The translations under genes and the position numbers were made by a program. The notes beneath the pieces are model-generated. The model was not told where the DNA came from and made no database searches. It saw only the letters and a list, made by a program, of their open reading frames with translations. Positions 1 to 64,000 of a stretch of 64,000 nt of DNA are shown one piece after another; positions within the stretch are counted from its first letter, which is position 1; each line of letters begins with the position of its first letter. The stretch is from the NCBI RefSeq assembly GCF_014203755.1, contig NZ_JACHJS010000001.1, forward strand, positions 6,882,001 to 6,946,000, given 5' to 3'. This DNA is from Saccharothrix violaceirubra. Its GTDB lineage: Bacteria; Actinomycetota; Actinomycetes; Mycobacteriales; Pseudonocardiaceae.

Positions 1-205
1 ACACCGGAACCGGCACGAAACCCGGACCGCCGGAGAAACCCGACCCCAGGGTGACGGTCGGTGAGGGGTCGGCCGAGTACGGGAGAGAGCCGACCGAGTG
101 CACCGCGGTGGCGCCGTCGATCGGTGCCGCCCCGGCAGGTGGCACCCGTCCCGCATGGGGAAAGGGTGTCGGCTGTGCCAGTGGAACCTTGTACCCGTCG
201 CTCAT
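1..205 (-). CDS. N-terminal part of an unknown Pro-rich protein, cut by the window edge
   Basis: An open frame starts at an ATG (205) and runs without a stop off the left edge, giving 68 residues that begin MSDGYKVPLAQPTP. The visible part is rich in Pro, Gly and Ser and has no recognisable domain, signal peptide or membrane segment. A purine-rich AGGGGG lies about five bases before the ATG, which supports the start. I cannot name a function. The low-complexity composition means the reading frame could be fortuitous, so the call is tentative. Confidence 0.45.
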   Translation of the reverse strand, partial: MSDGYKVPLAQPTPFPHAGRVPPAGAAPIDGATAVHSVGSLPYSADPSPTVTLGSGFSGGPGFVPVPV

Positions 206-363
206 CACTACCCCCTGCACTGCGGTGTTTCGCCGCAGCCACGCCGTGCGTTACCCGGCCGCGTCGTCGCGGACGCTCTCCTTAGATGTACCGGGTGGGT
301 CCGACGGTTCCAACCCTCCGCGAAGGGGATCGGCACCTCCGCACAGGGGATGCGGCGCCGGGA

Positions 364-1044
364 TCAGCGCAGATGCGCGTCGAACCAGTTCAACGCCCGT
401 TGCCACGCCTCGGCACCCGCCGCGGGCGACGCGTCGAACCGGTGGCCGGTGTCGGGGAACCGGACCACGTCGGTCACCACCGACGCGGTCTCCGCCGCGT
501 CACGCAGCTTCTCGACCTCGACGACGGGCACCTCGTCGCCGTACAGGCCCAGCCACGGGCACGCCAGCTCGGGCGCGATCTCCAGTAGCGCGGGCAGCCC
601 GGCGGACAGCGGCTGCACGATGCCACCGCCACCCACGGTGACCGCCGCGCCGATGCTTCGGCTTGCCGCAACCACCATCGCGACCGATCCGCCCAGGTCG
701 AAACCCATCACGCCGAGCTGGTCGCGGCTCACGCCCCGTTGTTCCAGCCACAGGAACGCGACGTCGGTGTCGTTGAGGACGGCCTCGCCGGACAGCGCGC
801 CGACGCGGGCGCCCACCTCCTCGCCCGCCACCTCGTCGCCGTCGCCCGGGTAGAGGTGCGGCGCGACCGCCAACCACCCCTCGCCAGCCAGGCCGGACAC
901 GAGGCGGCGCACCTCGTCGGTGACACCGCGGGCCTCGTGGAGCACCACGAGACCACCGCGCACGGCGTTCTCCGGCTCGGCGACCGTCAGCCGCAGCTCC
1001 CTGCCGTCGGTGAGCGAAAGCGTCTCCGTGCGGGTCGGTGTCAT
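364..1044 (-). CDS. Dienelactone hydrolase family protein with Asp at the nucleophile position
   Basis: A 226-aa single-domain alpha/beta hydrolase of the dienelactone hydrolase family, probably cytoplasmic. The start is the ATG at 1044, preceded by GGAAGGG; an upstream in-frame extension has no such site. The family fold shows in the VVLHEARG oxyanion-side strand (about residue 35), the nucleophile elbow GFDLGG (about 115), the acid-loop region GLYGDE and the final GHRFD histidine. Classical dienelactone hydrolases have Cys at the elbow (GxCxGG); here it is Asp. Either the enzyme uses an Asp nucleophile, as haloalkane dehalogenases do, or it has lost the family reaction. It is divergent from the aminotransferase gene downstream, with about 120 bases between. 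Substrate unknown. Confidence 0.85.
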
Positions 1045-1162
1045 GGCGACACCCTTCCATGAGGGGGTTAACACCAGTCAACGTGAGCTATCGGACCTCC
1101 GGTATGACCCGTTCGGCCCTGGAACGGCTAACGTCCAGGTCAGAACCGGAAGGAGTCCTCGC

Positions 1163-2230
1163 ATGACCGTGCGAACCCGTGCCGACCTCTCGTCGTTGCC
1201 CGGCTACGTGCCCGGCCGTTCCATCCCGGGCGCGATCAAGCTGGCCAGCAACGAGGTGTCCGCCGGACCGCTGCCGAGCGTGGTGCGGGCGATCGCGGAC
1301 GCGGCCACCGCCGTGAACCGCTACCCCGACACCGCGGCCACCGACCTCGTGGCGCGGCTCGGCGACAAACTCGGTGTGCCGAACGAGCAGATCGCGGTCG
1401 GCTGCGGGTCCGTGACCCTCTGCCAGCAGTTGATCCAGTCGACGTGCACCGAGGCCGACGAGGTCGTGTTCCCCTGGCGCTCGTTCGAGGCGTACCCGAT
1501 CCTCACGTCCGTCGTGGGCGCCGCGGGCAGCCGCGTGCCGCTCACCGCCGGGCACGGGCTCGACCTGGACGCGATGGCGGACGCGCTGACCGAGCGGACC
1601 CGGCTGGTGTTCGTGTGCAACCCCAACAACCCCACGGGGACGGCGTTGCGCACCGAGGAGATCGAGCGGTTCATCGACCGCGTGCCCGAAGACGTGCTGG
1701 TCGTGATCGACGAGGCGTACAAGGAGTTCGTCGACGACCCGCACGTGCCCGACGGCGTCGAGCTGGCCAAGACGCAGTGGGCGCGCGGGCGGGACAACGT
1801 GGCCGTGCTGCGGACGTTCTCCAAGGCGTACGGGCTGGCGGGGCTGCGCGTGGGGTACGCGGTGGCGTCGCCCGCGGTGGCCGAGACGCTGCGCAAGGTC
1901 TACGTGCCGTTCAGCGTGAACGCGTTGGCGCAGGCGGCGGCGATCGCGTCGTTGGACGCCGAGGACGAGCTGCTGGTGCGCTGCCGGGCGATCGTGGCCG
2001 AGCGCGGGCGGGTGCGGTCGGAGCTGATCGCGGCGGGCTACGAGGTGCCGGTGTCGCAGGCGAACTTCGTGTGGCTGCCGTTGGGTGCGCGGACCGACGC
2101 GTTCAACGAGCACTGCCTGGCGCACAAGGTGGTCGTGCGGGCGTTCAGCGGGGACGGCGCGCGCGTCACGATCGGCGAGGTGGACGAGAACGACGCGTTC
2201 CTGGCCGCGGCGAAGGCGTTCAGCGGCTGA
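1163..2230 (+). CDS. PLP-dependent aminotransferase, HisC/Pat type
   Basis: A 355-aa fold-type I aminotransferase of the histidinol-phosphate/aromatic aminotransferase group. Visible motifs in order are [15 protein letters not shown] near the N-terminus, the PLP-phosphate region [23 protein letters not shown] (about 165), [10 protein letters not shown] with the cofactor Asp, and [15 protein letters not shown], which holds the Schiff-base Lys. The ATG at 1163 follows AAGGAG with seven bases spacing. Standing alone, outside any his operon, it fits the phenylalanine aminotransferase Pat of actinobacteria, which transaminates aromatic 2-oxo acids, better than a biosynthetic HisC. That choice is inference; fold and chemistry are secure. 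Its 3' end overlaps the convergent permease gene by 11 bases. Confidence 0.92.
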
Positions 2231-2978
2231 GCATCTGGACGATGGCCACGACTCCCACCACGACGATGACCGCGCGCAGCGCGGCGGGTGGGAGTCGGCG
2301 GCCGACCCTCGCGCCGAGCTGACCGCCGACCACGGAACCGGCCGCGAGCAACGCGACGGCGAGCCAGTCCACGTCGGCGATGAACACGAAGACCAGTCCG
2401 GCGACGAGGTTGACGAACGCGGTGAGCAGGTTCTTGAGGGCGTTCATGCGTTGCAGGTGCTCGTTCATGAGCACGCCCATGAGCCCCATGACCAGGACGC
2501 CTTGCGCGGCACCGAAGTAGCCGCCGTAGATGCCGGCGAAGAAGATCCCGGCCCAGAGCACGAGGCCGCCGTTCGCCGGCCGGTGGACCTCGGCGAGCCG
2601 GCGGTTGAGCCAGGGCTGGACCACGACCAGGACCAGGGCGATCGCGATCAGGACGGGGACGATCGCGGCGAACGCGTCGTCGGGCAGGTTCACGAGCAGG
2701 ACGGCGCCCACGACGCCGCCGAGGAGCGAGGCGGGCAGCAGGCGGGCGATCCGGGGTTTCTGCCCGGCCAGTTCGCGCCGGTAGCCCCAGGCGCCGCTGA
2801 GCGAGCCGGGCACGAGCCCGAGGCTGTTGGACACGTTGGCCGTGATGGGCGGCAACCCGACCGCGAGCAGGACCGGGAACGTCACCAGCGTGCCGGACCC
2901 GACGATGGTGTTGATGCCGCCCGCGAACACGCCCGCGAGGACGACGAACACCGCCTCGACCGTGGACACTCCCGCCAC
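2220..2978 (-). CDS. TSUP (TauE/SafE) family membrane permease
   Basis: A 252-aa integral membrane protein of the TauE/SafE family, which exports or imports sulfite, sulfoacetate or related organosulfur anions. The sequence starts with a hydrophobic helix containing [14 protein letters not shown], a family hallmark, and a second copy of the repeat appears around [15 protein letters not shown], so the internal two-fold repeat is visible. About eight membrane segments can be traced. The start used is GTG 2978; GTG 2969 is also possible. A 15-bp perfect palindrome lies directly upstream, so a repressor probably controls it. No sulfur-metabolism neighbour identifies the substrate. Confidence 0.85.
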
Positions 2979-3349
2979 CCCCTTTGGTTAGCGACGCTAA
3001 CACTTCTCAGGGGCGGGGCGGACGGCGTCCGGTTTCGGACCGACTCGCTCTCGGAGTCCCGTTGCGCGTGGGAGCCACCCGGTCCGGACGTCGACCGGCC
3101 CGTCGACCGTGATCGTGCCGCCGGCGAGGAGGACCGGGCTTCGGGCAGCCCGGTACCGGACGCGTCCGCGACCCGACCGGACATGAATTTGATTACGATG
3201 AAATCGACGTGGAACGGCGCGATCCGCGACCTCACTCATTCGGCAGCCGCTGAACGGGTGGAATGGGCAGAATCCCCGATTTCCTCGACCGCCATCGTTA
3301 CCCTGGAGCCGAGGATTCAATCGAGGTGGCAAAACAGAGGAGAGAACCG
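2979..3349. other. Intergenic stretch between the permease and the secreted protein
   Basis: No gene is seen in these 371 bases. They hold the palindrome at 2987-3001. From about 3180 the composition is noticeably more AT-rich than the surroundings, which fits a promoter for the plus-strand secreted protein, but I cannot define hexamers with confidence. Confidence 0.5.
2987..3001. promoter_or_regulatory. 15-bp palindrome GTTAGCGACGCTAAC, probable operator
   Basis: A perfect inverted repeat (GTTAGCG-A-CGCTAAC) ends nine bases from the permease GTG codon. Its size, symmetry and position fit a TetR- or MarR-type operator controlling the permease. No regulator gene for it is adjacent. Confidence 0.6.
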
Positions 3350-3697
3350 TTGAATATCCGAAGGGTTCTGGTAAAAGCTGCCGGAATTTCTGCGGCGGGA
3401 ATGCTCGTCTTCGTCCCGGTCGCTTCCGCCGATGTCCACGCGCTGGGCGCGGTCTACCAGGGTGACGACTACGCCTGGTCGAACGGGTCCGACGTCGAAG
3501 TCTGCGACAGGGAGGCGGACGGTCACGGCGTCTACGGGGAATTCAACCTCAGCGGAGGCTCCAAGGCGACTGTTCGCGATACGAACGGCTCGGCGAGCGG
3601 CTGCGGGACGAACAGGTTCAACGGGGTCCGGACCTTCCGCGTCTGCGAAGTCCTGAACAACCTGCCGGATCCGTGCTCCAGTTGGGGATCGCCCTGA
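3350..3697 (+). CDS. Small secreted protein with four cysteines, function unknown
   Basis: A 115-aa precursor starting at TTG 3350, chosen because GAGGA precedes it and because a clean signal peptide then begins at residue 1 (MNIRRVLVKAAG...). A hydrophobic core is followed by VPVASA, a good signal-peptidase I site before DVHALG, leaving about 85 mature residues. The mature part has four Cys (CDREAD, SGCG, RVCEV, DPCSSW), which suggests two disulfides in an extracellular protein. Longer versions starting at 3263 would bury the signal peptide. I recognise no enzymatic family. It is monocistronic and is the last host gene before the tRNA-Ser attachment site. Confidence 0.65.
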   Translation: MNIRRVLVKAAGISAAGMLVFVPVASADVHALGAVYQGDDYAWSNGSDVEVCDREADGHGVYGEFNLSGGSKATVRDTNGSASGCGTNRFNGVRTFRVCEVLNNLPDPCSSWGSP

Positions 3698-3810
3698 CCC
3701 CGGGCAGTCGGCCGGCAGCGTCGCGTGGCCGAGTCCGCACATGACCGCCATTGCCGCCGAAGGCGCCCTCCTTCGGCCGGACAAAGCCGACAGGCACAAA
3801 ACGACGCAGC

Positions 3811-3846
3811 GGAGCCCCGGTCACCGTGCACGGCGACCGGGGCTCC
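3811..3846 (-). terminator. Terminator hairpin of the host tRNA-Ser gene
   Basis: A 16-bp stem with one G-U pair and a TGCA loop (arms 3811-3826 and 3831-3846) lies six bases beyond the 3' end of the tRNA-Ser remnant on the minus strand. It would have ended the intact host tRNA transcript. Confidence 0.75.
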
Positions 3847-3852
3847 GGCCCG

Positions 3853-3905
3853 CGGAAGTGGAGGGATTTGAACCCCCGGACGGTTTCCCGTCTCCCGCTT
3901 TCAAG
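3853..3905 (-). pseudogene. serT: 3' half of the host tRNA-Ser(UGA), left at attL
   Basis: On the minus strand this stretch starts with the anticodon loop CTTGAAA and reads the 3' anticodon stem (GCGGG), a long class II variable arm (GACGG-GAAA-CCGTC), a T arm with GTTCAAAT, and the acceptor strand CACTTCC plus discriminator G. It matches the 5' half at 38872-38914 exactly: GGAAGTG pairs with CACTTCC and CCCGC with GCGGG. The sequence upstream of the core here (CTCAG before the loop) cannot pair with GCGGG and supplies no GGAAGTG, so no functional tRNA is made at this junction. Confidence 0.88.
3895..3905 (-). other. attL: attL core, 11 bp
   Basis: The minus-strand sequence CTTGAAAGCGG is identical to the copy at 38872-38882. 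The bases on each side differ between the two ends, so 11 bp is the full shared core. It covers the tRNA anticodon loop and the start of the 3' anticodon stem. Cores in tRNA-targeting phages usually run on to the tRNA 3' end; this one does not. Confidence 0.88.
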
Positions 3906-3972
3906 CTGAGCGCTAGCGAGCACTGTGCCCACCTGGCGATACGCAGGTTAGCAGCGAGCGCAAGTCGCCCAA

Positions 3973-3984
3973 GCGCGTGCACTG
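3973..3984. promoter_or_regulatory. Candidate integrase arm site, left end
   Basis: GCGCGTGCACTG lies 68 bp inside attL and recurs exactly at 38743-38754 inside attR. A 12-mer shared by the two ends at similar distances from the cores fits an arm-type integrase binding site. This is inferred from position and repetition only. Confidence 0.45.
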
Positions 3985-4080
3985 GGTTCGATCTTGGTGG
4001 AGATGCCCCGAGGCCGTCAGGTGGTCACCCCGGGGGACGGCGCCCGACCCAACGGAGAGACCCGGACATACCTTCCGGAC

Positions 4081-4131
4081 CGTGAATGACCGAGGGGGCG
4101 CCCACGCCGGGCGCCCCCTCGGTCATTCACG
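4081..4131 (-). terminator. Strong terminator after the DUF397/XRE operon
   Basis: A perfect 23-bp stem with a 5-base loop (arms 4081-4103 and 4109-4131) begins just after the DUF397 stop codon on the minus strand. It ends the XRE/DUF397 transcript and insulates the prophage end. Confidence 0.85.
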
Positions 4132-4133
4132 GT

Positions 4134-4334
4134 TCAGTCCTGATCGTGTTGGACGGCGATGAAGCGCTCGACCGCGGCCGAGTTGAACCGGAGCACAGGA
4201 CCGTCGGGGTTCTTGCTGTCGCGGATCGCGGTCGCGTTGATCAGCTTCGCCAGCTCAACGCAGTTGGCGGACCCGTTCTGACTGCGGCTGCTCTTGCGCC
4301 AGGTGGCGGAGAGCAACTCGGGGTCACGCTTCAC
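4134..4334 (-). CDS. DUF397 protein
   Basis: A 66-aa protein with the DUF397 signature: WRKSSRSQNGSANCVELA followed by IRDSKNPDGPVLRF. Such proteins are encoded, often in many copies, next to XRE/DUF5753 regulators in filamentous actinobacteria; the best known pairs are WhiJ-like and affect development or antibiotic production. Its ATG overlaps the stop of the XRE gene (ATGA), so the two are translationally coupled. It probably acts as the small partner or antagonist of that regulator. The pair is common on actinobacterial chromosomes; here it is prophage cargo. Confidence 0.9.
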   Translation of the reverse strand: MKRDPELLSATWRKSSRSQNGSANCVELAKLINATAIRDSKNPDGPVLRFNSAAVERFIAVQHDQD

Positions 4335-5188
4335 GGTGCCTGCTCCGAACTGTGGATCTTGGTGAGTTGGTCGAGCCGTTCGAGGGACACGTCAGGGGAC
4401 AACGCCGCACGCTGGGCTCGGTCGAAGGCAAGTGTATAGACCTCGGTGTGCGGCGGGCGATCGTAAAACTCGGACGACGTGAGCGCCTCGACGTAGACGA
4501 ACGTCACCGCAGGGTCGCCGAGGTGGATCAAGTTGAACCAGGTACCGAGCGCGAGGTGCGCGCCAGCATCGAACGGCAGTAGGTGGAACTCGACGTTGGG
4601 ACGCTGCGCAAGGTCTCGAATGTGGTTGATCTGCCCCCGCATCACAGCGGCGCCGCCCACCTGTCGACGCAACGCCGACTCGCTGAGCACGATGGTTAGG
4701 CGTGGCGCGCCTGGCTCGACAAGTCTGCGCTGCCGCTCCACCCGGCCAGTGACGGCGAGGTCGATCTCGTTGGGCGCGAGCAGGCCGCCCTCGGTGAGGA
4801 TAGCGCGGGCGTAGTCCTCAGTTTGAAGGTTGCCCGGTAGCAGCTCCTCGACGTAGACCTTCAGGTGCGAGGCTGCTGCCTCCAGCGCCACGTACGTCAG
4901 AGCGAAGTCGGCCACGAACTCGGGACCGGGGTCGCGCTTCCGCGCCTGCACGCCGAGGGCGACCACCTTGTCGCGCTCGTGCTCATCAAGTCGGTAGAGG
5001 TCGGCGAGGGTGGTCACCTCGGTTGGCGCGAGCTTGCGTTTACCGCTCTCGACCAATCCGACCTTCTGCACGTACGACCAGCCGAGCGTCTCGGCTACGT
5101 CGCTGACGTCCAAGCCCGCGCGCTCGCGGTAGGTACGGAGCAGCGCGCCCAACTCGATCCGTCGTGCCAGCGGTGGCGGGTTGGCCAT
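4331..5188 (-). CDS. XRE-family regulator with DUF5753 domain (WhiJ-like)
   Basis: A 285-aa protein starting at ATG 5188 behind GAGAGG. Residues about 10-70 form an XRE helix-turn-helix (ALLRTYRERAGLDVSDVAETLGW, then VGLVESGKRKL). The remainder is the DUF5753 ligand/partner domain, recognisable by LQTEDYARAIL, RVERQRRLVEP, LSESALRR and the late segment TFVYVEALTSS. It would bind DNA and, with the DUF397 protein, act as a conditional repressor. It is likely autoregulated, because repeated CGTGACAG elements lie in its upstream region. It is separated from the phage immunity genes by 31 kb, so it is cargo rather than the immunity repressor. Confidence 0.9.
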   Translation of the reverse strand: MANPPPLARRIELGALLRTYRERAGLDVSDVAETLGWSYVQKVGLVESGKRKLAPTEVTTLADLYRLDEHERDKVVALGVQARKRDPGPEFVADFALTYVALEAAASHLKVYVEELLPGNLQTEDYARAILTEGGLLAPNEIDLAVTGRVERQRRLVEPGAPRLTIVLSESALRRQVGGAAVMRGQINHIRDLAQRPNVEFHLLPFDAGAHLALGTWFNLIHLGDPAVTFVYVEALTSSEFYDRPPHTEVYTLAFDRAQRAALSPDVSLERLDQLTKIHSSEQAP

Positions 5189-5280
5189 CGGTTCGTCCTC
5201 TCCGTGCTCGTCGTGAGCGTCGGTAGCTGTACCGGCACCACGTTCGCACGCGCAACTACACCCGAAGGAGAGGGTTCCAA

Positions 5281-5309
5281 CTGTCACGTGACAGTTGTAG
5301 CGTGACAGT
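5281..5309. promoter_or_regulatory. CTGTCACGTGACAG palindrome plus extra CGTGACAG half-site
   Basis: A perfect 14-bp palindrome (5281-5294) is followed by another copy of CGTGACAG, so the element occurs at 5287 and 5301, 14 bases apart. It lies in the divergent region between the XRE gene and the plus-strand cargo genes, which fits an operator for the XRE regulator controlling one or both directions. Confidence 0.55.
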
Positions 5310-5480
5310 AGGGACGGTGATGACTGTTTCAGTGCAGTAGATCACTAGGCGTTGGTCAGGCCCAAATGGCCTAACGCAGCGCTCGTCCGTTCGACCCGGG
5401 ATCGGCGACCCTGCGCTAGCTGGTCGCCGGTCTCGGCCCACGCCAGGTGGGGCGATGGCGAGAGAAGGAGGTCGCAAGGC

Positions 5481-5594
5481 ATGGCAGGCCAGTACCTAGC
5501 CGCTGGGCTTACGGCGTTGGTGTTTCTCGGCAGGCTCGCGGCTCACCTCTACGACTGGTGGCTGTACTCCAAGTGCACCGGGCGGCGCGGATGA
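5481..5594 (+). CDS. 37-aa single-span membrane peptide
   Basis: A short gene starting at ATG 5481 behind AAGGAGG. The product MAGQYLAAGLTALVFLGRLA... has one hydrophobic helix followed by a short aromatic and basic tail (YDWWLYSKCTGRRG). Its stop overlaps the next start (ATGA at 5591-5594), which argues for real, coupled translation. Size and topology resemble membrane toxins and small regulatory peptides, but nothing shows that activity. It is the first gene of a plus-strand operon of four small genes. Confidence 0.55.
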   Translation: MAGQYLAAGLTALVFLGRLAAHLYDWWLYSKCTGRRG

Positions 5595-5914
5595 GCGAGC
5601 ACCCTCTCGTCGCGCGTCTACTGGCGGCCGGTTTCAGCGTTCACCCTCAACTCGACAGGCACGGATACGACACGGGACTTCTGTTCGTGCGCCGCTCGCC
5701 GCGAGGGTTCGAAGTGCTTAGCGCATGGGACGACGACTACGCGCTCGCGACTTCCCTCCCGGAATCGCGCGACTGGTCGAACCCGTTTGCTTCCTCGGGA
5801 ACGGAGACTACCGGCGAAACGACGTTCGCCGCTGCGGTCGAGTTCCTACTGTCCGCCAAGCACGCCGCGGTCGAAGGTGACTGGTTTGACGGGGGCAGCG
5901 ATGTCCAGCAGTAA
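5591..5914 (+). CDS. Unknown 107-aa protein, related to the next gene
   Basis: A soluble protein starting MSEHPLVARLLAAGF. It has an N-terminal helix, a strand with LLFVRRSPRGFEVL, a DDDYALA segment and a C-terminal helix (TFAAAVEFLLSAKHA). The same order of elements recurs in the following 138-aa protein (ALRALNDHGF, LLYVRAWGEAPFIDL, AEDDATALR, LVEVVTDLLAV), so the two look like diverged copies. I recognise no family. It overlaps both neighbours and belongs to the four-gene cargo operon. Confidence 0.6.
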   Translation: MSEHPLVARLLAAGFSVHPQLDRHGYDTGLLFVRRSPRGFEVLSAWDDDYALATSLPESRDWSNPFASSGTETTGETTFAAAVEFLLSAKHAAVEGDWFDGGSDVQQ

Positions 5915-6317
5915 CGATGCGCTGCGTGCTCTCAATGATCACGGGTTTCAATATGTCATAGGGCCGGGTTATACCTCAAACGGCAAAGAGATTCCATTTA
6001 CCTTGCTTTACGTTCGCGCCTGGGGAGAGGCCCCGTTTATCGACCTTGTACACCTGCGAGCGGAAGATGACGCAACGGCGTTGCGGGTCGCATCGAACGG
6101 GCCAAACCCGAATCTCTTCGCGCGCGACAACATTGTGTGGAGCAGCCGGGACGGCGGCGATTTGGTCGAGGTGGTCACCGATCTTCTCGCCGTACCTAAG
6201 CCCGGCGAGCCTCACGCCCCAACTCTTCAAGTGAGAGAACCTAGCCGTATGTGGCTCCCCGAACAATCGAAGTCAAACGGCGAGATCATCTCTTACCCTA
6301 ATACGATCAACAGTTAG
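5901..6317 (+). CDS. Unknown 138-aa protein, related to the preceding gene
   Basis: It starts at ATG 5901 inside the end of the upstream gene (14-base overlap). The predicted protein is soluble and shares its layout with the 107-aa protein before it, with an added C-terminal tail of about 35 residues. Base composition drops in GC here compared with both host and phage structural genes, which suggests a separate origin for this cargo. No catalytic motif is evident. Confidence 0.6.
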   Translation: MSSSNDALRALNDHGFQYVIGPGYTSNGKEIPFTLLYVRAWGEAPFIDLVHLRAEDDATALRVASNGPNPNLFARDNIVWSSRDGGDLVEVVTDLLAVPKPGEPHAPTLQVREPSRMWLPEQSKSNGEIISYPNTINS

Positions 6318-6333
6318 CAACCGGGGGGATCAC

Positions 6334-6711
6334 GTGCTCTACTACTGGCCGATTGCCGCCACGATAGCAATCGTCTTGGTGACACTTGGCGCTTTGATCT
6401 ACTACCTGCGCCGCTCAACCGGACAACACGGGAACCCCAACGGTGCCGCATTCACGGTTGAAGACGCTCAGCAACAGGCCGCTCCCAAGGGACGCGGTCA
6501 GCCGAACGACGTTCAGCACCGACCAAGCACCTTATGGTCAAGTGGTGAAACCTCGCAGCGCGTCGAGCAGGTCATCGCGGACGACGACCTTTCGATGCTG
6601 GTGCGTCGATACGTTCTACACGCCGAGGCGCGGCGCGACGCGCTCGCCGGCGCGTGGCACTCGGCGGGTACGGGCGCGAGTCGCTCGATCGTCGAACCAG
6701 TTGCAGCCTGA
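6334..6711 (+). CDS. Membrane-anchored 125-aa protein, function unknown
   Basis: The GTG at 6334 follows GGGGGG. One N-terminal transmembrane helix (YYWPIAATIAIVLVTLGALI, residues 3-22) is followed by YYLRR, so the C-terminal 95 residues probably face the cytoplasm. That part is Gln/Pro-rich and then helical (RVEQVIADDDLSMLVRRYVL). It is the last gene of the small cargo operon, 16 bases after its neighbour. A membrane location next to the 37-aa membrane peptide would suit an exclusion or signalling system, but that is speculation. Confidence 0.55.
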   Translation: MLYYWPIAATIAIVLVTLGALIYYLRRSTGQHGNPNGAAFTVEDAQQQAAPKGRGQPNDVQHRPSTLWSSGETSQRVEQVIADDDLSMLVRRYVLHAEARRDALAGAWHSAGTGASRSIVEPVAA

Positions 6712-6834
6712 CACGCAAAAATCGACATTCAGGTGTTTTCACCCGAGTGTCCCCCTGATCAGCCCTGGGGCGACCCGGGGTGAAGAGAGAAAATGATGCG
6801 TCCTGACAGGGCGCAGAAGGGAGTACGCGACGTG

Positions 6835-6960
6835 ATGATCGACGTTGTGGAGAGCTTCAACGACGTGTTCGAGGGATCGCCGTTGATCTCGGTGCAGGCG
6901 ACGGAGTACCACAAGATCCCCGGTTCGTCCGACACCCGCAGCAAGTACGACGAGATCTGA
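6835..6960 (+). CDS. Candidate RiPP precursor peptide, 41 aa
   Basis: A very short gene directly before an AsnB-like amide synthetase and a GNAT gene. AAGGGAG at 6816-6822 is well placed for GTG 6832 or ATG 6835; a longer 55-aa start at 6793 also has a purine-rich site. The acidic N-terminal part (MIDVVESFNDVFEGSP) looks like a leader. The C-terminal part reads TEYHKIPGSSDTRSKYDEI, with acceptor/donor side chains K27, K37, D39 and E40. It has no canonical lasso core, because no Asp/Glu lies at positions 7-9 after a Gly. Precursor role is inferred from size, position and neighbours. Confidence 0.6.
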   Translation: MIDVVESFNDVFEGSPLISVQATEYHKIPGSSDTRSKYDEI

Positions 6961-6970
6961 TCGGCTCATT

Positions 6971-7001
6971 CCGGGGGGCGGGCGATTTGTCCGCCCCCCG
7001 G
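6971..7001 (+). terminator. Hairpin between peptide gene and synthetase gene, probable attenuator
   Basis: A perfect 11-bp GC stem (CCGGGGGGCGG) with a 9-base loop begins ten bases after the peptide stop and ends just before the GGGAG ribosome site of the synthetase. There is no U-run. A partial terminator here would give more peptide mRNA than enzyme mRNA, as in many RiPP operons. Confidence 0.65.
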
Positions 7002-7020
7002 CGCCTGTCTGGGAGTGAAA

Positions 7021-8628
7021 ATGCTCAAACTCTGTTTACGGATGCCGCCCGGTGCCGAATGGCGCTGGAATGGTGAACACTGGTCGGACGGGGTGAGCAC
7101 GATCCGTCCCTATGCGCACCCCATGCTCGAACACGCGGCCGTCACCGACGGTGTGTCGACGTTCGTCGTTGTCCGAGAGCGCGCTCGCCAGGTGGCCGGA
7201 TTCGGCGCGGCCGACGTGTTCACCACCGCCGACACCCCGACCTACTTGCGCTTGCTCGACGAGATCAAGGCATGGCCGCTCGACTTCGTGCTGATCGAGT
7301 GCACCCCGCCGGATGGCTATCGCATCACGTCCGGCACGTGGGGCACAGCGCCGCTATACCTGACCGATGCCGGGGAACGGCTTCGGGGATCGTGGTCCCT
7401 GCCTGATCTCCGACAACAGTTCAGCCTCGACGCGCTCGACGAGCGCTCAGTCGCCCGATTGCTGACCGAGCGCACCCGCTACGCACGCGAGACCCTGTTT
7501 CGGGGGGTCTACATGCTGACCGAGCGGGCGCACGCCACTTACGGCGACGACGGGCTCGTAATGCACTACCCCGCACCCGCCGAACACGCCTCACCCCGCG
7601 AGATACGCCACGACGTCGACGTTGTCGAGGTCTACCGGCGAGTGCTGTCCGATGCGGTATACGCGCGTCCGTTCGAGCCGCAGACGGCCGCGGTCGAGCT
7701 GTCCGGCGGGATGGACTCGGCATCGGTGGCTGTCGCACTCGCCGAGCAGCACCGCGGCGAGGTGCTCTCCTACGCGCTCGCCATCGGGGGCGAGGCAGGC
7801 GAGCAGCAGCTCCGGCGCCGGGCCGAGATGCTGCTCTATCTCGGGTTCCCCGACCTGACCGTCGACGCGCTGCCGCTGGCACCACTCAACCCCGACGGCG
7901 CACGAGCCCGCGGGCTGTTCGTCGAGCCCGGCGCCGAGCCCTATCACGAGGCGGTCGGCACCATCCTCGCCGCAGCACGTGGGCAGGGCGTTCGGACGGT
8001 CTTCACCGGCGACGGGGGCGACGAGCTGCTCAGCCTGCGCGGTGACGAATGGGCATCGGTCGGCAAGGTGCGCGGCCGGTTCTCCGACCACGAGCGGTTG
8101 CCCCCGTGGCTGGGCCGCCGCACGGCCGACCAGCTCGACGCCGTCGATGACGATCTCGCACCGCCGACGGTGATCAACGAGGCGACCCTGCTCGGGTTCG
8201 CTTTGCGTTCTCCGCAGTTCCTCGACGCGGGAATCTGGCCGGTGTCGCCGTTGTGTTCACCGCGGTTGATCCGGTTCGCCGAACAGCTTCCGGTGTCGTG
8301 GCGGGTCGACAAGCACATCTGCCGCGAGCGGTTCCACCGGATTGGGTTCTCCCATGACGCGAGGTACCCCCACCTTCGGGAGAACTTCCGGCATGTCATG
8401 GGCGCTGGACTGCGCGAGTACGGTATGCCGTTGCTCGCGGAGCTGTTGGCCGAGGCGGTTACTGTCGACCTCGGGTTCGTCGACGGCGACGCGCTGCGCG
8501 CGGCGTTGGAACGGTGGAAGCACGGCGAACAGGTCGACATGAAGGTCTTTCCCGTTCTCTCGCTCGAACTGGCGCTACGGGCGATGACGGCTCACAGGGG
8601 CGAACGGGAGGGCGCATTGTGTACGTGA
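7021..8628 (+). CDS. Asparagine-synthetase-like ATP-dependent amide synthetase
   Basis: A 535-aa protein. The C-terminal half is an Asn_synthase domain with the ATP-pyrophosphatase loop VELSGGMDSASVA (about residue 230) and FTGDGGDELL (about 325), as in AsnB, beta-lactam synthetase and lasso cyclases. The N-terminal about 200 residues keep the Ntn-like shape but do not start with the catalytic Cys2, so it should not hydrolyse glutamine. It would adenylate a carboxylate and join it to an internal amine. With the adjacent peptide and acetyltransferase it recalls the acetylated lasso peptide albusnodin system, yet no leader peptidase or RRE gene is present. ATG 7021 is preferred over GTG 7015 by GGGAG spacing. 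Confidence 0.85.
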   Translation: MLKLCLRMPPGAEWRWNGEHWSDGVSTIRPYAHPMLEHAAVTDGVSTFVVVRERARQVAGFGAADVFTTADTPTYLRLLDEIKAWPLDFVLIECTPPDGYRITSGTWGTAPLYLTDAGERLRGSWSLPDLRQQFSLDALDERSVARLLTERTRYARETLFRGVYMLTERAHATYGDDGLVMHYPAPAEHASPREIRHDVDVVEVYRRVLSDAVYARPFEPQTAAVELSGGMDSASVAVALAEQHRGEVLSYALAIGGEAGEQQLRRRAEMLLYLGFPDLTVDALPLAPLNPDGARARGLFVEPGAEPYHEAVGTILAAARGQGVRTVFTGDGGDELLSLRGDEWASVGKVRGRFSDHERLPPWLGRRTADQLDAVDDDLAPPTVINEATLLGFALRSPQFLDAGIWPVSPLCSPRLIRFAEQLPVSWRVDKHICRERFHRIGFSHDARYPHLRENFRHVMGAGLREYGMPLLAELLAEAVTVDLGFVDGDALRAALERWKHGEQVDMKVFPVLSLELALRAMTAHRGEREGALCT

Positions 8629-9215
8629 TCCGGCCAGCCGAACCGAGGGACCGCGACGGCGTCGCCGAACTTGTGCGCACCCGTGCGGAGTGGATGCGTG
8701 ATCAGGGGCTCGGCCGGTGGCGAGGGTGGGTGAGTTCGGCCGAGCACCTTGCCGACCAGGTGACCGAACCCGACTGGCCGGTATGGGTACTCGTCGACGA
8801 TGGGCTACTGCTCGGCATCACCACGACCGACGACACGCCTGCGCTCGGGTGGACCGACCAAGAACGCGCCGAGTCGGCGATCTTCCTGCAATCCACGGTG
8901 ACCCACCCGACGCGCGCGGGCGCAGGGCTCGGGATGGTCGTTGCCTTCTGGGCGCTCGATCGGGCTGCGCGCCGCGGGCAACAGTGGGTGCGCCGGGGCG
9001 TGCTCAGCGACAGTGAGGGTGGAAACCTCGGCCTGGTGCGTTACTACCGACGCCAAGGCTGGCGTGTGGTTCGGGCGGTGCCCCACCCGCGCAAGCCGGG
9101 CGAAATCACCGTGTGGTCGCTTGCTCGCCCGGCCGGGAGGCAGCCCGACCTCGTGGACATCGTGACCGAGGTCGAGCACGACGACGAGCTGCGGACGCGT
9201 CTTGCCTCTGCCTAA
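8619..9215 (+). CDS. GNAT family N-acetyltransferase
   Basis: A 198-aa protein starting at GTG 8619 behind GGGAGG. It overlaps the end of the synthetase gene by ten bases, so the two are coupled. GNAT features are the N-terminal strand VIRPAEPRDRDGVAEL, the acetyl-CoA region with HPTRAGAGLGMVVAFWALDRA and the late motif NLGLVRYYRRQGW. The segment RTRAEWMRDQGLGRW is common in actinobacterial GNATs. It would transfer an acetyl group to an amine, plausibly a Lys or the N-terminus of the product of the two genes before it. The substrate is inferred from context only. Confidence 0.88.
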   Translation: MYVIRPAEPRDRDGVAELVRTRAEWMRDQGLGRWRGWVSSAEHLADQVTEPDWPVWVLVDDGLLLGITTTDDTPALGWTDQERAESAIFLQSTVTHPTRAGAGLGMVVAFWALDRAARRGQQWVRRGVLSDSEGGNLGLVRYYRRQGWRVVRAVPHPRKPGEITVWSLARPAGRQPDLVDIVTEVEHDDELRTRLASA

Positions 9216-9230
9216 CCGGGCTACAACGCG

Positions 9231-9272
9231 AACAGCGCCCCCGCACCCGATGAAGGGTGCGGGGGCGCTGTT
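9231..9272. terminator. Bidirectional terminator between the GNAT gene and the phage tRNA
   Basis: A perfect 18-bp stem (arms 9231-9248 and 9255-9272) with loop GATGAA. On the plus strand it ends the peptide/synthetase/GNAT operon; on the minus strand it lies 29 bases after the tRNA-Ser gene and would end that transcript. Confidence 0.88.
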
Positions 9273-9301
9273 GGCAGACGAGCATCAGCCGGTCTGGGCT
9301 G

Positions 9302-9386
9302 CGGTAGCGGTGGGATTTGAACCCACGGAGGTTTCACCCTCGCACGTTTTCAAGACGTGTCCCTTAGGCCGCTCGGGCACGCTACC
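9302..9386 (-). tRNA. Prophage-encoded tRNA-Ser(UGA), intact
   Basis: An 85-nt class II tRNA. The acceptor stem GGTAGCG/CGCTACC, anticodon arm CACGT-CTTGAAA-ACGTG (anticodon TGA), long variable arm, T arm with GTTCAAAT and discriminator G all pair correctly; CCA is not encoded. It reads the same codon as the host tRNA that the prophage splits. Its sequence differs widely from the host gene, and after the anticodon loop it reads ACGTG instead of GCGGG, so it lacks the 11-bp attachment core. A TAGGCT element 7-12 bases upstream could be a promoter -10, allowing expression independent of the lysis genes. Confidence 0.95.
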
Positions 9387-9430
9387 TCGCCCAAGAGCCT
9401 AGCCGACTACGGTCGTCGGCGAGCGTGAGA

Positions 9431-9703
9431 TCAGCCGTCCGACGGCGGTCGGGTGCCGGGGTAGATGGGCGGCTTGGCTGAGCCGAGCAGGACCCGGGTC
9501 AGCCAGTCGGGCAGCCTGGCCTCGATCTTGCGGGCGATGGGGTAGACCACACCGACCAGGACCGGGACGACGAGCAGCTCGGCGGCGCCGCCGAGCGCGT
9601 TGGTGAGGTAGTCGGGGGCGCCGAGGCTGATCAGCCAGGCGACCAGCGCGGACCACGCGACCGGAACCACAGTGCGTAGCCATGCGATGAAACGATCGGA
9701 CAT
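9431..9703 (-). CDS. Holin
   Basis: A 90-aa protein downstream of the endolysin, starting at ATG 9703 behind GGAGGAAGC. Two hydrophobic segments are visible (VVPVAWSALVAWLISLG and AAELLVVPVLVGVVYPIA), followed by a charged C-terminal tail. Size, two-span topology and position at the end of the late operon fit a holin that forms inner-membrane lesions for endolysin release. The assignment is by topology and context; no specific family motif was seen. Confidence 0.75.
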   Translation of the reverse strand: MSDRFIAWLRTVVPVAWSALVAWLISLGAPDYLTNALGGAAELLVVPVLVGVVYPIARKIEARLPDWLTRVLLGSAKPPIYPGTRPPSDG

Positions 9704-9775
9704 GCTTCCTCCACAGGTGGGGACAAGGGTGGGGATAACTCGAACGCACGTTCGAGTAGGCGCGGTTTGCGCTGT

Positions 9776-9943
9776 TCAGGTGTGGTCGCGCTCATCGGGC
9801 GATCGGTCGCAGGCGAGTCGTACGAACCACCTCGGACGCCGTTCGGCCACGTAGTCCGGTGAGGTGACGCGTGCAATCCACTGGTCGAAGGCCGCGCGCG
9901 TTCCGGACGACCACCGACGGAGTGCGGATACGGGATGGGGCAT
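9776..9943 (-). CDS. Small basic phage protein, 55 aa
   Basis: It starts at ATG 9943 with AGGACAG just upstream, eight bases after the stop of the small membrane gene. The product MPHPVSALRRWSSGTRAAFD... is basic and Trp-containing with no membrane segment. It sits inside the lysis region and is too short to assign. A different frame starting at 9795 and overlapping the holin start is a weaker candidate. Confidence 0.4.
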   Translation of the reverse strand: MPHPVSALRRWSSGTRAAFDQWIARVTSPDYVAERRPRWFVRLACDRSPDERDHT

Positions 9944-9951
9944 CGGCTGTC

Positions 9952-10077
9952 CTAGTCGCGTTGGGCGAGTTCGATGTCAGCGGCGCGCATCTCGGCCTCG
10001 GTTCGGCCGAGCCAACGCCACGTGTGAGCGGCAAGCGCAACGAGCGCCAGGGCGAGCGCGACGGTGAGTAGGCGCAC
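9952..10077 (-). CDS. Small one-span membrane protein of the lysis cassette, 41 aa
   Basis: The GTG at 10077 lies four bases after the endolysin stop. The product has one transmembrane helix (LLTVALALALVALAAHTW) and then a short charged helix (RTEAEMRAADIELAQRD). Between endolysin and holin, a short N-terminal-anchor protein with a charged helical tail could be a second holin-like or accessory lysis protein. No family is recognised. Confidence 0.5.
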   Translation of the reverse strand: MRLLTVALALALVALAAHTWRWLGRTEAEMRAADIELAQRD

Positions 10078-10081
10078 GGAC

Positions 10082-10762
10082 TCAGCCGCCGAGCAGTCGA
10101 CGCCAGGTGGCCGGACCGGCGATGCCGTCGGCGACGAGCCCGGCGGCGCGCTGCATGTGCTTGACGCGCGTCTCGGTCGCTGGCCCGAAATCGCCGTCGA
10201 CGACCAGCCGCGGCAACGCCGGATACCAGGCGTTGAGGATGCGCTGTAGCTCCGACACGGCTGGTCCCTTGGAACCACGCCGGACGGTGGATCGCTGTCC
10301 CGGCGTCGGTGGCTTGGGACCTGTGCCGTTCGCGATGCTCCACCCTTGGGACGAGTCGTAGCCGCCCGCAGCCAACGACACCGAGACATGGGTGTGGGAG
10401 GTGTGCGGGTTGCTTCCCGTGTAGGTACGCCATGCCCACCCGGACACGGGCGAGGCGATGCGGCGCGCGGAGATCACGTAGGAACCGGCGCCCAACGCAG
10501 GGTGTCCGGTCAGGCCGAGGTTGCGCACGTGCTCGGCGATCCACAGCCCGATCTCTGTGTTGACGCCCGTCCCTGCGTCGACGTCATAGGCGCGGACCAC
10601 ACCTACGCCTGCGGCGTCTTTCACCCACGGGTTGTGGTCCGAGTTCGACGCTGCGTGCGCGGCGTCGCCGATCCAGCCGTCGGAAGCGTGGTCCCGGTTG
10701 GGCCATCGGGCGTTGACCTCGTCGCGAAACACCATGAGTGAGCGTGCCAGTCGGTAGGCCAT
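10082..10762 (-). CDS. Endolysin: M15-like peptidase plus peptidoglycan-binding domain
   Basis: A 226-aa lysin starting at ATG 10762 behind AGGAGG. Residues about 1-140 resemble VanY/M15-type LD-/DD-peptidases, with the zinc-site sequence ASNSDHNPW, then AYDVDAG, and HTSHTHVSV near residue 130. A Pro/Thr linker precedes a C-terminal PG_binding_1 domain (about 155-226: RRGSKGPAVSELQRIL, VVDGDFGPATETRVKHMQ, VADGIAGPATWRRLLG). It would cleave peptide cross-links or stems in the cell wall at lysis. There is no signal peptide, consistent with holin-dependent release. Confidence 0.9.
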   Translation of the reverse strand: MAYRLARSLMVFRDEVNARWPNRDHASDGWIGDAAHAASNSDHNPWVKDAAGVGVVRAYDVDAGTGVNTEIGLWIAEHVRNLGLTGHPALGAGSYVISARRIASPVSGWAWRTYTGSNPHTSHTHVSVSLAAGGYDSSQGWSIANGTGPKPPTPGQRSTVRRGSKGPAVSELQRILNAWYPALPRLVVDGDFGPATETRVKHMQRAAGLVADGIAGPATWRRLLGG

Positions 10763-10893
10763 CAATTCACCTCCTGGTTGCTCATGTGGTTCTGAGGGGA
10801 TTTGTCCTCAGTTGAAGCGAACGCGCTTATTTCCACGGGAATGGGCGCTGCGTCGTCCTCGAATATCTCGACGGGAAGCTGGTCGTCAATCAC
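10762..10893 (-). CDS. Small acidic phage protein before the endolysin, 43 aa
   Basis: The GTG at 10893 follows AAAGAGG. The product MIDDQLPVEIFEDDAAP... is acidic and probably disordered. Its TGA overlaps the ATG of the endolysin (TGATG), so translation is likely coupled and the gene may serve to set endolysin expression. No family recognised. Confidence 0.5.
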   Translation of the reverse strand: MIDDQLPVEIFEDDAAPIPVEISAFASTEDKSPQNHMSNQEVN

Positions 10894-10985
10894 GGATTCC
10901 TCTTTGCTGGAAATGGAAATACGATTCGATTCGGAAAATGGACGCGTGAGTTCGACCCCCGCTATGGGGTTTGGTAGAAGTCGAG

Positions 10986-11531
10986 CTAGTTGGTTATGGC
11001 CGAGGCGAGTTGTTCGCGGTAGCGCGCCCGTTCGATCGCGATGTCGTCGACGTCGGCCAGGACCAGGGCGCGCAGGGCGGCGAACCCGGCATCGTCAACG
11101 ATGGTCACTTCGCCTTTGACCTCGGCGACCTCAGCGTCGCGGATCTTGCGAGCCTTGGCCTTCAAACGGTCTGCCTCTGCGTCGACTTGATCGACGTCGT
11201 CGGCGAGAGTCCTCGCGTGGCTGGCATCGAGCCCGTCGACAAGTCGCGACCGCTTGTACTCCGCAACTGCTTGCGCCTGCTGTGCCTGCACGGCAAACGT
11301 CAGCGATGGTTCGGGCACAAACGTCGGGGCGGAGGGTCCGCGGTAGCCATGTAGGCGCCAGTCGAGCACGCGCAACGGGTCGTCAACTCCGTACATCTCC
11401 ATGTCGGCGGCGACCGCCGAGCGTGGCAACACGTATAGCTCGACGCCCTGCGGCGACTGTTGCAAAACCCGGTAACACGGGCCGAGGCCCTGCTCGTCAG
11501 AGACGGCAACGCCGATTATCGAGATTTGCAC
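10986..11531 (-). CDS. Phage protein of unknown role after the tail-tip gene
   Basis: 181 aa starting at GTG 11531, placed eight bases after AGGAG and overlapping the end of the tail gene; GTG 11540 is an alternative. The N-terminal half looks beta-rich (MQISIIGVAVSDEQG, YVLPRSAVAAD). The C-terminal half is a long charged helix (AVAEYKRSRLVDGLD through EADRLKAKARKIRDAEVAEV), probably coiled-coil. The position between tail tip and lysis genes suggests a minor tail or assembly protein. Confidence 0.6.
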   Translation of the reverse strand: MQISIIGVAVSDEQGLGPCYRVLQQSPQGVELYVLPRSAVAADMEMYGVDDPLRVLDWRLHGYRGPSAPTFVPEPSLTFAVQAQQAQAVAEYKRSRLVDGLDASHARTLADDVDQVDAEADRLKAKARKIRDAEVAEVKGEVTIVDDAGFAALRALVLADVDDIAIERARYREQLASAITN

Positions 11532-11532
11532 G

Positions 11533-14217
11533 TCAGGCACTCCTGATGATCAGCCAGTGGATGTCGATCTCAGCGCCCTTGGACCAGTTGAATTGAAACC
11601 CGCGATTATCCCAACGGGACACCCCCCATGTGACGCCATCTTGCGGTGCGCCGGTGACGATTGTGCAATGAGGAACCGGGGCACCCTCGGTGATCGTCGA
11701 TCCAAAGTCGATACGAATCGAGTAGGCTCCAGGGTTGACGTGGGTCACCCCAAACCCGAGCATTCGCGTACTCGACATTCCTCGCGGGAGAATCCCGTCG
11801 ATAAAGAGCTTTCCGTCGCCGGGCGCGTTCAACGATGCCGAGGTGTTGACGTCGCCGTATTGCTTACCAAGGAACCAGGAACCGCCCTTCCGCATGATCA
11901 GGTCGGTCCGCCCGGACGAGTTGCCGACCGCCTCGGCCGAGAACGACCACAGCGTCCCGTCTTCGCGGCCGTGCACGGTCGGCTCGAACCCGGGTGATCC
12001 GGCCATGCCTTGGAACACGACGCCCGGGTACGCGCCGAAGACGTTCGAGGACACCACGGCACGCACACCGCTCGTGCCCGTGCGCAACGTTCCGGCGACG
12101 TCGGCGGCTCCGGTACTGGCCGAAATGGACACGGTGCGGGTGCCCGCGCTGTTCCACGCCTGCAAGCCGCTCGCGTCGAGCTGCACGCGCGGGTTGGTCG
12201 CCGCGGTGCGCAGCGTGGCGCCGGTGATGGTCTTGCCGTCGATCGCGGTCGCGGCGATCTTGTCGGCCGTGATCGCGTTCGCCCGGATCGCCGAGGCCGT
12301 GATCGCGCCGGCGGCGAGCTGGTCGGCGGTGACGCTGTTGGCGAGAATGGCGTCGCCACGGATGACGGTCCCGATGACGTCGCCCTCGACAAGAGGGCGA
12401 GTAGAGATCGTGGCCGAGGCGGACACGGCCGAGGCGTTCCCGGAGCGGTCGACCGCGACGAACCGAAAGGTGCGCGGGCTGTTGTAGGGCTGGTTCGTGA
12501 CGACGATCGACCCGGCGCCTTCCATCTGGTTGATTCGGGTCGGTCCGGTGCCGGGGTCCATGCTCACGTCGAGGTGGGAGAAGTCCGGCGGCATCGACTC
12601 GCCTGCGGCACCACGGCCGTTCCACTCGACGTGGATCACGCCGAGCCGGGTCGACAGGATCGGCGTCGAGGGGGTCGGGGGTGCCTCGGCGTCGGCGGCG
12701 ATCCTGACCGCGTAGGCGTTCGACCAGGGGCCGATCACCCCGGCGCGGCTGATCGCGCGGACCTTGAACGCCCATTCGGTGCCCACGTCGTAGGGGCTCG
12801 CGGTGACGGTGTTGTCCGGGTGTTGGGTGTCGGTGAGCTTCGCCCACGCCAACGCGACGATGTTCGGCCGCTGGTACAGCTCGTATCCGGCGACCTCGAT
12901 CGCGGTCCCGTCGGTGGCGGTGCCGACCGTGCCCCACGTGGCGGTGACCTGCCCGCGGGCGGCGCCGTCTGAGTCGAGGTAGGCGTCGGTGTCGACGATC
13001 AGCCCGGCGGGTGCGGCGGGCGAGCGCGGGTCGGGGCCTTCCGGGGCGGGGCGGGCGCCCGATCCGCCGTCGGCGGTCGAGCCTCCGACGATGCCCGCGG
13101 TGCGTTTGGCGAGGCGTAGGTCGCGCTCGATCAGTCGGTCGTTGAGCACGAGGTTTCCGCCGAGCGTGCCCGCCTGGTCGCGGGTGAGGGTGACCTGCCG
13201 GACGCGCAGCACTGAGCGGGCGCCGGTGTCGCCGGGGGCGAGCACGTAGTCACCGGGTCGGTAGTCGCGCCAGGGCAGCCGGGCGGCGAGGGTGAAGTCG
13301 ACGCCGCGGGTGACCTGCACCCGCTCGCGCCCGGTACGGCCGAGTTCGGCCTCGGCGAGCAGGCGCATGGTCCCCTCGTCGCGCACCCCGCCTTGGGTGA
13401 TGAACCCCTCGAACCTGCCCCAAGGCGTCGGGGCGTCCGGGTTGACCAGTTCGAGCCGGGCGGCGCCCTCGCCCTTGACGTAGACAGCCGAGGCGAGGTC
13501 TTCGAGCGTGCCGGTGTCGGGAGCGTCGACGACGTCGCGGCCGAGACGCAGCTCGACCGGGTACGGGCCGGTGGCGAGGTTGCGGGCGAGCGCGGTGTCG
13601 GCGTTGAACACCCGCAGGGTCCGGCCGCTGGTGGTCCAGTCGACGACGCCCTGCTCGGCGAGGTTGTCGAGCACGGCGAGCACGTCGATACCGGGCTCGT
13701 AGGCGATCGTGAGCACCTTCGCCCAGCGTTGACCGGCGCTGTCGACGCTCGGTGTGAAGTCGATCGCGAGCCCCGGCAGGGCACCACGGGCGCGTGCCTC
13801 GGCGATCAGGGTCGCGAGGATCGTTCCGGCGGTCGCGGACAGAAACGGGCGCTTGCCCTCGGCGTTGTCGCGCACGGAGGGGAACAGCCGGGCTTTGCGC
13901 AGCAACCAGGCGTAGGCGGGCAGCTCGAACGAGCGGGTGCCGGTCGGGTCGGTGATGTTGCCGCTGCGCTTGATCCGCAGGAACCGGGCGCCGTCGACCT
14001 CGGTCCACCGGTCGTCGGTGGGGTCGTAGGTCTCGACCGCGACCTCGACCGGCGCGGCGAGCAGCTCGGCGCCCGGTGCCTGCGCGGCGTAGGCCAGGCG
14101 CAGCGAGCCGACGTCGTCGAGCGGTATGCCGACCTCGACCGACGTCGCGCCGGGCAGCAAACCCAGTCGCGGCCCGTTGGGCGCATACGCCATGAGCCGC
14201 ACGTCGAACCCGCTCAC
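11533..14217 (-). CDS. Tail-tip / receptor-binding protein (Tal-like) with fibronectin III region
   Basis: 894 aa. The first about 370 residues form the baseplate-hub-like part typical of actinophage minor tail proteins (LPGATSVEVGIPLDDVGS, then FLRIKRSGNITDPTGTRSFELPAYAWLLRKA). A Pro/Ala linker leads to one or two fibronectin type III modules (about 400-600: ATWGTVGTATDGTAIEVAGYELYQ, WAFKVRAISRAGVIGPWSNAYAV). A repetitive collar follows (ANSVTADQLAAGAITASAIRA), and then a C-terminal receptor-binding region of about 200 residues. It would contact the host cell envelope. GTG 14217 is the start. Confidence 0.85.
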   Translation of the reverse strand: MSGFDVRLMAYAPNGPRLGLLPGATSVEVGIPLDDVGSLRLAYAAQAPGAELLAAPVEVAVETYDPTDDRWTEVDGARFLRIKRSGNITDPTGTRSFELPAYAWLLRKARLFPSVRDNAEGKRPFLSATAGTILATLIAEARARGALPGLAIDFTPSVDSAGQRWAKVLTIAYEPGIDVLAVLDNLAEQGVVDWTTSGRTLRVFNADTALARNLATGPYPVELRLGRDVVDAPDTGTLEDLASAVYVKGEGAARLELVNPDAPTPWGRFEGFITQGGVRDEGTMRLLAEAELGRTGRERVQVTRGVDFTLAARLPWRDYRPGDYVLAPGDTGARSVLRVRQVTLTRDQAGTLGGNLVLNDRLIERDLRLAKRTAGIVGGSTADGGSGARPAPEGPDPRSPAAPAGLIVDTDAYLDSDGAARGQVTATWGTVGTATDGTAIEVAGYELYQRPNIVALAWAKLTDTQHPDNTVTASPYDVGTEWAFKVRAISRAGVIGPWSNAYAVRIAADAEAPPTPSTPILSTRLGVIHVEWNGRGAAGESMPPDFSHLDVSMDPGTGPTRINQMEGAGSIVVTNQPYNSPRTFRFVAVDRSGNASAVSASATISTRPLVEGDVIGTVIRGDAILANSVTADQLAAGAITASAIRANAITADKIAATAIDGKTITGATLRTAATNPRVQLDASGLQAWNSAGTRTVSISASTGAADVAGTLRTGTSGVRAVVSSNVFGAYPGVVFQGMAGSPGFEPTVHGREDGTLWSFSAEAVGNSSGRTDLIMRKGGSWFLGKQYGDVNTSASLNAPGDGKLFIDGILPRGMSSTRMLGFGVTHVNPGAYSIRIDFGSTITEGAPVPHCTIVTGAPQDGVTWGVSRWDNRGFQFNWSKGAEIDIHWLIIRSA

Positions 14218-14234
14218 CGTTCACCCCCAGGTGG

Positions 14235-15104
14235 TCAGAGGAAGGCTCGGCGGGCGCGCATCTCGATCAGCGTCGCCGAGCTGGTTCCGGTGCCCCCGAT
14301 GAGCACCTGCACACCACGGTCGTGCGCGGATGTCACCGGAACCGGGGTGAAGGTCAACCAGCCGCGCGCCGACCCGGGTCCGCCGTTGGTGATGCGGCCG
14401 GTGGCGCCCGCGCTGGTGCCGTCCCACGCGATCGACGCGGCCTCGTGCGCGTCCAACCGTCCGCAGTGGATACGCAGTTGCCGCCCGGCGTCGAGGGTGC
14501 CCGGGTAGGACACCCACGAGTCGGTGAGCGAGTCGGCGATGCGTAGATCGCTGATGGGGCCGGTGATCCGCCACACCGTGTCCGACACCGGGGCGGTCGA
14601 TCCGTCCAGGGTGGTCACCCGTTCCGGGAAACCGGGTTCCGGGGTCGACCACACCCGCGCCGCGACGTCGCGCCAGAACGCACCGGGGATACGGGCGATA
14701 ACGGCCAGGCGGGCGCGGGCGGCGCCGACCCACATCTGCGGTTCCGATGCCGCGGTGACTGTGGCCTCGGCGGCGACCTCGGCGACAGTGGGCGCCGGGC
14801 GGTAGCGCAGTTCGAGCATTCTGTGCCGCACCCCGAACAGCCCGTAGAGCGCGGCGAGGTTGGCGTCGAGCCCGGCGGCGCCCTGGTCGATGCCGGTCGG
14901 GCTCGCGCCGGTGATGCCGAGCGTGAGCCCGATCGTGGTCGCCTCGACGTCGGCGCCGACGAGCGGCAGCTCGCCCGGGCGACCGGGGATGACCACCGAC
15001 GCAGCCCGCGCCCCGGGTAGCGGCCGGACCTGGGTCGCGGCGAGCAGCTTCCAGCACCCCGCGGGGTGGTCGAGCGGCACACCGTCGACGGTGTAGGTCG
15101 CCAC
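14235..15104 (-). CDS. Distal tail (Dit-like) minor tail protein
   Basis: 289 aa, placed between tape measure and tail-tip gene, where siphoviruses encode the distal tail protein. It begins ATYTVDGVPLDHPAGCWKLL and continues with IPGRPGELPLV, a combination common in actinophage minor tail proteins. The C-terminal half is beta-rich and may be a carbohydrate-binding-like module. Its start shares one base with the tape-measure stop. Confidence 0.75.
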   Translation of the reverse strand: MATYTVDGVPLDHPAGCWKLLAATQVRPLPGARAASVVIPGRPGELPLVGADVEATTIGLTLGITGASPTGIDQGAAGLDANLAALYGLFGVRHRMLELRYRPAPTVAEVAAEATVTAASEPQMWVGAARARLAVIARIPGAFWRDVAARVWSTPEPGFPERVTTLDGSTAPVSDTVWRITGPISDLRIADSLTDSWVSYPGTLDAGRQLRIHCGRLDAHEAASIAWDGTSAGATGRITNGGPGSARGWLTFTPVPVTSAHDRGVQVLIGGTGTSSATLIEMRARRAFL

Positions 15105-17305
15105 TAGATCACCCCCAACGCGCCCGCGTACTGCAACGACCGGTTGACCGTGGTCGAGGTCGGTTCGGCCTGCGGGTAGTGGTTGGTCACGTGCACCACC
15201 GGTCCGCCGCTACCGAGGTGCGGGTCGAACGTCGAGAGTCCGCTCGCCCAGTCCGAACCGGCGGGCGCGGCCAGGCGCGGCGCCGGAATGACGGTCTTGG
15301 GGATGGGCGGCAGCGCGGCCATGTCGAGGAACGCCCGGTCGACCTTGCCGGACATGCGGCCGAGCCCGACGACCAGGCCCTCACCGACGTAGCGACCTGC
15401 CTCGGCGGCAAGCCGGGACGGCGAGTTGATCCCGAAGAACGACAGCACCGAATCCCAAGCCGCCTTGACCAGGCCGAGCAGCTTGTCGCGGATCGCACCC
15501 GCGAGCGAGCCAAAGCCGTTGATCAAGCCGCGCACGATGTTCGCGCCGGTGTCGTAGAGCAGGCGGCCCAGGTCGCCGAGCGCGTCGAGGATGCGCTGCG
15601 GCACACCACGCACCCACGCGACCGCGTCCGACCAACGGTCCACAATGGAGTCTTTGACTCGCACGAACCACGCGCCAACCCGGCCCGGCAGCTCACCGAG
15701 CCAGCCCACAGCGTCGAGCACCCACCGAACCGCCGTGCGGACGCCCGAGACGATCGAGTCCCAATGCTTGATGATCAAGCCCGGCAGCGACCAATTGAGG
15801 AACAGGTCGACGAGGAACTCGGCGGCGCCGCGGACGATCCCGACAATCCAGTCCCATGTGGACTTTCCGACGTCGACGAGCCAACGCCAGGCGGCGCCAA
15901 CGGCCGCAGTGATCGTGTCCCAGTTGGTGACGATCAGCGTCGCCAGAACGACCGTCGCCGCGATGAGCAGTGCCCAAGGGTTCGCCGAGCTGATTACGTT
16001 CAGCACGCGCACGGCCGTCGAGACGACCCCGAACGCCTGAGCGGCGGCGTAGAGCCCGATGCCCAGCGGGCCTAGCCAGCCGATATTTTCCGACAGAAAA
16101 CCGGCCAGTCCCAACAGAAGTGGCCCGGCCAGGGTCAGTGCCGTGACCAAAGTGGACCCGACCTGCGTTGCCAGTTGCGCAAAAGCCGGTGCCAGAGTGA
16201 CGACCAGCGGCGCGAGTTGGCGCAGCGCGACCAGCAGAACCGAGGTCACGGTCGAGGACACGGTGCCGAGCAGTTCGCCGAGCGCGGCAAGGGCCTGTTG
16301 TCCCTCGAACGATTCGAGGAACTCTCGTACCCCGCCGGTGACCCGTAGCAGCGTGTCGAGCAGGGAGGCGCCGCCGGTGTCGAACGCGCCGAACACGCTG
16401 CGCGCGATAGCCAACAGGTTGCCGAACACCTTGCCCAAGTCGCCCAGCGTCGACAGTCCAGACGAGATCCACTCGCGTAGTCGTCCGCTCTCACGCGCCG
16501 CGCGTACGAACTCCGCGGCGCGCTGCGCGGCGTCACCAAACCCGCCCGACAGGTTCGGGAGAAACTCCGAGCCGACGGCGACCAGATCGAGCAGGATCGA
16601 CACCAACGCCGGAAGGGCCGAGGTCGTGTTGCCGATCGCCTGCCGGACCTGGCCGAAAATGCCGCTGACGGTCTGGACCTGCTGCGATTGGCCTAGGAAC
16701 GCACCTGTGCCGCGCGCGGCGGTGTTGAACTCCGCTGTGATGCCGGACAGCCCTGTTTTCAGCACGGGCAGGTAGGCGCCGCCCAGTTCGCGCACCTCGT
16801 CGGCGACCCCGGCGAACAGCGCGTCTTGCGTCGCCCGCTGGACGTCCTTCCACGCGGGTGCCAGGTCGCGGACGGCGAGCGCGGTCTGTCGCGCCGCGGG
16901 GGAGAGCTTGTCGAGGCTCTCGGCGAATGCCGCAGGGTCGTCGACCGCGGCGAGCGCGTCGCCGAACCCGGTCATGCCGACCTGTGCGGCGAACATGCCG
17001 ACCTTAACCGCTACGCCGAGCGCGGGCAGAAGGGCGAGCGCGCCGCCCATCGCGACCACGGTCGGGACCGCGCCCTGCACGGTGGAGATCGCGCCCGCAA
17101 CCTTGGTGATCGACAGCGCGAGCCCGACGAACGCCTGCCCCGCCCGGTCACCTGCCGACCGGGCGCGCTCACCGAGCTTGTCGAGGTCTCCCGCCGAGTC
17201 GCGGGCGACGCGCGCGAGCGTCGCCCGCGCTTCGCCGAGCCCGCGTCGCCACGCCGAGGCGTCGACACGTAGATAGCCGACAAGCTCGCCGATAGTGAGC
17301 GCCAT
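15104..17305 (-). CDS. Tail tape measure protein
   Basis: 733 aa, the longest ordered helical protein of the tail module after the chaperone. It begins ALTIGELVGYLRVDAS, has a helical N-terminal third and several hydrophobic segments in the middle (LVVTLAPAFAQLATQVGSTL, GLYAAAQAFGVVSTAVRVLN). It also has Trp-rich repeats of the type NWDTITAAVGAAWRWLVDVG and HWDSIVSGVRTAVRWVLDAV, usual in tape measures. The C-terminus contains SFFGINSPSRLAAEAGRYVGEGL, a typical tape-measure ending. It sets tail length and takes part in DNA entry. Confidence 0.92.
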   Translation of the reverse strand: MALTIGELVGYLRVDASAWRRGLGEARATLARVARDSAGDLDKLGERARSAGDRAGQAFVGLALSITKVAGAISTVQGAVPTVVAMGGALALLPALGVAVKVGMFAAQVGMTGFGDALAAVDDPAAFAESLDKLSPAARQTALAVRDLAPAWKDVQRATQDALFAGVADEVRELGGAYLPVLKTGLSGITAEFNTAARGTGAFLGQSQQVQTVSGIFGQVRQAIGNTTSALPALVSILLDLVAVGSEFLPNLSGGFGDAAQRAAEFVRAARESGRLREWISSGLSTLGDLGKVFGNLLAIARSVFGAFDTGGASLLDTLLRVTGGVREFLESFEGQQALAALGELLGTVSSTVTSVLLVALRQLAPLVVTLAPAFAQLATQVGSTLVTALTLAGPLLLGLAGFLSENIGWLGPLGIGLYAAAQAFGVVSTAVRVLNVISSANPWALLIAATVVLATLIVTNWDTITAAVGAAWRWLVDVGKSTWDWIVGIVRGAAEFLVDLFLNWSLPGLIIKHWDSIVSGVRTAVRWVLDAVGWLGELPGRVGAWFVRVKDSIVDRWSDAVAWVRGVPQRILDALGDLGRLLYDTGANIVRGLINGFGSLAGAIRDKLLGLVKAAWDSVLSFFGINSPSRLAAEAGRYVGEGLVVGLGRMSGKVDRAFLDMAALPPIPKTVIPAPRLAAPAGSDWASGLSTFDPHLGSGGPVVHVTNHYPQAEPTSTTVNRSLQYAGALGVI

Positions 17306-17341
17306 CGGGAATCACCCCCGGTCGCGCTGCTCAGACGCCGG

Positions 17342-18018
17342 TTAGCGGCGTGACCGGGGGTGATCGGGTGGCATGAGCGAGCGAGCGAGCCTCGATTCGC
17401 AGGACAGCAGTCCGACGATGCGGGTGCGCAGCCAGCGCCACGTGCGGTCGCGCAAGATGCCGGACTCGACGTCGGCGCCGTAGACCTCGTGCAAGTCGGC
17501 CTCGACCAGGGACCAGCGTTCTAGGACTTGCGTCCACGTGTGCCCGTCGCCGTCTTCGCCGTGCTGGCCTTGCGGGTGCGGGTCGTACCACTCGCGGATG
17601 CCGGTTGCCGGGTCGATCGGGCCGCCGTTCGTCGGCTCGCCCGATTCCCGGCCGTCGAGTTTGGGGAGCCTGCCGCGTTCCAATACGCCTCGGCCGCTTC
17701 CCTGCCGACAGCCGCGTCGAGCCACGCCGTGACCCCGGCCAGCTTGAGTGCGGGCCACGGCACCCGATCGGCGAGCATCTCGTCGTAGACCGGACCGAGC
17801 GCGTCGCGGTACAGGTCGACCTCGGCCGCGTCGTCGAGCGCGACCCCGTCAAGCGACCCGCCGTTCTCCGCGGCGTCGGCGACCTGCGCGGCGACCTCGG
17901 CGAGCCGTTGCAGCCGCAGCCCGGTCTCGGCGTTGACGGGCGGGACGGTGTAGACCTTGCCCCGGATCGGGAGGGCGAGCCCGGCGTCGAGCAGCTCGCC
18001 CAAGTCGCGGAACGCCAT
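17342..18018 (-). CDS. Tail assembly chaperone, long form made by -1 frameshift
   Basis: The reading starts at ATG 18018, runs to the CCCAAAC heptamer (17659-17665) and then continues in the -1 frame to 17342, giving about 225 aa. The -1 frame encodes a well-conserved phage segment (LPKLDGRESG, then IREWYDPHPQGQHGEDG and TWRWLRTRIVGLLS) that has no plausible start of its own. This is the G/G-T arrangement of siphoviruses, in which both chaperone forms coat the tape measure during tail assembly. The extension contains the Trp-rich helix commonly seen in actinophage T-type extensions. Confidence 0.85.
17521..18018 (-). CDS. Tail assembly chaperone, short form
   Basis: 165 aa without frameshift, starting at ATG 18018, which overlaps the tail-protein stop (TGATG). 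The N-terminal 110 residues (MAFRDLGELLDAGLALPIRG to WLDAAVGREAAEAYW) are a helical domain found in many actinophages directly before the tape measure. After the slippery site the zero frame is low-complexity (Arg/Thr/Ala-rich), as expected of a tail end under weak selection. Confidence 0.82.
   Translation of the reverse strand: MAFRDLGELLDAGLALPIRGKVYTVPPVNAETGLRLQRLAEVAAQVADAAENGGSLDGVALDDAAEVDLYRDALGPVYDEMLADRVPWPALKLAGVTAWLDAAVGREAAEAYWNAAGSPNSTAGNRASRRTAARSTRQPASASGTTRTRKASTAKTATGTRGRKS
17659..17665 (-). promoter_or_regulatory. Slippery heptamer CCCAAAC for -1 frameshifting
   Basis: Read on the minus strand, the zero frame is TCC CCA AAC, so the heptamer sits as C CCA AAC, the canonical X XXY YYZ form. 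Slipping one base back gives CCC AAA and enters the conserved -1 frame. It lies at the end of the chaperone core domain. Confidence 0.85.
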
Positions 18019-18539
18019 CACGCACCCGCCTTCACGGACTCGGCCGCGGCGAGCCCGGCGCCGCCGGTCCCGTTCGCGGGGTTGGTGATCTCGACCGGGG
18101 CGCCCTGCCCGTTCAACGTGAAGTTGAACGGTTCGAGATCGGTCACTGCGCCGCCCTTGGTGAACCCCGACACGGTCGCAGTGCCTTCATAGGCGTCCGG
18201 GCTACCGTCGCGCCGGTACCAGCGCACGCGGATGTTGGCGGCGAACCCGACCACCCGTCCGGCCTTGCGGATGGCTTCCTGTCCGGGGTCGGGGGTGAAG
18301 GTCTGCGCGTCGGCGCGCTTGCGCTTGCCCTCGGCCTCGATCGACCACGTGCGCTGAGTGACCACTGTGGAGCCCCAGCCGTCGGAGTCGAAATCGCCGT
18401 CGTCCTCGGTGTTGTCGTCGGTGGTCTCGGTGAAGCTGGTCAGGCCGTTGACGCGCGTCCACTGTGGTTGTGCCGCGCCGGATGCGCGGGTGTCCACTTC
18501 GAGTGCCCAATCCTTTGCCAGCAACGAACGTAGAGCCAT
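18018..18539 (-). CDS. Major tail tube protein
   Basis: 173 aa, two genes before the tape measure. The sequence (MALRSLLAKDWALEVDT, VNGLTSFTETTDDNTEDDGDF, RADAQTFTPDPGQEAIRKAG, WYRRDGSPDAYEGTATVSG) is beta-rich and matches the layout of siphovirus tail tube proteins. These polymerise in hexameric rings around the tape measure. A good start follows AGGAGG. Confidence 0.88.
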   Translation of the reverse strand: MALRSLLAKDWALEVDTRASGAAQPQWTRVNGLTSFTETTDDNTEDDGDFDSDGWGSTVVTQRTWSIEAEGKRKRADAQTFTPDPGQEAIRKAGRVVGFAANIRVRWYRRDGSPDAYEGTATVSGFTKGGAVTDLEPFNFTLNGQGAPVEITNPANGTGGAGLAAAESVKAGA

Positions 18540-18550
18540 TGAGCAGCCTC

Positions 18551-18985
18551 CTAGCTGCGGTATCGGGTCGGCCGGTGGGCCGTGAGTTGGTAGGTGTCGG
18601 CGTGCTCATAGCGGCCGGACTGGTCGCGGCTCAGGGGCACGGATGCGGTGCGCTGCGCGAGGTGGACCAGGGCGCCGCCGAGGTCGAGGTGCGTCGCGCC
18701 GTGCAGCTCGTCGAACACGGCGTCGAGCAGGTCAAGCGCTGGACGGGGGTCGGGTCCGGCAGCTCGGGCGCGGACCTGGAGACCGAGCACACTGTCGGCT
18801 TGGTCCACGTCGTCGACGAGCGCATAGGGGGTGAGCACCAGGACGCTCGGCGGCGCCGCGGGCACGATCCCGACGACGATGCCGACCTCGGCGTCGCGGT
18901 AGATGCCGGTCGGCCGGTACACCGCGACCCCGGTGTCGGTGAGCAGCTCGGCGAGCCCGTGCGCGAGCCTGGTTGTCCAGCTCAC
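18551..18985 (-). CDS. Tail terminator-like protein
   Basis: 144 aa starting at GTG 18985, overlapping the stop of the preceding gene by four bases. Position just before the tail tube gene, length and mixed alpha/beta character (HGLAELLTDTGVAVYRP, PSVLVLTPYALVDDVDQAD, LLDAVFDELHG) fit the tail terminator that caps the tube and joins it to the head. Assigned mainly by synteny. Confidence 0.65.
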   Translation of the reverse strand: MSWTTRLAHGLAELLTDTGVAVYRPTGIYRDAEVGIVVGIVPAAPPSVLVLTPYALVDDVDQADSVLGLQVRARAAGPDPRPALDLLDAVFDELHGATHLDLGGALVHLAQRTASVPLSRDQSGRYEHADTYQLTAHRPTRYRS

Positions 18986-19347
18986 AAGCCGAGCGCCTTC
19001 CTGATCTGCGCTTGTACCAGGCGGGCGACGACGTCGCGTTCGCTGGCTAGGGCGCTTTCGAGGTACTTCGGGCCGCCGGTTCGGTGGTGGTAGTCGAGTT
19101 CCTCGTGCTGCCTGGCGGCATACGGGGTGTCGTAGGAGACGGCAGCAGTGAGCGACTCGGCGTCGACGCTCGCGGTCGCGGAGTTGCGCAGGGCCGCGGT
19201 GTCCAGCGGCGCCCGGTCTACCGACACCCCGCGCACGTGCTCGGCGCCCAGACCGAGCCCGCGCGCGGCGCCCTGGTGGGCGGCGGTGTCGATCGCGACA
19301 CCGTTCCACTCGACGCGCACGCGCCCGGTGCCGATGTTCTCGGCCAT
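18982..19347 (-). CDS. Minor capsid / head-tail joining protein (HK97 gp10-like position)
   Basis: 121 aa. It contains APLDTAALRNSATASVD and SYDTPYAARQHEELDYHH, a pattern typical of short phage proteins of the gp10/minor capsid group, followed by PKYLESALASERDVVARLV. It lies between head closure and tail terminator genes and probably takes part in joining tail to head. Confidence 0.75.
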   Translation of the reverse strand: MAENIGTGRVRVEWNGVAIDTAAHQGAARGLGLGAEHVRGVSVDRAPLDTAALRNSATASVDAESLTAAVSYDTPYAARQHEELDYHHRTGGPKYLESALASERDVVARLVQAQIRKALGL

Positions 19348-19370
19348 GTCCTCACCCCCGGTTCCGGTGG

Positions 19371-19694
19371 TTAGGTGAGGGCGACCTCGACGTGTGACCA
19401 GCTCGACGGGTGGTCGAACAGGTTCGCGGTGATCACGCGGGCGTTGCGTTCGTGTGGGGTGCCTGCCCAGACGGTGACCAGCGAGCCGACCGGTACGTGC
19501 ACGTCGGGGCGGGCGCGCACAGTGGTTTCGCTGACGACTTCCTCACCGGTCGACGAACGCACGAGTCGGCGCCGGTCCTCGACGAACGTGCGTCGGATGA
19601 CGACCGGGTCGGCGTGCACGTCGCCGTAGGGACCTGTGCCGAGGTAGCGGCGCAGGGTGATCGTGTGCGGCAGCAGGACCGCGGGAATCTGCAA
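19371..19694 (-). CDS. Head closure protein
   Basis: 107 aa, beta-rich (LLPHTITLRRYLGTGPYGDV, VIRRTFVEDRRRLVRSSTGE, VPVGSLVTVWAG). Size and order (connector, closure, joining protein) match the head-tail stopper of siphoviruses. Assigned by synteny and character. Confidence 0.68.
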   Translation of the reverse strand: MQIPAVLLPHTITLRRYLGTGPYGDVHADPVVIRRTFVEDRRRLVRSSTGEEVVSETTVRARPDVHVPVGSLVTVWAGTPHERNARVITANLFDHPSSWSHVEVALT

Positions 19695-19709
19695 GGGGGA
19701 TCACCCCCC

Positions 19710-20117
19710 TCACGGCTTGCCGGGCAGTCCCCAGCGGTCGGGGGCCAGTGGGGTATGCGCGAGCAGTCCGGCGGTCGCGAGGATGCGCGCGGCTCTGGGA
19801 CCTATGTCCGGGGGTGCGCCGGTGTCGGCGCGCTTGAACCGCAGGGTGCCGAGCGCGGCCTCGCTGAACTGCGCCCCGGCGCCGACCGGGTCGCCGGTCT
19901 CGCCCCACCACTCGACCACCGCGCACGTCGCCCGCCGCACCGCATCGCGGGTGCCTTGTTCGACGGGGTAGCCCTGGGCGTCAACGGGGTAGACGGCGGC
20001 GACGAGCAGCGCGTCGACTTCCTCGGACGCGCGGGCGAGCAGCCGCGGCGAGTCGTCGTCGACCGCTGCCTCGCCCGCGTACTCGACCAGGTCGGCCGTG
20101 GTGGCGTAGACGCGCAC
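19710..20117 (-). CDS. Head-tail connector (gp6-like)
   Basis: 135 aa starting at GTG 20117. The largely helical sequence (MRVYATTADLVEYAGEAAVD, RLLARASEEVDALLVAAVY, RRATCAVVEWWGETG) is the usual profile of the adaptor placed after the coat gene. It would form the ring under the portal. Confidence 0.75.
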   Translation of the reverse strand: MRVYATTADLVEYAGEAAVDDDSPRLLARASEEVDALLVAAVYPVDAQGYPVEQGTRDAVRRATCAVVEWWGETGDPVGAGAQFSEAALGTLRFKRADTGAPPDIGPRAARILATAGLLAHTPLAPDRWGLPGKP

Positions 20118-20121
20118 GGTC

Positions 20122-20382
20122 CTAGTCCTGGTCCTCGTCGAACAATCGGGCCAGATCGTCACGGGAGAGCGATTCGGCGTCGGCACGGGAGTAGCCGCGA
20201 GACATCGCGTAGTCGACCCACTCGGCTTTCCGCGCGCCCTTGACCGGCCGCGCCGGGGTGACCGTCTCGGCGGTCTCGAACGGTGTCCACACGTCCGGCA
20301 GGGACGCGAGCCGCTCAGCCATCCACGAACCCGGTTCGGGCTCGTGCACCTCGCCGGTGCGCTCGTTGCGGTAGGCGACCAT
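20122..20382 (-). CDS. Small phage protein after the coat gene
   Basis: 86 aa, charged, with a Trp-containing middle (DVWTPFETAETV) and a helical end (WVDYAMSRGYSRADAESLSRDDL). The end resembles short Rho- or HeH-like helical motifs. Its start shares one base with the coat stop. Small proteins of this kind are often found between coat and connector in actinophages; role unknown. Confidence 0.6.
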   Translation of the reverse strand: MVAYRNERTGEVHEPEPGSWMAERLASLPDVWTPFETAETVTPARPVKGARKAEWVDYAMSRGYSRADAESLSRDDLARLFDEDQD

Positions 20383-21260
20383 CAGGCGCCCGCCTTACGC
20401 TTGATCAACACGGCGCGCTTGGGATCGAGGGTCTTCACGCCCATGAGGCAGTCGATCGACACGACGTCCTCTTTCCGGGTCATGTCGTAGCCGTAGATCA
20501 CCCGCAGGCCGAGACCCTTGTACGTCACGACCGCCCCCTGCCCGGCGCCGATGCCCCGCGGAAGCGGCAGCGTGCGCGTCACCAGGGCGAACGCCTCGCG
20601 CCGGAACGCGACCGACACGTCATCCTTGACGTTCTGGGTCAGCACGTTGTCGAAACCGCGCTTGCGGCCGAGGCTCGCCTCACGCAGCGCCGTTCCGTCG
20701 TCGCCGACCTTGTCGGCCTCGACGAACAGGGGGTCTTTTTGCAACAGGGCGGCAAGGGTGGTGCTGTGCACCGCGCGCCGCTGGGAGGTCGGCACGTTGG
20801 CGTCGTTGAGCACCTTCCCGGCGTCGATCAGCACATCGGACACGTGCGCGGCGGCCGGGTCGTAGGTGACCGACTGCGTGATGTCGGCGCGCAGGCCGAG
20901 CACGAGCCGGTCGGTGTACTGGTTGATCGCCTCCATTGCCGGGGTGAGGAACTGCTCGGAAAAGTCGGTGATCCGCATCGACCAGTCCTCGGAGGTCACC
21001 GCGAACGACACGTCGGGAATCTTGTTGAGCACCAACGACGTCGAGCCCTCGGTCGCGTTCTGCAACTGGATTCCGTTGGTGCGGTTGAACTCGTTCACCA
21101 CGAACGTCGCGGGCTTGCGGATGGTGATGGTGTCACCTGAGTTGCCGGTGAAGTCACCTTCGTAGTCGCGGTGCACGAGCCCGGACATGACGGTCTGCTC
21201 GTACAAGGTCGCGATGGCCTCGCGGGCGATCACGTCGACGGTAAGAAGCTGGTTGGGCAT
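20382..21260 (-). CDS. Major capsid protein, P22 coat-like
   Basis: 292 aa, directly after the scaffold gene. It contains PNQLLTVDVIAREAIATLYE at the N-terminus, GDTITIRKPATFVVNEFN, DVSFAVTSEDWSMRITDFSE and a C-terminal YGYDMTRKEDVVSIDCLMG. These correspond to the P22-coat-protein family widespread in actinophages, with an HK97-like fold. It forms the icosahedral shell. ATG 21260 lies three bases after the scaffold stop. Confidence 0.9.
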   Translation of the reverse strand: MPNQLLTVDVIAREAIATLYEQTVMSGLVHRDYEGDFTGNSGDTITIRKPATFVVNEFNRTNGIQLQNATEGSTSLVLNKIPDVSFAVTSEDWSMRITDFSEQFLTPAMEAINQYTDRLVLGLRADITQSVTYDPAAAHVSDVLIDAGKVLNDANVPTSQRRAVHSTTLAALLQKDPLFVEADKVGDDGTALREASLGRKRGFDNVLTQNVKDDVSVAFRREAFALVTRTLPLPRGIGAGQGAVVTYKGLGLRVIYGYDMTRKEDVVSIDCLMGVKTLDPKRAVLIKRKAGA

Positions 21261-21262
21261 GG

Positions 21263-21892
21263 TCAGCTACGCCCCTTCCTGGTGCGCTTGATGTAGTCCT
21301 CGATCGAGAGCGAGCCGAGGTCGTCGGAACCGGTGGGTGACCCGCCGGTGATCTCCGCGCCGCTGCGCGGTGCCGCGGCCGGTGCACTGGCGAGCCGAGG
21401 GTGTGCCTTGACGGTCTCGGCGATGGCGGCGGCGACCTGGTCGCCGAACTTCTCGGCCGAGGGGTCGAGGTCGGCGACCTTGCGGCGGAAGCTGGCCGAG
21501 TCGAGCAGCGCGTCGGGATCGGCGCCCGCGGTCGGCGCGGCGCGGTACACGGCCAGGTCGACCGCGCGCTCGCGCGCCTCGCGCTGCGCGGCGGTGAGCT
21601 GCTCGGTGACCTGCTCGACGGTCGGCGCCTCGCCCGACTTGTCGATGCCGAGCGCTGCGGCGATCTTGTCGACGATGCCCTGCTGCGCCCCCTCGGCCTT
21701 GCCTCGCCACTCGGCAATCTCGGCGCGCAACGACTCGACGTCCGCGGCGCCCGTCGGCGGGGCGGGCTCGCCCTGCGGCTCGCCGATGCCCGGTGTTGTG
21801 GGTGGTGTCGGGTTGTCCTGCGGGTTAGACGGCGCCGTTGGGGCGTCGGTCGGACCGCTCGCGGGCGGCGAGGCGGGCACGGGTACGGACAT
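21263..21892 (-). CDS. Capsid scaffolding protein
   Basis: 209 aa starting at ATG 21892 behind AGGAGG. The N-terminal 55 residues are Pro/Ala-rich and disordered. The middle is a charged helix (DVESLRAEIAEWRGKAEGAQ, VTEQLTAAQREARERAVDLA), and the end is short and basic (SIEDYIKRTRKGR), as expected for binding coat protein. Position directly before the coat gene is diagnostic. Confidence 0.88.
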   Translation of the reverse strand: MSVPVPASPPASGPTDAPTAPSNPQDNPTPPTTPGIGEPQGEPAPPTGAADVESLRAEIAEWRGKAEGAQQGIVDKIAAALGIDKSGEAPTVEQVTEQLTAAQREARERAVDLAVYRAAPTAGADPDALLDSASFRRKVADLDPSAEKFGDQVAAAIAETVKAHPRLASAPAAAPRSGAEITGGSPTGSDDLGSLSIEDYIKRTRKGRS

Positions 21893-21953
21893 CGGCGGAC
21901 CTCCTAGGCCGGCGATCAGGGGAAGCGCCCGACGGATGTCGAGGGCGCACGAA

Positions 21954-22003
21954 AAAGTCGTCTTCGTTCTAGACAACTTCTGACGACGTGCCGTAAAGTC
22001 GTC
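21954..22003 (+). promoter_or_regulatory. Repeated AAAGTCGTC before the plus-strand insert genes
   Basis: AAAGTCGTC occurs at 21954-21962 and 21995-22003, with reverse copies of GACGAC between and just after. The region is divergent between the scaffold gene and the plus-strand genes starting at 22035. It looks like a promoter with operator repeats, but no regulator is shown to bind it. Confidence 0.45.
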
Positions 22004-22034
22004 GCCAACAGAGACGACATAAGGAGTGGTTCAG

Positions 22035-22223
22035 GTGGGGGAACTGTTCAGCCTGGTTGACCTGCTCGGCGAGCCTGCGATACAGCTCTCGATCGACGAC
22101 GCGCTCGCCGAGGTCGCCGAGCAGAACACCGCGGCGGCTACGGTCGAGAACGACGTCATGCCGTCCACGTGGGAGCTGATCCCGCGCGAGACGATCACCG
22201 GACAGGGGGTGCTCGGCGCTTGA
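22035..22223 (+). CDS. Small plus-strand phage protein, 62 aa
   Basis: GTG 22035 lies eight bases after AAGGAG. The acidic product (GELFSLVDLLGEPAIQLSID...) is probably helical and has no known domain. It is the first of three plus-strand genes placed against the direction of the late operon, and its stop overlaps the next start. Confidence 0.6.
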   Translation: MGELFSLVDLLGEPAIQLSIDDALAEVAEQNTAAATVENDVMPSTWELIPRETITGQGVLGA

Positions 22224-22510
22224 AGACGCGTTACCTCGACATGGCGGGGGTGGGTCGAGCGCTGGCGAGCCCGGTCTCTCGTCATGCGGTCGTGAAGTGG
22301 CGAGAGCGGTACCCGCAGGGGTCCGAGCACCCGTTCCCTGAACCCGATGTGATTACCGGCGCGTGGGACGTCGACCCGGACACCGGCGAGCTTGTCGACG
22401 ATCAGGACGAGCGGGGCGTGCCCGGCTGGAATGCCGAACGTCTTCCCGAGATCGAGGCATGGCGCGCGAGACTGCCGGGCAGGACCGGGCGCCCGCGCAA
22501 GTCGGACTAA
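22220..22510 (+). CDS. Small HTH-like DNA-binding protein
   Basis: 96 aa starting at TTG 22220, overlapping the previous stop. The N-terminus (MAGVGRALASPVSRHAVVKW) looks like a helix-turn-helix or excisionase-like winged module (strand, helix, turn, recognition helix). PEPDVITGAWDVDPDTGEL follows, and the basic end is GRTGRPRKSD. It probably binds DNA near its own promoter. Similar short proteins occur in many actinophages without assigned function. Confidence 0.6.
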   Translation: MKTRYLDMAGVGRALASPVSRHAVVKWRERYPQGSEHPFPEPDVITGAWDVDPDTGELVDDQDERGVPGWNAERLPEIEAWRARLPGRTGRPRKSD

Positions 22511-22519
22511 GTTGACCGC

Positions 22520-23077
22520 GTGGCCACCTCGGATGCTTTGGCGATCGTCGGTGCGATTACTGGCAGTGTGTCGCTCATCTGGAACGTCTCGTCGTACCTG
22601 CTGGCGGGCGGTCGAGCGTCGGTCGAAATAGGAATCGGCCTATACAACGGTACCGACCTTTTCATCATGCCGACCCCCAAAGAGGGGATCAATGTCTACG
22701 ACAATCCACTGAGTGCGCCGATAGATAACGTGTTGGTCATCCAAATATTCGGCAAGGGTCGACAGGGGTTGACGGTCGACGGGGTTAAGCTCGTCGACCG
22801 GTCGGGTATCTCTTATCTGCCAACGCGGTTCCTACGCGGTGGGCTACCCGCGCGCATGGAAGTACACGCCTCGCACACGGTTGTTTTGCCCATGAACGAA
22901 GTCAACGTGAACGTGCATCACGCGCTGCGGAAAACTCAGATGACCGAGCTACGGTTGCGGGCCGTTGTTCGTTTCGGCAACGGCAAAGCGGTTCGCAGCA
23001 AGCCCATTCGGTTCTATGCGGGTGAAGACCCGTACATCCGCGGGCCGGTCGCCTCCGACGAGCGCGACGATGACTAG
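22520..23077 (+). CDS. Membrane-anchored protein of the plus-strand insert, unknown
   Basis: 185 aa starting at GTG 22520. One N-terminal transmembrane helix (LAIVGAITGSVSLIWNVSSY) is followed by a beta-rich cytoplasmic or surface domain (VLVIQIFGKGRQGLTVDGVKLVD, HTVVLPMNEVNVNVHHAL). A membrane protein expressed from its own promoter inside a late operon is the usual form of a lysogenic conversion or superinfection-exclusion gene; that is inference. It ends four bases into the convergent late gene at 23074. Confidence 0.6.
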   Translation: MATSDALAIVGAITGSVSLIWNVSSYLLAGGRASVEIGIGLYNGTDLFIMPTPKEGINVYDNPLSAPIDNVLVIQIFGKGRQGLTVDGVKLVDRSGISYLPTRFLRGGLPARMEVHASHTVVLPMNEVNVNVHHALRKTQMTELRLRAVVRFGNGKAVRSKPIRFYAGEDPYIRGPVASDERDDD

Positions 23078-23340
23078 CCCACCGACGGCAGGGTGAGCTC
23101 GCGCTCGCGGGCGTGGGCTGCGAGCCCTTCGGAGTGGGCTCGCAGCCACACCCCTGCAAGGATGCGCGCCGGTTGCTCGGCCTTCTCGGCGTTTGCCTTC
23201 TCGGTCGCGGTGCGCCGGTCGTGCCAGATGGGTAGGTGCCGGGGCGCGTAGGGATTGGGGCGTGACGGGGTGAGTGCGTATCCGGCTGCGTAGCCCTCGG
23301 CCCGTGCTGCGCGCACCTGCTCGGCGGTCACTGCTGCCAC
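23074..23340 (-). CDS. Small late phage protein, 88 aa
   Basis: GTG 23340 overlaps the end of the MuF-like gene. The product (AAVTAEQVRAARAEGYAAGY... IWHDRRTATEKANAEKAEQP) is helical and charged, with no recognised domain. It is probably a minor head component. Confidence 0.55.
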   Translation of the reverse strand: MAAVTAEQVRAARAEGYAAGYALTPSRPNPYAPRHLPIWHDRRTATEKANAEKAEQPARILAGVWLRAHSEGLAAHARERELTLPSVG

Positions 23341-25232
23341 GTCTCACCCCCGGTTCGGTGTCGTTCCCCGTTGCCGCCGTTGAGCAGTTCCTCGCGGAAC
23401 TGGTCGAAGGTGAGCCTACCGTTTGCGTCCCACCACTCTTTGAGTTCGTCGGATGCCCACTTGCGTGCGTAGGTCTCGTTCTGCCGCCACAGGTTGCGCG
23501 GGTCGATCTGTGCCCGGCGCCCCTCGTTGGTGACCATGTAGCCGTTGGTCGCGGCCTCGGCGGCGAGGTACTGCTCGTCGAGCGCCTTCGCGTAGGCGGC
23601 GCGGGCCAACTCGTCGAACCCGCGGCCGGTGAACCCGTCGGCGCGCAGGCGGGCGATTGCGTCGTCGCGGCGTAGCCGTTCGAGGTCGACCTCGAACGCC
23701 TCGGCGTAAGCCTGCTGGTAGTCGTAGCCCTCGGCGACGAGCCGGTCGACTTGCGCCCACTGCTCGGCGTGCGGGTCGTCGTCCTCGGCGTCCTGGTGCT
23801 CGTCGAGCTGCTCGCCCTGGTCCTGCTCGGCTTCGGCGTCGCGGCGATCCATCTCGGCGAGCACGGCCTCGACCGCGGCGTCGTCGTCGGCGACCTCGGC
23901 CAGGTGCGCGGCGAGTTCATCGTCGGTCATGACGGCGAGCCGCTGCCGCTCGGCCTGCTCGGCGGCCAGGCGCTCACGCTCGCGCCGGGCGGCCTGCTCG
24001 GCGGCGACGGCGTCGAGTCGGGCCTGCTCTGCGGTGCCCTCGGCGACCTGGTCGGCGACCGCGGCGCGGCGGGCTCGCGCGGCGGTGGCGGTGCCGTGGC
24101 CGAGGTTGAGCTGCTCGCGGTGGCGCTTGCGGTTGAGGCCGGTCGCGTCGACGTGCTCGCGAATCTCGGCCTGTAGCGCCCGGATGCGCTGCTGTGCCGC
24201 GCGCCGGGCGGTGACGTCGAGTGCCCCGGCTTCCTTGCGCTTCTCCCGCCGCACTTTGCGCTCAAGCTCGCGCAGGTCTTCGCGCTCGTTCTCGGCGGCC
24301 TGGTCGTGCTCGACCGGTTCGTCGAGCCGGGTCACTCCGGGGATGAACGGTAGGAAGGTGTGCCGACAGTTCGGGTGCATGAGCCCGGCGGCACGGGCCT
24401 CGTCGACGGTCGCGGCGACGTCGACGCGCATCGGGTCGCCGGTGAGTTCGTTCTCGACGGTGCGTTCGCCCGCGGCGCCGGTGCGGGCGAGGATGCGCCC
24501 TTGCCACACCGAGCACAGCGCGCACCCGTCGGTGGTGTTGGAGACGGTCACCAGGTCCACGCCGAGCGAGTCGAGGCGGGCGAGGTGTCCCTCGTTCCAC
24601 GCTCGCGCGGTCGCCGTGCGGGTGGCCATCTCCACGTACGACGCGAGGTTCCACCCGCGCCCGGCCCGGTCGACGAACCCGGTCACCCCGTCGGCGACGA
24701 GCCGATCCCACGCGGCGCGCTGCGCCGAGCGGGTCGTGCCCGTGCCGAGCAGTTGCGCCGGTGCCGCGGCGGCGACTGCGACCTGATAGGCGTCCTGTCC
24801 CCAGCGCAGGACTCGCAGATACAGCGCGTCGAGCCGCGAGGTGAGGTCGGCCGCGAGCAGCGCCGCGGCGTCCATGCCGGGGATCACCTCGCGCAGCGCG
24901 CCGAGCTGCGACTCGTCGAGCGCGCCGAGGTCGGCGAGCTGCGCGAGCGCGGCGGCGCTGCCCGCCTGCCAGGCGGCGAGCACGGCCTCGGCCGCGCCGG
25001 TGCCGACCTCGGTGCGTAGCTGCGTGAGCATCCGCTCGACCGCGAGCCGTACCTCGCGCGCGGCGGCGGCCTTCTGCGCTGCCCACTCTGGGATCTCGAC
25101 CCCGGCGCGGGCGCGGCGGGCGATATCGGCGAGCAGCCGCGCCTCGGCCTCGGTGAACACGGCGAGCAGGTCGCGGGCGAGCTGCTCGACGACCTCGGCC
25201 GGATCGCTATCCGGTGGGGGCTCCCACGCCAT
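23328..25232 (-). CDS. Phage minor capsid / MuF-like head morphogenesis protein
   Basis: 634 aa, directly after the portal gene and overlapping it. The first about 300 residues form a minor-capsid domain with the Zn/Cys-type motif NTTDGCALCSVWQGRIL and LMHPNCRHTFLPFIPGVTRL (His-Cys-Arg-His), typical of phage minor capsid 2/MuF proteins. The C-terminal 320 residues are a long charged, Ala/Glu/Arg-rich helical extension (REDLRELERKVRREKRKEAG ...), unusually long for the family. The protein is probably carried in the head and may be injected. Confidence 0.85.
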   Translation of the reverse strand: MAWEPPPDSDPAEVVEQLARDLLAVFTEAEARLLADIARRARAGVEIPEWAAQKAAAAREVRLAVERMLTQLRTEVGTGAAEAVLAAWQAGSAAALAQLADLGALDESQLGALREVIPGMDAAALLAADLTSRLDALYLRVLRWGQDAYQVAVAAAAPAQLLGTGTTRSAQRAAWDRLVADGVTGFVDRAGRGWNLASYVEMATRTATARAWNEGHLARLDSLGVDLVTVSNTTDGCALCSVWQGRILARTGAAGERTVENELTGDPMRVDVAATVDEARAAGLMHPNCRHTFLPFIPGVTRLDEPVEHDQAAENEREDLRELERKVRREKRKEAGALDVTARRAAQQRIRALQAEIREHVDATGLNRKRHREQLNLGHGTATAARARRAAVADQVAEGTAEQARLDAVAAEQAARRERERLAAEQAERQRLAVMTDDELAAHLAEVADDDAAVEAVLAEMDRRDAEAEQDQGEQLDEHQDAEDDDPHAEQWAQVDRLVAEGYDYQQAYAEAFEVDLERLRRDDAIARLRADGFTGRGFDELARAAYAKALDEQYLAAEAATNGYMVTNEGRRAQIDPRNLWRQNETYARKWASDELKEWWDANGRLTFDQFREELLNGGNGERHRTGGETWQQ

Positions 25233-26760
25233 CGTTCGTGCCCCCGTCCTGGGTGCCTCGCCAGGTGGCGGGGTCGGGAACGGCGCGGCCGGTCTCGGCG
25301 AAGATCCGGCCGACCTCGGCGTCGACCTGGTCGCCGGTCCACTCCGGGTGGACCAGGCGCACGCGGACCTCGGTGGAGGCGGCCTCGGCGGTCAGCAGCG
25401 CGTGCGCGGTGCGGGCAAGCTCGCCCGTGTCGGGTTGGGCCTGGTCGCCGAACTCGACGACCGGCTCGGCGCCGGTCACACCGCGGGTGCCGAACACGTG
25501 CGCGTCGACGTCGAGCAGCGAACCGACCAGGGGGCCGAGTGCGGCCGACCAGTAACGCGACTTCTTGTCGCGGGTGGTCTCGGACAACTCGCGCCGGTCG
25601 GTGACCTCGGTCGCGGTGATGCCGGTCGCCCGCCCGTTGATCTCACCGAACGTCGACGTCGAGTAGCCCGCGGACCTGAGTACGTCGTGCGTGATCTGCT
25701 GCGCGGTCGCTTGGTGCTCGGCGACCCTGATCGCGAACTGCGATGGCGTGATGGGCGGCGAGCCGTCTCCGCGGCCGGTAAGCATGTTCAGCTCGTGGAA
25801 GACCTCTTGATCGTCGTCGAACGTGGCGCCTTGGCCAGGGCCGTTCGGGGTGAGGTAGCCAGTCGGCACGATGAGGCGGGCTTTTGCGAGCCGGATGTCG
25901 CGGACCCAGGACGAATAGACCTCGTCGAGCACGTCGAGCAGTGGCTCGACCCCGTCGAGGTCCGAGCGGCCGAGCGGGCGCAGCGCCGGAATCGAGCGCC
26001 ACTCGCGAGACGGTCGGATGTTTGGGGCGTAGGCGGCGGTGAGCCGCTGGGTGCCGGTGCCGATCGCGCCCTCGGCGTCGACCAGCTCGGCCGCCCACGC
26101 GGTCGACGGGTGCTCGGCGAGCGGGATCGCGCGGCCGAGTTCGTCGTCGCTGCCCTGGTGCAAGGTGTGCACGATCCGGCCGGGCTCGTGCCGTTCGAGG
26201 TGGCGCAGCACGGTCGGGCCGTCAGTGCCCACCGTCTGCCAGAACGTCACCCCAACGAGCCGCTTCCAACGCCAGTCGGGCACGGCCGCGTCAGCGTCGA
26301 CGGCGTCGAGCATGGCGTGCGGGCGAACGTCGCCGTCCCACACGACCCGCAGATACGCCCCGCCCAGCGCGGCGGCGACCTCGGCCGCTTCCAACAGGGC
26401 CGAGTGAGTCTCGGCGGTGTTGACCACCTGGTCGAGGCGAGCCTGCGCCGCGGTGTCCTCGGTGAGCACCCGGGGAGGTTCAGCAAACAGCAGGTCAGCG
26501 CTCGCGGTCGCGATGTCGGCGGCGAGGGGCACGTGCACGCGGGTCCGCTGCTGTCCACGGGGGGAGACCGGGCGGCCCCAGAAGAACCGCGAGACGGCGC
26601 CGACGAGCCCGCCCCGGTACTGACCGGGTCGGGTATGCACGACCGGGCCGGACCCGTACAGCGCGGCGAGCTGCTCGGCGCGCCCGACGTACCAGGCGTT
26701 CCACTCGCGCATCTTGGCCGCGGCCTGGTCGAACGGCGCAGGTGGCCACTGGTTGCCCAT
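25207..26760 (-). CDS. Portal protein
   Basis: About 517 aa from ATG 26760 (GTG 26766 also possible), between terminase and the MuF-like gene. It has SPP1-gp6-like features: WYVGRAEQLAALYG, ADIATASADLLFAEPPRVLT, VVWDGDVRPHAMLDAVDADA, the long central helix DVLDEVYSSWVRDIRLAKAR and EINGRATGITATEVTDRREL near the crown. The dodecameric ring admits DNA and docks the terminase. Confidence 0.92.
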   Translation of the reverse strand: MGNQWPPAPFDQAAAKMREWNAWYVGRAEQLAALYGSGPVVHTRPGQYRGGLVGAVSRFFWGRPVSPRGQQRTRVHVPLAADIATASADLLFAEPPRVLTEDTAAQARLDQVVNTAETHSALLEAAEVAAALGGAYLRVVWDGDVRPHAMLDAVDADAAVPDWRWKRLVGVTFWQTVGTDGPTVLRHLERHEPGRIVHTLHQGSDDELGRAIPLAEHPSTAWAAELVDAEGAIGTGTQRLTAAYAPNIRPSREWRSIPALRPLGRSDLDGVEPLLDVLDEVYSSWVRDIRLAKARLIVPTGYLTPNGPGQGATFDDDQEVFHELNMLTGRGDGSPPITPSQFAIRVAEHQATAQQITHDVLRSAGYSTSTFGEINGRATGITATEVTDRRELSETTRDKKSRYWSAALGPLVGSLLDVDAHVFGTRGVTGAEPVVEFGDQAQPDTGELARTAHALLTAEAASTEVRVRLVHPEWTGDQVDAEVGRIFAETGRAVPDPATWRGTQDGGTNDGVGAPTG

Positions 26761-26780
26761 GCTCACCCCCGTTCATCGGC

Positions 26781-28037
26781 TCAGGCGGCAAGCGCGAGGG
26801 TGGGACGCCACAGGTTTTCCGTGGTGGTGATGGCGTAGCGACCGGCGTCGAGGCTGTGGTCGGCGACCTTGATCGGCGCGTCGGTGCCCTTGGCGGTCGC
26901 GGAGTCGTCCCACGAGTAGCCGGGTGCTTCGCCGATGAACCCGGTGCACCGGTCGGCGACCCGCAGGTGCTTCTCGGCGAGCAGCGACGACACGGTGCGG
27001 ATTCCATAGGCGACGTCGTTGTCGGCTGCGGCCGTGGTCACCCCGTCGTTGTGGAGCTGCACCCGGAACGACGCGGCCGACGGATCGGCGACGACCCACT
27101 GTGGACGCAGCGCCGATGGGCGCGGCAGGTGCGGCCGGTCGAGCCAGTCGCGCAGTCCCGCCGAGAGCTGCGAGTCGGCGAGTCGCACCTGTGCGTGCGC
27201 GGGGTCATGGCGCCACTCGTCGACCAGGTAAAGCCGGTGGTCGACACCTTCGCCGAGCAGCAGGGCCGCGGTCGCGTTGGTCGTGCCGTAGTCGATCCCG
27301 ACCGCGAGTAGCCGCGCCATGTCCGGGAGTTGCTCCCAGGGCACGACGTGGTCGGCCGGGTTCCACATGTCGAACACGGCGCCCTCGGCGGCCACCCACT
27401 CGCCGAGCACGAACCGGCGGAACCACAACCCGGTGTACTCGCGCCGGATGCTGTCCTTATAGGACTCGGTGAGCGCCGGGTTGTCGTCGAGCCGGAAGGC
27501 GAACGAGCGCCAGTCGGACAGCTCGGCGAGCCGGTCGAGGTAGCGCCGTTTCACCCAGTGCGCCGGACTGTCCGGGTTCGTGGTCGCGAACAGTTGCGCG
27601 CCTGGGACCGACATGCGGCCGAGCAACTGCACGAAGAAGTCGTGCGCGATGACGGTCAGCTCGTCGACGTAGGCGCCGCAACAGGTCAACCCGCGCAGCA
27701 CCTTCTCGGCCTTTGCGTCCGACGCGCCGAGCACGTAGACGGTGCGGTCGAGAATCCGGGCGGTCGGCGCTCCAGGGGTGTAGTGCACCTGGTCGGCGAT
27801 CGGTCCGAACAGTGACGGGTCTTGCAACGGCGCGAACACGTTGCGAGCGACCGAATCACGGGTGCGGCCGACAACGACGAGCTGACCGCCGCGGGGCGCC
27901 GAGGCGACGTAGATCAACCACCGGAGCAAGCTCGCGATGGTCTTCCCGGACCGGATCGCGCCCGACCAGATCGACACGCGCGTCGTCGACTCCCGCAACG
28001 ACTCGACCTGTCTCGGCGACAGCGGAAGATCAACCAT
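26781..28037 (-). CDS. terL: Terminase large subunit
   Basis: 418 aa starting at ATG 28037. The ATPase domain shows the Walker A-like WSGAIRSGKTIASLLRWL, the Walker B region CGAYVDELTVI and the coupling motif FATTNPDS. The nuclease domain begins with VGIDYGTTNATAALLL (first acidic Asp) and ends with a late acidic pair near KVADHSLDAGRYAI. It translocates and cuts the genome. The gene overlaps the small-subunit gene by eight bases. An upstream in-frame extension is a shadow of the small subunit. Confidence 0.94.
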   Translation of the reverse strand: MVDLPLSPRQVESLRESTTRVSIWSGAIRSGKTIASLLRWLIYVASAPRGGQLVVVGRTRDSVARNVFAPLQDPSLFGPIADQVHYTPGAPTARILDRTVYVLGASDAKAEKVLRGLTCCGAYVDELTVIAHDFFVQLLGRMSVPGAQLFATTNPDSPAHWVKRRYLDRLAELSDWRSFAFRLDDNPALTESYKDSIRREYTGLWFRRFVLGEWVAAEGAVFDMWNPADHVVPWEQLPDMARLLAVGIDYGTTNATAALLLGEGVDHRLYLVDEWRHDPAHAQVRLADSQLSAGLRDWLDRPHLPRPSALRPQWVVADPSAASFRVQLHNDGVTTAAADNDVAYGIRTVSSLLAEKHLRVADRCTGFIGEAPGYSWDDSATAKGTDAPIKVADHSLDAGRYAITTTENLWRPTLALAA

Positions 28038-28524
28038 CGCCGAATCTCGTCTGAATCCCGAGCGCAACGGCGAGACCGCCGAGCATGGACTTAGCGCCCT
28101 CGCTGCCCTTGTCGGCGTCGACCTGCTCAAGCCGTGAGGCGGCCGACAAGTGCGTCGACAACGCGGTCGCGAGCGCCTTCTCGTCCGGCGCCGGGACGTG
28201 ATCCAGCGGCTTGGACTCAATGCCGTGGATCGTCGTCGCGGTGAACACGTACCGCTCGGCTTCCAACCGGGCGAGTAGGTGCTCGGCTCGCCCGTAGAGT
28301 CGGCCGACGATCTGGGTACGCCGTGACCGGTTGTCGATCTGTCGCGCCTGAGTGGCCGCGGCCGTCTTGCTGCGGTCGAACGAGAGCCCCAAGGTGCGGG
28401 CGATGCCCGTCACCGTGGACGGCGAGCGGTTGATCGCGCGGGCGATGTCGTTGCGGGTTTTGCCCTCGGCGTGCAGCTCGCGCACACGGGTGCGGTCGGC
28501 ATCAGTGATCAGGTTGCGCGGCAC
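28030..28524 (-). CDS. terS: Terminase small subunit
   Basis: 164 aa. An N-terminal helix-turn-helix (ADRTRVRELHAEGKTRNDIA, then SPSTVTGIARTLGLSFDR) is followed by helical oligomerisation segments (LYGRAEHLLARLEAERYVFT). It would recognise the packaging site, probably close to its own gene. It is the first gene of the late minus-strand operon. Confidence 0.85.
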   Translation of the reverse strand: MPRNLITDADRTRVRELHAEGKTRNDIARAINRSPSTVTGIARTLGLSFDRSKTAAATQARQIDNRSRRTQIVGRLYGRAEHLLARLEAERYVFTATTIHGIESKPLDHVPAPDEKALATALSTHLSAASRLEQVDADKGSEGAKSMLGGLAVALGIQTRFGDG

Positions 28525-28555
28525 GGCCGATCACCTCGCCCCGGTCCAGACAGGC

Positions 28556-28595
28556 GACAGCCCCGCGACCCGGGGGGAGGGGTCGCGGGGCTGTC
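28556..28595 (-). terminator. Terminator between the zinc/HTH gene and the terminase genes
   Basis: A perfect 16-bp stem (arms 28556-28571 and 28580-28595) with an 8-base G-rich loop, about 30 bases before the small terminase start. It separates transcription of the 28640-29497 gene from the late operon and could be an antitermination control point. Confidence 0.8.
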
Positions 28596-28639
28596 CGGTT
28601 CGGGGTGCGGGTACAGCTCACCCGCTGCTGATCGCCAGT

Positions 28640-29497
28640 TTAAGCAAGCTCGGCGACATCGCGGGTGACGCGCTGCCGGGTGGGGGTGGCGAGCGCGACG
28701 TCGATCACCTCGCCGACCAGGAACCGCGGGCGTCCGCGGGCGTCGGGCTCGCGTCGGGTGAGCTTGCCCGCCCGCGCCCAAGTGCGAACCGTGTTCGCCG
28801 ACAGGGTGCGGCCGAGCAGTCGCGGTAGAGCGAGGGACACCTCGGCCGCGGTGGCGAGATGCTCGCGGGCGGCGTCGAGCAGCGCGGCGCGCAGGGCCTC
28901 GACGTCGTGCCGCGACTCGCACTCGCGGCACCCGACCGTCGCCCGGTCCGGGTGGGCGTAGAGGTCGGCGCCGCAGTCCGGGCACGGTCCGCAGAACACC
29001 AGCGCCGGGGGGAGGTCGACGGCTTGGCGGGCGCGCTCGACGGCGTCGGTGATCTCGTCGACCAGCTCGCCCCCGGCGGGGTGGTACTCGATCCATGTCG
29101 GGTGTCGGCGCAGCCACGCGGCCATCTCGTGCAGGGTGTCGTCGAGGTACAGCGCGTCGAGTGCGACGACCACGACCGGCGAGCCGTCCGGGCCGGTCTC
29201 CCCGGTGGTCACCTCGCGGCGCGGCCCGTGCGTTTCCCACAGTTCGCGGACCCACGTCGACAAGGTGTTGCGCAGGTCGTCGCGCACCTCGGCCGCGCCC
29301 AGGTTGAACGGCAGCCCGATCTCGGCCGAGCGCGAACCGACCCGCTGCCCAGTGCTCGTCTGCCGCGAGATCGTCGCGCCTAGGTCGTCGACCAGCTCGG
29401 CGACGGCAAGCAGGTCGCCGAGCAAGCGGCCGAGACACAACCCGCATACCTCGGAGTCGGTCCGGGTGGCACACGAGGGAACGGTGCACAGGTTCAC
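28640..29497 (-). CDS. Zinc-finger and helix-turn-helix phage protein
   Basis: 285 aa from GTG 29497. Two Cys-rich zinc modules are visible: CTVPSCATRTDSEVCGLCLG at the N-terminus and CGPCPDCGADLYAHPDRATV-GCRECESRH in the middle. The C-terminus is a helix-turn-helix (LGRTLSANTVRTWARAGKLT, GRPRFLVGEVIDVALA). Similar proteins occur in many actinophages next to the terminase region and may regulate late genes. Exact role unknown. Confidence 0.7.
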   Translation of the reverse strand: MNLCTVPSCATRTDSEVCGLCLGRLLGDLLAVAELVDDLGATISRQTSTGQRVGSRSAEIGLPFNLGAAEVRDDLRNTLSTWVRELWETHGPRREVTTGETGPDGSPVVVVALDALYLDDTLHEMAAWLRRHPTWIEYHPAGGELVDEITDAVERARQAVDLPPALVFCGPCPDCGADLYAHPDRATVGCRECESRHDVEALRAALLDAAREHLATAAEVSLALPRLLGRTLSANTVRTWARAGKLTRREPDARGRPRFLVGEVIDVALATPTRQRVTRDVAELA

Positions 29498-29812
29498 ACA
29501 CCCGAGCGTCGAGCGGCCATGTCACCGACCGTCGACGAAGGCGCACGGGTGACCTCAGTCACCATGAATAGTCGATTTGGCGCCCTGGGTAGGCTCGGCT
29601 GCGCAGCAGCGCCTAGCGGCACCGAGCTACCCCCGGTCCGTTCCGTTTCGGGAACACCTGTCTATGCCGCTTTGCTTTCCCCCTCGCCATTGCGATTCAA
29701 TTGTGCTCGTCGATCACATCGCAGCTTCCCGCATTGGGAGGTGCGCGACGTTCTCGCGCGGGGTGACTTCCTCCGGCGTTCGGAGGACTGCGCGGGAATG
29801 GGGAAGGATGCG
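29498..29812. other. Non-coding stretch before the small plus-strand gene
   Basis: No convincing gene. The frames that are open here lack ribosome sites and typical codon bias. The stretch may hold promoters for both the minus-strand zinc/HTH gene and the plus-strand gene at 29813. Confidence 0.4.
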
Positions 29813-30007
29813 ATGCCCGATCGACGGGGGGTACCTCCCGGCAACCCGCGCCGCGACCTACCCGAACTGCTAGAACAGTGGGCGCTGGGGGTGGATGCGG
29901 TCGGCGTGACCGCTGACATGCTCGGCGCGAGCGGCCTTGGCACATGGACAAGGCCGCTCGCCGGGGCGCTCCGGTTGGCTGCTCGGATGCTGCGCGGTAG
30001 GAGGTAA
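29813..30007 (+). CDS. Small plus-strand phage protein, 64 aa
   Basis: ATG 29813 is preceded by GGGAAGG; ATG 29798 is an in-frame alternative. The product (PDRRGVPPGNPRRDLPELLE..., ending RMLRGRR) is basic with two predicted amphipathic helices. It is alone on the plus strand between the early and late minus-strand operons. No family recognised. Confidence 0.4.
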   Translation: MPDRRGVPPGNPRRDLPELLEQWALGVDAVGVTADMLGASGLGTWTRPLAGALRLAARMLRGRR

Positions 30008-30200
30008 CCCACACGGGCGGCGGTCCGGTCGCAGGTGTTCACAGCACCTTGTGATCGGACCGTCGCCCCCGCCGTGGACACAACTAACGTTAATTGCGTC
30101 CGCCGGAAGCCAGGAACGGTCATCCATCTTTCCGACATCGGCAACTATACCGTAATCAGGGTGGCGCGATTCCAGTCATATCGGCATTTCGCCTGGTAGA

Positions 30201-30728
30201 TCATGCCGCTTTGATCGTCTCGACGCCGGGCTGCTGGTCGTCCTGGTGCTCGACGTCGACAGGCAGGGGCACACCTGGCAGGGGCAACAGGAGTTGACCG
30301 GGACCGGCCCACGTGTGCCCGGTGCGCACCCGCTCGGCGAGCACGATCGGCCGCACCCACGGGTCGCCCACCCGTGCCCGGTTGCGCGCTCGGCGCTGTC
30401 GGTCGTAGGCGGTGTGCGCCTCGCGGCACAGGTCGCAGCGGCATCCGTGTTTGGCGTAGCGGCTGTTCGTGCCGTGCGCGGGCCGGACTGCGGGGGCAGG
30501 GTGGCCGGTCTGCTCGGCGAGCTGTTCGCGTCGCTCGGCGTCGAGCCCGCCCCAGATGCCCCACGCCTCGCCCGCGTCGAGGGCCTCGGCGAGGCACTGC
30601 TCGGCGACCGGGCACGCGGCGCACAGGGCGAGGCACTCGGCGAGCTGCTCGCCGGGCTCGACGAAATCGAGGTCGAACCGGCCGCGGCAGGCTGCCCGTG
30701 TTCGCCACTCAGGCAGGCGCAGCGTCAT
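30201..30728 (-). CDS. Phage WhiB-family iron-sulfur regulator with C-terminal Zn-like extension
   Basis: 175 aa. The Wbl domain has Cys at WRTRAACRG, then CLALCAACPVAEQCLAEA and the turn GIWGG, so all four cluster-binding Cys and the G-W motif are present. A C-terminal module follows (NSRYAKHGCRCDLCREAHTA) with three further Cys, seen in some actinophage Wbl proteins. Wbl proteins bind sigma factor region 4; phage copies can down-regulate host wbl genes. It ends the early minus-strand operon. Confidence 0.9.
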   Translation of the reverse strand: MTLRLPEWRTRAACRGRFDLDFVEPGEQLAECLALCAACPVAEQCLAEALDAGEAWGIWGGLDAERREQLAEQTGHPAPAVRPAHGTNSRYAKHGCRCDLCREAHTAYDRQRRARNRARVGDPWVRPIVLAERVRTGHTWAGPGQLLLPLPGVPLPVDVEHQDDQQPGVETIKAA

Positions 30729-30906
30729 CGAGCACCCCCCGCAAGGCGTCGAGCGCCTCGGCGAGCGCGAGGGTGAGCGGCGAGTACGTCACGCGCGGGG
30801 TGTGGCCGAGGTCGATATCGTGCTCGTCGCGGCGCCGGTGGTGGGTGTGCGCCCGCTCGACGACCTCGGCGACCTCGACCAGGGCGCGGCGGGTCTCAGC
30901 GTTCAT
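30709..30906 (-). CDS. Small helical phage protein, 65 aa
   Basis: ATG 30906, overlapping the WhiB start by 20 bases. The product (MNAETRRALVEVAEVVERAH..., TLALAEALDALRGVLDDA) is made of two charged helices. It is probably co-transcribed with whiB. No family recognised. Confidence 0.55.
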   Translation of the reverse strand: MNAETRRALVEVAEVVERAHTHHRRRDEHDIDLGHTPRVTYSPLTLALAEALDALRGVLDDAAPA

Positions 30907-30994
30907 CGCCGACCCCGTGCTCGGCTGCGGAAGTAGGTTCTGGTAGCCGAGTTGGGGCCGGGGCTCGCGGTCTGGTCGACGTCGGGTGACGGCG

Positions 30995-31729
30995 TCACCG
31001 GGCACCATCCCCAACGGCGTCGATGTCACCGACATAAGCCGAGTTATGTAGGCATCCTGCCCGCTCGGCGTCCTCGTCGACGTGATCGTCGACGGGCTCG
31101 CCGTACCCGGCGGCGCGCAGCAGCAGCACCAGGTCGACGAGTTCGAGCCGCACGGGCCTGGACAGCGGCGGGGCCGGGGCGTCGGCGACCAGGGCGACGA
31201 GCTGCGCGGCGGGCAGCCACACCCACCAGCGGCCGGGGTCGGCCGCACCGCGGCGGCGCACGACGAGCAGGCCGAGGTCGGCCGGGACGCTGCCGGGCTC
31301 GCCGAGGCGTTGCTGCTCGGTTTCGTCGAGCCATGCCTCGGCGAACTCGCGCGCCTGGTCTTTCACCTGCCACACGAGTAGCGGCGTGCCGACGATGTCG
31401 CCGGGGTCGACGACCAGGCGCCCGGCGCTGCGGTAGCCGGTGCGCACGGCTCGCTCGGCGTGTGGCCAGCCGTGCGCGCGCAGCCACGCGGCGAGTCGGC
31501 GCTCGGCCTCGGCACCCCGGCGCCGGTTGGCCGCGCCGAGGCGGGAGCGCTCGATGGAGCCCGACGCTAATCCCCGATAACCCTCGCTTATCGGAAGCGA
31601 GCCGGGGCGCCGAGTAGTACCGCGCGCGTGCGCGCGGGGGCGCTCGCGACCGGTCGCGACCTGCTGCTCGACGGTCGTGTCGTCGGCGGCCTGGCCCTCG
31701 TTGTGGTCTGCCGGGTCGGTGCTGGTCAT
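30995..31729 (-). CDS. Putative nuclease (PD-(D/E)XK-like) of the replication module
   Basis: 244 aa from ATG 31729 behind GGGGGAAAC; its start overlaps the upstream stop (ATGA). After a disordered N-terminal 80 residues comes a core with AEAERRLAAWLRAHGWPHAE, VVDPGDIVGTPLLVWQVKDQ and ADLGLLVVRRRG. The Glu...Asp...Q-x-K spacing is that of resolvase/restriction-like nucleases with Gln in place of the usual Glu. It could be a Holliday-junction or replication nuclease. A much longer open frame that extends to 32785 is a shadow. Confidence 0.6.
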   Translation of the reverse strand: MTSTDPADHNEGQAADDTTVEQQVATGRERPRAHARGTTRRPGSLPISEGYRGLASGSIERSRLGAANRRRGAEAERRLAAWLRAHGWPHAERAVRTGYRSAGRLVVDPGDIVGTPLLVWQVKDQAREFAEAWLDETEQQRLGEPGSVPADLGLLVVRRRGAADPGRWWVWLPAAQLVALVADAPAPPLSRPVRLELVDLVLLLRAAGYGEPVDDHVDEDAERAGCLHNSAYVGDIDAVGDGAR

Positions 31730-32262
31730 GCTGTTTCCCCCTGGTTGGTCATGGCGGCGAATGCGGCGTCGAGCCGGGCGGGATGTGCCGTGGTCTTGGT
31801 GAGCGGTCGCCCGCCTGGTCCGGCGCATCGGGTGCCGGGTTGGGCACGGCAATAGGGGCAGGTGACGGCGAGCCAGGCTCGGCGCACGTCGGCCTCTGCC
31901 TCGGCGTGTTCGGGGTCGACTCCACGGGTGACGGCGAGCGCAGCGGTGACCCGGGTGACCCCGTCGCGGATGGCGCGCAGCCCCCGGTCGTCGAGCCGTC
32001 GGGCGTGGGCAGTCAGTTCGCCTCGGTGGCGGCGTTCGGCCGTGTCGCGGCGGACGATGCGCCAGTGCTCGACGACGTCGGCGGGCATGACCGTCTCGAC
32101 CCGGCGCCGGTAGTGCTCGCGCACGGCCTCGGCGGCGATGTCGGCGGGGACGTCGTCGAGGATCGCGGCCCACATGTCGAGCACGTCGGGGTCGGGTTGG
32201 GGCACTTTCGGGTCGACCGCGGCGGCGGCACCGAGCAGGGTCGCGACTTCGCTCCGGTTCAC
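31726..32262 (-). CDS. Replication-module protein with C-terminal zinc motif
   Basis: 178 aa from GTG 32262 (GTGA overlap with the initiator stop). The N-terminal two thirds are helical (SEVATLLGAAAAVDPKVPQP, MWAAILDDVPADIAAEAVRE). The C-terminus holds CPYCRAQPGTRC followed by His, a short zinc module common in actinophages. Its place after the initiator suggests a helicase-loader-like role, but no ATPase motif is present. Confidence 0.6.
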   Translation of the reverse strand: MNRSEVATLLGAAAAVDPKVPQPDPDVLDMWAAILDDVPADIAAEAVREHYRRRVETVMPADVVEHWRIVRRDTAERRHRGELTAHARRLDDRGLRAIRDGVTRVTAALAVTRGVDPEHAEAEADVRRAWLAVTCPYCRAQPGTRCAGPGGRPLTKTTAHPARLDAAFAAMTNQGETA

Positions 32263-33110
32263 CGTGCCCCCTCGATGGCGGGCCGGTGGGGCTGGTCCTG
32301 GCCCTCGTCGGCGAGCGCGAGCCAGCCGCGGACCTTCTCGCCGCGGGCACTGCGGGCGACCGGTGTTTGCGCTGCTCGGCGGGGTCGTGCGGTGATCTTG
32401 ACCGCGTCGTCGTAGAGGTGCGGGAGCAGGCCGGGGCGGGCACCGGGGCGGCGGTGCCACTCGTCGAGGGCGGCGCGTAGGGCGACCAGGTCGCCCCCGT
32501 CGCGCAGCAGGTCGTCGACGTGGCGGGCGAGCGCGCGCACCGTCGCCGGGCGGTAGGCGGCGCCGGTCTGCTCGCGCCAGGCGGACACGAGCCGGTAGGC
32601 GTCGGGCCGGACGGCGGTGGCCGAGAGTTCGGCGAGCGTGCTCGTGCCTGGCGTGCGCGCGGGGCGGCTTGGTTCCTTCCTCCGGTTCCGTAGTTCCGGT
32701 TCACCTTGGGGTGTCGCTGTGTCCCCCGCGTGGGCTGTCGCTGTGACAGGGCCGGGGTGTCGCTGTGTCCCCGGGGGACTGTCACTGTGTCGCGTGGACG
32801 GTTCGGGGGCGGGTGTCGCTGTGTCCGGTGTGGTCGGTCCGTCGAGGGCGAGGCGGTACTCGTTCGAGGTGTCGGCGCCGGTGCCGCGTTGGCGGCGGGC
32901 GCGGCCGAGCAGACGGCGGTCGGCGAGGGTGTCGAGTGCGCGGCGCACGGTGCGCTCGGACGCCTCGGTCTCTCGGGCGAGGGTCCGCACCGAGGTCGTC
33001 GCGCGGCCGTCTCGGTTGGCGTGTTCGGCGAGCACGAACAAGATCAGTTTTGGCATGGGTCCGCCTGCGGTCTGCTCAGCGGCCCAGCGGACGGCGACCA
33101 CGCTCACCAC
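32259..33110 (-). CDS. Winged-helix replication initiator-like protein containing iterons
   Basis: 283 aa. Residues about 20-90 form a winged helix-turn-helix (KLILFVLAEHANRDGRATTS, LARETEASERTVRRALDTLA, then GRARRQRG), as in phage replication initiators and helix-turn-helix DnaT/DnaD-type proteins. The middle is a Pro/Thr/His-rich low-complexity linker encoded by five direct repeats. The C-terminus is helical (RPDAYRLVSAWREQTGAAYR, LPHLYDDAVKITARP). An initiator whose gene contains its own binding repeats is the lambda O layout. The initiator function is inferred from fold, repeats and context. Confidence 0.7.
   Translation of the reverse strand: MVSVVAVRWAAEQTAGGPMPKLILFVLAEHANRDGRATTSVRTLARETEASERTVRRALDTLADRRLLGRARRQRGTGADTSNEYRLALDGPTTPDTATPAPEPSTRHSDSPPGTQRHPGPVTATAHAGDTATPQGEPELRNRRKEPSRPARTPGTSTLAELSATAVRPDAYRLVSAWREQTGAAYRPATVRALARHVDDLLRDGGDLVALRAALDEWHRRPGARPGLLPHLYDDAVKITARPRRAAQTPVARSARGEKVRGWLALADEGQDQPHRPAIEGAR
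32709..32826. repeat. Five iteron-like direct repeats, candidate prophage replication origin
   Basis: A 16-base unit close to GGGTGTCGCTGTGTCC starts at 32709, 32732, 32755, 32777 and 32811. Three copies are exact and two have a few changes. The first four are spaced 23, 23 and 22 bases, about two helical turns, so bound protein would line up on one face. They lie in the linker-coding part of the initiator-like gene. Confidence 0.72.
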
Positions 33111-33346
33111 GACCCCGATGCGGCGGCGTACTGCTCGGCGATGAGGTGCAGCTCGACGTCGAGCAACGCGGCGACTCGGCCCAGGCGATCACCGCGGCGG
33201 GCGAGGATGCGCAGCACCTCGGCGGCCTCGGGCGCGGGCAGCTCACGGAACGGGCGGCGCCCCCGCAGCGCGGCCTCGACGACGAGCGCGTCGAGGCGGT
33301 GCACGGCGTCGGGTGGGTTGGTGGCGGATGTGGTGTTGTCGGTCAT
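33104..33346 (-). CDS. Small early phage protein, 80 aa
   Basis: ATG 33346 behind GGGGGAG. A disordered start is followed by a helical region (AVHRLDALVVEAALRGR, EAAEVLRILARRGDRLGRVA) of possible helix-turn-helix character. It overlaps the initiator start by seven bases. Function unknown. Confidence 0.6.
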   Translation of the reverse strand: MTDNTTSATNPPDAVHRLDALVVEAALRGRRPFRELPAPEAAEVLRILARRGDRLGRVAALLDVELHLIAEQYAAASGSW

Positions 33347-33434
33347 GGCTCCCCCAGATGGAGCGCGGCGGACGCGGGCGTGCTTCACCGCGCCCGCCGC
33401 ACGTGTGCGACGGACTTCGTGACGTGAAACGGCG

Positions 33435-33779
33435 TTAGGCGGCGGCCTCGGCGGTGCGGGCGATCCAGACCCGGTTACGGCTCGCTCGGCGGGAGCGGCG
33501 CCGCGACCGGTACTCACCGCAGGAGACGATCACCCGGCGCGCGGCCCAGGTGCCCAGCACCGAGGGCAGCACGTTCGGCGAATGCGCCTCGGCGGCAACG
33601 TCGTCGGGGATGGCCTTGCGCACGTCGTCGGCGGTGAACGGCGCCCCGGCTGCGACCAGGTCGGCGAGCACGGTCTCGACGGTCTCGCGGTAGCGGCGAT
33701 GTGCCGCGGTCGCGGCGGCGAGGTTGGCCTCGTGCCCGGCGTGGCGGTCGGCGAACGCTAGGGCGAGCTGGTCGGCCAC
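33435..33779 (-). CDS. Early phage protein, 114 aa
   Basis: GTG 33779, overlapping the Cys-rich gene. Helical N-terminal part (DQLALAFADRHAGHEANLAAA, YRETVETVLADLVAAGAPFT), then a winged-helix-like end (ADDVRKAIPDDVAAEAHSP, LGTWAARRVIVSCGEYRS). The pattern is frequent in early regions of actinophages and suggests DNA binding. Role unknown. Confidence 0.6.
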   Translation of the reverse strand: MADQLALAFADRHAGHEANLAAATAAHRRYRETVETVLADLVAAGAPFTADDVRKAIPDDVAAEAHSPNVLPSVLGTWAARRVIVSCGEYRSRRRSRRASRNRVWIARTAEAAA

Positions 33780-34009
33780 GGTGGCGCCCCCTTCTCGATG
33801 TCCTCGGCCCACGCGGCGAGCGCGAGCAACAGGTCGCGGTGCGCCGCCGCGTCGCGGGCGCGCTGCTCCGGTGTCCGGGCCTGCACCACCACGCAAGTCG
33901 GGCACTCCGGGCAGCAGGGCGCGCAGTCCTCGGCGTCACAGCACCCGGTCGGTAGGTGGTCGCCGCAGCAGACGAGCACGCGGCCAGGGGGAACGATCGC
34001 GGTTGTCAC
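33758..34009 (-). CDS. Cys-rich early phage protein, 83 aa
   Basis: GTG 34009 overlaps the upstream stop (GTGA). The N-terminal half is packed with cysteines (VCCGDHLPTGCCDAEDCAPC, then CPECPTCVV), ten or more in about 35 residues, so one or two zinc sites are likely. The rest is a charged helix (RDAAAHRDLLLALAAWAEDI). No family recognised. Confidence 0.6.
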   Translation of the reverse strand: MTTAIVPPGRVLVCCGDHLPTGCCDAEDCAPCCPECPTCVVVQARTPEQRARDAAAHRDLLLALAAWAEDIEKGAPPWPTSSP

Positions 34010-34395
34010 GCGACACCCCGCAGAGCGGTACGCAGGGTTGACAGGGACCACTCGGCGCGCTGGGCGCGGATCTTCCACTCGTCGCGTTCGGCGGCGAGCT
34101 GGTCGTGCTCGGCCAAGCGGGCGACGACGTCGTCGAGCGTGAGCGCGCCAAGAGCACCGACATTCGGAACGGCGGGTACGCGGTCGCCGCGGTGCTTGTT
34201 CAGGTGCGGTCGGACGCTGTGCACGTTCGGCGAGGTGTAGTCGCAATGCGCGCACCCGTAGACGGTCCGGCCGTCGGCGAGCGTGAGCGTGCGCGTCTGC
34301 TTCCACAGCACTGGGGTACCTGCGTTGTCGCGCATCGGGGCGGGGGTCGGCTCATCGGTGACCACGGCCACCCCGTCGACAGTGGTCGCGGTCAT
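34006..34395 (-). CDS. C2H2-like zinc-finger phage protein
   Basis: 129 aa overlapping recT by four bases. A single zinc finger is visible: YGCAHCDYTSPNVHSVRPHL followed by NKHRG (C-x2-C...H-x4-H). A C-terminal helix (LDDVVARLAEHDQLAAERDE) may form a coiled coil. Zinc-finger proteins of this type are common in actinophage early regions; the target is unknown. Confidence 0.7.
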   Translation of the reverse strand: MTATTVDGVAVVTDEPTPAPMRDNAGTPVLWKQTRTLTLADGRTVYGCAHCDYTSPNVHSVRPHLNKHRGDRVPAVPNVGALGALTLDDVVARLAEHDQLAAERDEWKIRAQRAEWSLSTLRTALRGVA

Positions 34396-35219
34396 CGGGT
34401 GCCCCTGGTGGTTGACGTGGTGGCCGGTTCGCGTTGGGGGGTGGTGTCGTCGACGACCTCGGCGTCGACGACGTCGTCGGCGGAGCGCGCGGGCGGGACG
34501 TTGGTCGTCTCCTGCTCTGCGGCGCGGTCAGGGCGCAGGGTCTCGCGGTACTCAGCGGACGTGGGCACCCACTTCTCAAGCTCGTGAACGGCCGTCTTGC
34601 GCCACATGGACTCTTCCCAGACCTGCCACGGCGAGTCGTCGCCGGTGGCGCCGCGGGCGACCGACTTGTGCCGCATGACCTCGGCCCGGTTCATCACCAC
34701 CACCCGGGAGGTCGCTCCGTCGAGCATCACGGCGTAGGCGTAGACCCCGATCAGCTCGCCACGGTCATCGGCGAACCAGTCGGGTCGGTGGCGCGGCCGG
34801 TCCATGACGTCGGGCTCGTAGGCGAAGCTGTCGCGGGCGCGGACCACTTCCGCCTTGACCGAGCGGACAGCGCCGGCTCGGTACATGCGTTCGATGACGC
34901 CTTGATACTGCTCGATCCCGACGACCTCGACCGTGTTGTTCCTGCGGTCGTTGAACGGCACCAGGGCGAACGCGTCGGTGCCCGGGTCGTGGCCGAGCCG
35001 GGCGCATTCGAGCAGCGCGGCGAGGAACGAGGCGGGATTGCGCTCGGCGGCCTGGGCGAGCTTGACGTTTCGCCGCAACAGCCCTTGCGACAAGCGCACG
35101 AACGTCGCCGCCTTGACGTGGCTGGGGAGCACCTGCGCGAAGTCGGCCCGGTACTGCCCGATGAGGGCCTGCGCGGCGGTCTGCGTGGCGACGGCGTTGG
35201 TGACGGTCTGGGCGGTCAT
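34392..35219 (-). CDS. recT: RecT-family single-strand annealing protein
   Basis: 275 aa. RecT features: LPSHVKAATFVRLSQGLLRR, PASFLAALLECARLGHDPGT, EVVGIEQYQGVIERMYRAG, and the late segment WEESMWRKTAVHELEKWVP. It anneals complementary single strands during recombination-dependent replication or circularisation. It is coupled (ATGA) to the YqaJ exonuclease that would produce its substrate. The acidic C-terminal tail is typical. Confidence 0.95.
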   Translation of the reverse strand: MTAQTVTNAVATQTAAQALIGQYRADFAQVLPSHVKAATFVRLSQGLLRRNVKLAQAAERNPASFLAALLECARLGHDPGTDAFALVPFNDRRNNTVEVVGIEQYQGVIERMYRAGAVRSVKAEVVRARDSFAYEPDVMDRPRHRPDWFADDRGELIGVYAYAVMLDGATSRVVVMNRAEVMRHKSVARGATGDDSPWQVWEESMWRKTAVHELEKWVPTSAEYRETLRPDRAAEQETTNVPPARSADDVVDAEVVDDTTPQREPATTSTTRGTR

Positions 35220-36118
35220 GCGGCGGCGCTCACCTTCTGTGGCGTCGAACGGATAGGGGACGGGCGGAGAGATGGCGGCGCGGCACCGCGACCGGGCACC
35301 CGGATAGCGATCGACTCGCCGTCGACCACGGCACGGCGGGCGCGGCCGAGCACGTCGAGCAGCTCGACCGTCGCGCGCTGCTTGGTGGACTCGGCGGCCT
35401 TGTGCTCGGCGACCGCGGCTCGGTACCGCTCGGCGAGCGCGGGGTCGATCTCGACCTCGACGTCGTCGATCTGCGGGTGCAACTCGCGTACGGCGCGGTA
35501 GGTGACGGCGTGCTCGTCGAGGTTCGGCCGCTCGCCGCGGTCGAGCGAGTCGAGGAACTCGCGCGCCGCGGCGCGCAGCAGCTCGACTTCGTCGGCCGCG
35601 TAGGACACGAGGTACTCGCGGTACTCGCTGCCCCCGATCAGCACGGCGACGAACGCACGGGATAGGCCGAGGGTGTCGAGCTGCCAGAGGACTTGAGCCC
35701 GGTAGTACACCGGAATGTCGTCAGTGCCGGGCTCTCCCCACCCGGTCGTATCGTGGGCTGTCTTGATCTCCAACAGCACGCGCTCGTCGGGCAGGCTCAC
35801 GAGCCGGTCGGGGGTGGCGAGCTGCCACGGCCGAGCGCGGTTCACCCATGACCCGGTTCGGCGCACGCGGGCGTCGGGGTGCTGCTCGGCGAACACGGTG
35901 GCGATTGGTGATTCGAGGATGCGCCCCCAACGCATCGGTTCGTTGTCGGAGGTGGGCGGAATGAGTCCCTTTTTCTTGTGCCACAGGGAAAAGCGGCTCT
36001 CGTAGGGCGACAGGCCGATCACAGCAGCCACCTCGGACCCGCCGAGACGAGAACCACGAGCAGCGATCCACTCGGGCGAGCCGGGGGTGAAGGACCCAAT
36101 TCGGACGGCGGACCTCAT
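35216..36118 (-). CDS. YqaJ-family phage exonuclease
   Basis: 300 aa. The YqaJ core has WIAARGSRLGGSEVAAVIGL, FSLWHKKKGL, the metal site WGRILESPIATVF, LATPDRLVSL (Asp) and VLLEIKTAH (E-x-K), then VYYRAQVLWQLDTLG. It is a 5'-3' double-strand exonuclease like lambda Exo and works with RecT. The ATG overlaps the preceding HTH gene stop. Confidence 0.93.
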   Translation of the reverse strand: MRSAVRIGSFTPGSPEWIAARGSRLGGSEVAAVIGLSPYESRFSLWHKKKGLIPPTSDNEPMRWGRILESPIATVFAEQHPDARVRRTGSWVNRARPWQLATPDRLVSLPDERVLLEIKTAHDTTGWGEPGTDDIPVYYRAQVLWQLDTLGLSRAFVAVLIGGSEYREYLVSYAADEVELLRAAAREFLDSLDRGERPNLDEHAVTYRAVRELHPQIDDVEVEIDPALAERYRAAVAEHKAAESTKQRATVELLDVLGRARRAVVDGESIAIRVPGRGAAPPSLRPSPIRSTPQKVSAAA

Positions 36119-36342
36119 GACGCCGCCGTCTGGGGCTCATCTAGCAGCAGGTCACCCGGCTGGCAGTCGAGCACCTCGGCGAGCCGCACGAGCAGGTTAG
36201 GACTGGGCCGCCGGTAGCCGTTTTCGATAGCGGACACAGCGCCCTTGGTGCACCCGGCTTCCCTGGCGAGGGCTGTCACTGTCCGGCCCGATGTGATGCG
36301 GAGCCGCCGCAGCTTGTGCCGGTTGATCGGTGGAGCAACCAT
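36115..36342 (-). CDS. XRE-family early regulator (Cro-like)
   Basis: 75 aa from ATG 36342. Almost the whole protein is one XRE domain (LRRLRITSGRTVTALAREAG, then KGAVSAIENGYRRPSPNLLV and LAEVLDCQPGDLLLDE). It is the first gene of the early minus-strand operon, facing the repressor across an operator region, so a Cro-like role is likely. There is no clear ribosome site; GGGG lies too close to the ATG, so the mRNA may have a very short leader. Confidence 0.82.
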   Translation of the reverse strand: MVAPPINRHKLRRLRITSGRTVTALAREAGCTKGAVSAIENGYRRPSPNLLVRLAEVLDCQPGDLLLDEPQTAAS

Positions 36343-36357
36343 GCCCCAAACCCTAGA

Positions 36358-36502
36358 CAAACAATCGCAAACCCGCCACGGTGTTTGCTAGCGTTTGCGC
36401 AGGTAGCGAGCCGTGTCGCGGCAAGCACTGACAGTTAGATGGTTAGCTGTGCTCAACGCTGCACGTCCCCGTCAGGGGTTGCGGGGTTTGCTTTCGTTTG
36501 CG
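36358..36502. promoter_or_regulatory. Immunity-region operators, three copies of GTTTGC-N4-GTTTG
   Basis: The element appears as GTTTGCTAGCGTTTGCG (36383-36399), GTTTGCTTTCGTTTGCG (36486-36502) and, on the minus strand, GTTTGCGATTGTTTG (36358-36372). Two lie near the early gene start and one directly before the repressor ATG. This suits competitive binding of the two XRE proteins and repressor autoregulation. Confidence 0.68.
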
Positions 36503-36516
36503 GAAAATGTTGATCT

Positions 36517-36909
36517 ATGAGCGAGGGTGTCGACGTGGTCGAAGCGGTGCGGCACGAGTGGCCGCTCGGGCCGTACCTCAAATCGGCTCGTGAGTCCGCA
36601 GGGCTGTCGATGCAGGAAACCGCTCGTCGCGCGGGTGTCAGCCACGCCAAGGTGCGAGACCTCGAACGCGGATACAAGATCAAAGACGGCAAGCAGTACC
36701 CCGTCGGCACGACGAAGTCGACCGTCGAGTGCGTTGCCGACGCCGTAGGTGCTGACGTAGCCGAAGCGCTTCGATTGGTCGGCATCACCAAGGACGACCC
36801 AAGCCGCCCGGGGCGGAGGCCGAAGGGGCTAGACCTGAGTGCGGTCCCATACGAGGAACTGCTCGCCGAGCTGGGGCGACGCCTCTCCAAGCTGCCCCGT
36901 CAGCCGTAG
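36517..36909 (+). CDS. Probable immunity repressor, XRE family
   Basis: 130 aa on the plus strand, divergent from the early operon. An N-terminal XRE domain (WPLGPYLKSARESAGLSMQE, RRAGVSHAKVRDLERGYKIK, then STVECVADAVGADVAEAL) is followed by a short basic linker and a helix (VPYEELLAELGRRLSKL). It lacks a LexA-like peptidase, so induction would not be by self-cleavage. Operator 36486-36502 overlaps its likely promoter, and the ribosome site is weak. Confidence 0.8.
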   Translation: MSEGVDVVEAVRHEWPLGPYLKSARESAGLSMQETARRAGVSHAKVRDLERGYKIKDGKQYPVGTTKSTVECVADAVGADVAEALRLVGITKDDPSRPGRRPKGLDLSAVPYEELLAELGRRLSKLPRQP

Positions 36910-37013
36910 CCTGTACAGGCTAAATCCAGTGACTCTCCGTGGAGTAGACGACTACCCATTTGCGGCGTATACACCTCTAGGGGGCAAGGACTGTAGGCGC
37001 TGGGGGTAGAGCC

Positions 37014-37442
37014 GTGTCGGTCGTTGGCGAAGCTGAGTGCTTCGTATGCACGTCTGCAACAGGGCAGACGATGCACTTGTGGTTGAAGGCGCTTGACGAC
37101 GGGCGTATGTGGGCGTGGCTCGAAGAGAGTCTCCTCGAACCCGTGATCGTGGCTCCTGCCGAAGCAGCGCAGGCGTTGAACTCCTGGCGCGCGATCCGCG
37201 ATCGCATCAGGCGAGGCGCAGCCAGCGATCAACAATTTGCGATCATCTTCACCGGTGAGCACAGCCGTCGTAGAACGGTGCTCGTGTTCGGCCAGACCAG
37301 GCAAGGTCACATGACCTACTGGCGTGACGGCGAGTTGCTCGAACCGGTGCCGCTCGACCTCAACGCCGTAGATGAGCTGATCGACACTTGGGAGGCTGTC
37401 GCTTGCGTCGCGGCAGGCAATCCGCGCCAGACTGCTTGCTAA
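37014..37442 (+). CDS. Unknown plus-strand protein of the lysogeny region
   Basis: 142 aa from GTG 37014 behind GGGGGTAGAG. Alpha/beta protein with no membrane segment (MHLWLKALDDGRMWAWLEES, QQFAIIFTGEHSRRRTVLVF, RQGHMTYWRDGELLEPVPL). It lies between repressor and integrase on the repressor strand, so it may be expressed in the lysogen. No family recognised. Confidence 0.6.
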   Translation: MSVVGEAECFVCTSATGQTMHLWLKALDDGRMWAWLEESLLEPVIVAPAEAAQALNSWRAIRDRIRRGAASDQQFAIIFTGEHSRRRTVLVFGQTRQGHMTYWRDGELLEPVPLDLNAVDELIDTWEAVACVAAGNPRQTAC

Positions 37443-37475
37443 ACCGCACGTCCCTTGATGTGATCCCGGTCACGG

Positions 37476-37739
37476 CTACCTCTTTCGGCTACCGCGTCTG
37501 GCGCGAGCACTGAGCATCGCAAGCCGGGAGAAGTACGCCTTTCGCGCACTCTCGGCTCGCTGTGCGCGTTCATCGGGCGGTAGGACGCCGTCGGGATCGA
37601 CCTGCCGCAGGAAACGGTCGGAAGCGGCTCGGCGAGCCGCTTCCGTCCGGGCTGCCCTGTTCGCCGTATTCGCCCACGAGACATGGGCCGCCATTTTCGC
37701 ATGTAGGGAGCGCTGCGCCGGTGTGAGCCGTTCATCCAT
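37476..37739 (-). CDS. Small basic protein next to integrase
   Basis: 87 aa from ATG 37739 (ATG 37757 possible). The sequence (RLTPAQRSLHAKMAAHVSWA, FLRQVDPDGVLPPDERAQRA, ESARKAYFSRLAMLSARARR) matches a conserved actinobacterial hypothetical protein seen on phages and integrative elements. It is basic, helical and 38 bases downstream of the integrase gene, so it could be a recombination directionality factor or another DNA-binding protein. No proof either way. Confidence 0.65.
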   Translation of the reverse strand: MDERLTPAQRSLHAKMAAHVSWANTANRAARTEAARRAASDRFLRQVDPDGVLPPDERAQRAESARKAYFSRLAMLSARARRGSRKR

Positions 37740-37777
37740 GAAACCAGCACAGCGCATCCCCGTCACCGACCGGCTTG

Positions 37778-38710
37778 CTAGACGCGGTCCCCGAGTTTCA
37801 ACGAGCGTGCCGTTGCGTGCGCTCGTTCAATGGCGGCACTCGCACCGTAGCGCTCTAGCATCTCTCGCGACTTCCACCCCATGATCCGCATGAGGTCAGT
37901 CTCGTTGCCGCCCGCAAGCTGCCAGTGGTGCGCGAGCTGGTGTCGGAACATGTGCGGGTGGATGTGACCGACGCCCGCCTGCGCACTGCGGCGAATGAGC
38001 ATCGCCTTAATGCCTGCCCCTGTCAGAATCCCTTGTCCGGTAAGGCCCAGCCAGAGGCCCGGCAACGCCGCTTGTCGTTGTTTCGCTCGCGAACGAATGT
38101 ACCGACTTAGCGACTGGATTGTTTTGGGCGACAGGGGAATCACTCGGTCTCGCCGACCCTTGCCTCGGACGTAGATCACACCGAGTTCGAGGTCGATATC
38201 GTCAAGGGTGAGTGCGGTCACCTCCCCTTTGCGGGCGCCGCAATCGAACAGGACGCGCAGGATCGCGGTGTCGCGCCTGTTCTCAAAGTCGTTCCCTTTA
38301 CAGGCGTCGAGCAAAGCGGACATCATGTCAAGAGTGACGATCGGAATAGGCTTCTCTTCGAGCTGCGGGGCTTTCATTCGATCCATCGGCGACCGCTCGA
38401 TTTCTTCCTCATTGACCAGCCAGCCGAAGAAGGTTCGCAAGCAACGAAAGTTGTTGTGCGCGTTTCCTGGGCTGGTGCGGCCGAGCAAGTCGACCATGTA
38501 GTCACGGAGGGCCGAGGTAGTGATCGTGGTCGGCTCGAACTCGTCGTCAGCCTGGTCGTATGCCCACTCGCCGAGCAGACGAAGGGCGTGCAGGTAGATA
38601 CGCACGGTATTCGGTGACTTGTTGTCAGCTTCGAGGGACCTGCACCATTCCAACCCGAGCGTCTTCCACTCGCCGGGCGCGTAGGCGTATGCGGCTGCGG
38701 ACTTCTTCAT
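37778..38710 (-). CDS. int: Tyrosine-family integrase
   Basis: 310 aa from ATG 38710 with GGAG just before; TTG 38719 is an alternative. The N-terminal SAM-like core-binding domain (LEADNKSPNTVRIYLHALRL) is followed by the catalytic domain: Arg in DCGARKGEVTALTLDDIDL, Lys near VRGKGRRDRVIPL, the HxxR box HPHMFRHQLAHHW, and Tyr in MGWKSREMLERYGAS. It catalyses integration at the tRNA-Ser anticodon loop. In the lysogen it is 162 bases downstream of the broken tRNA's 5' half on the same strand. Confidence 0.95.
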   Translation of the reverse strand: MKKSAAAYAYAPGEWKTLGLEWCRSLEADNKSPNTVRIYLHALRLLGEWAYDQADDEFEPTTITTSALRDYMVDLLGRTSPGNAHNNFRCLRTFFGWLVNEEEIERSPMDRMKAPQLEEKPIPIVTLDMMSALLDACKGNDFENRRDTAILRVLFDCGARKGEVTALTLDDIDLELGVIYVRGKGRRDRVIPLSPKTIQSLSRYIRSRAKQRQAALPGLWLGLTGQGILTGAGIKAMLIRRSAQAGVGHIHPHMFRHQLAHHWQLAGGNETDLMRIMGWKSREMLERYGASAAIERAHATARSLKLGDRV

Positions 38711-38742
38711 GGTCTCCAACCTGGTGTCGTGATGTCACCAGG

Positions 38743-38785
38743 CGCGTGCACTGCGAGCGCTGTACGCGCTCAACTGTGCACTGCC
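38743..38785. promoter_or_regulatory. Candidate integrase arm sites, right end
   Basis: GTGCACTGC occurs at 38747-38755 and 38777-38785, exactly 30 bases apart, with an inverted GAGCG/CGCTC element between. The first copy is part of GCGCGTGCACTG, also found near attL. They lie 87-129 bases inside attR and upstream of int. Confidence 0.45.
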
Positions 38786-38871
38786 GAGACCGCATGAAAC
38801 CTACGTTTCCGCAGGTCAGAGGCCAGCAGAGCAAGCGGGGAAGACTGCTCGGAAGGTCCGTCGCAAGTCAT

Positions 38872-38882
38872 CCGCTTTCAAG
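38872..38882 (-). other. attR: attR core, 11 bp
   Basis: CTTGAAAGCGG on the minus strand, identical to the attL copy. The five bases before it (CCCGC) are the host 5' anticodon stem; the base after it (A) is phage and breaks the expected GCGGG pairing. Confidence 0.88.
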
Positions 38883-38914
38883 GCGGGTGCATTCGGCCGC
38901 TCTGCCACACTTCC
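38872..38914 (-). pseudogene. serT: 5' half of the host tRNA-Ser(UGA), left at attR
   Basis: Minus strand from 38914: acceptor strand GGAAGTG, D arm (TGGCAGAGCGGCCGAATGCA), 5' anticodon stem CCCGC and loop CTTGAAA. The phage sequence after the core has no T arm (no GGTTC) and no CACTTCC to pair with the acceptor, so the gene is truncated here. Joined to 3853-3905 through the core it gives a fully paired class II tRNA-Ser. The host promoter upstream of 38914 now reads toward int. Confidence 0.88.
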
Positions 38915-38928
38915 CTGTGTCGGGCAGA

Positions 38929-39399
38929 TTACCCGTCCCGGCCGCGGAGGTGGGTGATGACCCGGTCGAACACCCGGGCGAGCACCTCCTGCTCCGATCG
39001 CGTCAACAAGTCGACCATGTGCTCGCGCACGCCCTCCACGTGCGTGGGTGCGCTGGTCCGGAGGGTCTCCATCCCCTTGTCGGTCAGCTCGGCGAACACA
39101 CCGCGCCCGTCCTCCGGGCACTCACGCCGCCGCACCAGCCCCACCCGTTCCATCCGGGCCACCTGGTGGGACACCCGGCTCTTGGACGACGCGACCTCCT
39201 CGGCCAACTGCGACATGCGCATCCGCAGTCCCCGGTGTTCCGACAGGCGCACGAGTACCTGGTAATCGGCCAGCGAGATGTCGTGGTTGTCCTGGAGTTC
39301 GCGGTGCAGGCGGTCGGCGAGCATGGCCGCGCCGATCGCGTAGTTGCGCCACGCCTTCATCTCCGCCGCGTCGAGCCACCGCGGCTCCTGTTCCGTCAC
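38929..39399 (-). CDS. MarR-family transcriptional regulator
   Basis: 156 aa from GTG 39399. Typical winged-helix MarR protein: LADYQVLVRLSEHRGLRMRM, QLAEEVASSKSRVSHQVARM, ERVGLVRRRECPEDGRGVFA, then a helical dimerisation end. A 9-bp inverted repeat (39398-39420) overlaps its start, consistent with autorepression. It is divergent from the 5'-nucleotidase gene, which it might also control. First host gene beyond the prophage. Confidence 0.9.
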   Translation of the reverse strand: MTEQEPRWLDAAEMKAWRNYAIGAAMLADRLHRELQDNHDISLADYQVLVRLSEHRGLRMRMSQLAEEVASSKSRVSHQVARMERVGLVRRRECPEDGRGVFAELTDKGMETLRTSAPTHVEGVREHMVDLLTRSEQEVLARVFDRVITHLRGRDG

Positions 39400-39420
39400 G
39401 TCGACAGGCTATGTCGACGT
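39398..39420. promoter_or_regulatory. Inverted repeat ACGTCGACA-N5-TGTCGACGT, probable MarR operator
   Basis: Perfect 9-bp arms with a 5-base spacer, overlapping the MarR start codon and lying between the divergent MarR and nucleotidase genes. Size and symmetry fit a MarR dimer site. Confidence 0.65.
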
Positions 39421-39523
39421 CCTACCGTTAACGGACCATCCACCCCGATGTCTGGTGTCCTTCAGCCGCGAGAGGCACACTCCCACGCCGTGGCGCGTAA
39501 AGCGCCCGCGAGGGAGGGGACCC

Positions 39524-41251
39524 ATGAACGACTTCAGACGAACCGCGCGGCGTGCCGGCACGCTCGCGGTCACGGCGGCGACGGGCTTGGCGTTGCTGTT
39601 GGCGCAGGCACCGGCGCAGGCCGACAACAAGGCACCGCGCACAGTCGACGTGCGCCTCATCGGCATCAACGACCTGCACGGCAACATCGAGCCGCCGACC
39701 GGGTCCTCGGGCCGCGTGACGCTGGCCGACGGCACGACGGTCGACGCGGGCGGCGCCGCGTACAACGCGACGCACATCAAGAAACTCCGTTCGGAGGTGC
39801 GCAACTCCGTCGTCGTGGGCCAGGGCGACCTCATCGGCGCGTCGCCGATCGTGTCCGCGCTCTTCCACGACGAGCCCACGATCGAGATCCTGAACGACTT
39901 CGGACTCGAAGCCGCGGCCGCGGGCAACCACGAGTTCGACGAGGGCTACAAGGAACTGCTGCGCATCCAGCGCGGCGGCTGCCACCCGACCGACGGCTGC
40001 CAGTTCCGCCCCGGTTTCGAGGGCGCCGACTTCCCGATCCTGGGCGCGAACGTGACGCTGGCCAAGAACGGCCTGCCCGCGCTGCCGCCGTTCTGGGTCG
40101 AGTTCCGCGACGGCATCCCGATCGGCTTCATCGGCCTGCCGCTCAAGGACGTGCCGATCCTGGTCGACCCGAACGGGATCAAGGAGTTGAAGTTCGGCGA
40201 CGAGATCGCCGCCGTCGACAAGTACGCGGACCTGCTCAACCGGCTCGGCGTGAAGTCGATCGTCCTGCTGATCCACCAGGGCGACAACACCACGGGCGGC
40301 GGGCCGGACGAGTGCCGCACGGTCGCCGGCGGTCCGGGCCGGGTCATCGCGGAGAAGGTCAGCCCGAAGGTCGACGCGGTGTTCTCCGGCCACAGCCACC
40401 AGCACTACAACTGCACGGTCACCGACCCGGCCGGCGACCCGCGCCCGTTCATCGAGGGCCTGGCGTTCGGCCGTGAGCTGTCCGTCGTGGACCTGAAGAT
40501 CGACCGCAAGACGCGTGACGTGATCCGGCCGGCGACCAAGTCGCGCAACCACGTGGTGACGCGCGACGTCGTCGCGGACCCGCGGATCCAGTCCGTGATC
40601 GACCTGGCCAAGTCCAAGTCGGGGCCGATCGCGAACAAGCAGGTCGGCACGATCGCGTCCGACATCGTCCGGGCCCAGAACCCGGCCGGCGAGTCGCCGC
40701 TGGGCGACCTGATCGCGGACTCCCAGCTCGCCGCGACGCAGGGCAACGGCGCCGTGCTGGCGCTCATGAACCCCGGCGGCGTGCGGGCCGACCTGTCCTA
40801 CGCGTCCTCGCCCGCCGGCGAGGGCAACGGCGTGGTGACCTACGGCGAGGCGTTCACCGTGCAGCCGTTCGGCAACATCCTCCAGACCGTCACGCTGACC
40901 GGAACGCAGATCAAGGCCGCGTTGGAGCAGCAGTGGTCGCTGGTGAACGGCGCGGTGAAGCAGACGGTGCTGCAACCGTCGGCCGGGTTGACGTACACGT
41001 GGTCGGCGTCCGCGCCGATCGGCTCGAAGGTGTCGGCGATCGTCCTGAACGGCACGCCGCTGGACCCGAACGCGAGCTACCGCGTGACCATCAACAGCTT
41101 CCTCCAGGGCGGCGGTGACGGCTTCAGCGCCTTCACCGGCGGCACGAACATCACCGGCGGCGGCATCGACCTCGACGCGTTCGCCGGTTACCTGGCGTCG
41201 CACCCGAACGCCACGCCGCCCGCTCTGGGCCGCATCACCACCACCGCGTGA
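39524..41251 (+). CDS. Secreted 5'-nucleotidase / metallophosphoesterase
   Basis: 575 aa from ATG 39524 behind AGGGAGGGG. A signal peptide (AGTLAVTAATGLALLLAQAPAQA) ends near residue 35. The metallophosphoesterase domain has IGINDLHGNIEP, GQGDLIGASP, AAGNHEFDEGYKEL, HQGDN and FSGHSHQHYNC, so all metal-ligand motifs are present. The C-terminal 5'-nucleotidase domain shows GDLIADSQLAAT, MNPGGVRADLSY, TYGEAFTVQPFGN and FLQGGGDGFSAF. It would release phosphate and nucleosides from extracellular nucleotides. Complete length for the family. Confidence 0.95.
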   Translation: MNDFRRTARRAGTLAVTAATGLALLLAQAPAQADNKAPRTVDVRLIGINDLHGNIEPPTGSSGRVTLADGTTVDAGGAAYNATHIKKLRSEVRNSVVVGQGDLIGASPIVSALFHDEPTIEILNDFGLEAAAAGNHEFDEGYKELLRIQRGGCHPTDGCQFRPGFEGADFPILGANVTLAKNGLPALPPFWVEFRDGIPIGFIGLPLKDVPILVDPNGIKELKFGDEIAAVDKYADLLNRLGVKSIVLLIHQGDNTTGGGPDECRTVAGGPGRVIAEKVSPKVDAVFSGHSHQHYNCTVTDPAGDPRPFIEGLAFGRELSVVDLKIDRKTRDVIRPATKSRNHVVTRDVVADPRIQSVIDLAKSKSGPIANKQVGTIASDIVRAQNPAGESPLGDLIADSQLAATQGNGAVLALMNPGGVRADLSYASSPAGEGNGVVTYGEAFTVQPFGNILQTVTLTGTQIKAALEQQWSLVNGAVKQTVLQPSAGLTYTWSASAPIGSKVSAIVLNGTPLDPNASYRVTINSFLQGGGDGFSAFTGGTNITGGGIDLDAFAGYLASHPNATPPALGRITTTA

Positions 41252-41256
41252 CGTCC

Positions 41257-41292
41257 GCGTGCGGTGGGCGGGGCCGCCCGCTCACCGCACGC
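41257..41292 (+). terminator. Terminator of the 5'-nucleotidase gene
   Basis: A 16-bp GC stem with one G-U pair (arms 41257-41272 and 41277-41292) starting five bases after the stop codon. Confidence 0.75.
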
Positions 41293-41702
41293 GACCACCG
41301 TCCCACCAGGACCGCGCAAGTCCGTTTCACCACTTCAGGGCACCGCCGAAGGGTTGCGATGCAGCTCACACCGGCGCATCCTCGATGACAGGACCGGTCG
41401 CCGGCGGCAACCCCGAGCCAAGCCCCGGCGGCACGCCCGGAAGGGAAAGGTGATGCGGTGCTGACAGTCCTCCCAGTGACGACCAGTGTTCGGCCGCGTC
41501 CCCGCGTACGGGATGGCCAATCCATCCCGGACGTGGTCGTGAGCGGCTCCGCAGAGGTTTCGAGCGCGCGACGCATCCGGCGTGTTCGGCGCGCTTGACG
41601 CTGTTGACCCGGTGTTTCTGCGGCACCCCGTACGGGTGCCGGCCGAGGTCCACGCCGACCTCGACCCGCGAACTCCGTCGTCACCCGTTTCGAAGCAGGA
41701 AA
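41293..41702. other. Non-coding stretch of about 400 bases
   Basis: Several frames are open on both strands but none has a ribosome site, a plausible start and normal third-position GC bias together. I see no RNA gene. A strong hairpin follows at 41703, which could belong to an unrecognised transcript. Confidence 0.4.
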
Positions 41703-41741
41703 CCCGGGTGCGGTGCCCGATGTCGGGGCACCGCACCCGGG
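41703..41741 (+). terminator. Strong hairpin followed by TTTAT
   Basis: A perfect 16-bp stem with a 7-base loop (arms 41703-41718 and 41726-41741), then CTTTAT on the plus strand. It looks like a plus-strand intrinsic terminator, yet no plus-strand gene ends directly before it. Confidence 0.75.
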
Positions 41742-41781
41742 CTTTATCGTTGAGCCGCCCCTTCCCGGTTGGAGGAACGCG

Positions 41782-42684
41782 GTGCAGTTCAACGAGGACG
41801 CCGAACTCGACACGTCCCAGATCTCCGATCTGCGCGGTGTCGGCGGGCGCGTGGCGCTGGGCGGCGGTGGTCTCGGCATCGTCGGATTGATCATCTACTT
41901 CGTCCTGTCGCAACTGGGCGGCACGGTGCAGCTGCCCAGCGGCTCCGGTTTCGAAGACGTGGGTTCCGGCGAGCAGGTGGGCTCCGAGGCGTTGAAGTCC
42001 CGGTGCCGGACGGGCGCGGACGCGAACCGCGACGCGGACTGCCGCGCGGTGGCGTTCATCAACTCCGTGCAGGCCTACTGGGGCGACCAGTTCGCGCGGT
42101 CCTCCCGGACCTACCGGCCGGCGCAGACCAACTTCTTCTCGGGCGGCGTGCGGACCGGGTGCGGCAACGCGTCGTCCGCCTCAGGCCCGTTCTACTGCCC
42201 GGCGGACGGGCAGGTGTACATCGACCTGTCGTTCTTCCGGGAGTTGCAGACCAGGTTCGGTGCCTCGGGCGGGCCGTTCGTCGAGGCGTACGTGCTCGCG
42301 CACGAGTACGGGCACCACGTGCAGAACCTGCTGGGGACGTCGGATCGGGTGTCGTCGCGCAGCGGGCCGGACTCGGACTCGGTGCGGCTGGAACTCCAGG
42401 CCGACTGCTACGCGGGCGCCTGGGCGAACCACGCCACGCAGGTGCCGACGGCATCCGGGAAGCCGTTGATCACCGGGGTGAGCGCGGAGGACGTCGCCAA
42501 CGCGCTGGACGCGGCCGGGCGGATCGGCGACGACTTCATCCAGCGTGAGCTGGGCGGCGGGCGGGTCGACACGACGCAGTTCACGCACGGGACGTCGGCG
42601 CAGCGGCAGAAGTGGTACTCGATCGGCTACGAGTCCGGCGATCCGGCGCGGTGCGACACGTTCGGAGCCCGCAACCTGGGCTGA
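41782..42684 (+). CDS. Neutral zinc metallopeptidase (YpfJ/KPN_02809-like), membrane-anchored
   Basis: 300 aa from GTG 41782 behind GGAGG. A cytoplasmic N-terminus of about 25 residues is followed by one membrane helix (GGLGIVGLIIYFVLSQLG). The outside domain contains SVQAYWGDQFARSSRTYRPA, a Cys-rich stretch and the zinc motif AYVLAHEYGHHVQNLL. LELQADCYAGAWA follows, whose Glu is the third ligand. This matches the putative neutral zinc metallopeptidase family; natural substrate unknown. Confidence 0.92.
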   Translation: MQFNEDAELDTSQISDLRGVGGRVALGGGGLGIVGLIIYFVLSQLGGTVQLPSGSGFEDVGSGEQVGSEALKSRCRTGADANRDADCRAVAFINSVQAYWGDQFARSSRTYRPAQTNFFSGGVRTGCGNASSASGPFYCPADGQVYIDLSFFRELQTRFGASGGPFVEAYVLAHEYGHHVQNLLGTSDRVSSRSGPDSDSVRLELQADCYAGAWANHATQVPTASGKPLITGVSAEDVANALDAAGRIGDDFIQRELGGGRVDTTQFTHGTSAQRQKWYSIGYESGDPARCDTFGARNLG

Positions 42685-42756
42685 TCGCGCGTTCGAGAGT
42701 GTCCGAGTGCGTATTTCGGGGTGCCTGAGCGTATTTCGGGGTGTCCGAGTGGAGGA

Positions 42757-42787
42757 CTCGCGGGGTGGGGCAGGCCCACCCCGCGAG
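42757..42787. terminator. Terminator between convergent peptidase genes
   Basis: A perfect 13-bp stem (CTCGCGGGGTGGG) with a 5-base loop, arms 42757-42769 and 42775-42787. It lies between the two converging genes and can serve both. Just before it CGTATTTCGGGGTG is repeated twice. Confidence 0.78.
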
Positions 42788-42792
42788 GGTGA

Positions 42793-44310
42793 TCACGACG
42801 TGGCGTCGTGGGTGTGGTGCTCCTCCACGTGGAAGGACTTCGACGCGGCACGGGCCTTCGCGCGGATCGCGCGGGCCGGGACGCCGTTCACGGACTCGGT
42901 GCTGATCGCGTACGACGCGGTCACCCAGGCCAGGGCGTCCGCGTTGCGGTCGAGCGCCACCCGGTCGATGTTGCCCAGGTTGTCGCCCTTGCCGTGGTAG
43001 TTCGGGTCGTAGGCGACGCCCGCGGTGCCGCCCCACTTGGCGACCTGCTCGGGCGTCTTGATGCCCTCCGCGCCGGTGAACAGGCCGCCGGCGGGGATGC
43101 CGTGCTTGATGAACTCGCCGTAGTCCGAACGACCCGAGAAGTCGGTGCCCTCGACCTGGACCTTCTTCTCGACGGTCAGGTAGTCGACGAACGCCTTCTC
43201 GATCTGCGCCGAGCCGTACGGGCCGGCGGGCTCGCCCACCGCGTCGGAGTTGTCGCCGTCGTAGACGAAGTACGCCGCGTTCGGCGAGCCGATCATGTCG
43301 AAGTTCAGGTACAGCGCGATGTCGAGCTGCTGCTCGAACGTCAGCGACTGCACGTACTTCGTCGAGCCGATCAGGCCCAGCTCCTCGGCGCCCCACCAGC
43401 CGAAGCGCACCGCGTTGTTCAGCTTCGGCGAGCTGCCCAGCTGCAACGCGGTCTCCAGCAGACCGGCCGAGCCGGAGCCGTTGTCGTTGATGCCCGCGCC
43501 GTTCGCGACGCTGTCCAGGTGCGCGCCCGCGAACACGAGGTTGTCCCGCCGACCGGTCTTGGTCGTGGCGATGACGTTGCGCGAGACCTTCTGCTCCTCG
43601 TGGTAGCGCAGGTCGAGCGTGACGGACTGGCCGGCGGCGGCGAACAGCTTGTCGCCGTCCGCCTTCGAGACGCCGCCGGTCGGGACGACGCCGGGCGTGC
43701 CCAGCGTGACGCCCGACAGCTTGCCGTCGATGTTGTTGGCCACGATGACGCCGATGGCACCGGCCGCGGCGGCGTTGCGGTGCTTGATGTCGAACGTGCA
43801 CGCGCCACGCCGGATCACGGCGACGGCACCCTTGAAGTCCTGGCCCGCGAAGTCGTCGGCCTCGCAGCCCGGAGTGGCGTCCTGGGGCACGGCGCGCAGC
43901 GGGCCGGTGATGCCGCCGACCGGGGTCTGCGGCGACAGCGTGAGCGCGATGGCCTCGTACGACGCGGCACCGACCTTGGCCGTCGCCGCGTCCGTGACCT
44001 GCACGGGGTAGGTGAACGTCGGCGTGTCGACGTCGAAGCCGGCCGCGCGCAGCTTGCCAGCGACGTAGTCGACGCTCGCGTCGTAGCCGGAGGTGCCCGC
44101 GGATCGGTTGCCGGCGTTGCGGTCGGCGATCCGCTGGAAGGCGATCAGGTGGCGGTTGACCCCTTCCGCGGACACGGCCTTGGTGAGCTTCTTCGCCAGC
44201 GCCGGACCGTCGAGCGCGGGTGCCGCGTCGGCGATCGGTGCGGTGGCCAGGGCGAGGGAAGCCGACGCCGCGAGGATGGCCGCGCGTCGGATCCCGGTTC
44301 TAGCTGACAT
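42793..44310 (-). CDS. Secreted M28-family aminopeptidase with PA domain
   Basis: 505 aa from ATG 44310. A signal peptide ends around ATAPIADAAPA. A protease-associated domain follows (GAVAVIRRGACTFDIKHRNA, AAAGAIGVIVANNID), then the di-zinc M28 domain: GAHLDSV (His), GINDNGSGSAGLLE (bridging Asp), GWWGAEELGLIGS (catalytic Glu pair), LNFDMIGSPN (Asp) and YDPNYHGKGDN (His). All ligands are present. It resembles Streptomyces aminopeptidase S-type enzymes and removes N-terminal hydrophobic residues outside the cell. Confidence 0.94.
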   Translation of the reverse strand: MSARTGIRRAAILAASASLALATAPIADAAPALDGPALAKKLTKAVSAEGVNRHLIAFQRIADRNAGNRSAGTSGYDASVDYVAGKLRAAGFDVDTPTFTYPVQVTDAATAKVGAASYEAIALTLSPQTPVGGITGPLRAVPQDATPGCEADDFAGQDFKGAVAVIRRGACTFDIKHRNAAAAGAIGVIVANNIDGKLSGVTLGTPGVVPTGGVSKADGDKLFAAAGQSVTLDLRYHEEQKVSRNVIATTKTGRRDNLVFAGAHLDSVANGAGINDNGSGSAGLLETALQLGSSPKLNNAVRFGWWGAEELGLIGSTKYVQSLTFEQQLDIALYLNFDMIGSPNAAYFVYDGDNSDAVGEPAGPYGSAQIEKAFVDYLTVEKKVQVEGTDFSGRSDYGEFIKHGIPAGGLFTGAEGIKTPEQVAKWGGTAGVAYDPNYHGKGDNLGNIDRVALDRNADALAWVTASYAISTESVNGVPARAIRAKARAASKSFHVEEHHTHDATS

Positions 44311-44553
44311 GGTCGAGTACCCCTTCACTCGGATGCCGAACACTCACAATTCGCGGCGGTGAAAGCAATCCGACAGAAGGCGGGTTCTCATTCCGTGAGC
44401 GGACTTACGCCCGGTGTGCATCGGCGCATGTCAGGTGGGCGTCCGGGTGGTGGTGCGCTCACGTTCGTGTGTCGCGTCGGCCGGCGTTCGCCTGCCGTAC
44501 ACGAGCGACCTGCGGCTGCGCGGTGACCGCGGCGCCGGTTTACCGTCGGGGCC

Positions 44554-45522
44554 ATGCACGCGATCACCGTGAAGGCACCCGGCGGACCGGACGTGATGGA
44601 GTGGACGGAGCTTCGGGACCCCGAACCGGGTCCGGGCGAGGTGCTGCTGGACGTCGCCGCGACCGCCGTGAACCGCGCCGACCTGCTGCAACGCCAGGGC
44701 CACTACCCGCCGCCGCCCGGTGCGTCGGAGATCATCGGACTGGAGGCGTCGGGCGTGGTCGCGGCGCTCGGCGAGGGCGTCACGGGGTGGCGGGTCGGGG
44801 ACGAGGTGTGCGCACTGCTCGCGGGCGGCGGCTACGCGACGAAGGTGGCCGTGCCCGCCGGCCAACTGCTGCCGGTGCCGGCGGGCGTCGACCTGGTGAC
44901 GGCCGCGTCCCTGCCCGAGGTGGCGTGCACGGTGTGGTCGAACCTCGTGCTGCACGCCCGACTCCGGGCCGGTGAGACGCTGCTCGTGCACGGTGGCGCG
45001 GGCGGGATCGGCACGCACGCGATCCAGGTCGGCAAGGCGCTCGGCGCCCGGGTCGCGGTGACGGCCGGTTCGGCGGACCGCCTGGCCCGGTGCGCGGAGT
45101 TGGGCGCGGACGTGCTCGTGAACCACCGCGAGCAGGACTTCGTCGCCGAGGTCGGCGGCGCGGACGTCGTGCTGGACAACATGGGCGCGGCCTACCTGTC
45201 ACGCAACGTCGCCGTGCTCAACCCGGACGGTCGCCTGGTCGTGATCGGCATGCAGGGTGGCCGCAAGGCCGAATTGGACCTGGGAAAGCTGTTGGCCAAA
45301 CGCGCGACGGTCACCGGGACGGGATTGCGCGCCCGCCCGCTCGACGGCCCGAGCGGCAAGGCGCGCATCATCGCGGAAGTGCGCGAGAACCTGTGGCCAC
45401 TCGTCGCGGCCGGCCGCGTGAAACCGGTCGTGCACGCCGTGTACCCGTTGGCCGAGGCCGCCGCCGCCCACCGGGCGATGGACGACGGCAGCGTGGTGGG
45501 CAAACTCGTCCTCACCGCCTGA
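44554..45522 (+). CDS. NAD(P)H:quinone oxidoreductase, MDR superfamily
   Basis: 322 aa. A zinc-free medium-chain reductase of the quinone oxidoreductase/TP53I3 group: GEVLLDVAATAVNRADLLQR, GHYPPPPGASEIIGLEASG, then the Rossmann motif VHGGAGGIGTHAIQVGKALG and GADVLVNHREQDF. It reduces quinones or alpha,beta-unsaturated carbonyls with NADPH. The 3' end overlaps the convergent Crp/Fnr gene by 11 bases. Confidence 0.93.
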   Translation: MHAITVKAPGGPDVMEWTELRDPEPGPGEVLLDVAATAVNRADLLQRQGHYPPPPGASEIIGLEASGVVAALGEGVTGWRVGDEVCALLAGGGYATKVAVPAGQLLPVPAGVDLVTAASLPEVACTVWSNLVLHARLRAGETLLVHGGAGGIGTHAIQVGKALGARVAVTAGSADRLARCAELGADVLVNHREQDFVAEVGGADVVLDNMGAAYLSRNVAVLNPDGRLVVIGMQGGRKAELDLGKLLAKRATVTGTGLRARPLDGPSGKARIIAEVRENLWPLVAAGRVKPVVHAVYPLAEAAAAHRAMDDGSVVGKLVLTA

Positions 45523-46201
45523 CCGGCGGCGATTCCGGACCGAGCCGTTTCCTGATGTACACCGACCGGTAGCCGACGGTCAGCACACCCGCGTTCCGGA
45601 GCTTGGCGAGTGCTTTCGCGACGGCAGGCTGGGAGGCGCCGATGGCCGCCGCGAAATCGGCCTGGCTCAGCCCGAGCGAGATCTTGATTCCCGCAGGAGT
45701 GGAAACGCCGCCGAGTAACTGCTGACGGCCGAGAAAAGCGATCAGCCGCGCCTCCACGCCCATGGTCGCGTAGGCGAGCGAGGCGTCACGCAGGCACGCC
45801 TCGCTCGCGAGAACGGCGCACAACGCGTTCATCACCGGTTCGTGGTCGCGAACGAATTTGGTGAACGCTTCACGCGGAATGGCCACGACATTGGAGGCTT
45901 TGGCCGCCGTGTACGTGACGTGGCTCTGCTTGCCGAGCCACGCGGTCGCGACACCCAGGGCTTCGCCGGGCATGCGCAGGGAGATGAGCATCGGCGGGCT
46001 GTCCTGCCGCGCGGTCCGCGTCATCTTCACGACGCCGCCGACGAGGACGAGCACCGGTGATTCCCGGGCACCCTGTTCGACCAACGTGGCGCCGACGTCG
46101 AACTGGGTCGACCGGCCGAGTCTGAGCAGTTCCGAGTCGAACGGTGGGGGCAGCAGGTCGAGCATGCTGCCCCGCAGCCAGCGCGGCGCGGGAGTCGCCA
46201 C
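45512..46201 (-). CDS. Crp/Fnr-family transcriptional regulator
   Basis: 229 aa from GTG 46201. An N-terminal cyclic-nucleotide-binding-like beta barrel (FDVGATLVEQGARESPVLVL, SLRMPGEALGVATAWLGKQS) is followed by the long dimer helix and a C-terminal winged helix (GLSQADFAAAIGASQPAVAK, LRNAGVLTVGYRSVYI). The cNMP pocket Arg-Ser pair is not obvious and there are no Fnr-type cluster Cys, so the signal is unknown. It has four bases to the next co-directional gene. Confidence 0.9.
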   Translation of the reverse strand: MATPAPRWLRGSMLDLLPPPFDSELLRLGRSTQFDVGATLVEQGARESPVLVLVGGVVKMTRTARQDSPPMLISLRMPGEALGVATAWLGKQSHVTYTAAKASNVVAIPREAFTKFVRDHEPVMNALCAVLASEACLRDASLAYATMGVEARLIAFLGRQQLLGGVSTPAGIKISLGLSQADFAAAIGASQPAVAKALAKLRNAGVLTVGYRSVYIRKRLGPESPPVRR

Positions 46202-46204
46202 GAC

Positions 46205-46405
46205 TCAGCCCCCCATCACCGCGCCGAGCGCGAACAGGATGGGCGGCAGTCCCGCCATGACCGCGCCTACGGCGACAAGCAGCCGGCCCATCGTGCCCGG
46301 GACCTTGTCGGACAGCCGCCAGACGACGAACGCCACGAACGCGAGATAGGCGATCACCACCACGGCATAAATGATCTTCGGTAACACGTCGCTGGGGATA
46401 GTCAT
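46205..46405 (-). CDS. Small two-span membrane protein
   Basis: 66 aa with two hydrophobic helices (IIYAVVVIAYLAFVAFVVWR and LLVAVGAVMAGLPPILFALG). It lies three bases before the Crp/Fnr gene on the same strand, so the two form an operon and the small protein might be the membrane partner of the regulator. No family recognised. Confidence 0.65.
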   Translation of the reverse strand: MTIPSDVLPKIIYAVVVIAYLAFVAFVVWRLSDKVPGTMGRLLVAVGAVMAGLPPILFALGAVMGG

Positions 46406-46934
46406 ACCCTTTCGCTCTTCGCCGAGTCCGGGTGTCTTATCGACGGACGGGATGTCGTGCCTGGTAGTGGCACACCATCCGTCGAGGTGGCGTCGAGCCT
46501 AGACGTATGTCGATGACGTGAACAGAGAGCGGAACGGAGCTGTCTAAACGAGCGGGTTAGCGAATCGGCCGGAACGGGAAACTCGTTACCCACAGTCACC
46601 CATGAGAGTGGATTCGAAGGTCGGGCAGATCCTCATGCCCGACCTTCCGATAGCTGGAACCTGAACCGCAAATGTGCCGAATACGGAAAATTACATGGTG
46701 TGTCACACGCATTTGGATGAGGCTTACGCCCAGCGACTTCCTGTCCTCTTCGCCGAGTTCGGGGTTGTCGCAGGTAGAAGGCGGAGGCGGGCGCGGGGGT
46801 GGTAGCCCGGGCCCTCCTCCGTCGGTTCCGCGCCGCCTTCCGGACCGCCGGCAGTACCCGATCACCCGTCGTAATCACCACGGACCACGGCGTGCCCTGG
46901 ATCACATCCACCTTTTGTACAGGGTCGCCGTGAA
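46406..46934. other. Non-coding stretch of 529 bases with one hairpin
   Basis: No convincing gene. A perfect 12-bp hairpin (GAAGGTCGGGCA, arms 46616-46627 and 46636-46647) lies in the middle without a U-run. The part from 46660 to 46730 is AT-richer and may be a promoter. The left part probably carries the promoter of the minus-strand small membrane protein operon. Confidence 0.4.
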
Positions 46935-47564
46935 CTAGGCCAATGCGGTCGCCGTCGACAGCGAAGTGCGCTCGTGCGGGGTGAAGCGCAGGTCGAACTC
47001 CTCCGCCCAGCGGACCAATACCTCAGGGCCGCCGGGCTCGTCCATGTCGTCAGCCAGCACGGCCGCGCCCGGGGCCAGCACGCCGCGGAACACGGGCAGT
47101 GCGGGATAACGGGCCGTGCCCGGTCGGGGGCCGTCGACGAGCAGCAGGTCGACCAGGCCGAAGCGCTCCACGTATGTCGACACCTCCTCGTGCACCAGGC
47201 CCGGGTGGTACCAGGGGGTGTCGGCGATCGCGGCCGGGTGGCGGGCCAGCGGTGCGTGCACGACGCGGGCGACGTGGCCGAGTCCCTCACGGCGCAGTTG
47301 GCTCGCCACGAACGCGGCCGTGCGCTCGTCGTGCTCGATCGACAGCAGGTGCCCGTACCCCCTCCGGGCCAGCAGGCGGGCCAGGAGCACCGACGACGCG
47401 CCGCACCCGCACTCCACCGCGACCGTGCGCGAACCGAGCAGCACCTCGTCGACCAGCGCGACCAGGGCGGCCGGGCCGAGTTCGTCGGCCGTCGTGGGCA
47501 GGTACTCCGTCATCAGGGGTGCCAGCCGGACCAGTGCCGCCAGATCGGCCAACTCCCGCTCCAA
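46935..47564 (-). CDS. Class I SAM-dependent methyltransferase-like protein
   Basis: About 209 aa; the start is uncertain (TTG 47564 chosen, an in-frame ATG lies 23 codons further in). The Rossmann core shows SRTVAVECGCGASSVLLARL (SAM motif I), HLLSIEHDERTAAFVASQL (acidic motif II) and VDLLLVDGPRPG (motif III). It follows the cysteine-desulfurase-like gene with 16 bases spacing. Substrate unknown; such enzymes in galactan loci may methylate cell-wall sugars. Confidence 0.78.
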   Translation of the reverse strand: MERELADLAALVRLAPLMTEYLPTTADELGPAALVALVDEVLLGSRTVAVECGCGASSVLLARLLARRGYGHLLSIEHDERTAAFVASQLRREGLGHVARVVHAPLARHPAAIADTPWYHPGLVHEEVSTYVERFGLVDLLLVDGPRPGTARYPALPVFRGVLAPGAAVLADDMDEPGGPEVLVRWAEEFDLRFTPHERTSLSTATALA

Positions 47565-47580
47565 CCCACAACCCCTTCGC

Positions 47581-48780
47581 TCAGCCCAGTTCGGCCACCG
47601 CTCTGACCAGTTCGTCCACCTCGACCGCGTTCGTGTAGTGCGCCAGCCCGACGCGGACGGCGCCGCCGACCTCGCCGACGCCGAGCACGGAGAACACGCC
47701 GTGCTGACCGGAGTCGGCGAACGCGCACACCCCGCGCTCGGACAGGTGCTCGACACAGTCGCCCGCCTTGACGCCGGCCACCGTGAACGCCAGCGCCGGC
47801 ACCCGTCGCATGGCGTCGCCGATGACCATCACGTGGCGTAGCGACCGCAGTTCGTTGATGAGATTAGCCAGAAGTCCCGCCTGGTACGCCTTCACCGAAC
47901 CCAGCGAGGTCAGCACGCGCTCGCGCCGCGGACCCACCGACGCGTCGTCCAACCCCGCCAGGTACTCGACGGAGGCAACGAGTCCGGCCAGCAGCGGATA
48001 CGCGTGCGGGCCGAGTTCCAGACGTTCGGGACCCCGCGCTCCCGGCTCCACGGCCACCGACGGCAGCAGGTCCAGCCGGGACGGGTCGCGGAAGACCAGG
48101 GCGCCCACGGGCGGGCCGCCCCACGTGTTGGCCGACACGGCGACGACGTCGGCGTTCATCGACGTGATGTCCAGCGGCACGAACGGCGCGGCGGCCGAGG
48201 CGTCCACGACGACCAGGGCGTCGGTGCGGCGCGCGGCTTCGGCGATCTTGCGCAGGTCGGGACGGGTGCCCACCGAGCCCGACGCGGCGGTCACGGCGAC
48301 CAGCTTGCACTTGTCCGTGATCAGCTCGTCGTACTGCCACGCGGGCAGTTCGCACGTCTCGATGTCGACCTCGGCCCAGCGCACGACGCTGCCGGTGCGC
48401 TGCGCGGCGCGTTGCCACGGCGCGATGTTGGCCGGGTGGTCCAGCCGGGACACCACGACCTCGTCGCCGAGGAACCACGTGTCGGACACGGCGTCCGCCA
48501 GGCGGGACAGCAGCACGGCCGAACTCGGGCCGAGCACGACGCCGGCCGGGTCGGCGCCGACGAGGTCGGCGACCGCGCGGCGGGCGGCGTCGACGATGGC
48601 CTCGGCGCGTTGCGACGCGGGGAAGATGCCGCCAGGCCCGGAGACCGGTGCGCGAAGCGCCGTGGAGACGGCAGTGGCCACCTGCTCGGGTACCTGCATG
48701 CCCGCAGGAGCGTCCAGGTGCACCCAGCCGTCGCCGAGCGCGGGGAACAGACCGCGGACCCGTGCGACGTCGAACGCCAT
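47581..48780 (-). CDS. Cysteine desulfurase-like protein lacking the PLP lysine (Rv3778c-like)
   Basis: 399 aa from ATG 48780. Class V aminotransferase fold: GWVHLDAPAGMQVPEQVATA, VVSRLDHPANIAPWQRAAQR, VDIETCELP, ALVVVDASAAAPFVPLDI with the ring-stacking Asp region, and VVAVSANTWGGPPVGALVF. In active family members the last motif reads S-x-H-K; here it is S-A-N-T, so the Schiff-base Lys is missing. The order and sequence resemble mycobacterial Rv3778c next to Rv3780, recalled from memory. It is probably a non-desulfurase homologue. Divergent from bpa. Confidence 0.88.
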   Translation of the reverse strand: MAFDVARVRGLFPALGDGWVHLDAPAGMQVPEQVATAVSTALRAPVSGPGGIFPASQRAEAIVDAARRAVADLVGADPAGVVLGPSSAVLLSRLADAVSDTWFLGDEVVVSRLDHPANIAPWQRAAQRTGSVVRWAEVDIETCELPAWQYDELITDKCKLVAVTAASGSVGTRPDLRKIAEAARRTDALVVVDASAAAPFVPLDITSMNADVVAVSANTWGGPPVGALVFRDPSRLDLLPSVAVEPGARGPERLELGPHAYPLLAGLVASVEYLAGLDDASVGPRRERVLTSLGSVKAYQAGLLANLINELRSLRHVMVIGDAMRRVPALAFTVAGVKAGDCVEHLSERGVCAFADSGQHGVFSVLGVGEVGGAVRVGLAHYTNAVEVDELVRAVAELG

Positions 48781-48860
48781 GCCGCACACCGTACGGGGGT
48801 CGGCACCGGGGTCGCGTACCCGGTTGCCCGGGACGTGTGCCATCGGGCCAGGATGGACGC

Positions 48861-49391
48861 ATGAGCGAGGGACGCGAAAAAGAACGCCACGTCGTGGTCG
48901 TCGGCCCGGACGGCACCCCGGTCACCACCGCGCGGGTACCGGCCGGCGAGGAGGACGCACCCGGCATCACCGACCTGGTCGAACAGCCCGCCAAGGTGAT
49001 GCGCATCGGCACGATGATCAAGCAGCTCCTGGAGGAGGTGCGTGCCGCTCCCCTGGACGAGGCCAGCCGCAACCGCCTCAAGGAGATCCACAAGCGCTCG
49101 GTCCTCGAACTGGAGGACGGCCTGGCGCCCGAGCTGCGCGAGGAGCTGGAGCGCCTGTCGCTGCCGTTCACCGAGGAGGGCACGCCGAGCGACGCCGAGC
49201 TGCGCATCGCCCAGGCACAGCTCGTCGGCTGGCTGGAGGGCGTCTTCCACGGCATCCAGACCGCGCTGTTCGCCCAGCAGATGTCGGCACGCGCCCAGCT
49301 CGAGCAGATGCGTGGACGTGCGCTGCCCGCCGGATCGTCGGGCGAGCACGAGCACGGCCCCAACCCGCGCGGAACCGGTCAGTACCTCTGA
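48861..49391 (+). CDS. bpa: Bacterial proteasome activator Bpa/PafE
   Basis: 176 aa from ATG 48861. The ring-forming helical domain (ITDLVEQPAKVMRIGTMIKQ, RLKEIHKRSVLELEDGLAPE, LRIAQAQLVGWLEGVFHGIQ) is followed by a flexible Gly/His tail ending GQYL. That C-terminal motif docks into the 20S proteasome and opens the gate without ATP. It corresponds to Rv3780 and implies that this organism has a 20S proteasome. Divergent from the Rv3778c-like gene with 80 bases between, where both promoters must lie. Confidence 0.95.
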   Translation: MSEGREKERHVVVVGPDGTPVTTARVPAGEEDAPGITDLVEQPAKVMRIGTMIKQLLEEVRAAPLDEASRNRLKEIHKRSVLELEDGLAPELREELERLSLPFTEEGTPSDAELRIAQAQLVGWLEGVFHGIQTALFAQQMSARAQLEQMRGRALPAGSSGEHEHGPNPRGTGQYL

Positions 49392-49536
49392 CCACGCGGT
49401 TCATGGCACTCCGTCGCGCACCGACGACGGAGCGCACCGGCCGCGGCACCCGGTCGTCGAATTCGGGCGCGGCTCTGGACATCCGCGCCCCACTGGTCGA
49501 CCGTGTTCTCGCCCACATCCCCCGAAAGGAGAACCG

Positions 49537-50400
49537 GTGCTCGACAACCTCCGGCGGGCTCTGCGCGCCGACCAGGTCAGGCGGACGCTGCGCGACAAGG
49601 TGACCCGCGCGATCGACGAGGTCGTCGGCCCCTACCACCGAGCGCAGGCGGCCGAACTCGACCGGGTCAGCAGGGAACTCGCCGACGTGCGCGAGGAGTT
49701 GCGCCGCCAGTCCGACCGGATCGCCGAGGACACCCGTCGGTTCGAGGTGCGCGCCCGCCGCGACCTGGTGTTCGCGGGTGAGCAGGAAGCCGCGCTGGAA
49801 AGCGCGCGGTTCGTCCGCGAGGTGATGCCGACCGTGCCCCAGTTCGGGCACCCGCACGCCACGCTGGAGTACGCGTTGTCCCTGGTGGCCGCGGACGGGC
49901 TCGCCTTGGAGTTCGGCGTGTACACCGGCACGACCCTCAAGATCATCGCGCAGGCGCTGGAGGACCGCGGCGTCTTCGGCTTCGACTCGTTCGAGGGTCT
50001 GCCCGAGGACTGGCGCAACGGCTTCCCGGCCGGGATGTTCAGCGTCGACGGCCTGCCCGACGTGCCCGGCGCGGAACTGGTGCCCGGCTGGTTCGACGAC
50101 ACCCTGCCCGGCTTCCTCGCCGAGCACCCGGAGCCGGTGGCGTTCCTGCACGTCGACTGCGACCTGTACTCGTCGACGCGGACCGTGCTCGACCTGGTCG
50201 GACCGCGATTGGTGCCGGGCAGCGTGATCGTGTTCGACGAGTACTTCAACTTCCCGGGGTGGCAGCAGCACGAACACCTCGCCTGGACGGAGTACGTCGA
50301 GCGGTCCGGCCTGGAGTTCAGCTACGAGGGGTACACGTACGACAACGAACAGGTGGTCATGAAGGTGACCAGTGTGCTGACGCCCGCTACGGAGCGGTGA
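49537..50400 (+). CDS. TylF/macrocin-O-methyltransferase-like SAM enzyme
   Basis: 287 aa from GTG 49537 behind AAAGGA. A charged coiled-coil N-terminus (LDRVSRELADVREELRRQSD, about residues 40-70) precedes the methyltransferase domain: LALEFGVYTGTTLKIIAQAL (SAM motif), VFGFDSFEGLPEDW, FLHVDCDLYSSTRTVLDLVG and GSVIVFDEYFNFPGW with metal-ligand Asp/Glu. It precedes the ABC exporter and could methylate the galactan or its lipid-linked primer before export. That role is inferred from position. Confidence 0.85.
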   Translation: MLDNLRRALRADQVRRTLRDKVTRAIDEVVGPYHRAQAAELDRVSRELADVREELRRQSDRIAEDTRRFEVRARRDLVFAGEQEAALESARFVREVMPTVPQFGHPHATLEYALSLVAADGLALEFGVYTGTTLKIIAQALEDRGVFGFDSFEGLPEDWRNGFPAGMFSVDGLPDVPGAELVPGWFDDTLPGFLAEHPEPVAFLHVDCDLYSSTRTVLDLVGPRLVPGSVIVFDEYFNFPGWQQHEHLAWTEYVERSGLEFSYEGYTYDNEQVVMKVTSVLTPATER

Positions 50401-50459
50401 TCGCACCGTGACCGCCCGGCGGCAGGGGCACCGACCTGCCGCCGGTAGTCTCAGCAATC

Positions 50460-51371
50460 GTGCAGCACACGAGTACGGTCGCGCCGTCGGCGCCACCCCC
50501 GGCACCCGATTCCCGCACGTTCGCGCGGGCGTTCGCCGACGTCCGCGACGCCTGGCGCAATCGCGAACTGTGGGGCCACCTGGGGTGGCAGGACATCAAG
50601 CAGCGCTACCGCCGGTCGCTCATCGGTCCGTTGTGGATCACCATCTCGATGGGCACCACGGCGCTGGCGCTCGGCCTGCTCTACTCGCAGCTGTTCAACC
50701 AACAGCTCCCGACGTTCCTCCCGTACGTCACGGCCGGGTTCGTCATCTGGAACTTCATCCTCGGCGTGGTGTCCGAGGGCACGGACGTGTTCATCGCCAA
50801 CGAGGGGCTCATCAAGCACCTCCCCGCGCCGATGACCGTGCACGTGCTGCGCATGGTCTGGCGCCAGGTGCTGTTCTTCGTGCACAACCTGGCCGTGTAC
50901 GTGGTCGTGGTCGCGATCTTCTTCCCGGCGCTGACCAAGCCCTACACGATGGAGGGCGAGAACGTCGTCCAGCCCGGTATCGGGTGGGACATCCTCCTGG
51001 CGATCCCCGCGTTCGCGCTCATCGTGGTCAACGCGGTGTGGGTCGCGCTGCTGTTCGGCATCATCAGCACGCGGTTCCGGGACATCCCCCCGGTGATCCA
51101 CAGCTTCATCAACCTGATCTTCTTCATGACGCCGATCGTGTGGCACACCGGCGTGCTCAACAAGGTCACGAACGGCGAGGGCAGCTGGCGCGTCCTGATC
51201 GCCGAGCTGAACCCGATCTACCACTACGTGGAGATCGTGCGCGCGCCCCTGCTCGGCCACCAGCAGAGCTGGCACCACTGGGTCGTCGTCGGAGCCCTGA
51301 CCCTGGTCGGCTGGGCTCTCGCACTCGTGGCGCTGCGCAACTACCGTGCCCGCGTCTCCTACTGGGTCTGA
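50460..51371 (+). CDS. wzm: ABC-2 type permease for galactan export (Wzm-like)
   Basis: 303 aa from GTG 50460. Six membrane helices are visible after an amphipathic start with the ABC-2 motif WGHLGWQDIKQRYRRSLIGP. Examples are LWITISMGTTALALGLLYSQ, YVTAGFVIWNFILGVVSEG and SFINLIFFMTPIVWH. It pairs with the following ATPase and flips lipid-linked galactan across the membrane, like mycobacterial Rv3783. Nine bases separate it from the ATPase start. Confidence 0.93.
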   Translation: MQHTSTVAPSAPPPAPDSRTFARAFADVRDAWRNRELWGHLGWQDIKQRYRRSLIGPLWITISMGTTALALGLLYSQLFNQQLPTFLPYVTAGFVIWNFILGVVSEGTDVFIANEGLIKHLPAPMTVHVLRMVWRQVLFFVHNLAVYVVVVAIFFPALTKPYTMEGENVVQPGIGWDILLAIPAFALIVVNAVWVALLFGIISTRFRDIPPVIHSFINLIFFMTPIVWHTGVLNKVTNGEGSWRVLIAELNPIYHYVEIVRAPLLGHQQSWHHWVVVGALTLVGWALALVALRNYRARVSYWV

Positions 51372-51380
51372 GTGGAATCA

Positions 51381-52196
51381 ATGGTCAGCATCGACGTCTG
51401 GAACGCCTCGGTCGACTTCCCGATCTTCGACGCCAAGTCGCGGTCGCTGAAGAAGCTCGCCCTGGGCAAGGTCGGCGGCAAGATCGGCTCCGAAGGCCGC
51501 GTCCCGATCATCGAGGCCCTGCACGACATCACCCTGTCGCTCAAGCACGGCGACCGGGTCGGCCTGGTCGGACACAACGGCGCGGGCAAGTCCACGCTGC
51601 TGCGACTGCTCTCGGGCATCTACGAGCCGACCCGGGGCAGCGCCCGGATCTCCGGCAAGGTCGCGCCCGTGTTCGACCTCGGCGTCGGCATGGACCCGGA
51701 GATCTCCGGGTACGAGAACATCATGATCCGCGGGCTGTTCCTGGGCATGAGCCGCAAGGAGATGGAGAAGCGGGTCGACGACATCGCGGAGTTCACCGAA
51801 CTCGGCGACTACCTGTCGATGCCGCTGCGCACCTACTCCACCGGCATGCGGGTCCGGCTCGCGCTCGGCGTCGTCACGTCGATCGACCCGGAGATCCTGC
51901 TGCTCGACGAGGGCATCGGCGCGGTCGACGCGGCGTTCATGGCCAAGGCGAGGGACCGGCTGAACGACCTCGTGAAGCGGTCGGGCATCCTGGTGTTCGC
52001 CAGCCACTCGGACGAGTTCCTGGTCGAGTTGTGCAACTCGGCGATCTGGATGGACGAGGGACGCGTCAAGATGTTCGGCGGGCTGCGCGAGGTGGTCACC
52101 ACCTACAAGGGACGTGACCCCTACGAGCACTTGGACGCGGAGACGCTGGCCAGGATCGGGCAGACGCACGCACTGAGCGGGAACGGTGGCGAGTAG
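51381..52196 (+). CDS. wzt: ABC ATPase for galactan export (Wzt-like)
   Basis: 271 aa from ATG 51381 (GTG 51372 is possible). ABC motifs: Walker A GLVGHNGAGKSTLLRLLSGI, signature LRTYSTGMRVRLALGV, Walker B EILLLDEGIGAVDAAF and H-loop VFASHSDEF. There is no C-terminal carbohydrate-binding domain of the kind found in some O-antigen Wzt proteins, as in mycobacterial Rv3781. It drives the Wzm-like permease. Confidence 0.94.
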   Translation: MVSIDVWNASVDFPIFDAKSRSLKKLALGKVGGKIGSEGRVPIIEALHDITLSLKHGDRVGLVGHNGAGKSTLLRLLSGIYEPTRGSARISGKVAPVFDLGVGMDPEISGYENIMIRGLFLGMSRKEMEKRVDDIAEFTELGDYLSMPLRTYSTGMRVRLALGVVTSIDPEILLLDEGIGAVDAAFMAKARDRLNDLVKRSGILVFASHSDEFLVELCNSAIWMDEGRVKMFGGLREVVTTYKGRDPYEHLDAETLARIGQTHALSGNGGE

Positions 52197-52199
52197 GAC

Positions 52200-53096
52200 G
52201 TGAGCGCACTGCCGAAAGGCTCGGTCGTCGGTGTGGTGGTGACCCGGCACCGACGCGAGCTGCTCGCCGACTCGTTGAAGGTGCTGGCCGCCCAGACCAG
52301 GCCGCTCGACCACCTCGTGGTCGTGGACAACGGCCCCGACCAGCCGGTCGAGGACCTCGTCGAGCAGTGCCCGATCCCGACGACCTACCTGGTGTCGCAC
52401 CGCAACCTCGGCGGCGCCGGCGGGTTCGCGCTCGGCATGCTGCACGCCCTGGCGCTGGGCGCGGAGTGGCTGTGGCTGGCCGACGACGACGGCCGGCCCG
52501 CCGACGAGACCGTGCTCGCCGTGCTGCTCGAAGAGGCGGACAAGCGCAAGCTGGCCGCCATCTCGCCGGTCGTGGCCAACATCGAGCGGCCGGACAAGCT
52601 CGCGTTCCCGTTGCGTCGCGGCCTGACGTGGAAGCGCGACGCCGCCGACCTCGGCGACGACTTCCTGCCCGGCATCGCGTCGCTGTTCAACGGCGCCCTG
52701 TTCCGCGCCTCGACGCTCGACGTCGTCGGCGTGCCGGACTACCGGCTGTTCTTCCGCGGCGACGAGGTGGAGATCCACCGCCGGCTGGTGCGCTCGGGCG
52801 TGCCGTTCGGCACGTCGCTGCGCGTGGCCTACCTGCACCCGGACGGCTCGGACGAGTTCAAGCCCATGCTCGGCGGCCGGTTCCACGCACAGGACCCGGA
52901 GAACCCGGTCAAGCGCTACTACACCTACCGCAACCGGGGCTACCTGCTGTCCCAGCCGGGCATGCGCAAGCTGGGCCTGCTGGAGGTGTTCCGGTTCGGC
53001 CTGTACTTCGTCGGGGTGCGCCGCGACCCCAAGGCGTTCCTGGAGTGGCTGCGCCTGGTCCGCCTCGGCCGCCGGGAGCGCTTCTTCCGGAAGTGA
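52200..53096 (+). CDS. glfT1: Galactofuranosyltransferase GlfT1
   Basis: 298 aa from GTG 52200, three bases after the ATPase stop. GT2 family: VVGVVVTRHRRELLADSLKV, LDHLVVVDNG, SHRNLGGAGGFALGMLHALA, the D-D-D motif LWLADDDGRPADETVL and FFRGDEVEIHRRLVRSG. It adds the first galactofuranose residues to the lipid-linked rhamnosyl primer, as Rv3782 does. A bidirectional terminator follows. Confidence 0.92.
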   Translation: MSALPKGSVVGVVVTRHRRELLADSLKVLAAQTRPLDHLVVVDNGPDQPVEDLVEQCPIPTTYLVSHRNLGGAGGFALGMLHALALGAEWLWLADDDGRPADETVLAVLLEEADKRKLAAISPVVANIERPDKLAFPLRRGLTWKRDAADLGDDFLPGIASLFNGALFRASTLDVVGVPDYRLFFRGDEVEIHRRLVRSGVPFGTSLRVAYLHPDGSDEFKPMLGGRFHAQDPENPVKRYYTYRNRGYLLSQPGMRKLGLLEVFRFGLYFVGVRRDPKAFLEWLRLVRLGRRERFFRK

Positions 53097-53105
53097 CCTG
53101 AACGC

Positions 53106-53144
53106 GAGGAAGCCCCGCTTCCGTTGCCGGAGCGGGGCTTCCTC
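53106..53144. terminator. Bidirectional terminator between glfT1 and glfT2
   Basis: A perfect 14-bp stem (GAGGAAGCCCCGCT) with an 11-base loop, arms 53106-53119 and 53131-53144, between the two convergent galactosyltransferase genes. Confidence 0.88.
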
Positions 53145-53153
53145 GGTAGAAGA

Positions 53154-55097
53154 TCAGTCGTTCTCGAAGACCTTCCGCCACGACTCGACGGAGGTCAGCT
53201 CCGGCAACGCGTCCCGGTACACCTGCTTGAGGCGGGGCCACTCCTGGCCCAGCCGGCGGTAGTTGCGGACCGCGCGCTTCATCAGGGCGCGGAACTCCTT
53301 CGGGTCGCGCTTGCGGAACGCCACGCCGCTGCCGTCGGCGTTGGACACGGTCGCCGAGTCCAGGTTGCCGAGCAGGAACCAGCGGGCGTTCGTCGCCGGC
53401 ACGTTGATCTGCGGGCGTTCGGTGGTCGACGAGTCCGGCTCGCGCAGGTTGTGCACCAACGCCTTCGCCGCCTCGGCCGCGATCGTGGCCGGGTTCGTCG
53501 GCGGCTTCAGCATGGACTCGGCGCGCACCATGTCGAACGTGGGCGGCGGGAACTCACGGGCCGACGGCAGCACCTGCGCGTCCGTGTACTGCTTGCGCAG
53601 CGCCTGGATCTCCGGCAACGCCGTGCGCAGCGAGTCGAACAGCTTCGTCGGGCCGGCCAGGAAGTCCTCGATCGCCTTCTGCTGCACGGCGACCGTCGAG
53701 TACTCCATCGACAGCAGGTGCCGCAGCGACAGCTTCAGGCCCTGCTTGAGCAGGGTCGACCGCACGTCGTACGGGCTGTGCAACGCGGCCAGCACCAGCC
53801 GGTTGCGGGTGTGGAAGTACGCCTGCCAGTCGGTGGCGTCGTTCTTGTCCGTCCACGGCATGTGCCACACGGCCGAGCCGGGCAGCGACACCGTCGGGTA
53901 GCCGTTCTCCAGCGCCCGCAGCGAGTACTCGGCGTCGTCCCACTTGATGAACAGCGGCAGCGGGTAGCCGGTGCGCTGCACGACCTCGCGCGGGAACAGG
54001 CACATCCACCAGCCGTTGTAGGTGGAGTTGATGCGCAGGTGCAGTTCCTCGGTCTCGCGCAACGACTCCGCGGCGAAGTCGTGGTCGGTCAGCGCGCCCG
54101 GCGCGGCCCGCCAGTAGCACGTGCCCAGGTCCACGACCTCGCCCATGCTGTGCAGGCGGGCGCGGGCCTGGAGGTTGAGCATGTGGCTGCCGACGATCAC
54201 CGGCTGGGCGCACGCGCGGGCGAACGCGTTGGAGCGCAGCACCGCGTCCGGCTCCAGGCGGATGTCGTCGTCCATGAGCATGATCTGGTCGACGTCGGTG
54301 TGCTCGATCGCCTCGTACAGGCCCCGGGTGAAACCACCGGAACCGCCGAGGTTGTCCTGCTCGATGACCTCGAGCTTGTCGCCCAGCAGGCGCACGGCCT
54401 CGGCGTAGCCCTCGGTGTCGCGGACCTTGACCGCACCCTGGTCGGCGACGAACACCTTCTGCACCACGTCGAGCACGGCCGAGTCCTCGCCCAGCGCACG
54501 CAACGCGATCACGGCGTCGACCGGGCGCATGGTGGTCATGCCGATGGCGACCTGCTGCGTGGGCAGGTCGAGGTCGGTGGTCCAGGCGGCCTCGCCGATC
54601 TCCAGCGTGGACTCGTCGGTGAACACGTCGAACCAGATCCAGCCGCCGTCCTCGAACGGCTTCAGGCTGACCCGGAACTCGACCGACGCCCACGCGGACT
54701 TGTCGCCGCGCACCGGGCGGCCGTCGAGGTGGACGATGTCGCCGTTGGGCTTGGAGCGGTACACGTCGAGCCGGCCGGCGCCGCGCACCCGCAGGCGCAG
54801 CACGACCTCGTCGACGACGGTCCAACGCTTCCAGTAGCTGGCCGGGAACGCGTTGAAGTAGGACGCGAAGGACACCTTGGCCGACGCGGGCACCGTGACC
54901 GAGCGGCGGGACGACACGTGCGAGTGCACGTTCTCCGGCTCGTCCAGGTACAGCGGGCGGACGTCGAGCGGGTCCTCGTCGCGCGGCAGGATGACCCGCT
55001 GGAGCACCTTCTTCGGGTCGAGACCCGCACCGTCACGAGCCGAAGCGGAATCGGCGGTGCCCTGGTGCTTCGGGTCGACGGGGCTCTGCTCGGTCAC
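53154..55097 (-). CDS. glfT2: Galactofuranosyltransferase GlfT2
   Basis: 647 aa from GTG 55097 behind GGAGGAAAG. An N-terminal beta-sandwich domain (about residues 30-190) precedes the GT-A domain with IEQDNLGGSGGFTRGLYEAI, the D-D-D motif MLMDDDIRLEPDAVLRSNAF, LFIKWDDAEYSLRALE with catalytic Asp-Asp, and AVWHMPWTDKNDATDWQAYF with the metal-ligand His. The helical C-terminus matches Rv3808c. It polymerises galactan by alternating beta-1,5 and beta-1,6 links. It lies downstream of glf as in mycobacteria. Confidence 0.96.
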   Translation of the reverse strand: MTEQSPVDPKHQGTADSASARDGAGLDPKKVLQRVILPRDEDPLDVRPLYLDEPENVHSHVSSRRSVTVPASAKVSFASYFNAFPASYWKRWTVVDEVVLRLRVRGAGRLDVYRSKPNGDIVHLDGRPVRGDKSAWASVEFRVSLKPFEDGGWIWFDVFTDESTLEIGEAAWTTDLDLPTQQVAIGMTTMRPVDAVIALRALGEDSAVLDVVQKVFVADQGAVKVRDTEGYAEAVRLLGDKLEVIEQDNLGGSGGFTRGLYEAIEHTDVDQIMLMDDDIRLEPDAVLRSNAFARACAQPVIVGSHMLNLQARARLHSMGEVVDLGTCYWRAAPGALTDHDFAAESLRETEELHLRINSTYNGWWMCLFPREVVQRTGYPLPLFIKWDDAEYSLRALENGYPTVSLPGSAVWHMPWTDKNDATDWQAYFHTRNRLVLAALHSPYDVRSTLLKQGLKLSLRHLLSMEYSTVAVQQKAIEDFLAGPTKLFDSLRTALPEIQALRKQYTDAQVLPSAREFPPPTFDMVRAESMLKPPTNPATIAAEAAKALVHNLREPDSSTTERPQINVPATNARWFLLGNLDSATVSNADGSGVAFRKRDPKEFRALMKRAVRNYRRLGQEWPRLKQVYRDALPELTSVESWRKVFEND

Positions 55098-55403
55098 TGG
55101 CTTTCCTCCGGCGAACCGCCGGACGACGGTTCGGGTCAGGTGCGGACGAGCGCGTCCACCGGAACGCGGTGGCGCGATTCGGGAATAAAACCGACCATAC
55201 CGCGTCGCGCGGACATGCCGCGCGACGCGACACGGGCGCCTGGGCCGTGTTCCGGGTGTGGCGTGTGTGGGAGTCGTGATCGGTTCGTTCTCCGGTGGTG
55301 CGGGCGGGACGGCCCGATACCGCTGTCGTATCGGGGCGTTCCGCCCGTGCCTCCGGTGGGCGCACCGGCGCGGCTGGCACGTACCCCACACCCGGAACAC
55401 GGA
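55098..55403. other. Intergenic region between glf and glfT2 with large inverted repeats
   Basis: No gene is seen. A hairpin of 12-bp arms (CGCGTCGCGCGG, at 55201-55229) and a perfect 16-bp inverted repeat (55246-55261 and 55386-55401, CGTGTTCCGGGTGTGG) lie here. They may be a terminator for glf and a regulatory structure before glfT2. Confidence 0.5.
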
Positions 55404-58742
<3,339 letters not shown>

Positions 58743-58755
58743 GCACCCGTACGTC

Positions 58756-58790
58756 CCGCCGGGGAGGTCACGTCGCGGCCTCCCCGGCGG
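58756..58790. terminator. Terminator between convergent genes
   Basis: A 12-bp perfect stem (CCGCCGGGGAGG), arms 58756-58767 and 58779-58790, between the first GT-C-like gene and the convergent LLM oxidoreductase gene. Confidence 0.75.
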
Positions 58791-58795
58791 TGTCT

Positions 58796-59695
58796 TCAGC
58801 TCTCGGGGTGCGTGGGCGATCCGGTGCGGGGTGCCGCCAATTCGGGCAGGACGTCGGCGGCCACCTGCTCCAGCACGGACTCGCGGCCCGCGTAGACGCC
58901 CTCGTCGCGCGGCCAGTGGCAGACCACGTCGGTGAACCCGAGCGCCGTCGCCCGGCCGACGCAGTCGCGGAACCGCTCGACGCTGGTCAGCGAGAAGACC
59001 GGGCCGGAGTCGAGGTTGAGGTGCCGGGTCGGCACGCGGCCGGCCGCGATCTCGTCGAACCGCGCCGCCGACTCGGCGATGCCGGCCCACCACGCGTCGT
59101 CGTCCTCGGTGTCCGGGCCGGTGGTCACCCAGGACGAGCCGTACCGGGCGGCGACGGCCATCGCCTTCGGGCCGTTGGCCGCGATCAGGAACGGCAGTCG
59201 GGGGCGCTGGACGCAGCCGGGCGTGCTGCGGGCTTCCACGGCGCTGAAGTACTCGCCGGAGAAGTCCGTGCGCTCGACCGTGAGCAGGCGGTCGAGCAGC
59301 TCGACGAACTCCGCGAACCGCTTGCCGCGCGCGGCCGGCGCCAACGGTCCCCCGCCGCCCAGGACGTGCGTGTCATAGCCCGAACCGCCGGCGCCGACGC
59401 CGAGCGTGAACCGACCGTCGGAGATGTCGTCCAGGGCGAGCAGTTCCCGGGCGAACGGCACCGGGTGGCGGAAGTTGGGCGTGGCCACGTAAGTACCCAG
59501 GCGGATCGTGGAGGTCACCGCGGCGGCGGCGGTCAGCACCGGCACCGCGGAGAACCACGGCCGGTCCACCAGGGAACGCCAGCCGAGGTGGTCGTACGTC
59601 CAGGCGTGGGAGAACCCGTACTCCTCCGCACCACGCCACTTCGGTTCAGCGGCCCACCAACGGTCTTCCGGAAGGATCACGATGCCTGCGCGCAC
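58796..59695 (-). CDS. LLM-class flavin-dependent oxidoreductase
   Basis: 299 aa from GTG 59695. A luciferase-like TIM barrel: AGIVILPEDRWWAAEPKWRG, HAWTYDHLGWRSLVDRPW, STIRLGTYVATPNFRHPVPF, DDISDGRFTLGVGAGGSGYD and RPRLPFLIAANGPKAMAVAA. It would use FMNH2 or F420, both usual in actinobacteria; the sequence does not decide. Substrate unknown. Divergent from the HAD gene. An apparent 1275-aa open frame on this strand is this gene plus shadow. Confidence 0.9.
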   Translation of the reverse strand: MRAGIVILPEDRWWAAEPKWRGAEEYGFSHAWTYDHLGWRSLVDRPWFSAVPVLTAAAAVTSTIRLGTYVATPNFRHPVPFARELLALDDISDGRFTLGVGAGGSGYDTHVLGGGGPLAPAARGKRFAEFVELLDRLLTVERTDFSGEYFSAVEARSTPGCVQRPRLPFLIAANGPKAMAVAARYGSSWVTTGPDTEDDDAWWAGIAESAARFDEIAAGRVPTRHLNLDSGPVFSLTSVERFRDCVGRATALGFTDVVCHWPRDEGVYAGRESVLEQVAADVLPELAAPRTGSPTHPES

Positions 59696-59764
59696 ACATC
59701 GACAGTAACGAGCCGTACGGCGGATCTTCATCGGGCCGATCGGCGGGCAAGGCAGGATGTGCGC

Positions 59765-60562
59765 GTGGAGAAACCTCGCCTCATCGCCTCCGACCTGGAC
59801 GGCACGCTGCTCGCGGTCGACGGTTCGGTGACCGGGCGCACAGCCGCCGCGGTGCGCCGGACCCGGGCGGCCGGACTGCCTTTCGTGCTGGTCACGGGAC
59901 GTCCGTTGCGTTGGGTCCGCGAGGTTTGCCTGGCCGCGGGCGCGTCGCCGCTCGTGGTGTGCTCCAACGGCACCGTGCTCTACGACGTGCTCGCCGACGG
60001 AGTGGTGTGGCGGCACGAGCTGACGCCCGCGATGTTGGCGGACATCACATCCGCGCTCGACGGGCTGTTGCCCGGAAGCACCTTCGCGGCCGAACGCGTC
60101 GGCCGCGGCGTCGACCCGTACCTGTCCGAGCCCGAATACCCGCACACGTGGTCGCACGACGACCACACGACGGCGTCGCGCGGGGAGGTGCTCGGCCACC
60201 CGGCGGTCAAGCTGCTGATCCGCAACCCGGAGATGACCAGCGACCTGATGGCCGAGGCGGTGACCTCGCTGCTCGGCGACTCGGTCGTGGCGACCTACTC
60301 GACGAACTCGGGTCTGGTGGAGATCTCCCCGCAGGGCGTCACCAAGGCAACGGGTCTCGCCGAGGTGGCCGAACGCGAGGGTGTGGACGCGGCGGACGTG
60401 GTGGCGTTCGGCGACATGCCCAACGACGTGCCGATGCTGCACTGGGCCGGGCACGGCGTCGCCGTGGCCAACGCGCACCCGGAGGTGCTCGCGGTGGCCG
60501 ACGAGGTCACCGATGCGCATTCGGCCGACGGGGTGGCGCAGGTGGTCGAGCGGTGGTTCTGA
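59765..60562 (+). CDS. Cof-type HAD phosphatase (Rv3813c-like)
   Basis: 265 aa from GTG 59765. HAD motifs: LIASDLDGTLLAVDG (nucleophile Asp), FVLVTGRPLRWV (Thr), GVTKATGLAEVAE (Lys) and VVAFGDMPNDVPMLHWAG (Asp pair). A Cof-type C2 cap lies between. It hydrolyses phosphorylated sugars, nucleotides or flavins. The position near the galactan genes mirrors Rv3813c. It is 33 bases before the second GT-C-like gene, likely co-transcribed. Confidence 0.92.
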   Translation: MEKPRLIASDLDGTLLAVDGSVTGRTAAAVRRTRAAGLPFVLVTGRPLRWVREVCLAAGASPLVVCSNGTVLYDVLADGVVWRHELTPAMLADITSALDGLLPGSTFAAERVGRGVDPYLSEPEYPHTWSHDDHTTASRGEVLGHPAVKLLIRNPEMTSDLMAEAVTSLLGDSVVATYSTNSGLVEISPQGVTKATGLAEVAEREGVDAADVVAFGDMPNDVPMLHWAGHGVAVANAHPEVLAVADEVTDAHSADGVAQVVERWF

Positions 60563-60595
60563 TTCTTTGAGTGTTCCGATCAGGGGGTTTGGGTT

Positions 60596-62563
60596 TTGCT
60601 CGACGTCATCTTCGACGTGAACGGCAGTGCGTTGGCCGCCATCGCGGTCACCATCGCCCTGCTGTGGTTGCCGGGGGCGGTGATCGCGGGCCTGGCCGGT
60701 GTGCGCGGCTGGCTGCTGGCGGGCGTCGCGCCCGCCGTCTCGATGGGCTTGGTCGCGGTGGCCGCACCGCTGGCGTCCGGGCTCGGTCTGGGCTGGGACA
60801 TCGTGGTGTACCTGGGATTCGGCGCGCTGGTCGCGCTGCTCACCGCCGGGGGCGTGGTACTCGCCCGAAGACGTGGCCTGGTCTTGACCACCACGCTGAC
60901 GCCCTGGTCGCGGACGGGCACGATCGCGGTCGCCGCCGCCGTGGTGGTCGCGGCGGTCGTCGCGGTGAACGTGATCATCGTCGCCACGCACGGCCTGGGC
61001 TCGGTGCCGGTGGGCTGGGACTCGCCGTACCACGCCACCGCCATCAGGCTGATCGGCACGACCGGGGAGTCCGGCACCCGGATGCTGGGCTGGATCGACT
61101 TCCCCGACAAGCCCGGCGGCTCGTTCTACCCCTACGCGTACCACTGCTTCGAGGCGCTGGTCTACCAGACGACAGGCGCCGACATCCCGCGCGTGATGAA
61201 CACGGGCATGGCGGTCACCACGACCCTGGTGGTCCCGCTGGGCGCGGTCGCGTTCGTGCGCGCGGTCGGCGGTGGCGCGGGTTTCGCCGCTGCGGCGGCG
61301 CTGGTGTCCACGTCGTTCGCGAACTACCCGTGGGACCTGTACCAGTGGGGCCAGCTCTTCCCCTACGCGGCGGGCCTGTCGCTCGTGCTGCCGTTCCTGG
61401 CGTTGCTGGTGCACTGGTTCCGCGGTGGTGCGGACCGCGCAGGACCGCTGGTGGCGTTCGCCGGCGTCGGCCTGACGGGCACGCACTCGGCGATGATCTT
61501 CGTCAGCGCGATCTTCGGCGCGTGCTTCGCGGTGCACCGGCTCGTCGAAGACCGGCGTCGGTTCCTGCGGGGCGACCTGCCGCGCCTCGGCCTGGCCGCG
61601 GCCGGGGTCGGCCTGCTGGCGTTGCCGTACCTGCTGGGCGCGTTGACAATGGCCGGCATGACCGCCGCCTACGACTGGCCGGCCGTCACGTCCCCGTCCA
61701 AGGCACTGGGCGACGGGCTGCTGCTGGGCAGCGATTCGTCCTGGCCGCAGTGGCTGCTGGCCTGCTTCATGGTGCTGGGCGTCCTGCTGATGCTCCGCAA
61801 CGACCTGCTGCGCTGGGTCGCCGCCGGGTGGCTGGTGTTCCTGTTCCTGTTCGTCGTGGCCAGCGGCGTCGACTTCCCGTGGGCGCAGGCGATCACGTCG
61901 CCGTGGTGGAACGACCGGTTCCGCCTGGTCTCGGCGATGATCCTGCCCGCGACGATCGCGGCCGGCTGGGGCATGTGGTCGACGGTGCGGTGGCTGACCG
62001 AACGGGTGTCCAGGGTGGTGCGGCTCCGGCCGGAGCGGACGGCCTTCGCCGCGCTCGGCGTGGTGGCGGTGCTCGTCGCGGCGGTCTTCCTCGTCCAGAC
62101 CAAGGGCGGGTACGTGCAGCGCAACGCGGAACGCCTGTGGTGGACCTATGGCAGCAACGTGCTGTCGGTCCGCGAGCAGGAGGGCATGCGGGAGATCCGG
62201 AAGATCGTCAAGCCGGACGAGATGGTCATGAACGACGGCGGTGACGGCACGGTCTGGATGTACGCGCTGACCGGCGTCCGCCCCGTGATCAACCACTACC
62301 TGCTGAACCCGACGAGCGAGCGCCGCCAACTGCTGCTCGACGACTTCGACCACCTGTCCGACGATCCCGCGGTCGCCAAGGTGATCCGCGACCTCAACAT
62401 CCGGTACGTCGCGGTGAGCACCGGGTACATCGGCGGTTTCCGCCGGGCGCCGGGGCTGACCAACCTGGACGGGCTGCCCGCCCTGAGCCTGCGGTACGCC
62501 AACCCGGACTTCCAGTTGTACGCGATCGACTGGTCGAAACTGGCCGACGGCGACGGCAACTGA
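60596..62563 (+). CDS. Polytopic membrane protein of the Rv3779/DUF6541 type, GT-C-like (copy 2)
   Basis: 655 aa from TTG 60596. Same plan as the gene at 56730: many membrane helices, first outside loop VPVGWDSPYHATAIRLIGTT, and a C-terminal domain with SPWWNDRFRLVSAM and NDGGDGTVWMYALTGVRPVI. The two are clear paralogues at only moderate identity, so they probably use different sugars or acceptors. Its terminator has been split by the IS30-like element that follows. Confidence 0.8.
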   Translation: MLDVIFDVNGSALAAIAVTIALLWLPGAVIAGLAGVRGWLLAGVAPAVSMGLVAVAAPLASGLGLGWDIVVYLGFGALVALLTAGGVVLARRRGLVLTTTLTPWSRTGTIAVAAAVVVAAVVAVNVIIVATHGLGSVPVGWDSPYHATAIRLIGTTGESGTRMLGWIDFPDKPGGSFYPYAYHCFEALVYQTTGADIPRVMNTGMAVTTTLVVPLGAVAFVRAVGGGAGFAAAAALVSTSFANYPWDLYQWGQLFPYAAGLSLVLPFLALLVHWFRGGADRAGPLVAFAGVGLTGTHSAMIFVSAIFGACFAVHRLVEDRRRFLRGDLPRLGLAAAGVGLLALPYLLGALTMAGMTAAYDWPAVTSPSKALGDGLLLGSDSSWPQWLLACFMVLGVLLMLRNDLLRWVAAGWLVFLFLFVVASGVDFPWAQAITSPWWNDRFRLVSAMILPATIAAGWGMWSTVRWLTERVSRVVRLRPERTAFAALGVVAVLVAAVFLVQTKGGYVQRNAERLWWTYGSNVLSVREQEGMREIRKIVKPDEMVMNDGGDGTVWMYALTGVRPVINHYLLNPTSERRQLLLDDFDHLSDDPAVAKVIRDLNIRYVAVSTGYIGGFRRAPGLTNLDGLPALSLRYANPDFQLYAIDWSKLADGDGN

Positions 62564-62597
62564 GCCCGGACGAGAAGAGGGCCCGACCGGATTCGGC

Positions 62598-63890
62598 GGA
62601 TTCCAGGGGTCGTAGCAACACAAGTGATCAACTGGCTTCGGCCAGGAGCTTAGCCAAGCGCTCGGCTGGGGTGTCCCAGCCGAGCGTTTTGCGTGGACGG
62701 CCGTTGAGTTCGGCCGCGACCGCGACCAGGTCCTCCGGTGTGTGCCCCGATAGGTCGCTGCCCTTGGGAAAGTACTGGCGCAACAGACCGTTTGTGTTCT
62801 CGTTGGAGCCGCGTTGCCAGGGGCTGGCGGGGTCGCAGAAGTAGACGGGGATGTCGGTGGCCAGGCTGAACGCGGCGTGGTTGGCCATCTCGGCGCCTTG
62901 GTCCCAGGTCAGAGATCGGGTGAGGTGGGCGGGCAGGGCCTGGAGGGTATCGATCAGAGCGTCGTGGACGGCTTCGGCGGAGCGGCCGTGAGGCAGATGA
63001 ACGAGCATCACGTAGCGGGTGGCGCGTTCGACCAGGGTGCCGATCGCGGAGGCGTTGTCCTTGCCGATGATCAGGTCGCCTTCCCAGTGGCCGGGCACCG
63101 CCCGGTCCTCGGCCTCGGCGGGACGCCCACTGATCATGATCATCGGGTTGATGAACCGCGGCTGTCGTTGTCCGGGGCGGCGACGGGGTTTGCGCACGGT
63201 GCGGCCGGTGCGCAGCGCCCGAGCCAGCTCGCGACGCAGCTCGCCACGTCCTTGCACGTAGAGGGCCTGGTAGATCGTCTCGTGGGTCACGTGCATCTCC
63301 GGCCGGTCGGGAAAGTCCCGTCGCAGCACGGCGGCGATCTGCTCGGGGCTGAGCCTGCGACCCAGATGGTCCCGCACAGCCCGGTGCAGCTCGGCGTTGG
63401 CCGCCAACTTGCGCTCTTTCGGGCGGGGACGCCGGGCGTCGGCGCGGGCCTGCGCGGCATGTGGCCGGTACTGACCGTTGCCGGGGTGACGGTTACGACG
63501 GATCTCCCGGCTGACCGTGGACGGGCTCCGGCCCGGCTCGGCAGCGATCTGTCGGATCGTGGCCCTCTCACGCAGCCGGTCGGCGATGTGGATTCGGTCG
63601 TCCTCGCATGGATAGCGGGACGGTGCGGAAGGCGACGCCACCGACTGGATCGGTGACGCCGCCTTGTTCTTGCCAGACGCGTTACGCCCGTTACGCCAGC
63701 GCCTGCCGGTCTTCGGGTTGACCCCGACGAGCCCGCACGCCTGCTTGTTGGTCATTCCCCGCTGCACGAGCCGCAAGTATTCGGCCCGCTCCGCAGCCAA
63801 CTTCCGAGGCCCCTGAGGCTTCCGCACCGCCCGGATCTGAAAGTCCATCGCATCCCCTGAACTGGGGTGATGCAACGACTCCTAGAACCC
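62598..63890 (-). mobile_element. IS30-family insertion sequence
   Basis: About 1.3 kb with one transposase gene. Imperfect terminal inverted repeats match at 17 of 21 positions (left from 62601, TTCCAGGGGTCGTAGCAACAC; right 63867-63887 read in reverse). Outer GG/CC pairs extend the ends to about 62598 and 63890. The exact ends and target duplication need a reference copy. Confidence 0.82.
62628..63848 (-). CDS. IS30-family transposase
   Basis: 406 aa from ATG 63848. N-terminal helix-turn-helix regions (YLRLVQRGMTNKQACGLVGV and IADRLRERATIRQIAAEPGR, STVSREIRRNRHPGNGQYRP) are followed by the DDE domain: VPGHWEGDLIIGKDNASAIG (first Asp), LTWDQGAEMANHAAFS (second Asp) and PWQRGSNENTNGLLRQYFPK (Glu). 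The C-terminus (ELNGRPRKTLGWDTPAERLA) is diagnostic for IS30. Complete and probably active. Confidence 0.95.
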   Translation of the reverse strand: MDFQIRAVRKPQGPRKLAAERAEYLRLVQRGMTNKQACGLVGVNPKTGRRWRNGRNASGKNKAASPIQSVASPSAPSRYPCEDDRIHIADRLRERATIRQIAAEPGRSPSTVSREIRRNRHPGNGQYRPHAAQARADARRPRPKERKLAANAELHRAVRDHLGRRLSPEQIAAVLRRDFPDRPEMHVTHETIYQALYVQGRGELRRELARALRTGRTVRKPRRRPGQRQPRFINPMIMISGRPAEAEDRAVPGHWEGDLIIGKDNASAIGTLVERATRYVMLVHLPHGRSAEAVHDALIDTLQALPAHLTRSLTWDQGAEMANHAAFSLATDIPVYFCDPASPWQRGSNENTNGLLRQYFPKGSDLSGHTPEDLVAVAAELNGRPRKTLGWDTPAERLAKLLAEAS

Positions 63891-63928
63891 AAGATTCCCG
63901 GTCGGGCCCTCGCGCTTTCACCGTCTAC

Positions 63929-64000
63929 TCAGGACGCGATGGTCTTGCCGCGCTGCAGCCGGGCGACCAGGGCGGCGATGCCGGCCGACGCCAGGTCGGC
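63929..64000 (-). CDS. C-terminal end of an unknown protein, cut by the window edge
   Basis: A minus-strand frame enters from the right edge and ends at TGA 63929. The last 23 residues read ADLASAGIAALVARLQRGKT and IAS. Codon use is normal for a real gene. It lies directly behind the IS insertion site and would share the split terminator in the convergent direction. Too short to assign. Confidence 0.5.
   Translation of the reverse strand, partial: ADLASAGIAALVARLQRGKTIAS

Follow-up and report, generated by a model that had tools for sequence, protein, structure and literature searches.

A prophage that splits tRNA-Ser(UGA) in Saccharothrix violaceirubra and carries a tRNA-Ser(UGA) of its own

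The serine codon UCA is, under established decoding rules, readable only by a serine tRNA with U34. In the soil bacterium Saccharothrix violaceirubra a 35-kb prophage lies inside the tRNA-Ser(UGA) gene, raising the question of which tRNA serves this codon in the lysogen.

A prophage within the tRNA-Ser(UGA) locus

The two halves of the host gene, here called type A, lie 35 kb apart in the window, the whole 64-kb stretch of DNA that was analysed (Table 1). A sequence-only reading had claimed a short core and a host gene whose missing half is supplied by neither junction, and both points are borne out: the halves have in common CTTGAAAGCGG (plus strand), an 11-bp core present as two identical copies in the anticodon region of type A, and ARAGORN identifies no tRNA at attL or attR. 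When joined by script, the halves give an 84-nt tRNA-Ser(TGA) whose acceptor stem is paired throughout. The intact gene that the same reading proposed to look for in relatives is found as a full-length orthologue in 18 of 25 congeneric genomes, with 88-98 % identity, and adjoins the same marR-family flank in all 14 aligned loci among these 18 genomes.

Table 1. Features of the prophage and its insertion site in the window.
Feature	Position	Strand	Remarks
tRNA-Ser(UGA) type A, host 3' half, at attL	3853..3905	-	core within, 3895-3905
Prophage, 35-kb	3906..38871		tail to integrase gene set
Arm-type repeat CAGTGCACGCGC, left arm, putative	3973..3984	-	
tRNA-Ser(UGA) type B, complete, phage-borne	9302..9386	-	ARAGORN 9301-9386, anticodon TGA
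Tail	11533-14217		
Tape measure	15104-17305		
Major tail protein	18018-18539		
Connectors	18551-19694		
Capsid	20382-21260		
Head morphogenesis	23328-25232		
Portal	25207-26766		
Terminase	26781-28220		
RusA-like	30995-32785		
RecT	34392-35219		
YqaJ exonuclease	35216-36118		
Tyrosine integrase, 313 aa, beside attR	37778..38719	-	Pfam Phage_integrase 9.7e-24; PHROG integrase 5.6e-44
Arm-type repeat CAGTGCACGCGC, right arm, putative	38742..38753	-	
9-bp copy of arm-type repeat, GCAGTGCAC, right arm	38776-38784		
attP right arm next to core	38830..38871	-	resembles decayed tRNA 3' half, 19/42 in register
tRNA-Ser(UGA) type A, host 5' half, at attR	38872..38914	-	core within, 38872-38882
marR-family gene, host	38929..39399	-	adjoins type A in relatives; marks locus

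A tRNA-Ser gene with the anticodon of the broken gene is encoded in the prophage (type B), as the earlier reading had also noted. Against the 20-kb loci of 20 relatives (E 1e-10), only type B and its close flanks (9226-9423) align, and the whole stretch 3906-38871 is therefore an insertion at the type A locus. The idea that the tRNA at 9302 is a host gene bordering a smaller prophage was rejected on the strength of the same alignment and of the type A halves, which with the arm repeats mark the ends of the insertion. These repeats are copies of the 12-bp CAGTGCACGCGC, present in both attP arms at -79 and +129 from the core and representing putative arm-type integrase sites. The RusA-like protein had no match in a tblastn search of phage records.

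The prophage-borne tRNA and dependence of the lysogen

Type B is the single tRNA gene that ARAGORN found in the window; it is directly preceded by a TAnnCT box and followed by a GC-rich hairpin, both read by eye. The earlier argument hinged on the lack of a second chromosomal tRNA-Ser(UGA), and this has held up. A tRNA scan of the genome, a single contig of 7.35 Mb, returned 53 matches, 48 of them over the cut-off; at loci covering all 48, ARAGORN identified the serine anticodons GGA, CGA and GCT, with TGA in the prophage only. A search of the genome with joined type A recovered both halves of that gene, along with the CGA gene and the prophage tRNA (78-79 %); the remaining matches were weaker and partial. 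No second tRNA-Ser(UGA) was found in the 7.35 Mb by the scan, by ARAGORN on the 48 loci or by the joined-tRNA search, and an overlooked copy was rejected on these results. UCA is in use in the host, though rare, accounting for 4 of 3,902 codons in 11 host ORFs (present in 4 of them) and absent from the 1,167-aa ORF of the rpoB locus.

The split gene, short core, lack of reconstruction, same-anticodon tRNA, missing second gene and four further prophages of like anatomy, all read directly from the DNA, point to tRNA-dependent lysogeny at tRNA-Ser(UGA), very probably the mode used by this prophage, in which the host gene is cut, none is restored and the lysogen depends on the phage tRNA. The tyrosine integrase would recombine the 11-bp core of attP with its identical counterpart in the anticodon region of the host gene, splitting that gene in two without restoring a tRNA, and the lysogen would rely on the prophage tRNA-Ser(UGA), which is presumably transcribed, charged and essential there. 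The host cell probably reads one codon with a viral tRNA. To call this an addiction by tRNA replacement, as the sequence-only reading did, goes too far: the core is identical at both ends, and type A would be regained on precise excision, so that the type B gene would be unlosable only while the prophage stays inserted.

Related prophages and known systems

Four more prophages, which encode related integrases and come from two further genera of the family, have the same anatomy. A split type A gene together with a prophage's own tRNA-Ser(TGA) is present in five of the seven genomes whose integrase shows 62 % identity or more to the L159 integrase; in the four besides the window no intact type A was found, and the other full-length serine matches there read CGA. 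The five prophages are not five independent events, since the integrases of G209 and G251 are 98 % identical. Genome G133 offers a built-in contrast, a canonical integration that shares with the window a related sister integrase (59 % identity) and the same insertion point within tRNA-Ser(UGA), but differs by a 53-bp core containing the 3' half, a restored tRNA and no B-type match in the genome. In canonical tRNA-restoring integration the core measures at least 30-45 bp and includes the 3' half; in the window the core is 11 bp and the junctions hold no tRNA.

It is very unlikely that type B is ordinary phage cargo, serving lytic translation or acting against tRNA-cutting defences and matching the broken gene by coincidence. 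Many phages carry tRNAs (PMC10865867), and in the window the prophage tRNA is located 28 kb from the integrase gene; however, the anticodon is that of the broken gene in five of five such prophages, no further tRNA gene accompanies it in the window, no other UGA gene was found in the host's own genome, and the sister in G133, which restores type A, comes without a B-type match. An assembly artefact, or a culture dominated by the excised form with type A intact in most cells, is likewise very unlikely. Assemblies do not reveal population frequencies, but the single 7.35-Mb contig, the clean junctions with arm repeats on both sides and the four other genomes with the same anatomy argue against it.

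This way of integrating has been described before, under the name tRNA-dependent lysogeny (Guerrero-Bustamante & Hatfull 2024, PMC10865867), for mycobacteriophages Fionnbharth, LeBron and Gaia and Gordonia phages BrutonGaster, OneUp and Mollymur, which use an 8-17 bp core in a tRNA-Lys-TTT, Ile2-CAT or Leu-CAA gene; the present prophage is a new case of this known kind, in another tRNA and another host family. The sequence features of this mode are all found in the window: an integrase, a core of about 10 bp, no rebuilt tRNA, a phage tRNA-Ser(TGA), no other host copy and putative arm sites. As in those phages, a tyrosine integrase is encoded, the core in a tRNA gene is short (here 11 bp), attL and attR restore no tRNA, the phage tRNA is of the same isotype and putative arm-type sites are present. 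Unlike in those phages, the target is Ser(UGA), the hosts are Saccharothrix and two other genera of its family, the elements are natural prophages known from sequence, attP appears to hold a 3'-half relic and the same tRNA type is chromosomal in relatives. A similar case is that of Sinorhizobium meliloti, whose prophages inactivate tRNA-Leu(UAG) and bring a tRNA-Leu(UAG) (PMC11476347), in that the tRNA gene is disrupted centrally and the compensating prophage tRNA resembles genes of other bacteria; they differ in phylum and tRNA, and the part of that report consulted concerns two strains and describes no chromosomal spread.

In all five prophages, the part of the attP arm outside the core looks like the decayed 3' half of a tRNA, although some controls are contrary: a gapped score for the relic yielded nothing in G209 and G251, where 45 % and 52 % of windows score as well, and the left-arm control of the S. 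violaceirubra prophage is also unusual (16/32, 0.6 % of windows). The earlier reading, in which attP lacks the missing tRNA half, needs correcting here: attP appears to hold a decayed relic of that half. This apparent relic suggests that the short-core mode descended from ordinary tRNA-restoring integration, the 3'-half copy in attP having perhaps decayed once a complete tRNA was aboard. How the two modes are related in evolution is described as unclear in PMC10865867; the apparent relic and the sister in G133 favour an order in which ordinary integration came first, the tRNA was then acquired and attP decayed afterwards.

Type B as a chromosomal gene in relatives

The prophage tRNAs group in a single clade together with tRNAs encoded on the chromosomes of relatives that yielded no type A; in groups g16 and g27 a chromosomal type B is common. 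Wherever the surroundings were read widely (19 of 19 loci), chromosomal B lies no more than 4 kb from marR, the marker gene of the type A site. These observations suggest that type A has likely been lastingly replaced by a phage-type tRNA in these relatives, a direction that we infer. A possible but tentative account is that tRNA-dependent lysogeny permanently swapped the chromosomal gene in the family more than once: B-type phages would have broken type A, the prophages would have eroded, and type B would have remained close to the former type A site, now serving as tRNA-Ser(UGA) in Saccharothrix species, Actinokineospora auranticolor, g16 and g27. An 11-kb element in G219 that carries an integrase, a tRNA and transposases has the look of an intermediate in such erosion.

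A serious alternative, though less likely than not, is that phages captured type B from B-type bacterial chromosomes and that chromosomal B replaced type A in another way, for example by horizontal transfer at the marR locus. A look for phage genes next to chromosomal B found none in 15 of 15 loci (the one listed match is an ORF across the tRNA itself) and nothing phage-like by Pfam in nine flanking ORFs; this is consistent with capture, as are the common occurrence of chromosomal B in g16 and g27 and the g27-like order of marR then B, which could come from plain allele replacement. Arguing against capture, type B is inverted relative to type A in four of the five prophages, and loss of the A half and integrase would therefore leave marR facing B, as observed in 10 of 10 g16 loci among those 15 and in the six Saccharothrix. 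In addition, a stretch beside B in G261 matches prophage sequence over 82 nt (87.9 % across the full alignment); the match takes in the end of a prophage ORF which, as read by eye, is shortened in G261.

A recent import of type B from afar was rejected. Its exact 44-nt start occurs in five records of the genome collection, four Saccharothrix and one Actinokineospora (the window's own record may be omitted), and the best phage record among the matches listed reaches 79 % over 99 % of the query; 12 of 63 phage records match at 80-90 %, over stretches whose lengths are not among the matches listed.

With the S. violaceirubra prophage and its relatives, tRNA-dependent lysogeny extends to tRNA-Ser-UGA and to natural prophages of three genera. 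Should the chromosomal B genes indeed descend from such phages, lysogeny would have replaced a core tRNA gene in whole bacterial groups.

Split tRNA-Ser(UGA) gene and the decoding of UCA

The genome is a single 7.35 Mb contig, in which the host's own tRNA-Ser(UGA) gene (type A) is divided by a prophage bearing a complete tRNA-Ser(UGA) of a second type (type B). This split, proposed in the sequence-only reading, is borne out: the type A halves overlap by CTTGAAAGCGG, and joining them gives a complete gene. A compensated pair in the acceptor stem distinguishes this type A from most aligned Saccharothrix copies, suggesting that it was probably functional until the insertion.

Serine tRNA features in the window
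Feature	Position	Strand	Basis
tRNA-Ser(TGA), type B, complete	9301-9386	minus	sole ARAGORN tRNA in the window
tRNA-Ser(TGA), type A, halves	38914-38872 and 3905-3853	minus	sequence comparison

The interval from one core to the other holds a siphophage-like complement of genes for terminase, portal, capsid, tape measure and tail proteins, RecT, an exonuclease and a tyrosine integrase, and a 12-bp repeat is present in both attP arms. In alignments to 20-kb loci of 20 relatives at E 1e-10, the tRNA with its immediate surroundings was the only part of the prophage to match. The attL end (4331-9215) holds non-structural genes, including those for a DUF5753 helix-turn-helix regulator and an asparagine-synthase-domain protein; the IMG/VR record of this prophage begins at 8619, omitting most of this region. 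The block at 38930-42690, behind marR, the gene marking the type A site, is inverted in several relatives (e.g. L082, L096), with the tRNA at one breakpoint.

A tRNA scan of the genome gave 53 matches, 48 above the cut-off, and ARAGORN read the serine anticodons GGA, CGA and GCT among the loci covering all 48, with TGA confined to the prophage; the supposition that there is no second tRNA-Ser(UGA) gene outside the prophage therefore held. A search with the joined type A gene recovered both of its halves, along with the CGA gene and the type B tRNA of the prophage at 78-79 %, and weaker partial matches. Under established decoding rules, UCA is read only by a U34 serine tRNA, thus the integrated prophage supplies the only predicted UCA-reading tRNA found in the genome. 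UCA accounts for 4 of 3,902 codons across 11 host ORFs, being present in four of them, and is absent from a 1,167-aa ORF at the rpoB locus. The further suggestion that the prophage is essential to the lysogen, as a form of addiction, stands in part: type B is the only UCA reader found while the prophage is integrated, however precise excision would restore type A, and dependence would therefore be on the type B gene and not permanently on the prophage.

Integration splits type A and would leave the lysogen relying on the prophage-borne type B for UCA, and we consider this mechanism, tRNA-dependent lysogeny at tRNA-Ser(UGA), very probable. The observation and the principal interpretation placed on it thus both stand, and the phenomenon is of a known kind. 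Guerrero-Bustamante and Hatfull describe the mode under this name and report the phage tRNA as required (PMC10865867); the sequence-level defining features described there are present in this prophage. The positives in Table 2 of that article are Lys-TTT, Ile2-CAT and Leu-CAA, and a Leu(UAG) case is described in Sinorhizobium (PMC11476347), whereas the prophage in the window targets Ser(UGA). "Ser" as a whole word is absent from the text of PMC10865867, and no Ser(UGA) case was found in the literature on tRNA-dependent lysogeny as covered here, most subscription journals lying outside that coverage.

Recurrence in the family and the attP arm

Integrase matches to that of locus L159 at E 1e-70 or better occur in 28 of 390 family genomes, seven of which are at least 62 % identical. 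In five of these seven, type A is split at CTTGAAA and the element has its own tRNA-Ser(TGA).

Elements splitting type A, with in-register identities of the attP arm to the host tRNA 3' half
Element	Between outer ends of tRNA halves	Exact junction repeat	Identities	Windows equal or better
Window prophage	35.1 kb	11 bp	19/42	0.7 % of 34,924 (fetched prophage sequence)
G090 prophage	37.6 kb	7 bp	22/45	0.13 % of 37,356 (fetched prophage sequence)
G209 prophage	40.2 kb	10 bp	18/43	1.8 % of 39,858 (fetched prophage sequence)
G251 prophage	42.6 kb	11 bp	18/42	2.4 % of 27,160 (fetched prophage sequence)
G219 element	11.2 kb	10 bp	21/42	0.03 % of 10,958 (fetched prophage sequence)

Intact type A was not found in G090, G209, G219 or G251, where the other serine matches were CGA or the prophage tRNA. 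The sixth genome, G133, has the same insertion place with a 53-bp core and type A restored; its genome shows type A, a type A 3' half and a CGA gene, and no type B match. The seventh, G177, has an intact type A on a different contig and an apparent tRNA-Thr-like 3' half upstream of the integrase. In the integrase tree, G209, G251 and G219 group together (support 96) and are joined by G133 (support 100), while the window's and G090 integrases are placed without support. In the G219 element, transposase genes accompany the retained integrase, tRNA and NUDIX genes; Pfam found no structural phage gene in 10 of its ORFs.

In each of the five elements the attP arm past the core shows an in-register resemblance to the 3' half of the host tRNA, register 0 being the best of shifts 0-15 throughout (G219 scores equally at shift 1). 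When one member of the related trio (G209, G251, G219) was combined with the window and G090 by Fisher's method, the result was 5e-7 with the best trio member and 3e-5 with the weakest. These arms are read as a canonical attP that came first, its tRNA half having decayed after a complete tRNA came aboard; this order is one of those discussed in PMC10865867. Counting against this reading, the G209 and G251 arms do not stand out by gapped score (equalled or bettered by 45 % and 52 % of windows), and in the left-arm control the window itself is unusual (16/32, 0.6 %) and the other four are not (8-28 %).

Other elements are associated with tRNA-Ser genes. Outside the window, at G000:C1:6842421-6856437 in the same genome, the tRNA-Ser(CGA) at 6856353 (L031, L048, L169) is matched perfectly along its 3' half by a second copy at a distance of 14 kb, with an apparent integrase end alongside (L031); this arrangement marks an ordinary tRNA-restoring element, lying close to the window. 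L161 (G014:C1:4612500-4632400) contains identical complete tRNA-Ser(CGA) genes at 3721-3806 and 10086-10171, 6.4 kb apart, one of them adjoined by a related integrase (44 %), so that this element may bring along a complete duplicate of the tRNA gene it targets. Among the 18 genomes of the genus with type A, eight (G005, G006, G009, G012, G013, G019, G020 and G024) have at least one extra type A 3' half (85-96 % identity), which makes tRNA-Ser(UGA) a hot spot for elements of the ordinary tRNA-restoring kind as well.

Type B on chromosomes

Among 25 genomes of the genus, with all first-look candidates scored, 18 have full-length type A without B and six have B without A; in the window's genome, A is split and the prophage provides B. 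In a tree of one locus, rpoB, type B genomes are scattered among type A genomes; G003 pairs with type A G001 and type B G018 with type A G014 (both support 100), other supports being low. Of 150 genomes drawn from the family (at most six candidates scored per genome), 17 lacked a type A match at E 1e-12; 12 of these have a tRNA 91-99 % identical to a B-type query and G066 has one 83 % identical, all read as TGA, the remaining four (G035, G102, G141, G157) falling outside the B counts. The B-type query matched 105 of 390 family genomes at E 1e-18, at most two candidates being scored per genome. All 27 chromosomal loci heading the match list read as TGA, as did matches in G160, G226 and G259, and 20 of the weaker matches (83-87 %) read as CGA in 15 and TGA in five (G066, G174, G206, G265, G268). 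The five prophage tRNAs and the included chromosomal B tRNAs fall on one side of a split in the tRNA tree (support 83), separated from A and from CGA tRNAs, the latter sampled from two Saccharothrix genomes only.

Of 27 chromosomal B loci 3 kb long, 10 contain a marR homologue; the three of the other 17 that were read more widely (G256, G039, G107) all have it at about 2.1-3.7 kb, and it lies within 4 kb in 19/19 widely read loci (15 plus four other Saccharothrix). Type B converges with marR in 10/10 widely read loci of genome group g16 and in six Saccharothrix, and is co-directional with it in six loci of group g27 and in Actinokineospora auranticolor (G139). The prophage tRNA is inverted relative to type A in four of five prophages, the window's being the exception, and lies ~0.3 kb behind the integrase in three of those four; if the A half and the integrase were lost, such an inverted tRNA would come to face marR. 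A single base separates the chromosomal B of G261 from the tRNA of the G209 prophage, and the alignment extends 82 nt beyond the tRNA (87.9 %), entering the end of a prophage ORF apparently cut short in G261. A TAnnCT box stands just upstream of B in 20/20 copies inspected, thus type B looks like a self-contained cassette.

No phage genes were found near chromosomal B in 15/15 loci and no relic of type A was seen beside it, both of which count against a phage origin. The boldest reading that the data allow, to which we give a little less than an even chance, is that type A has been lastingly replaced by a phage-type tRNA; the main rival, that phages captured type B from chromosomes, is rated only slightly less likely.
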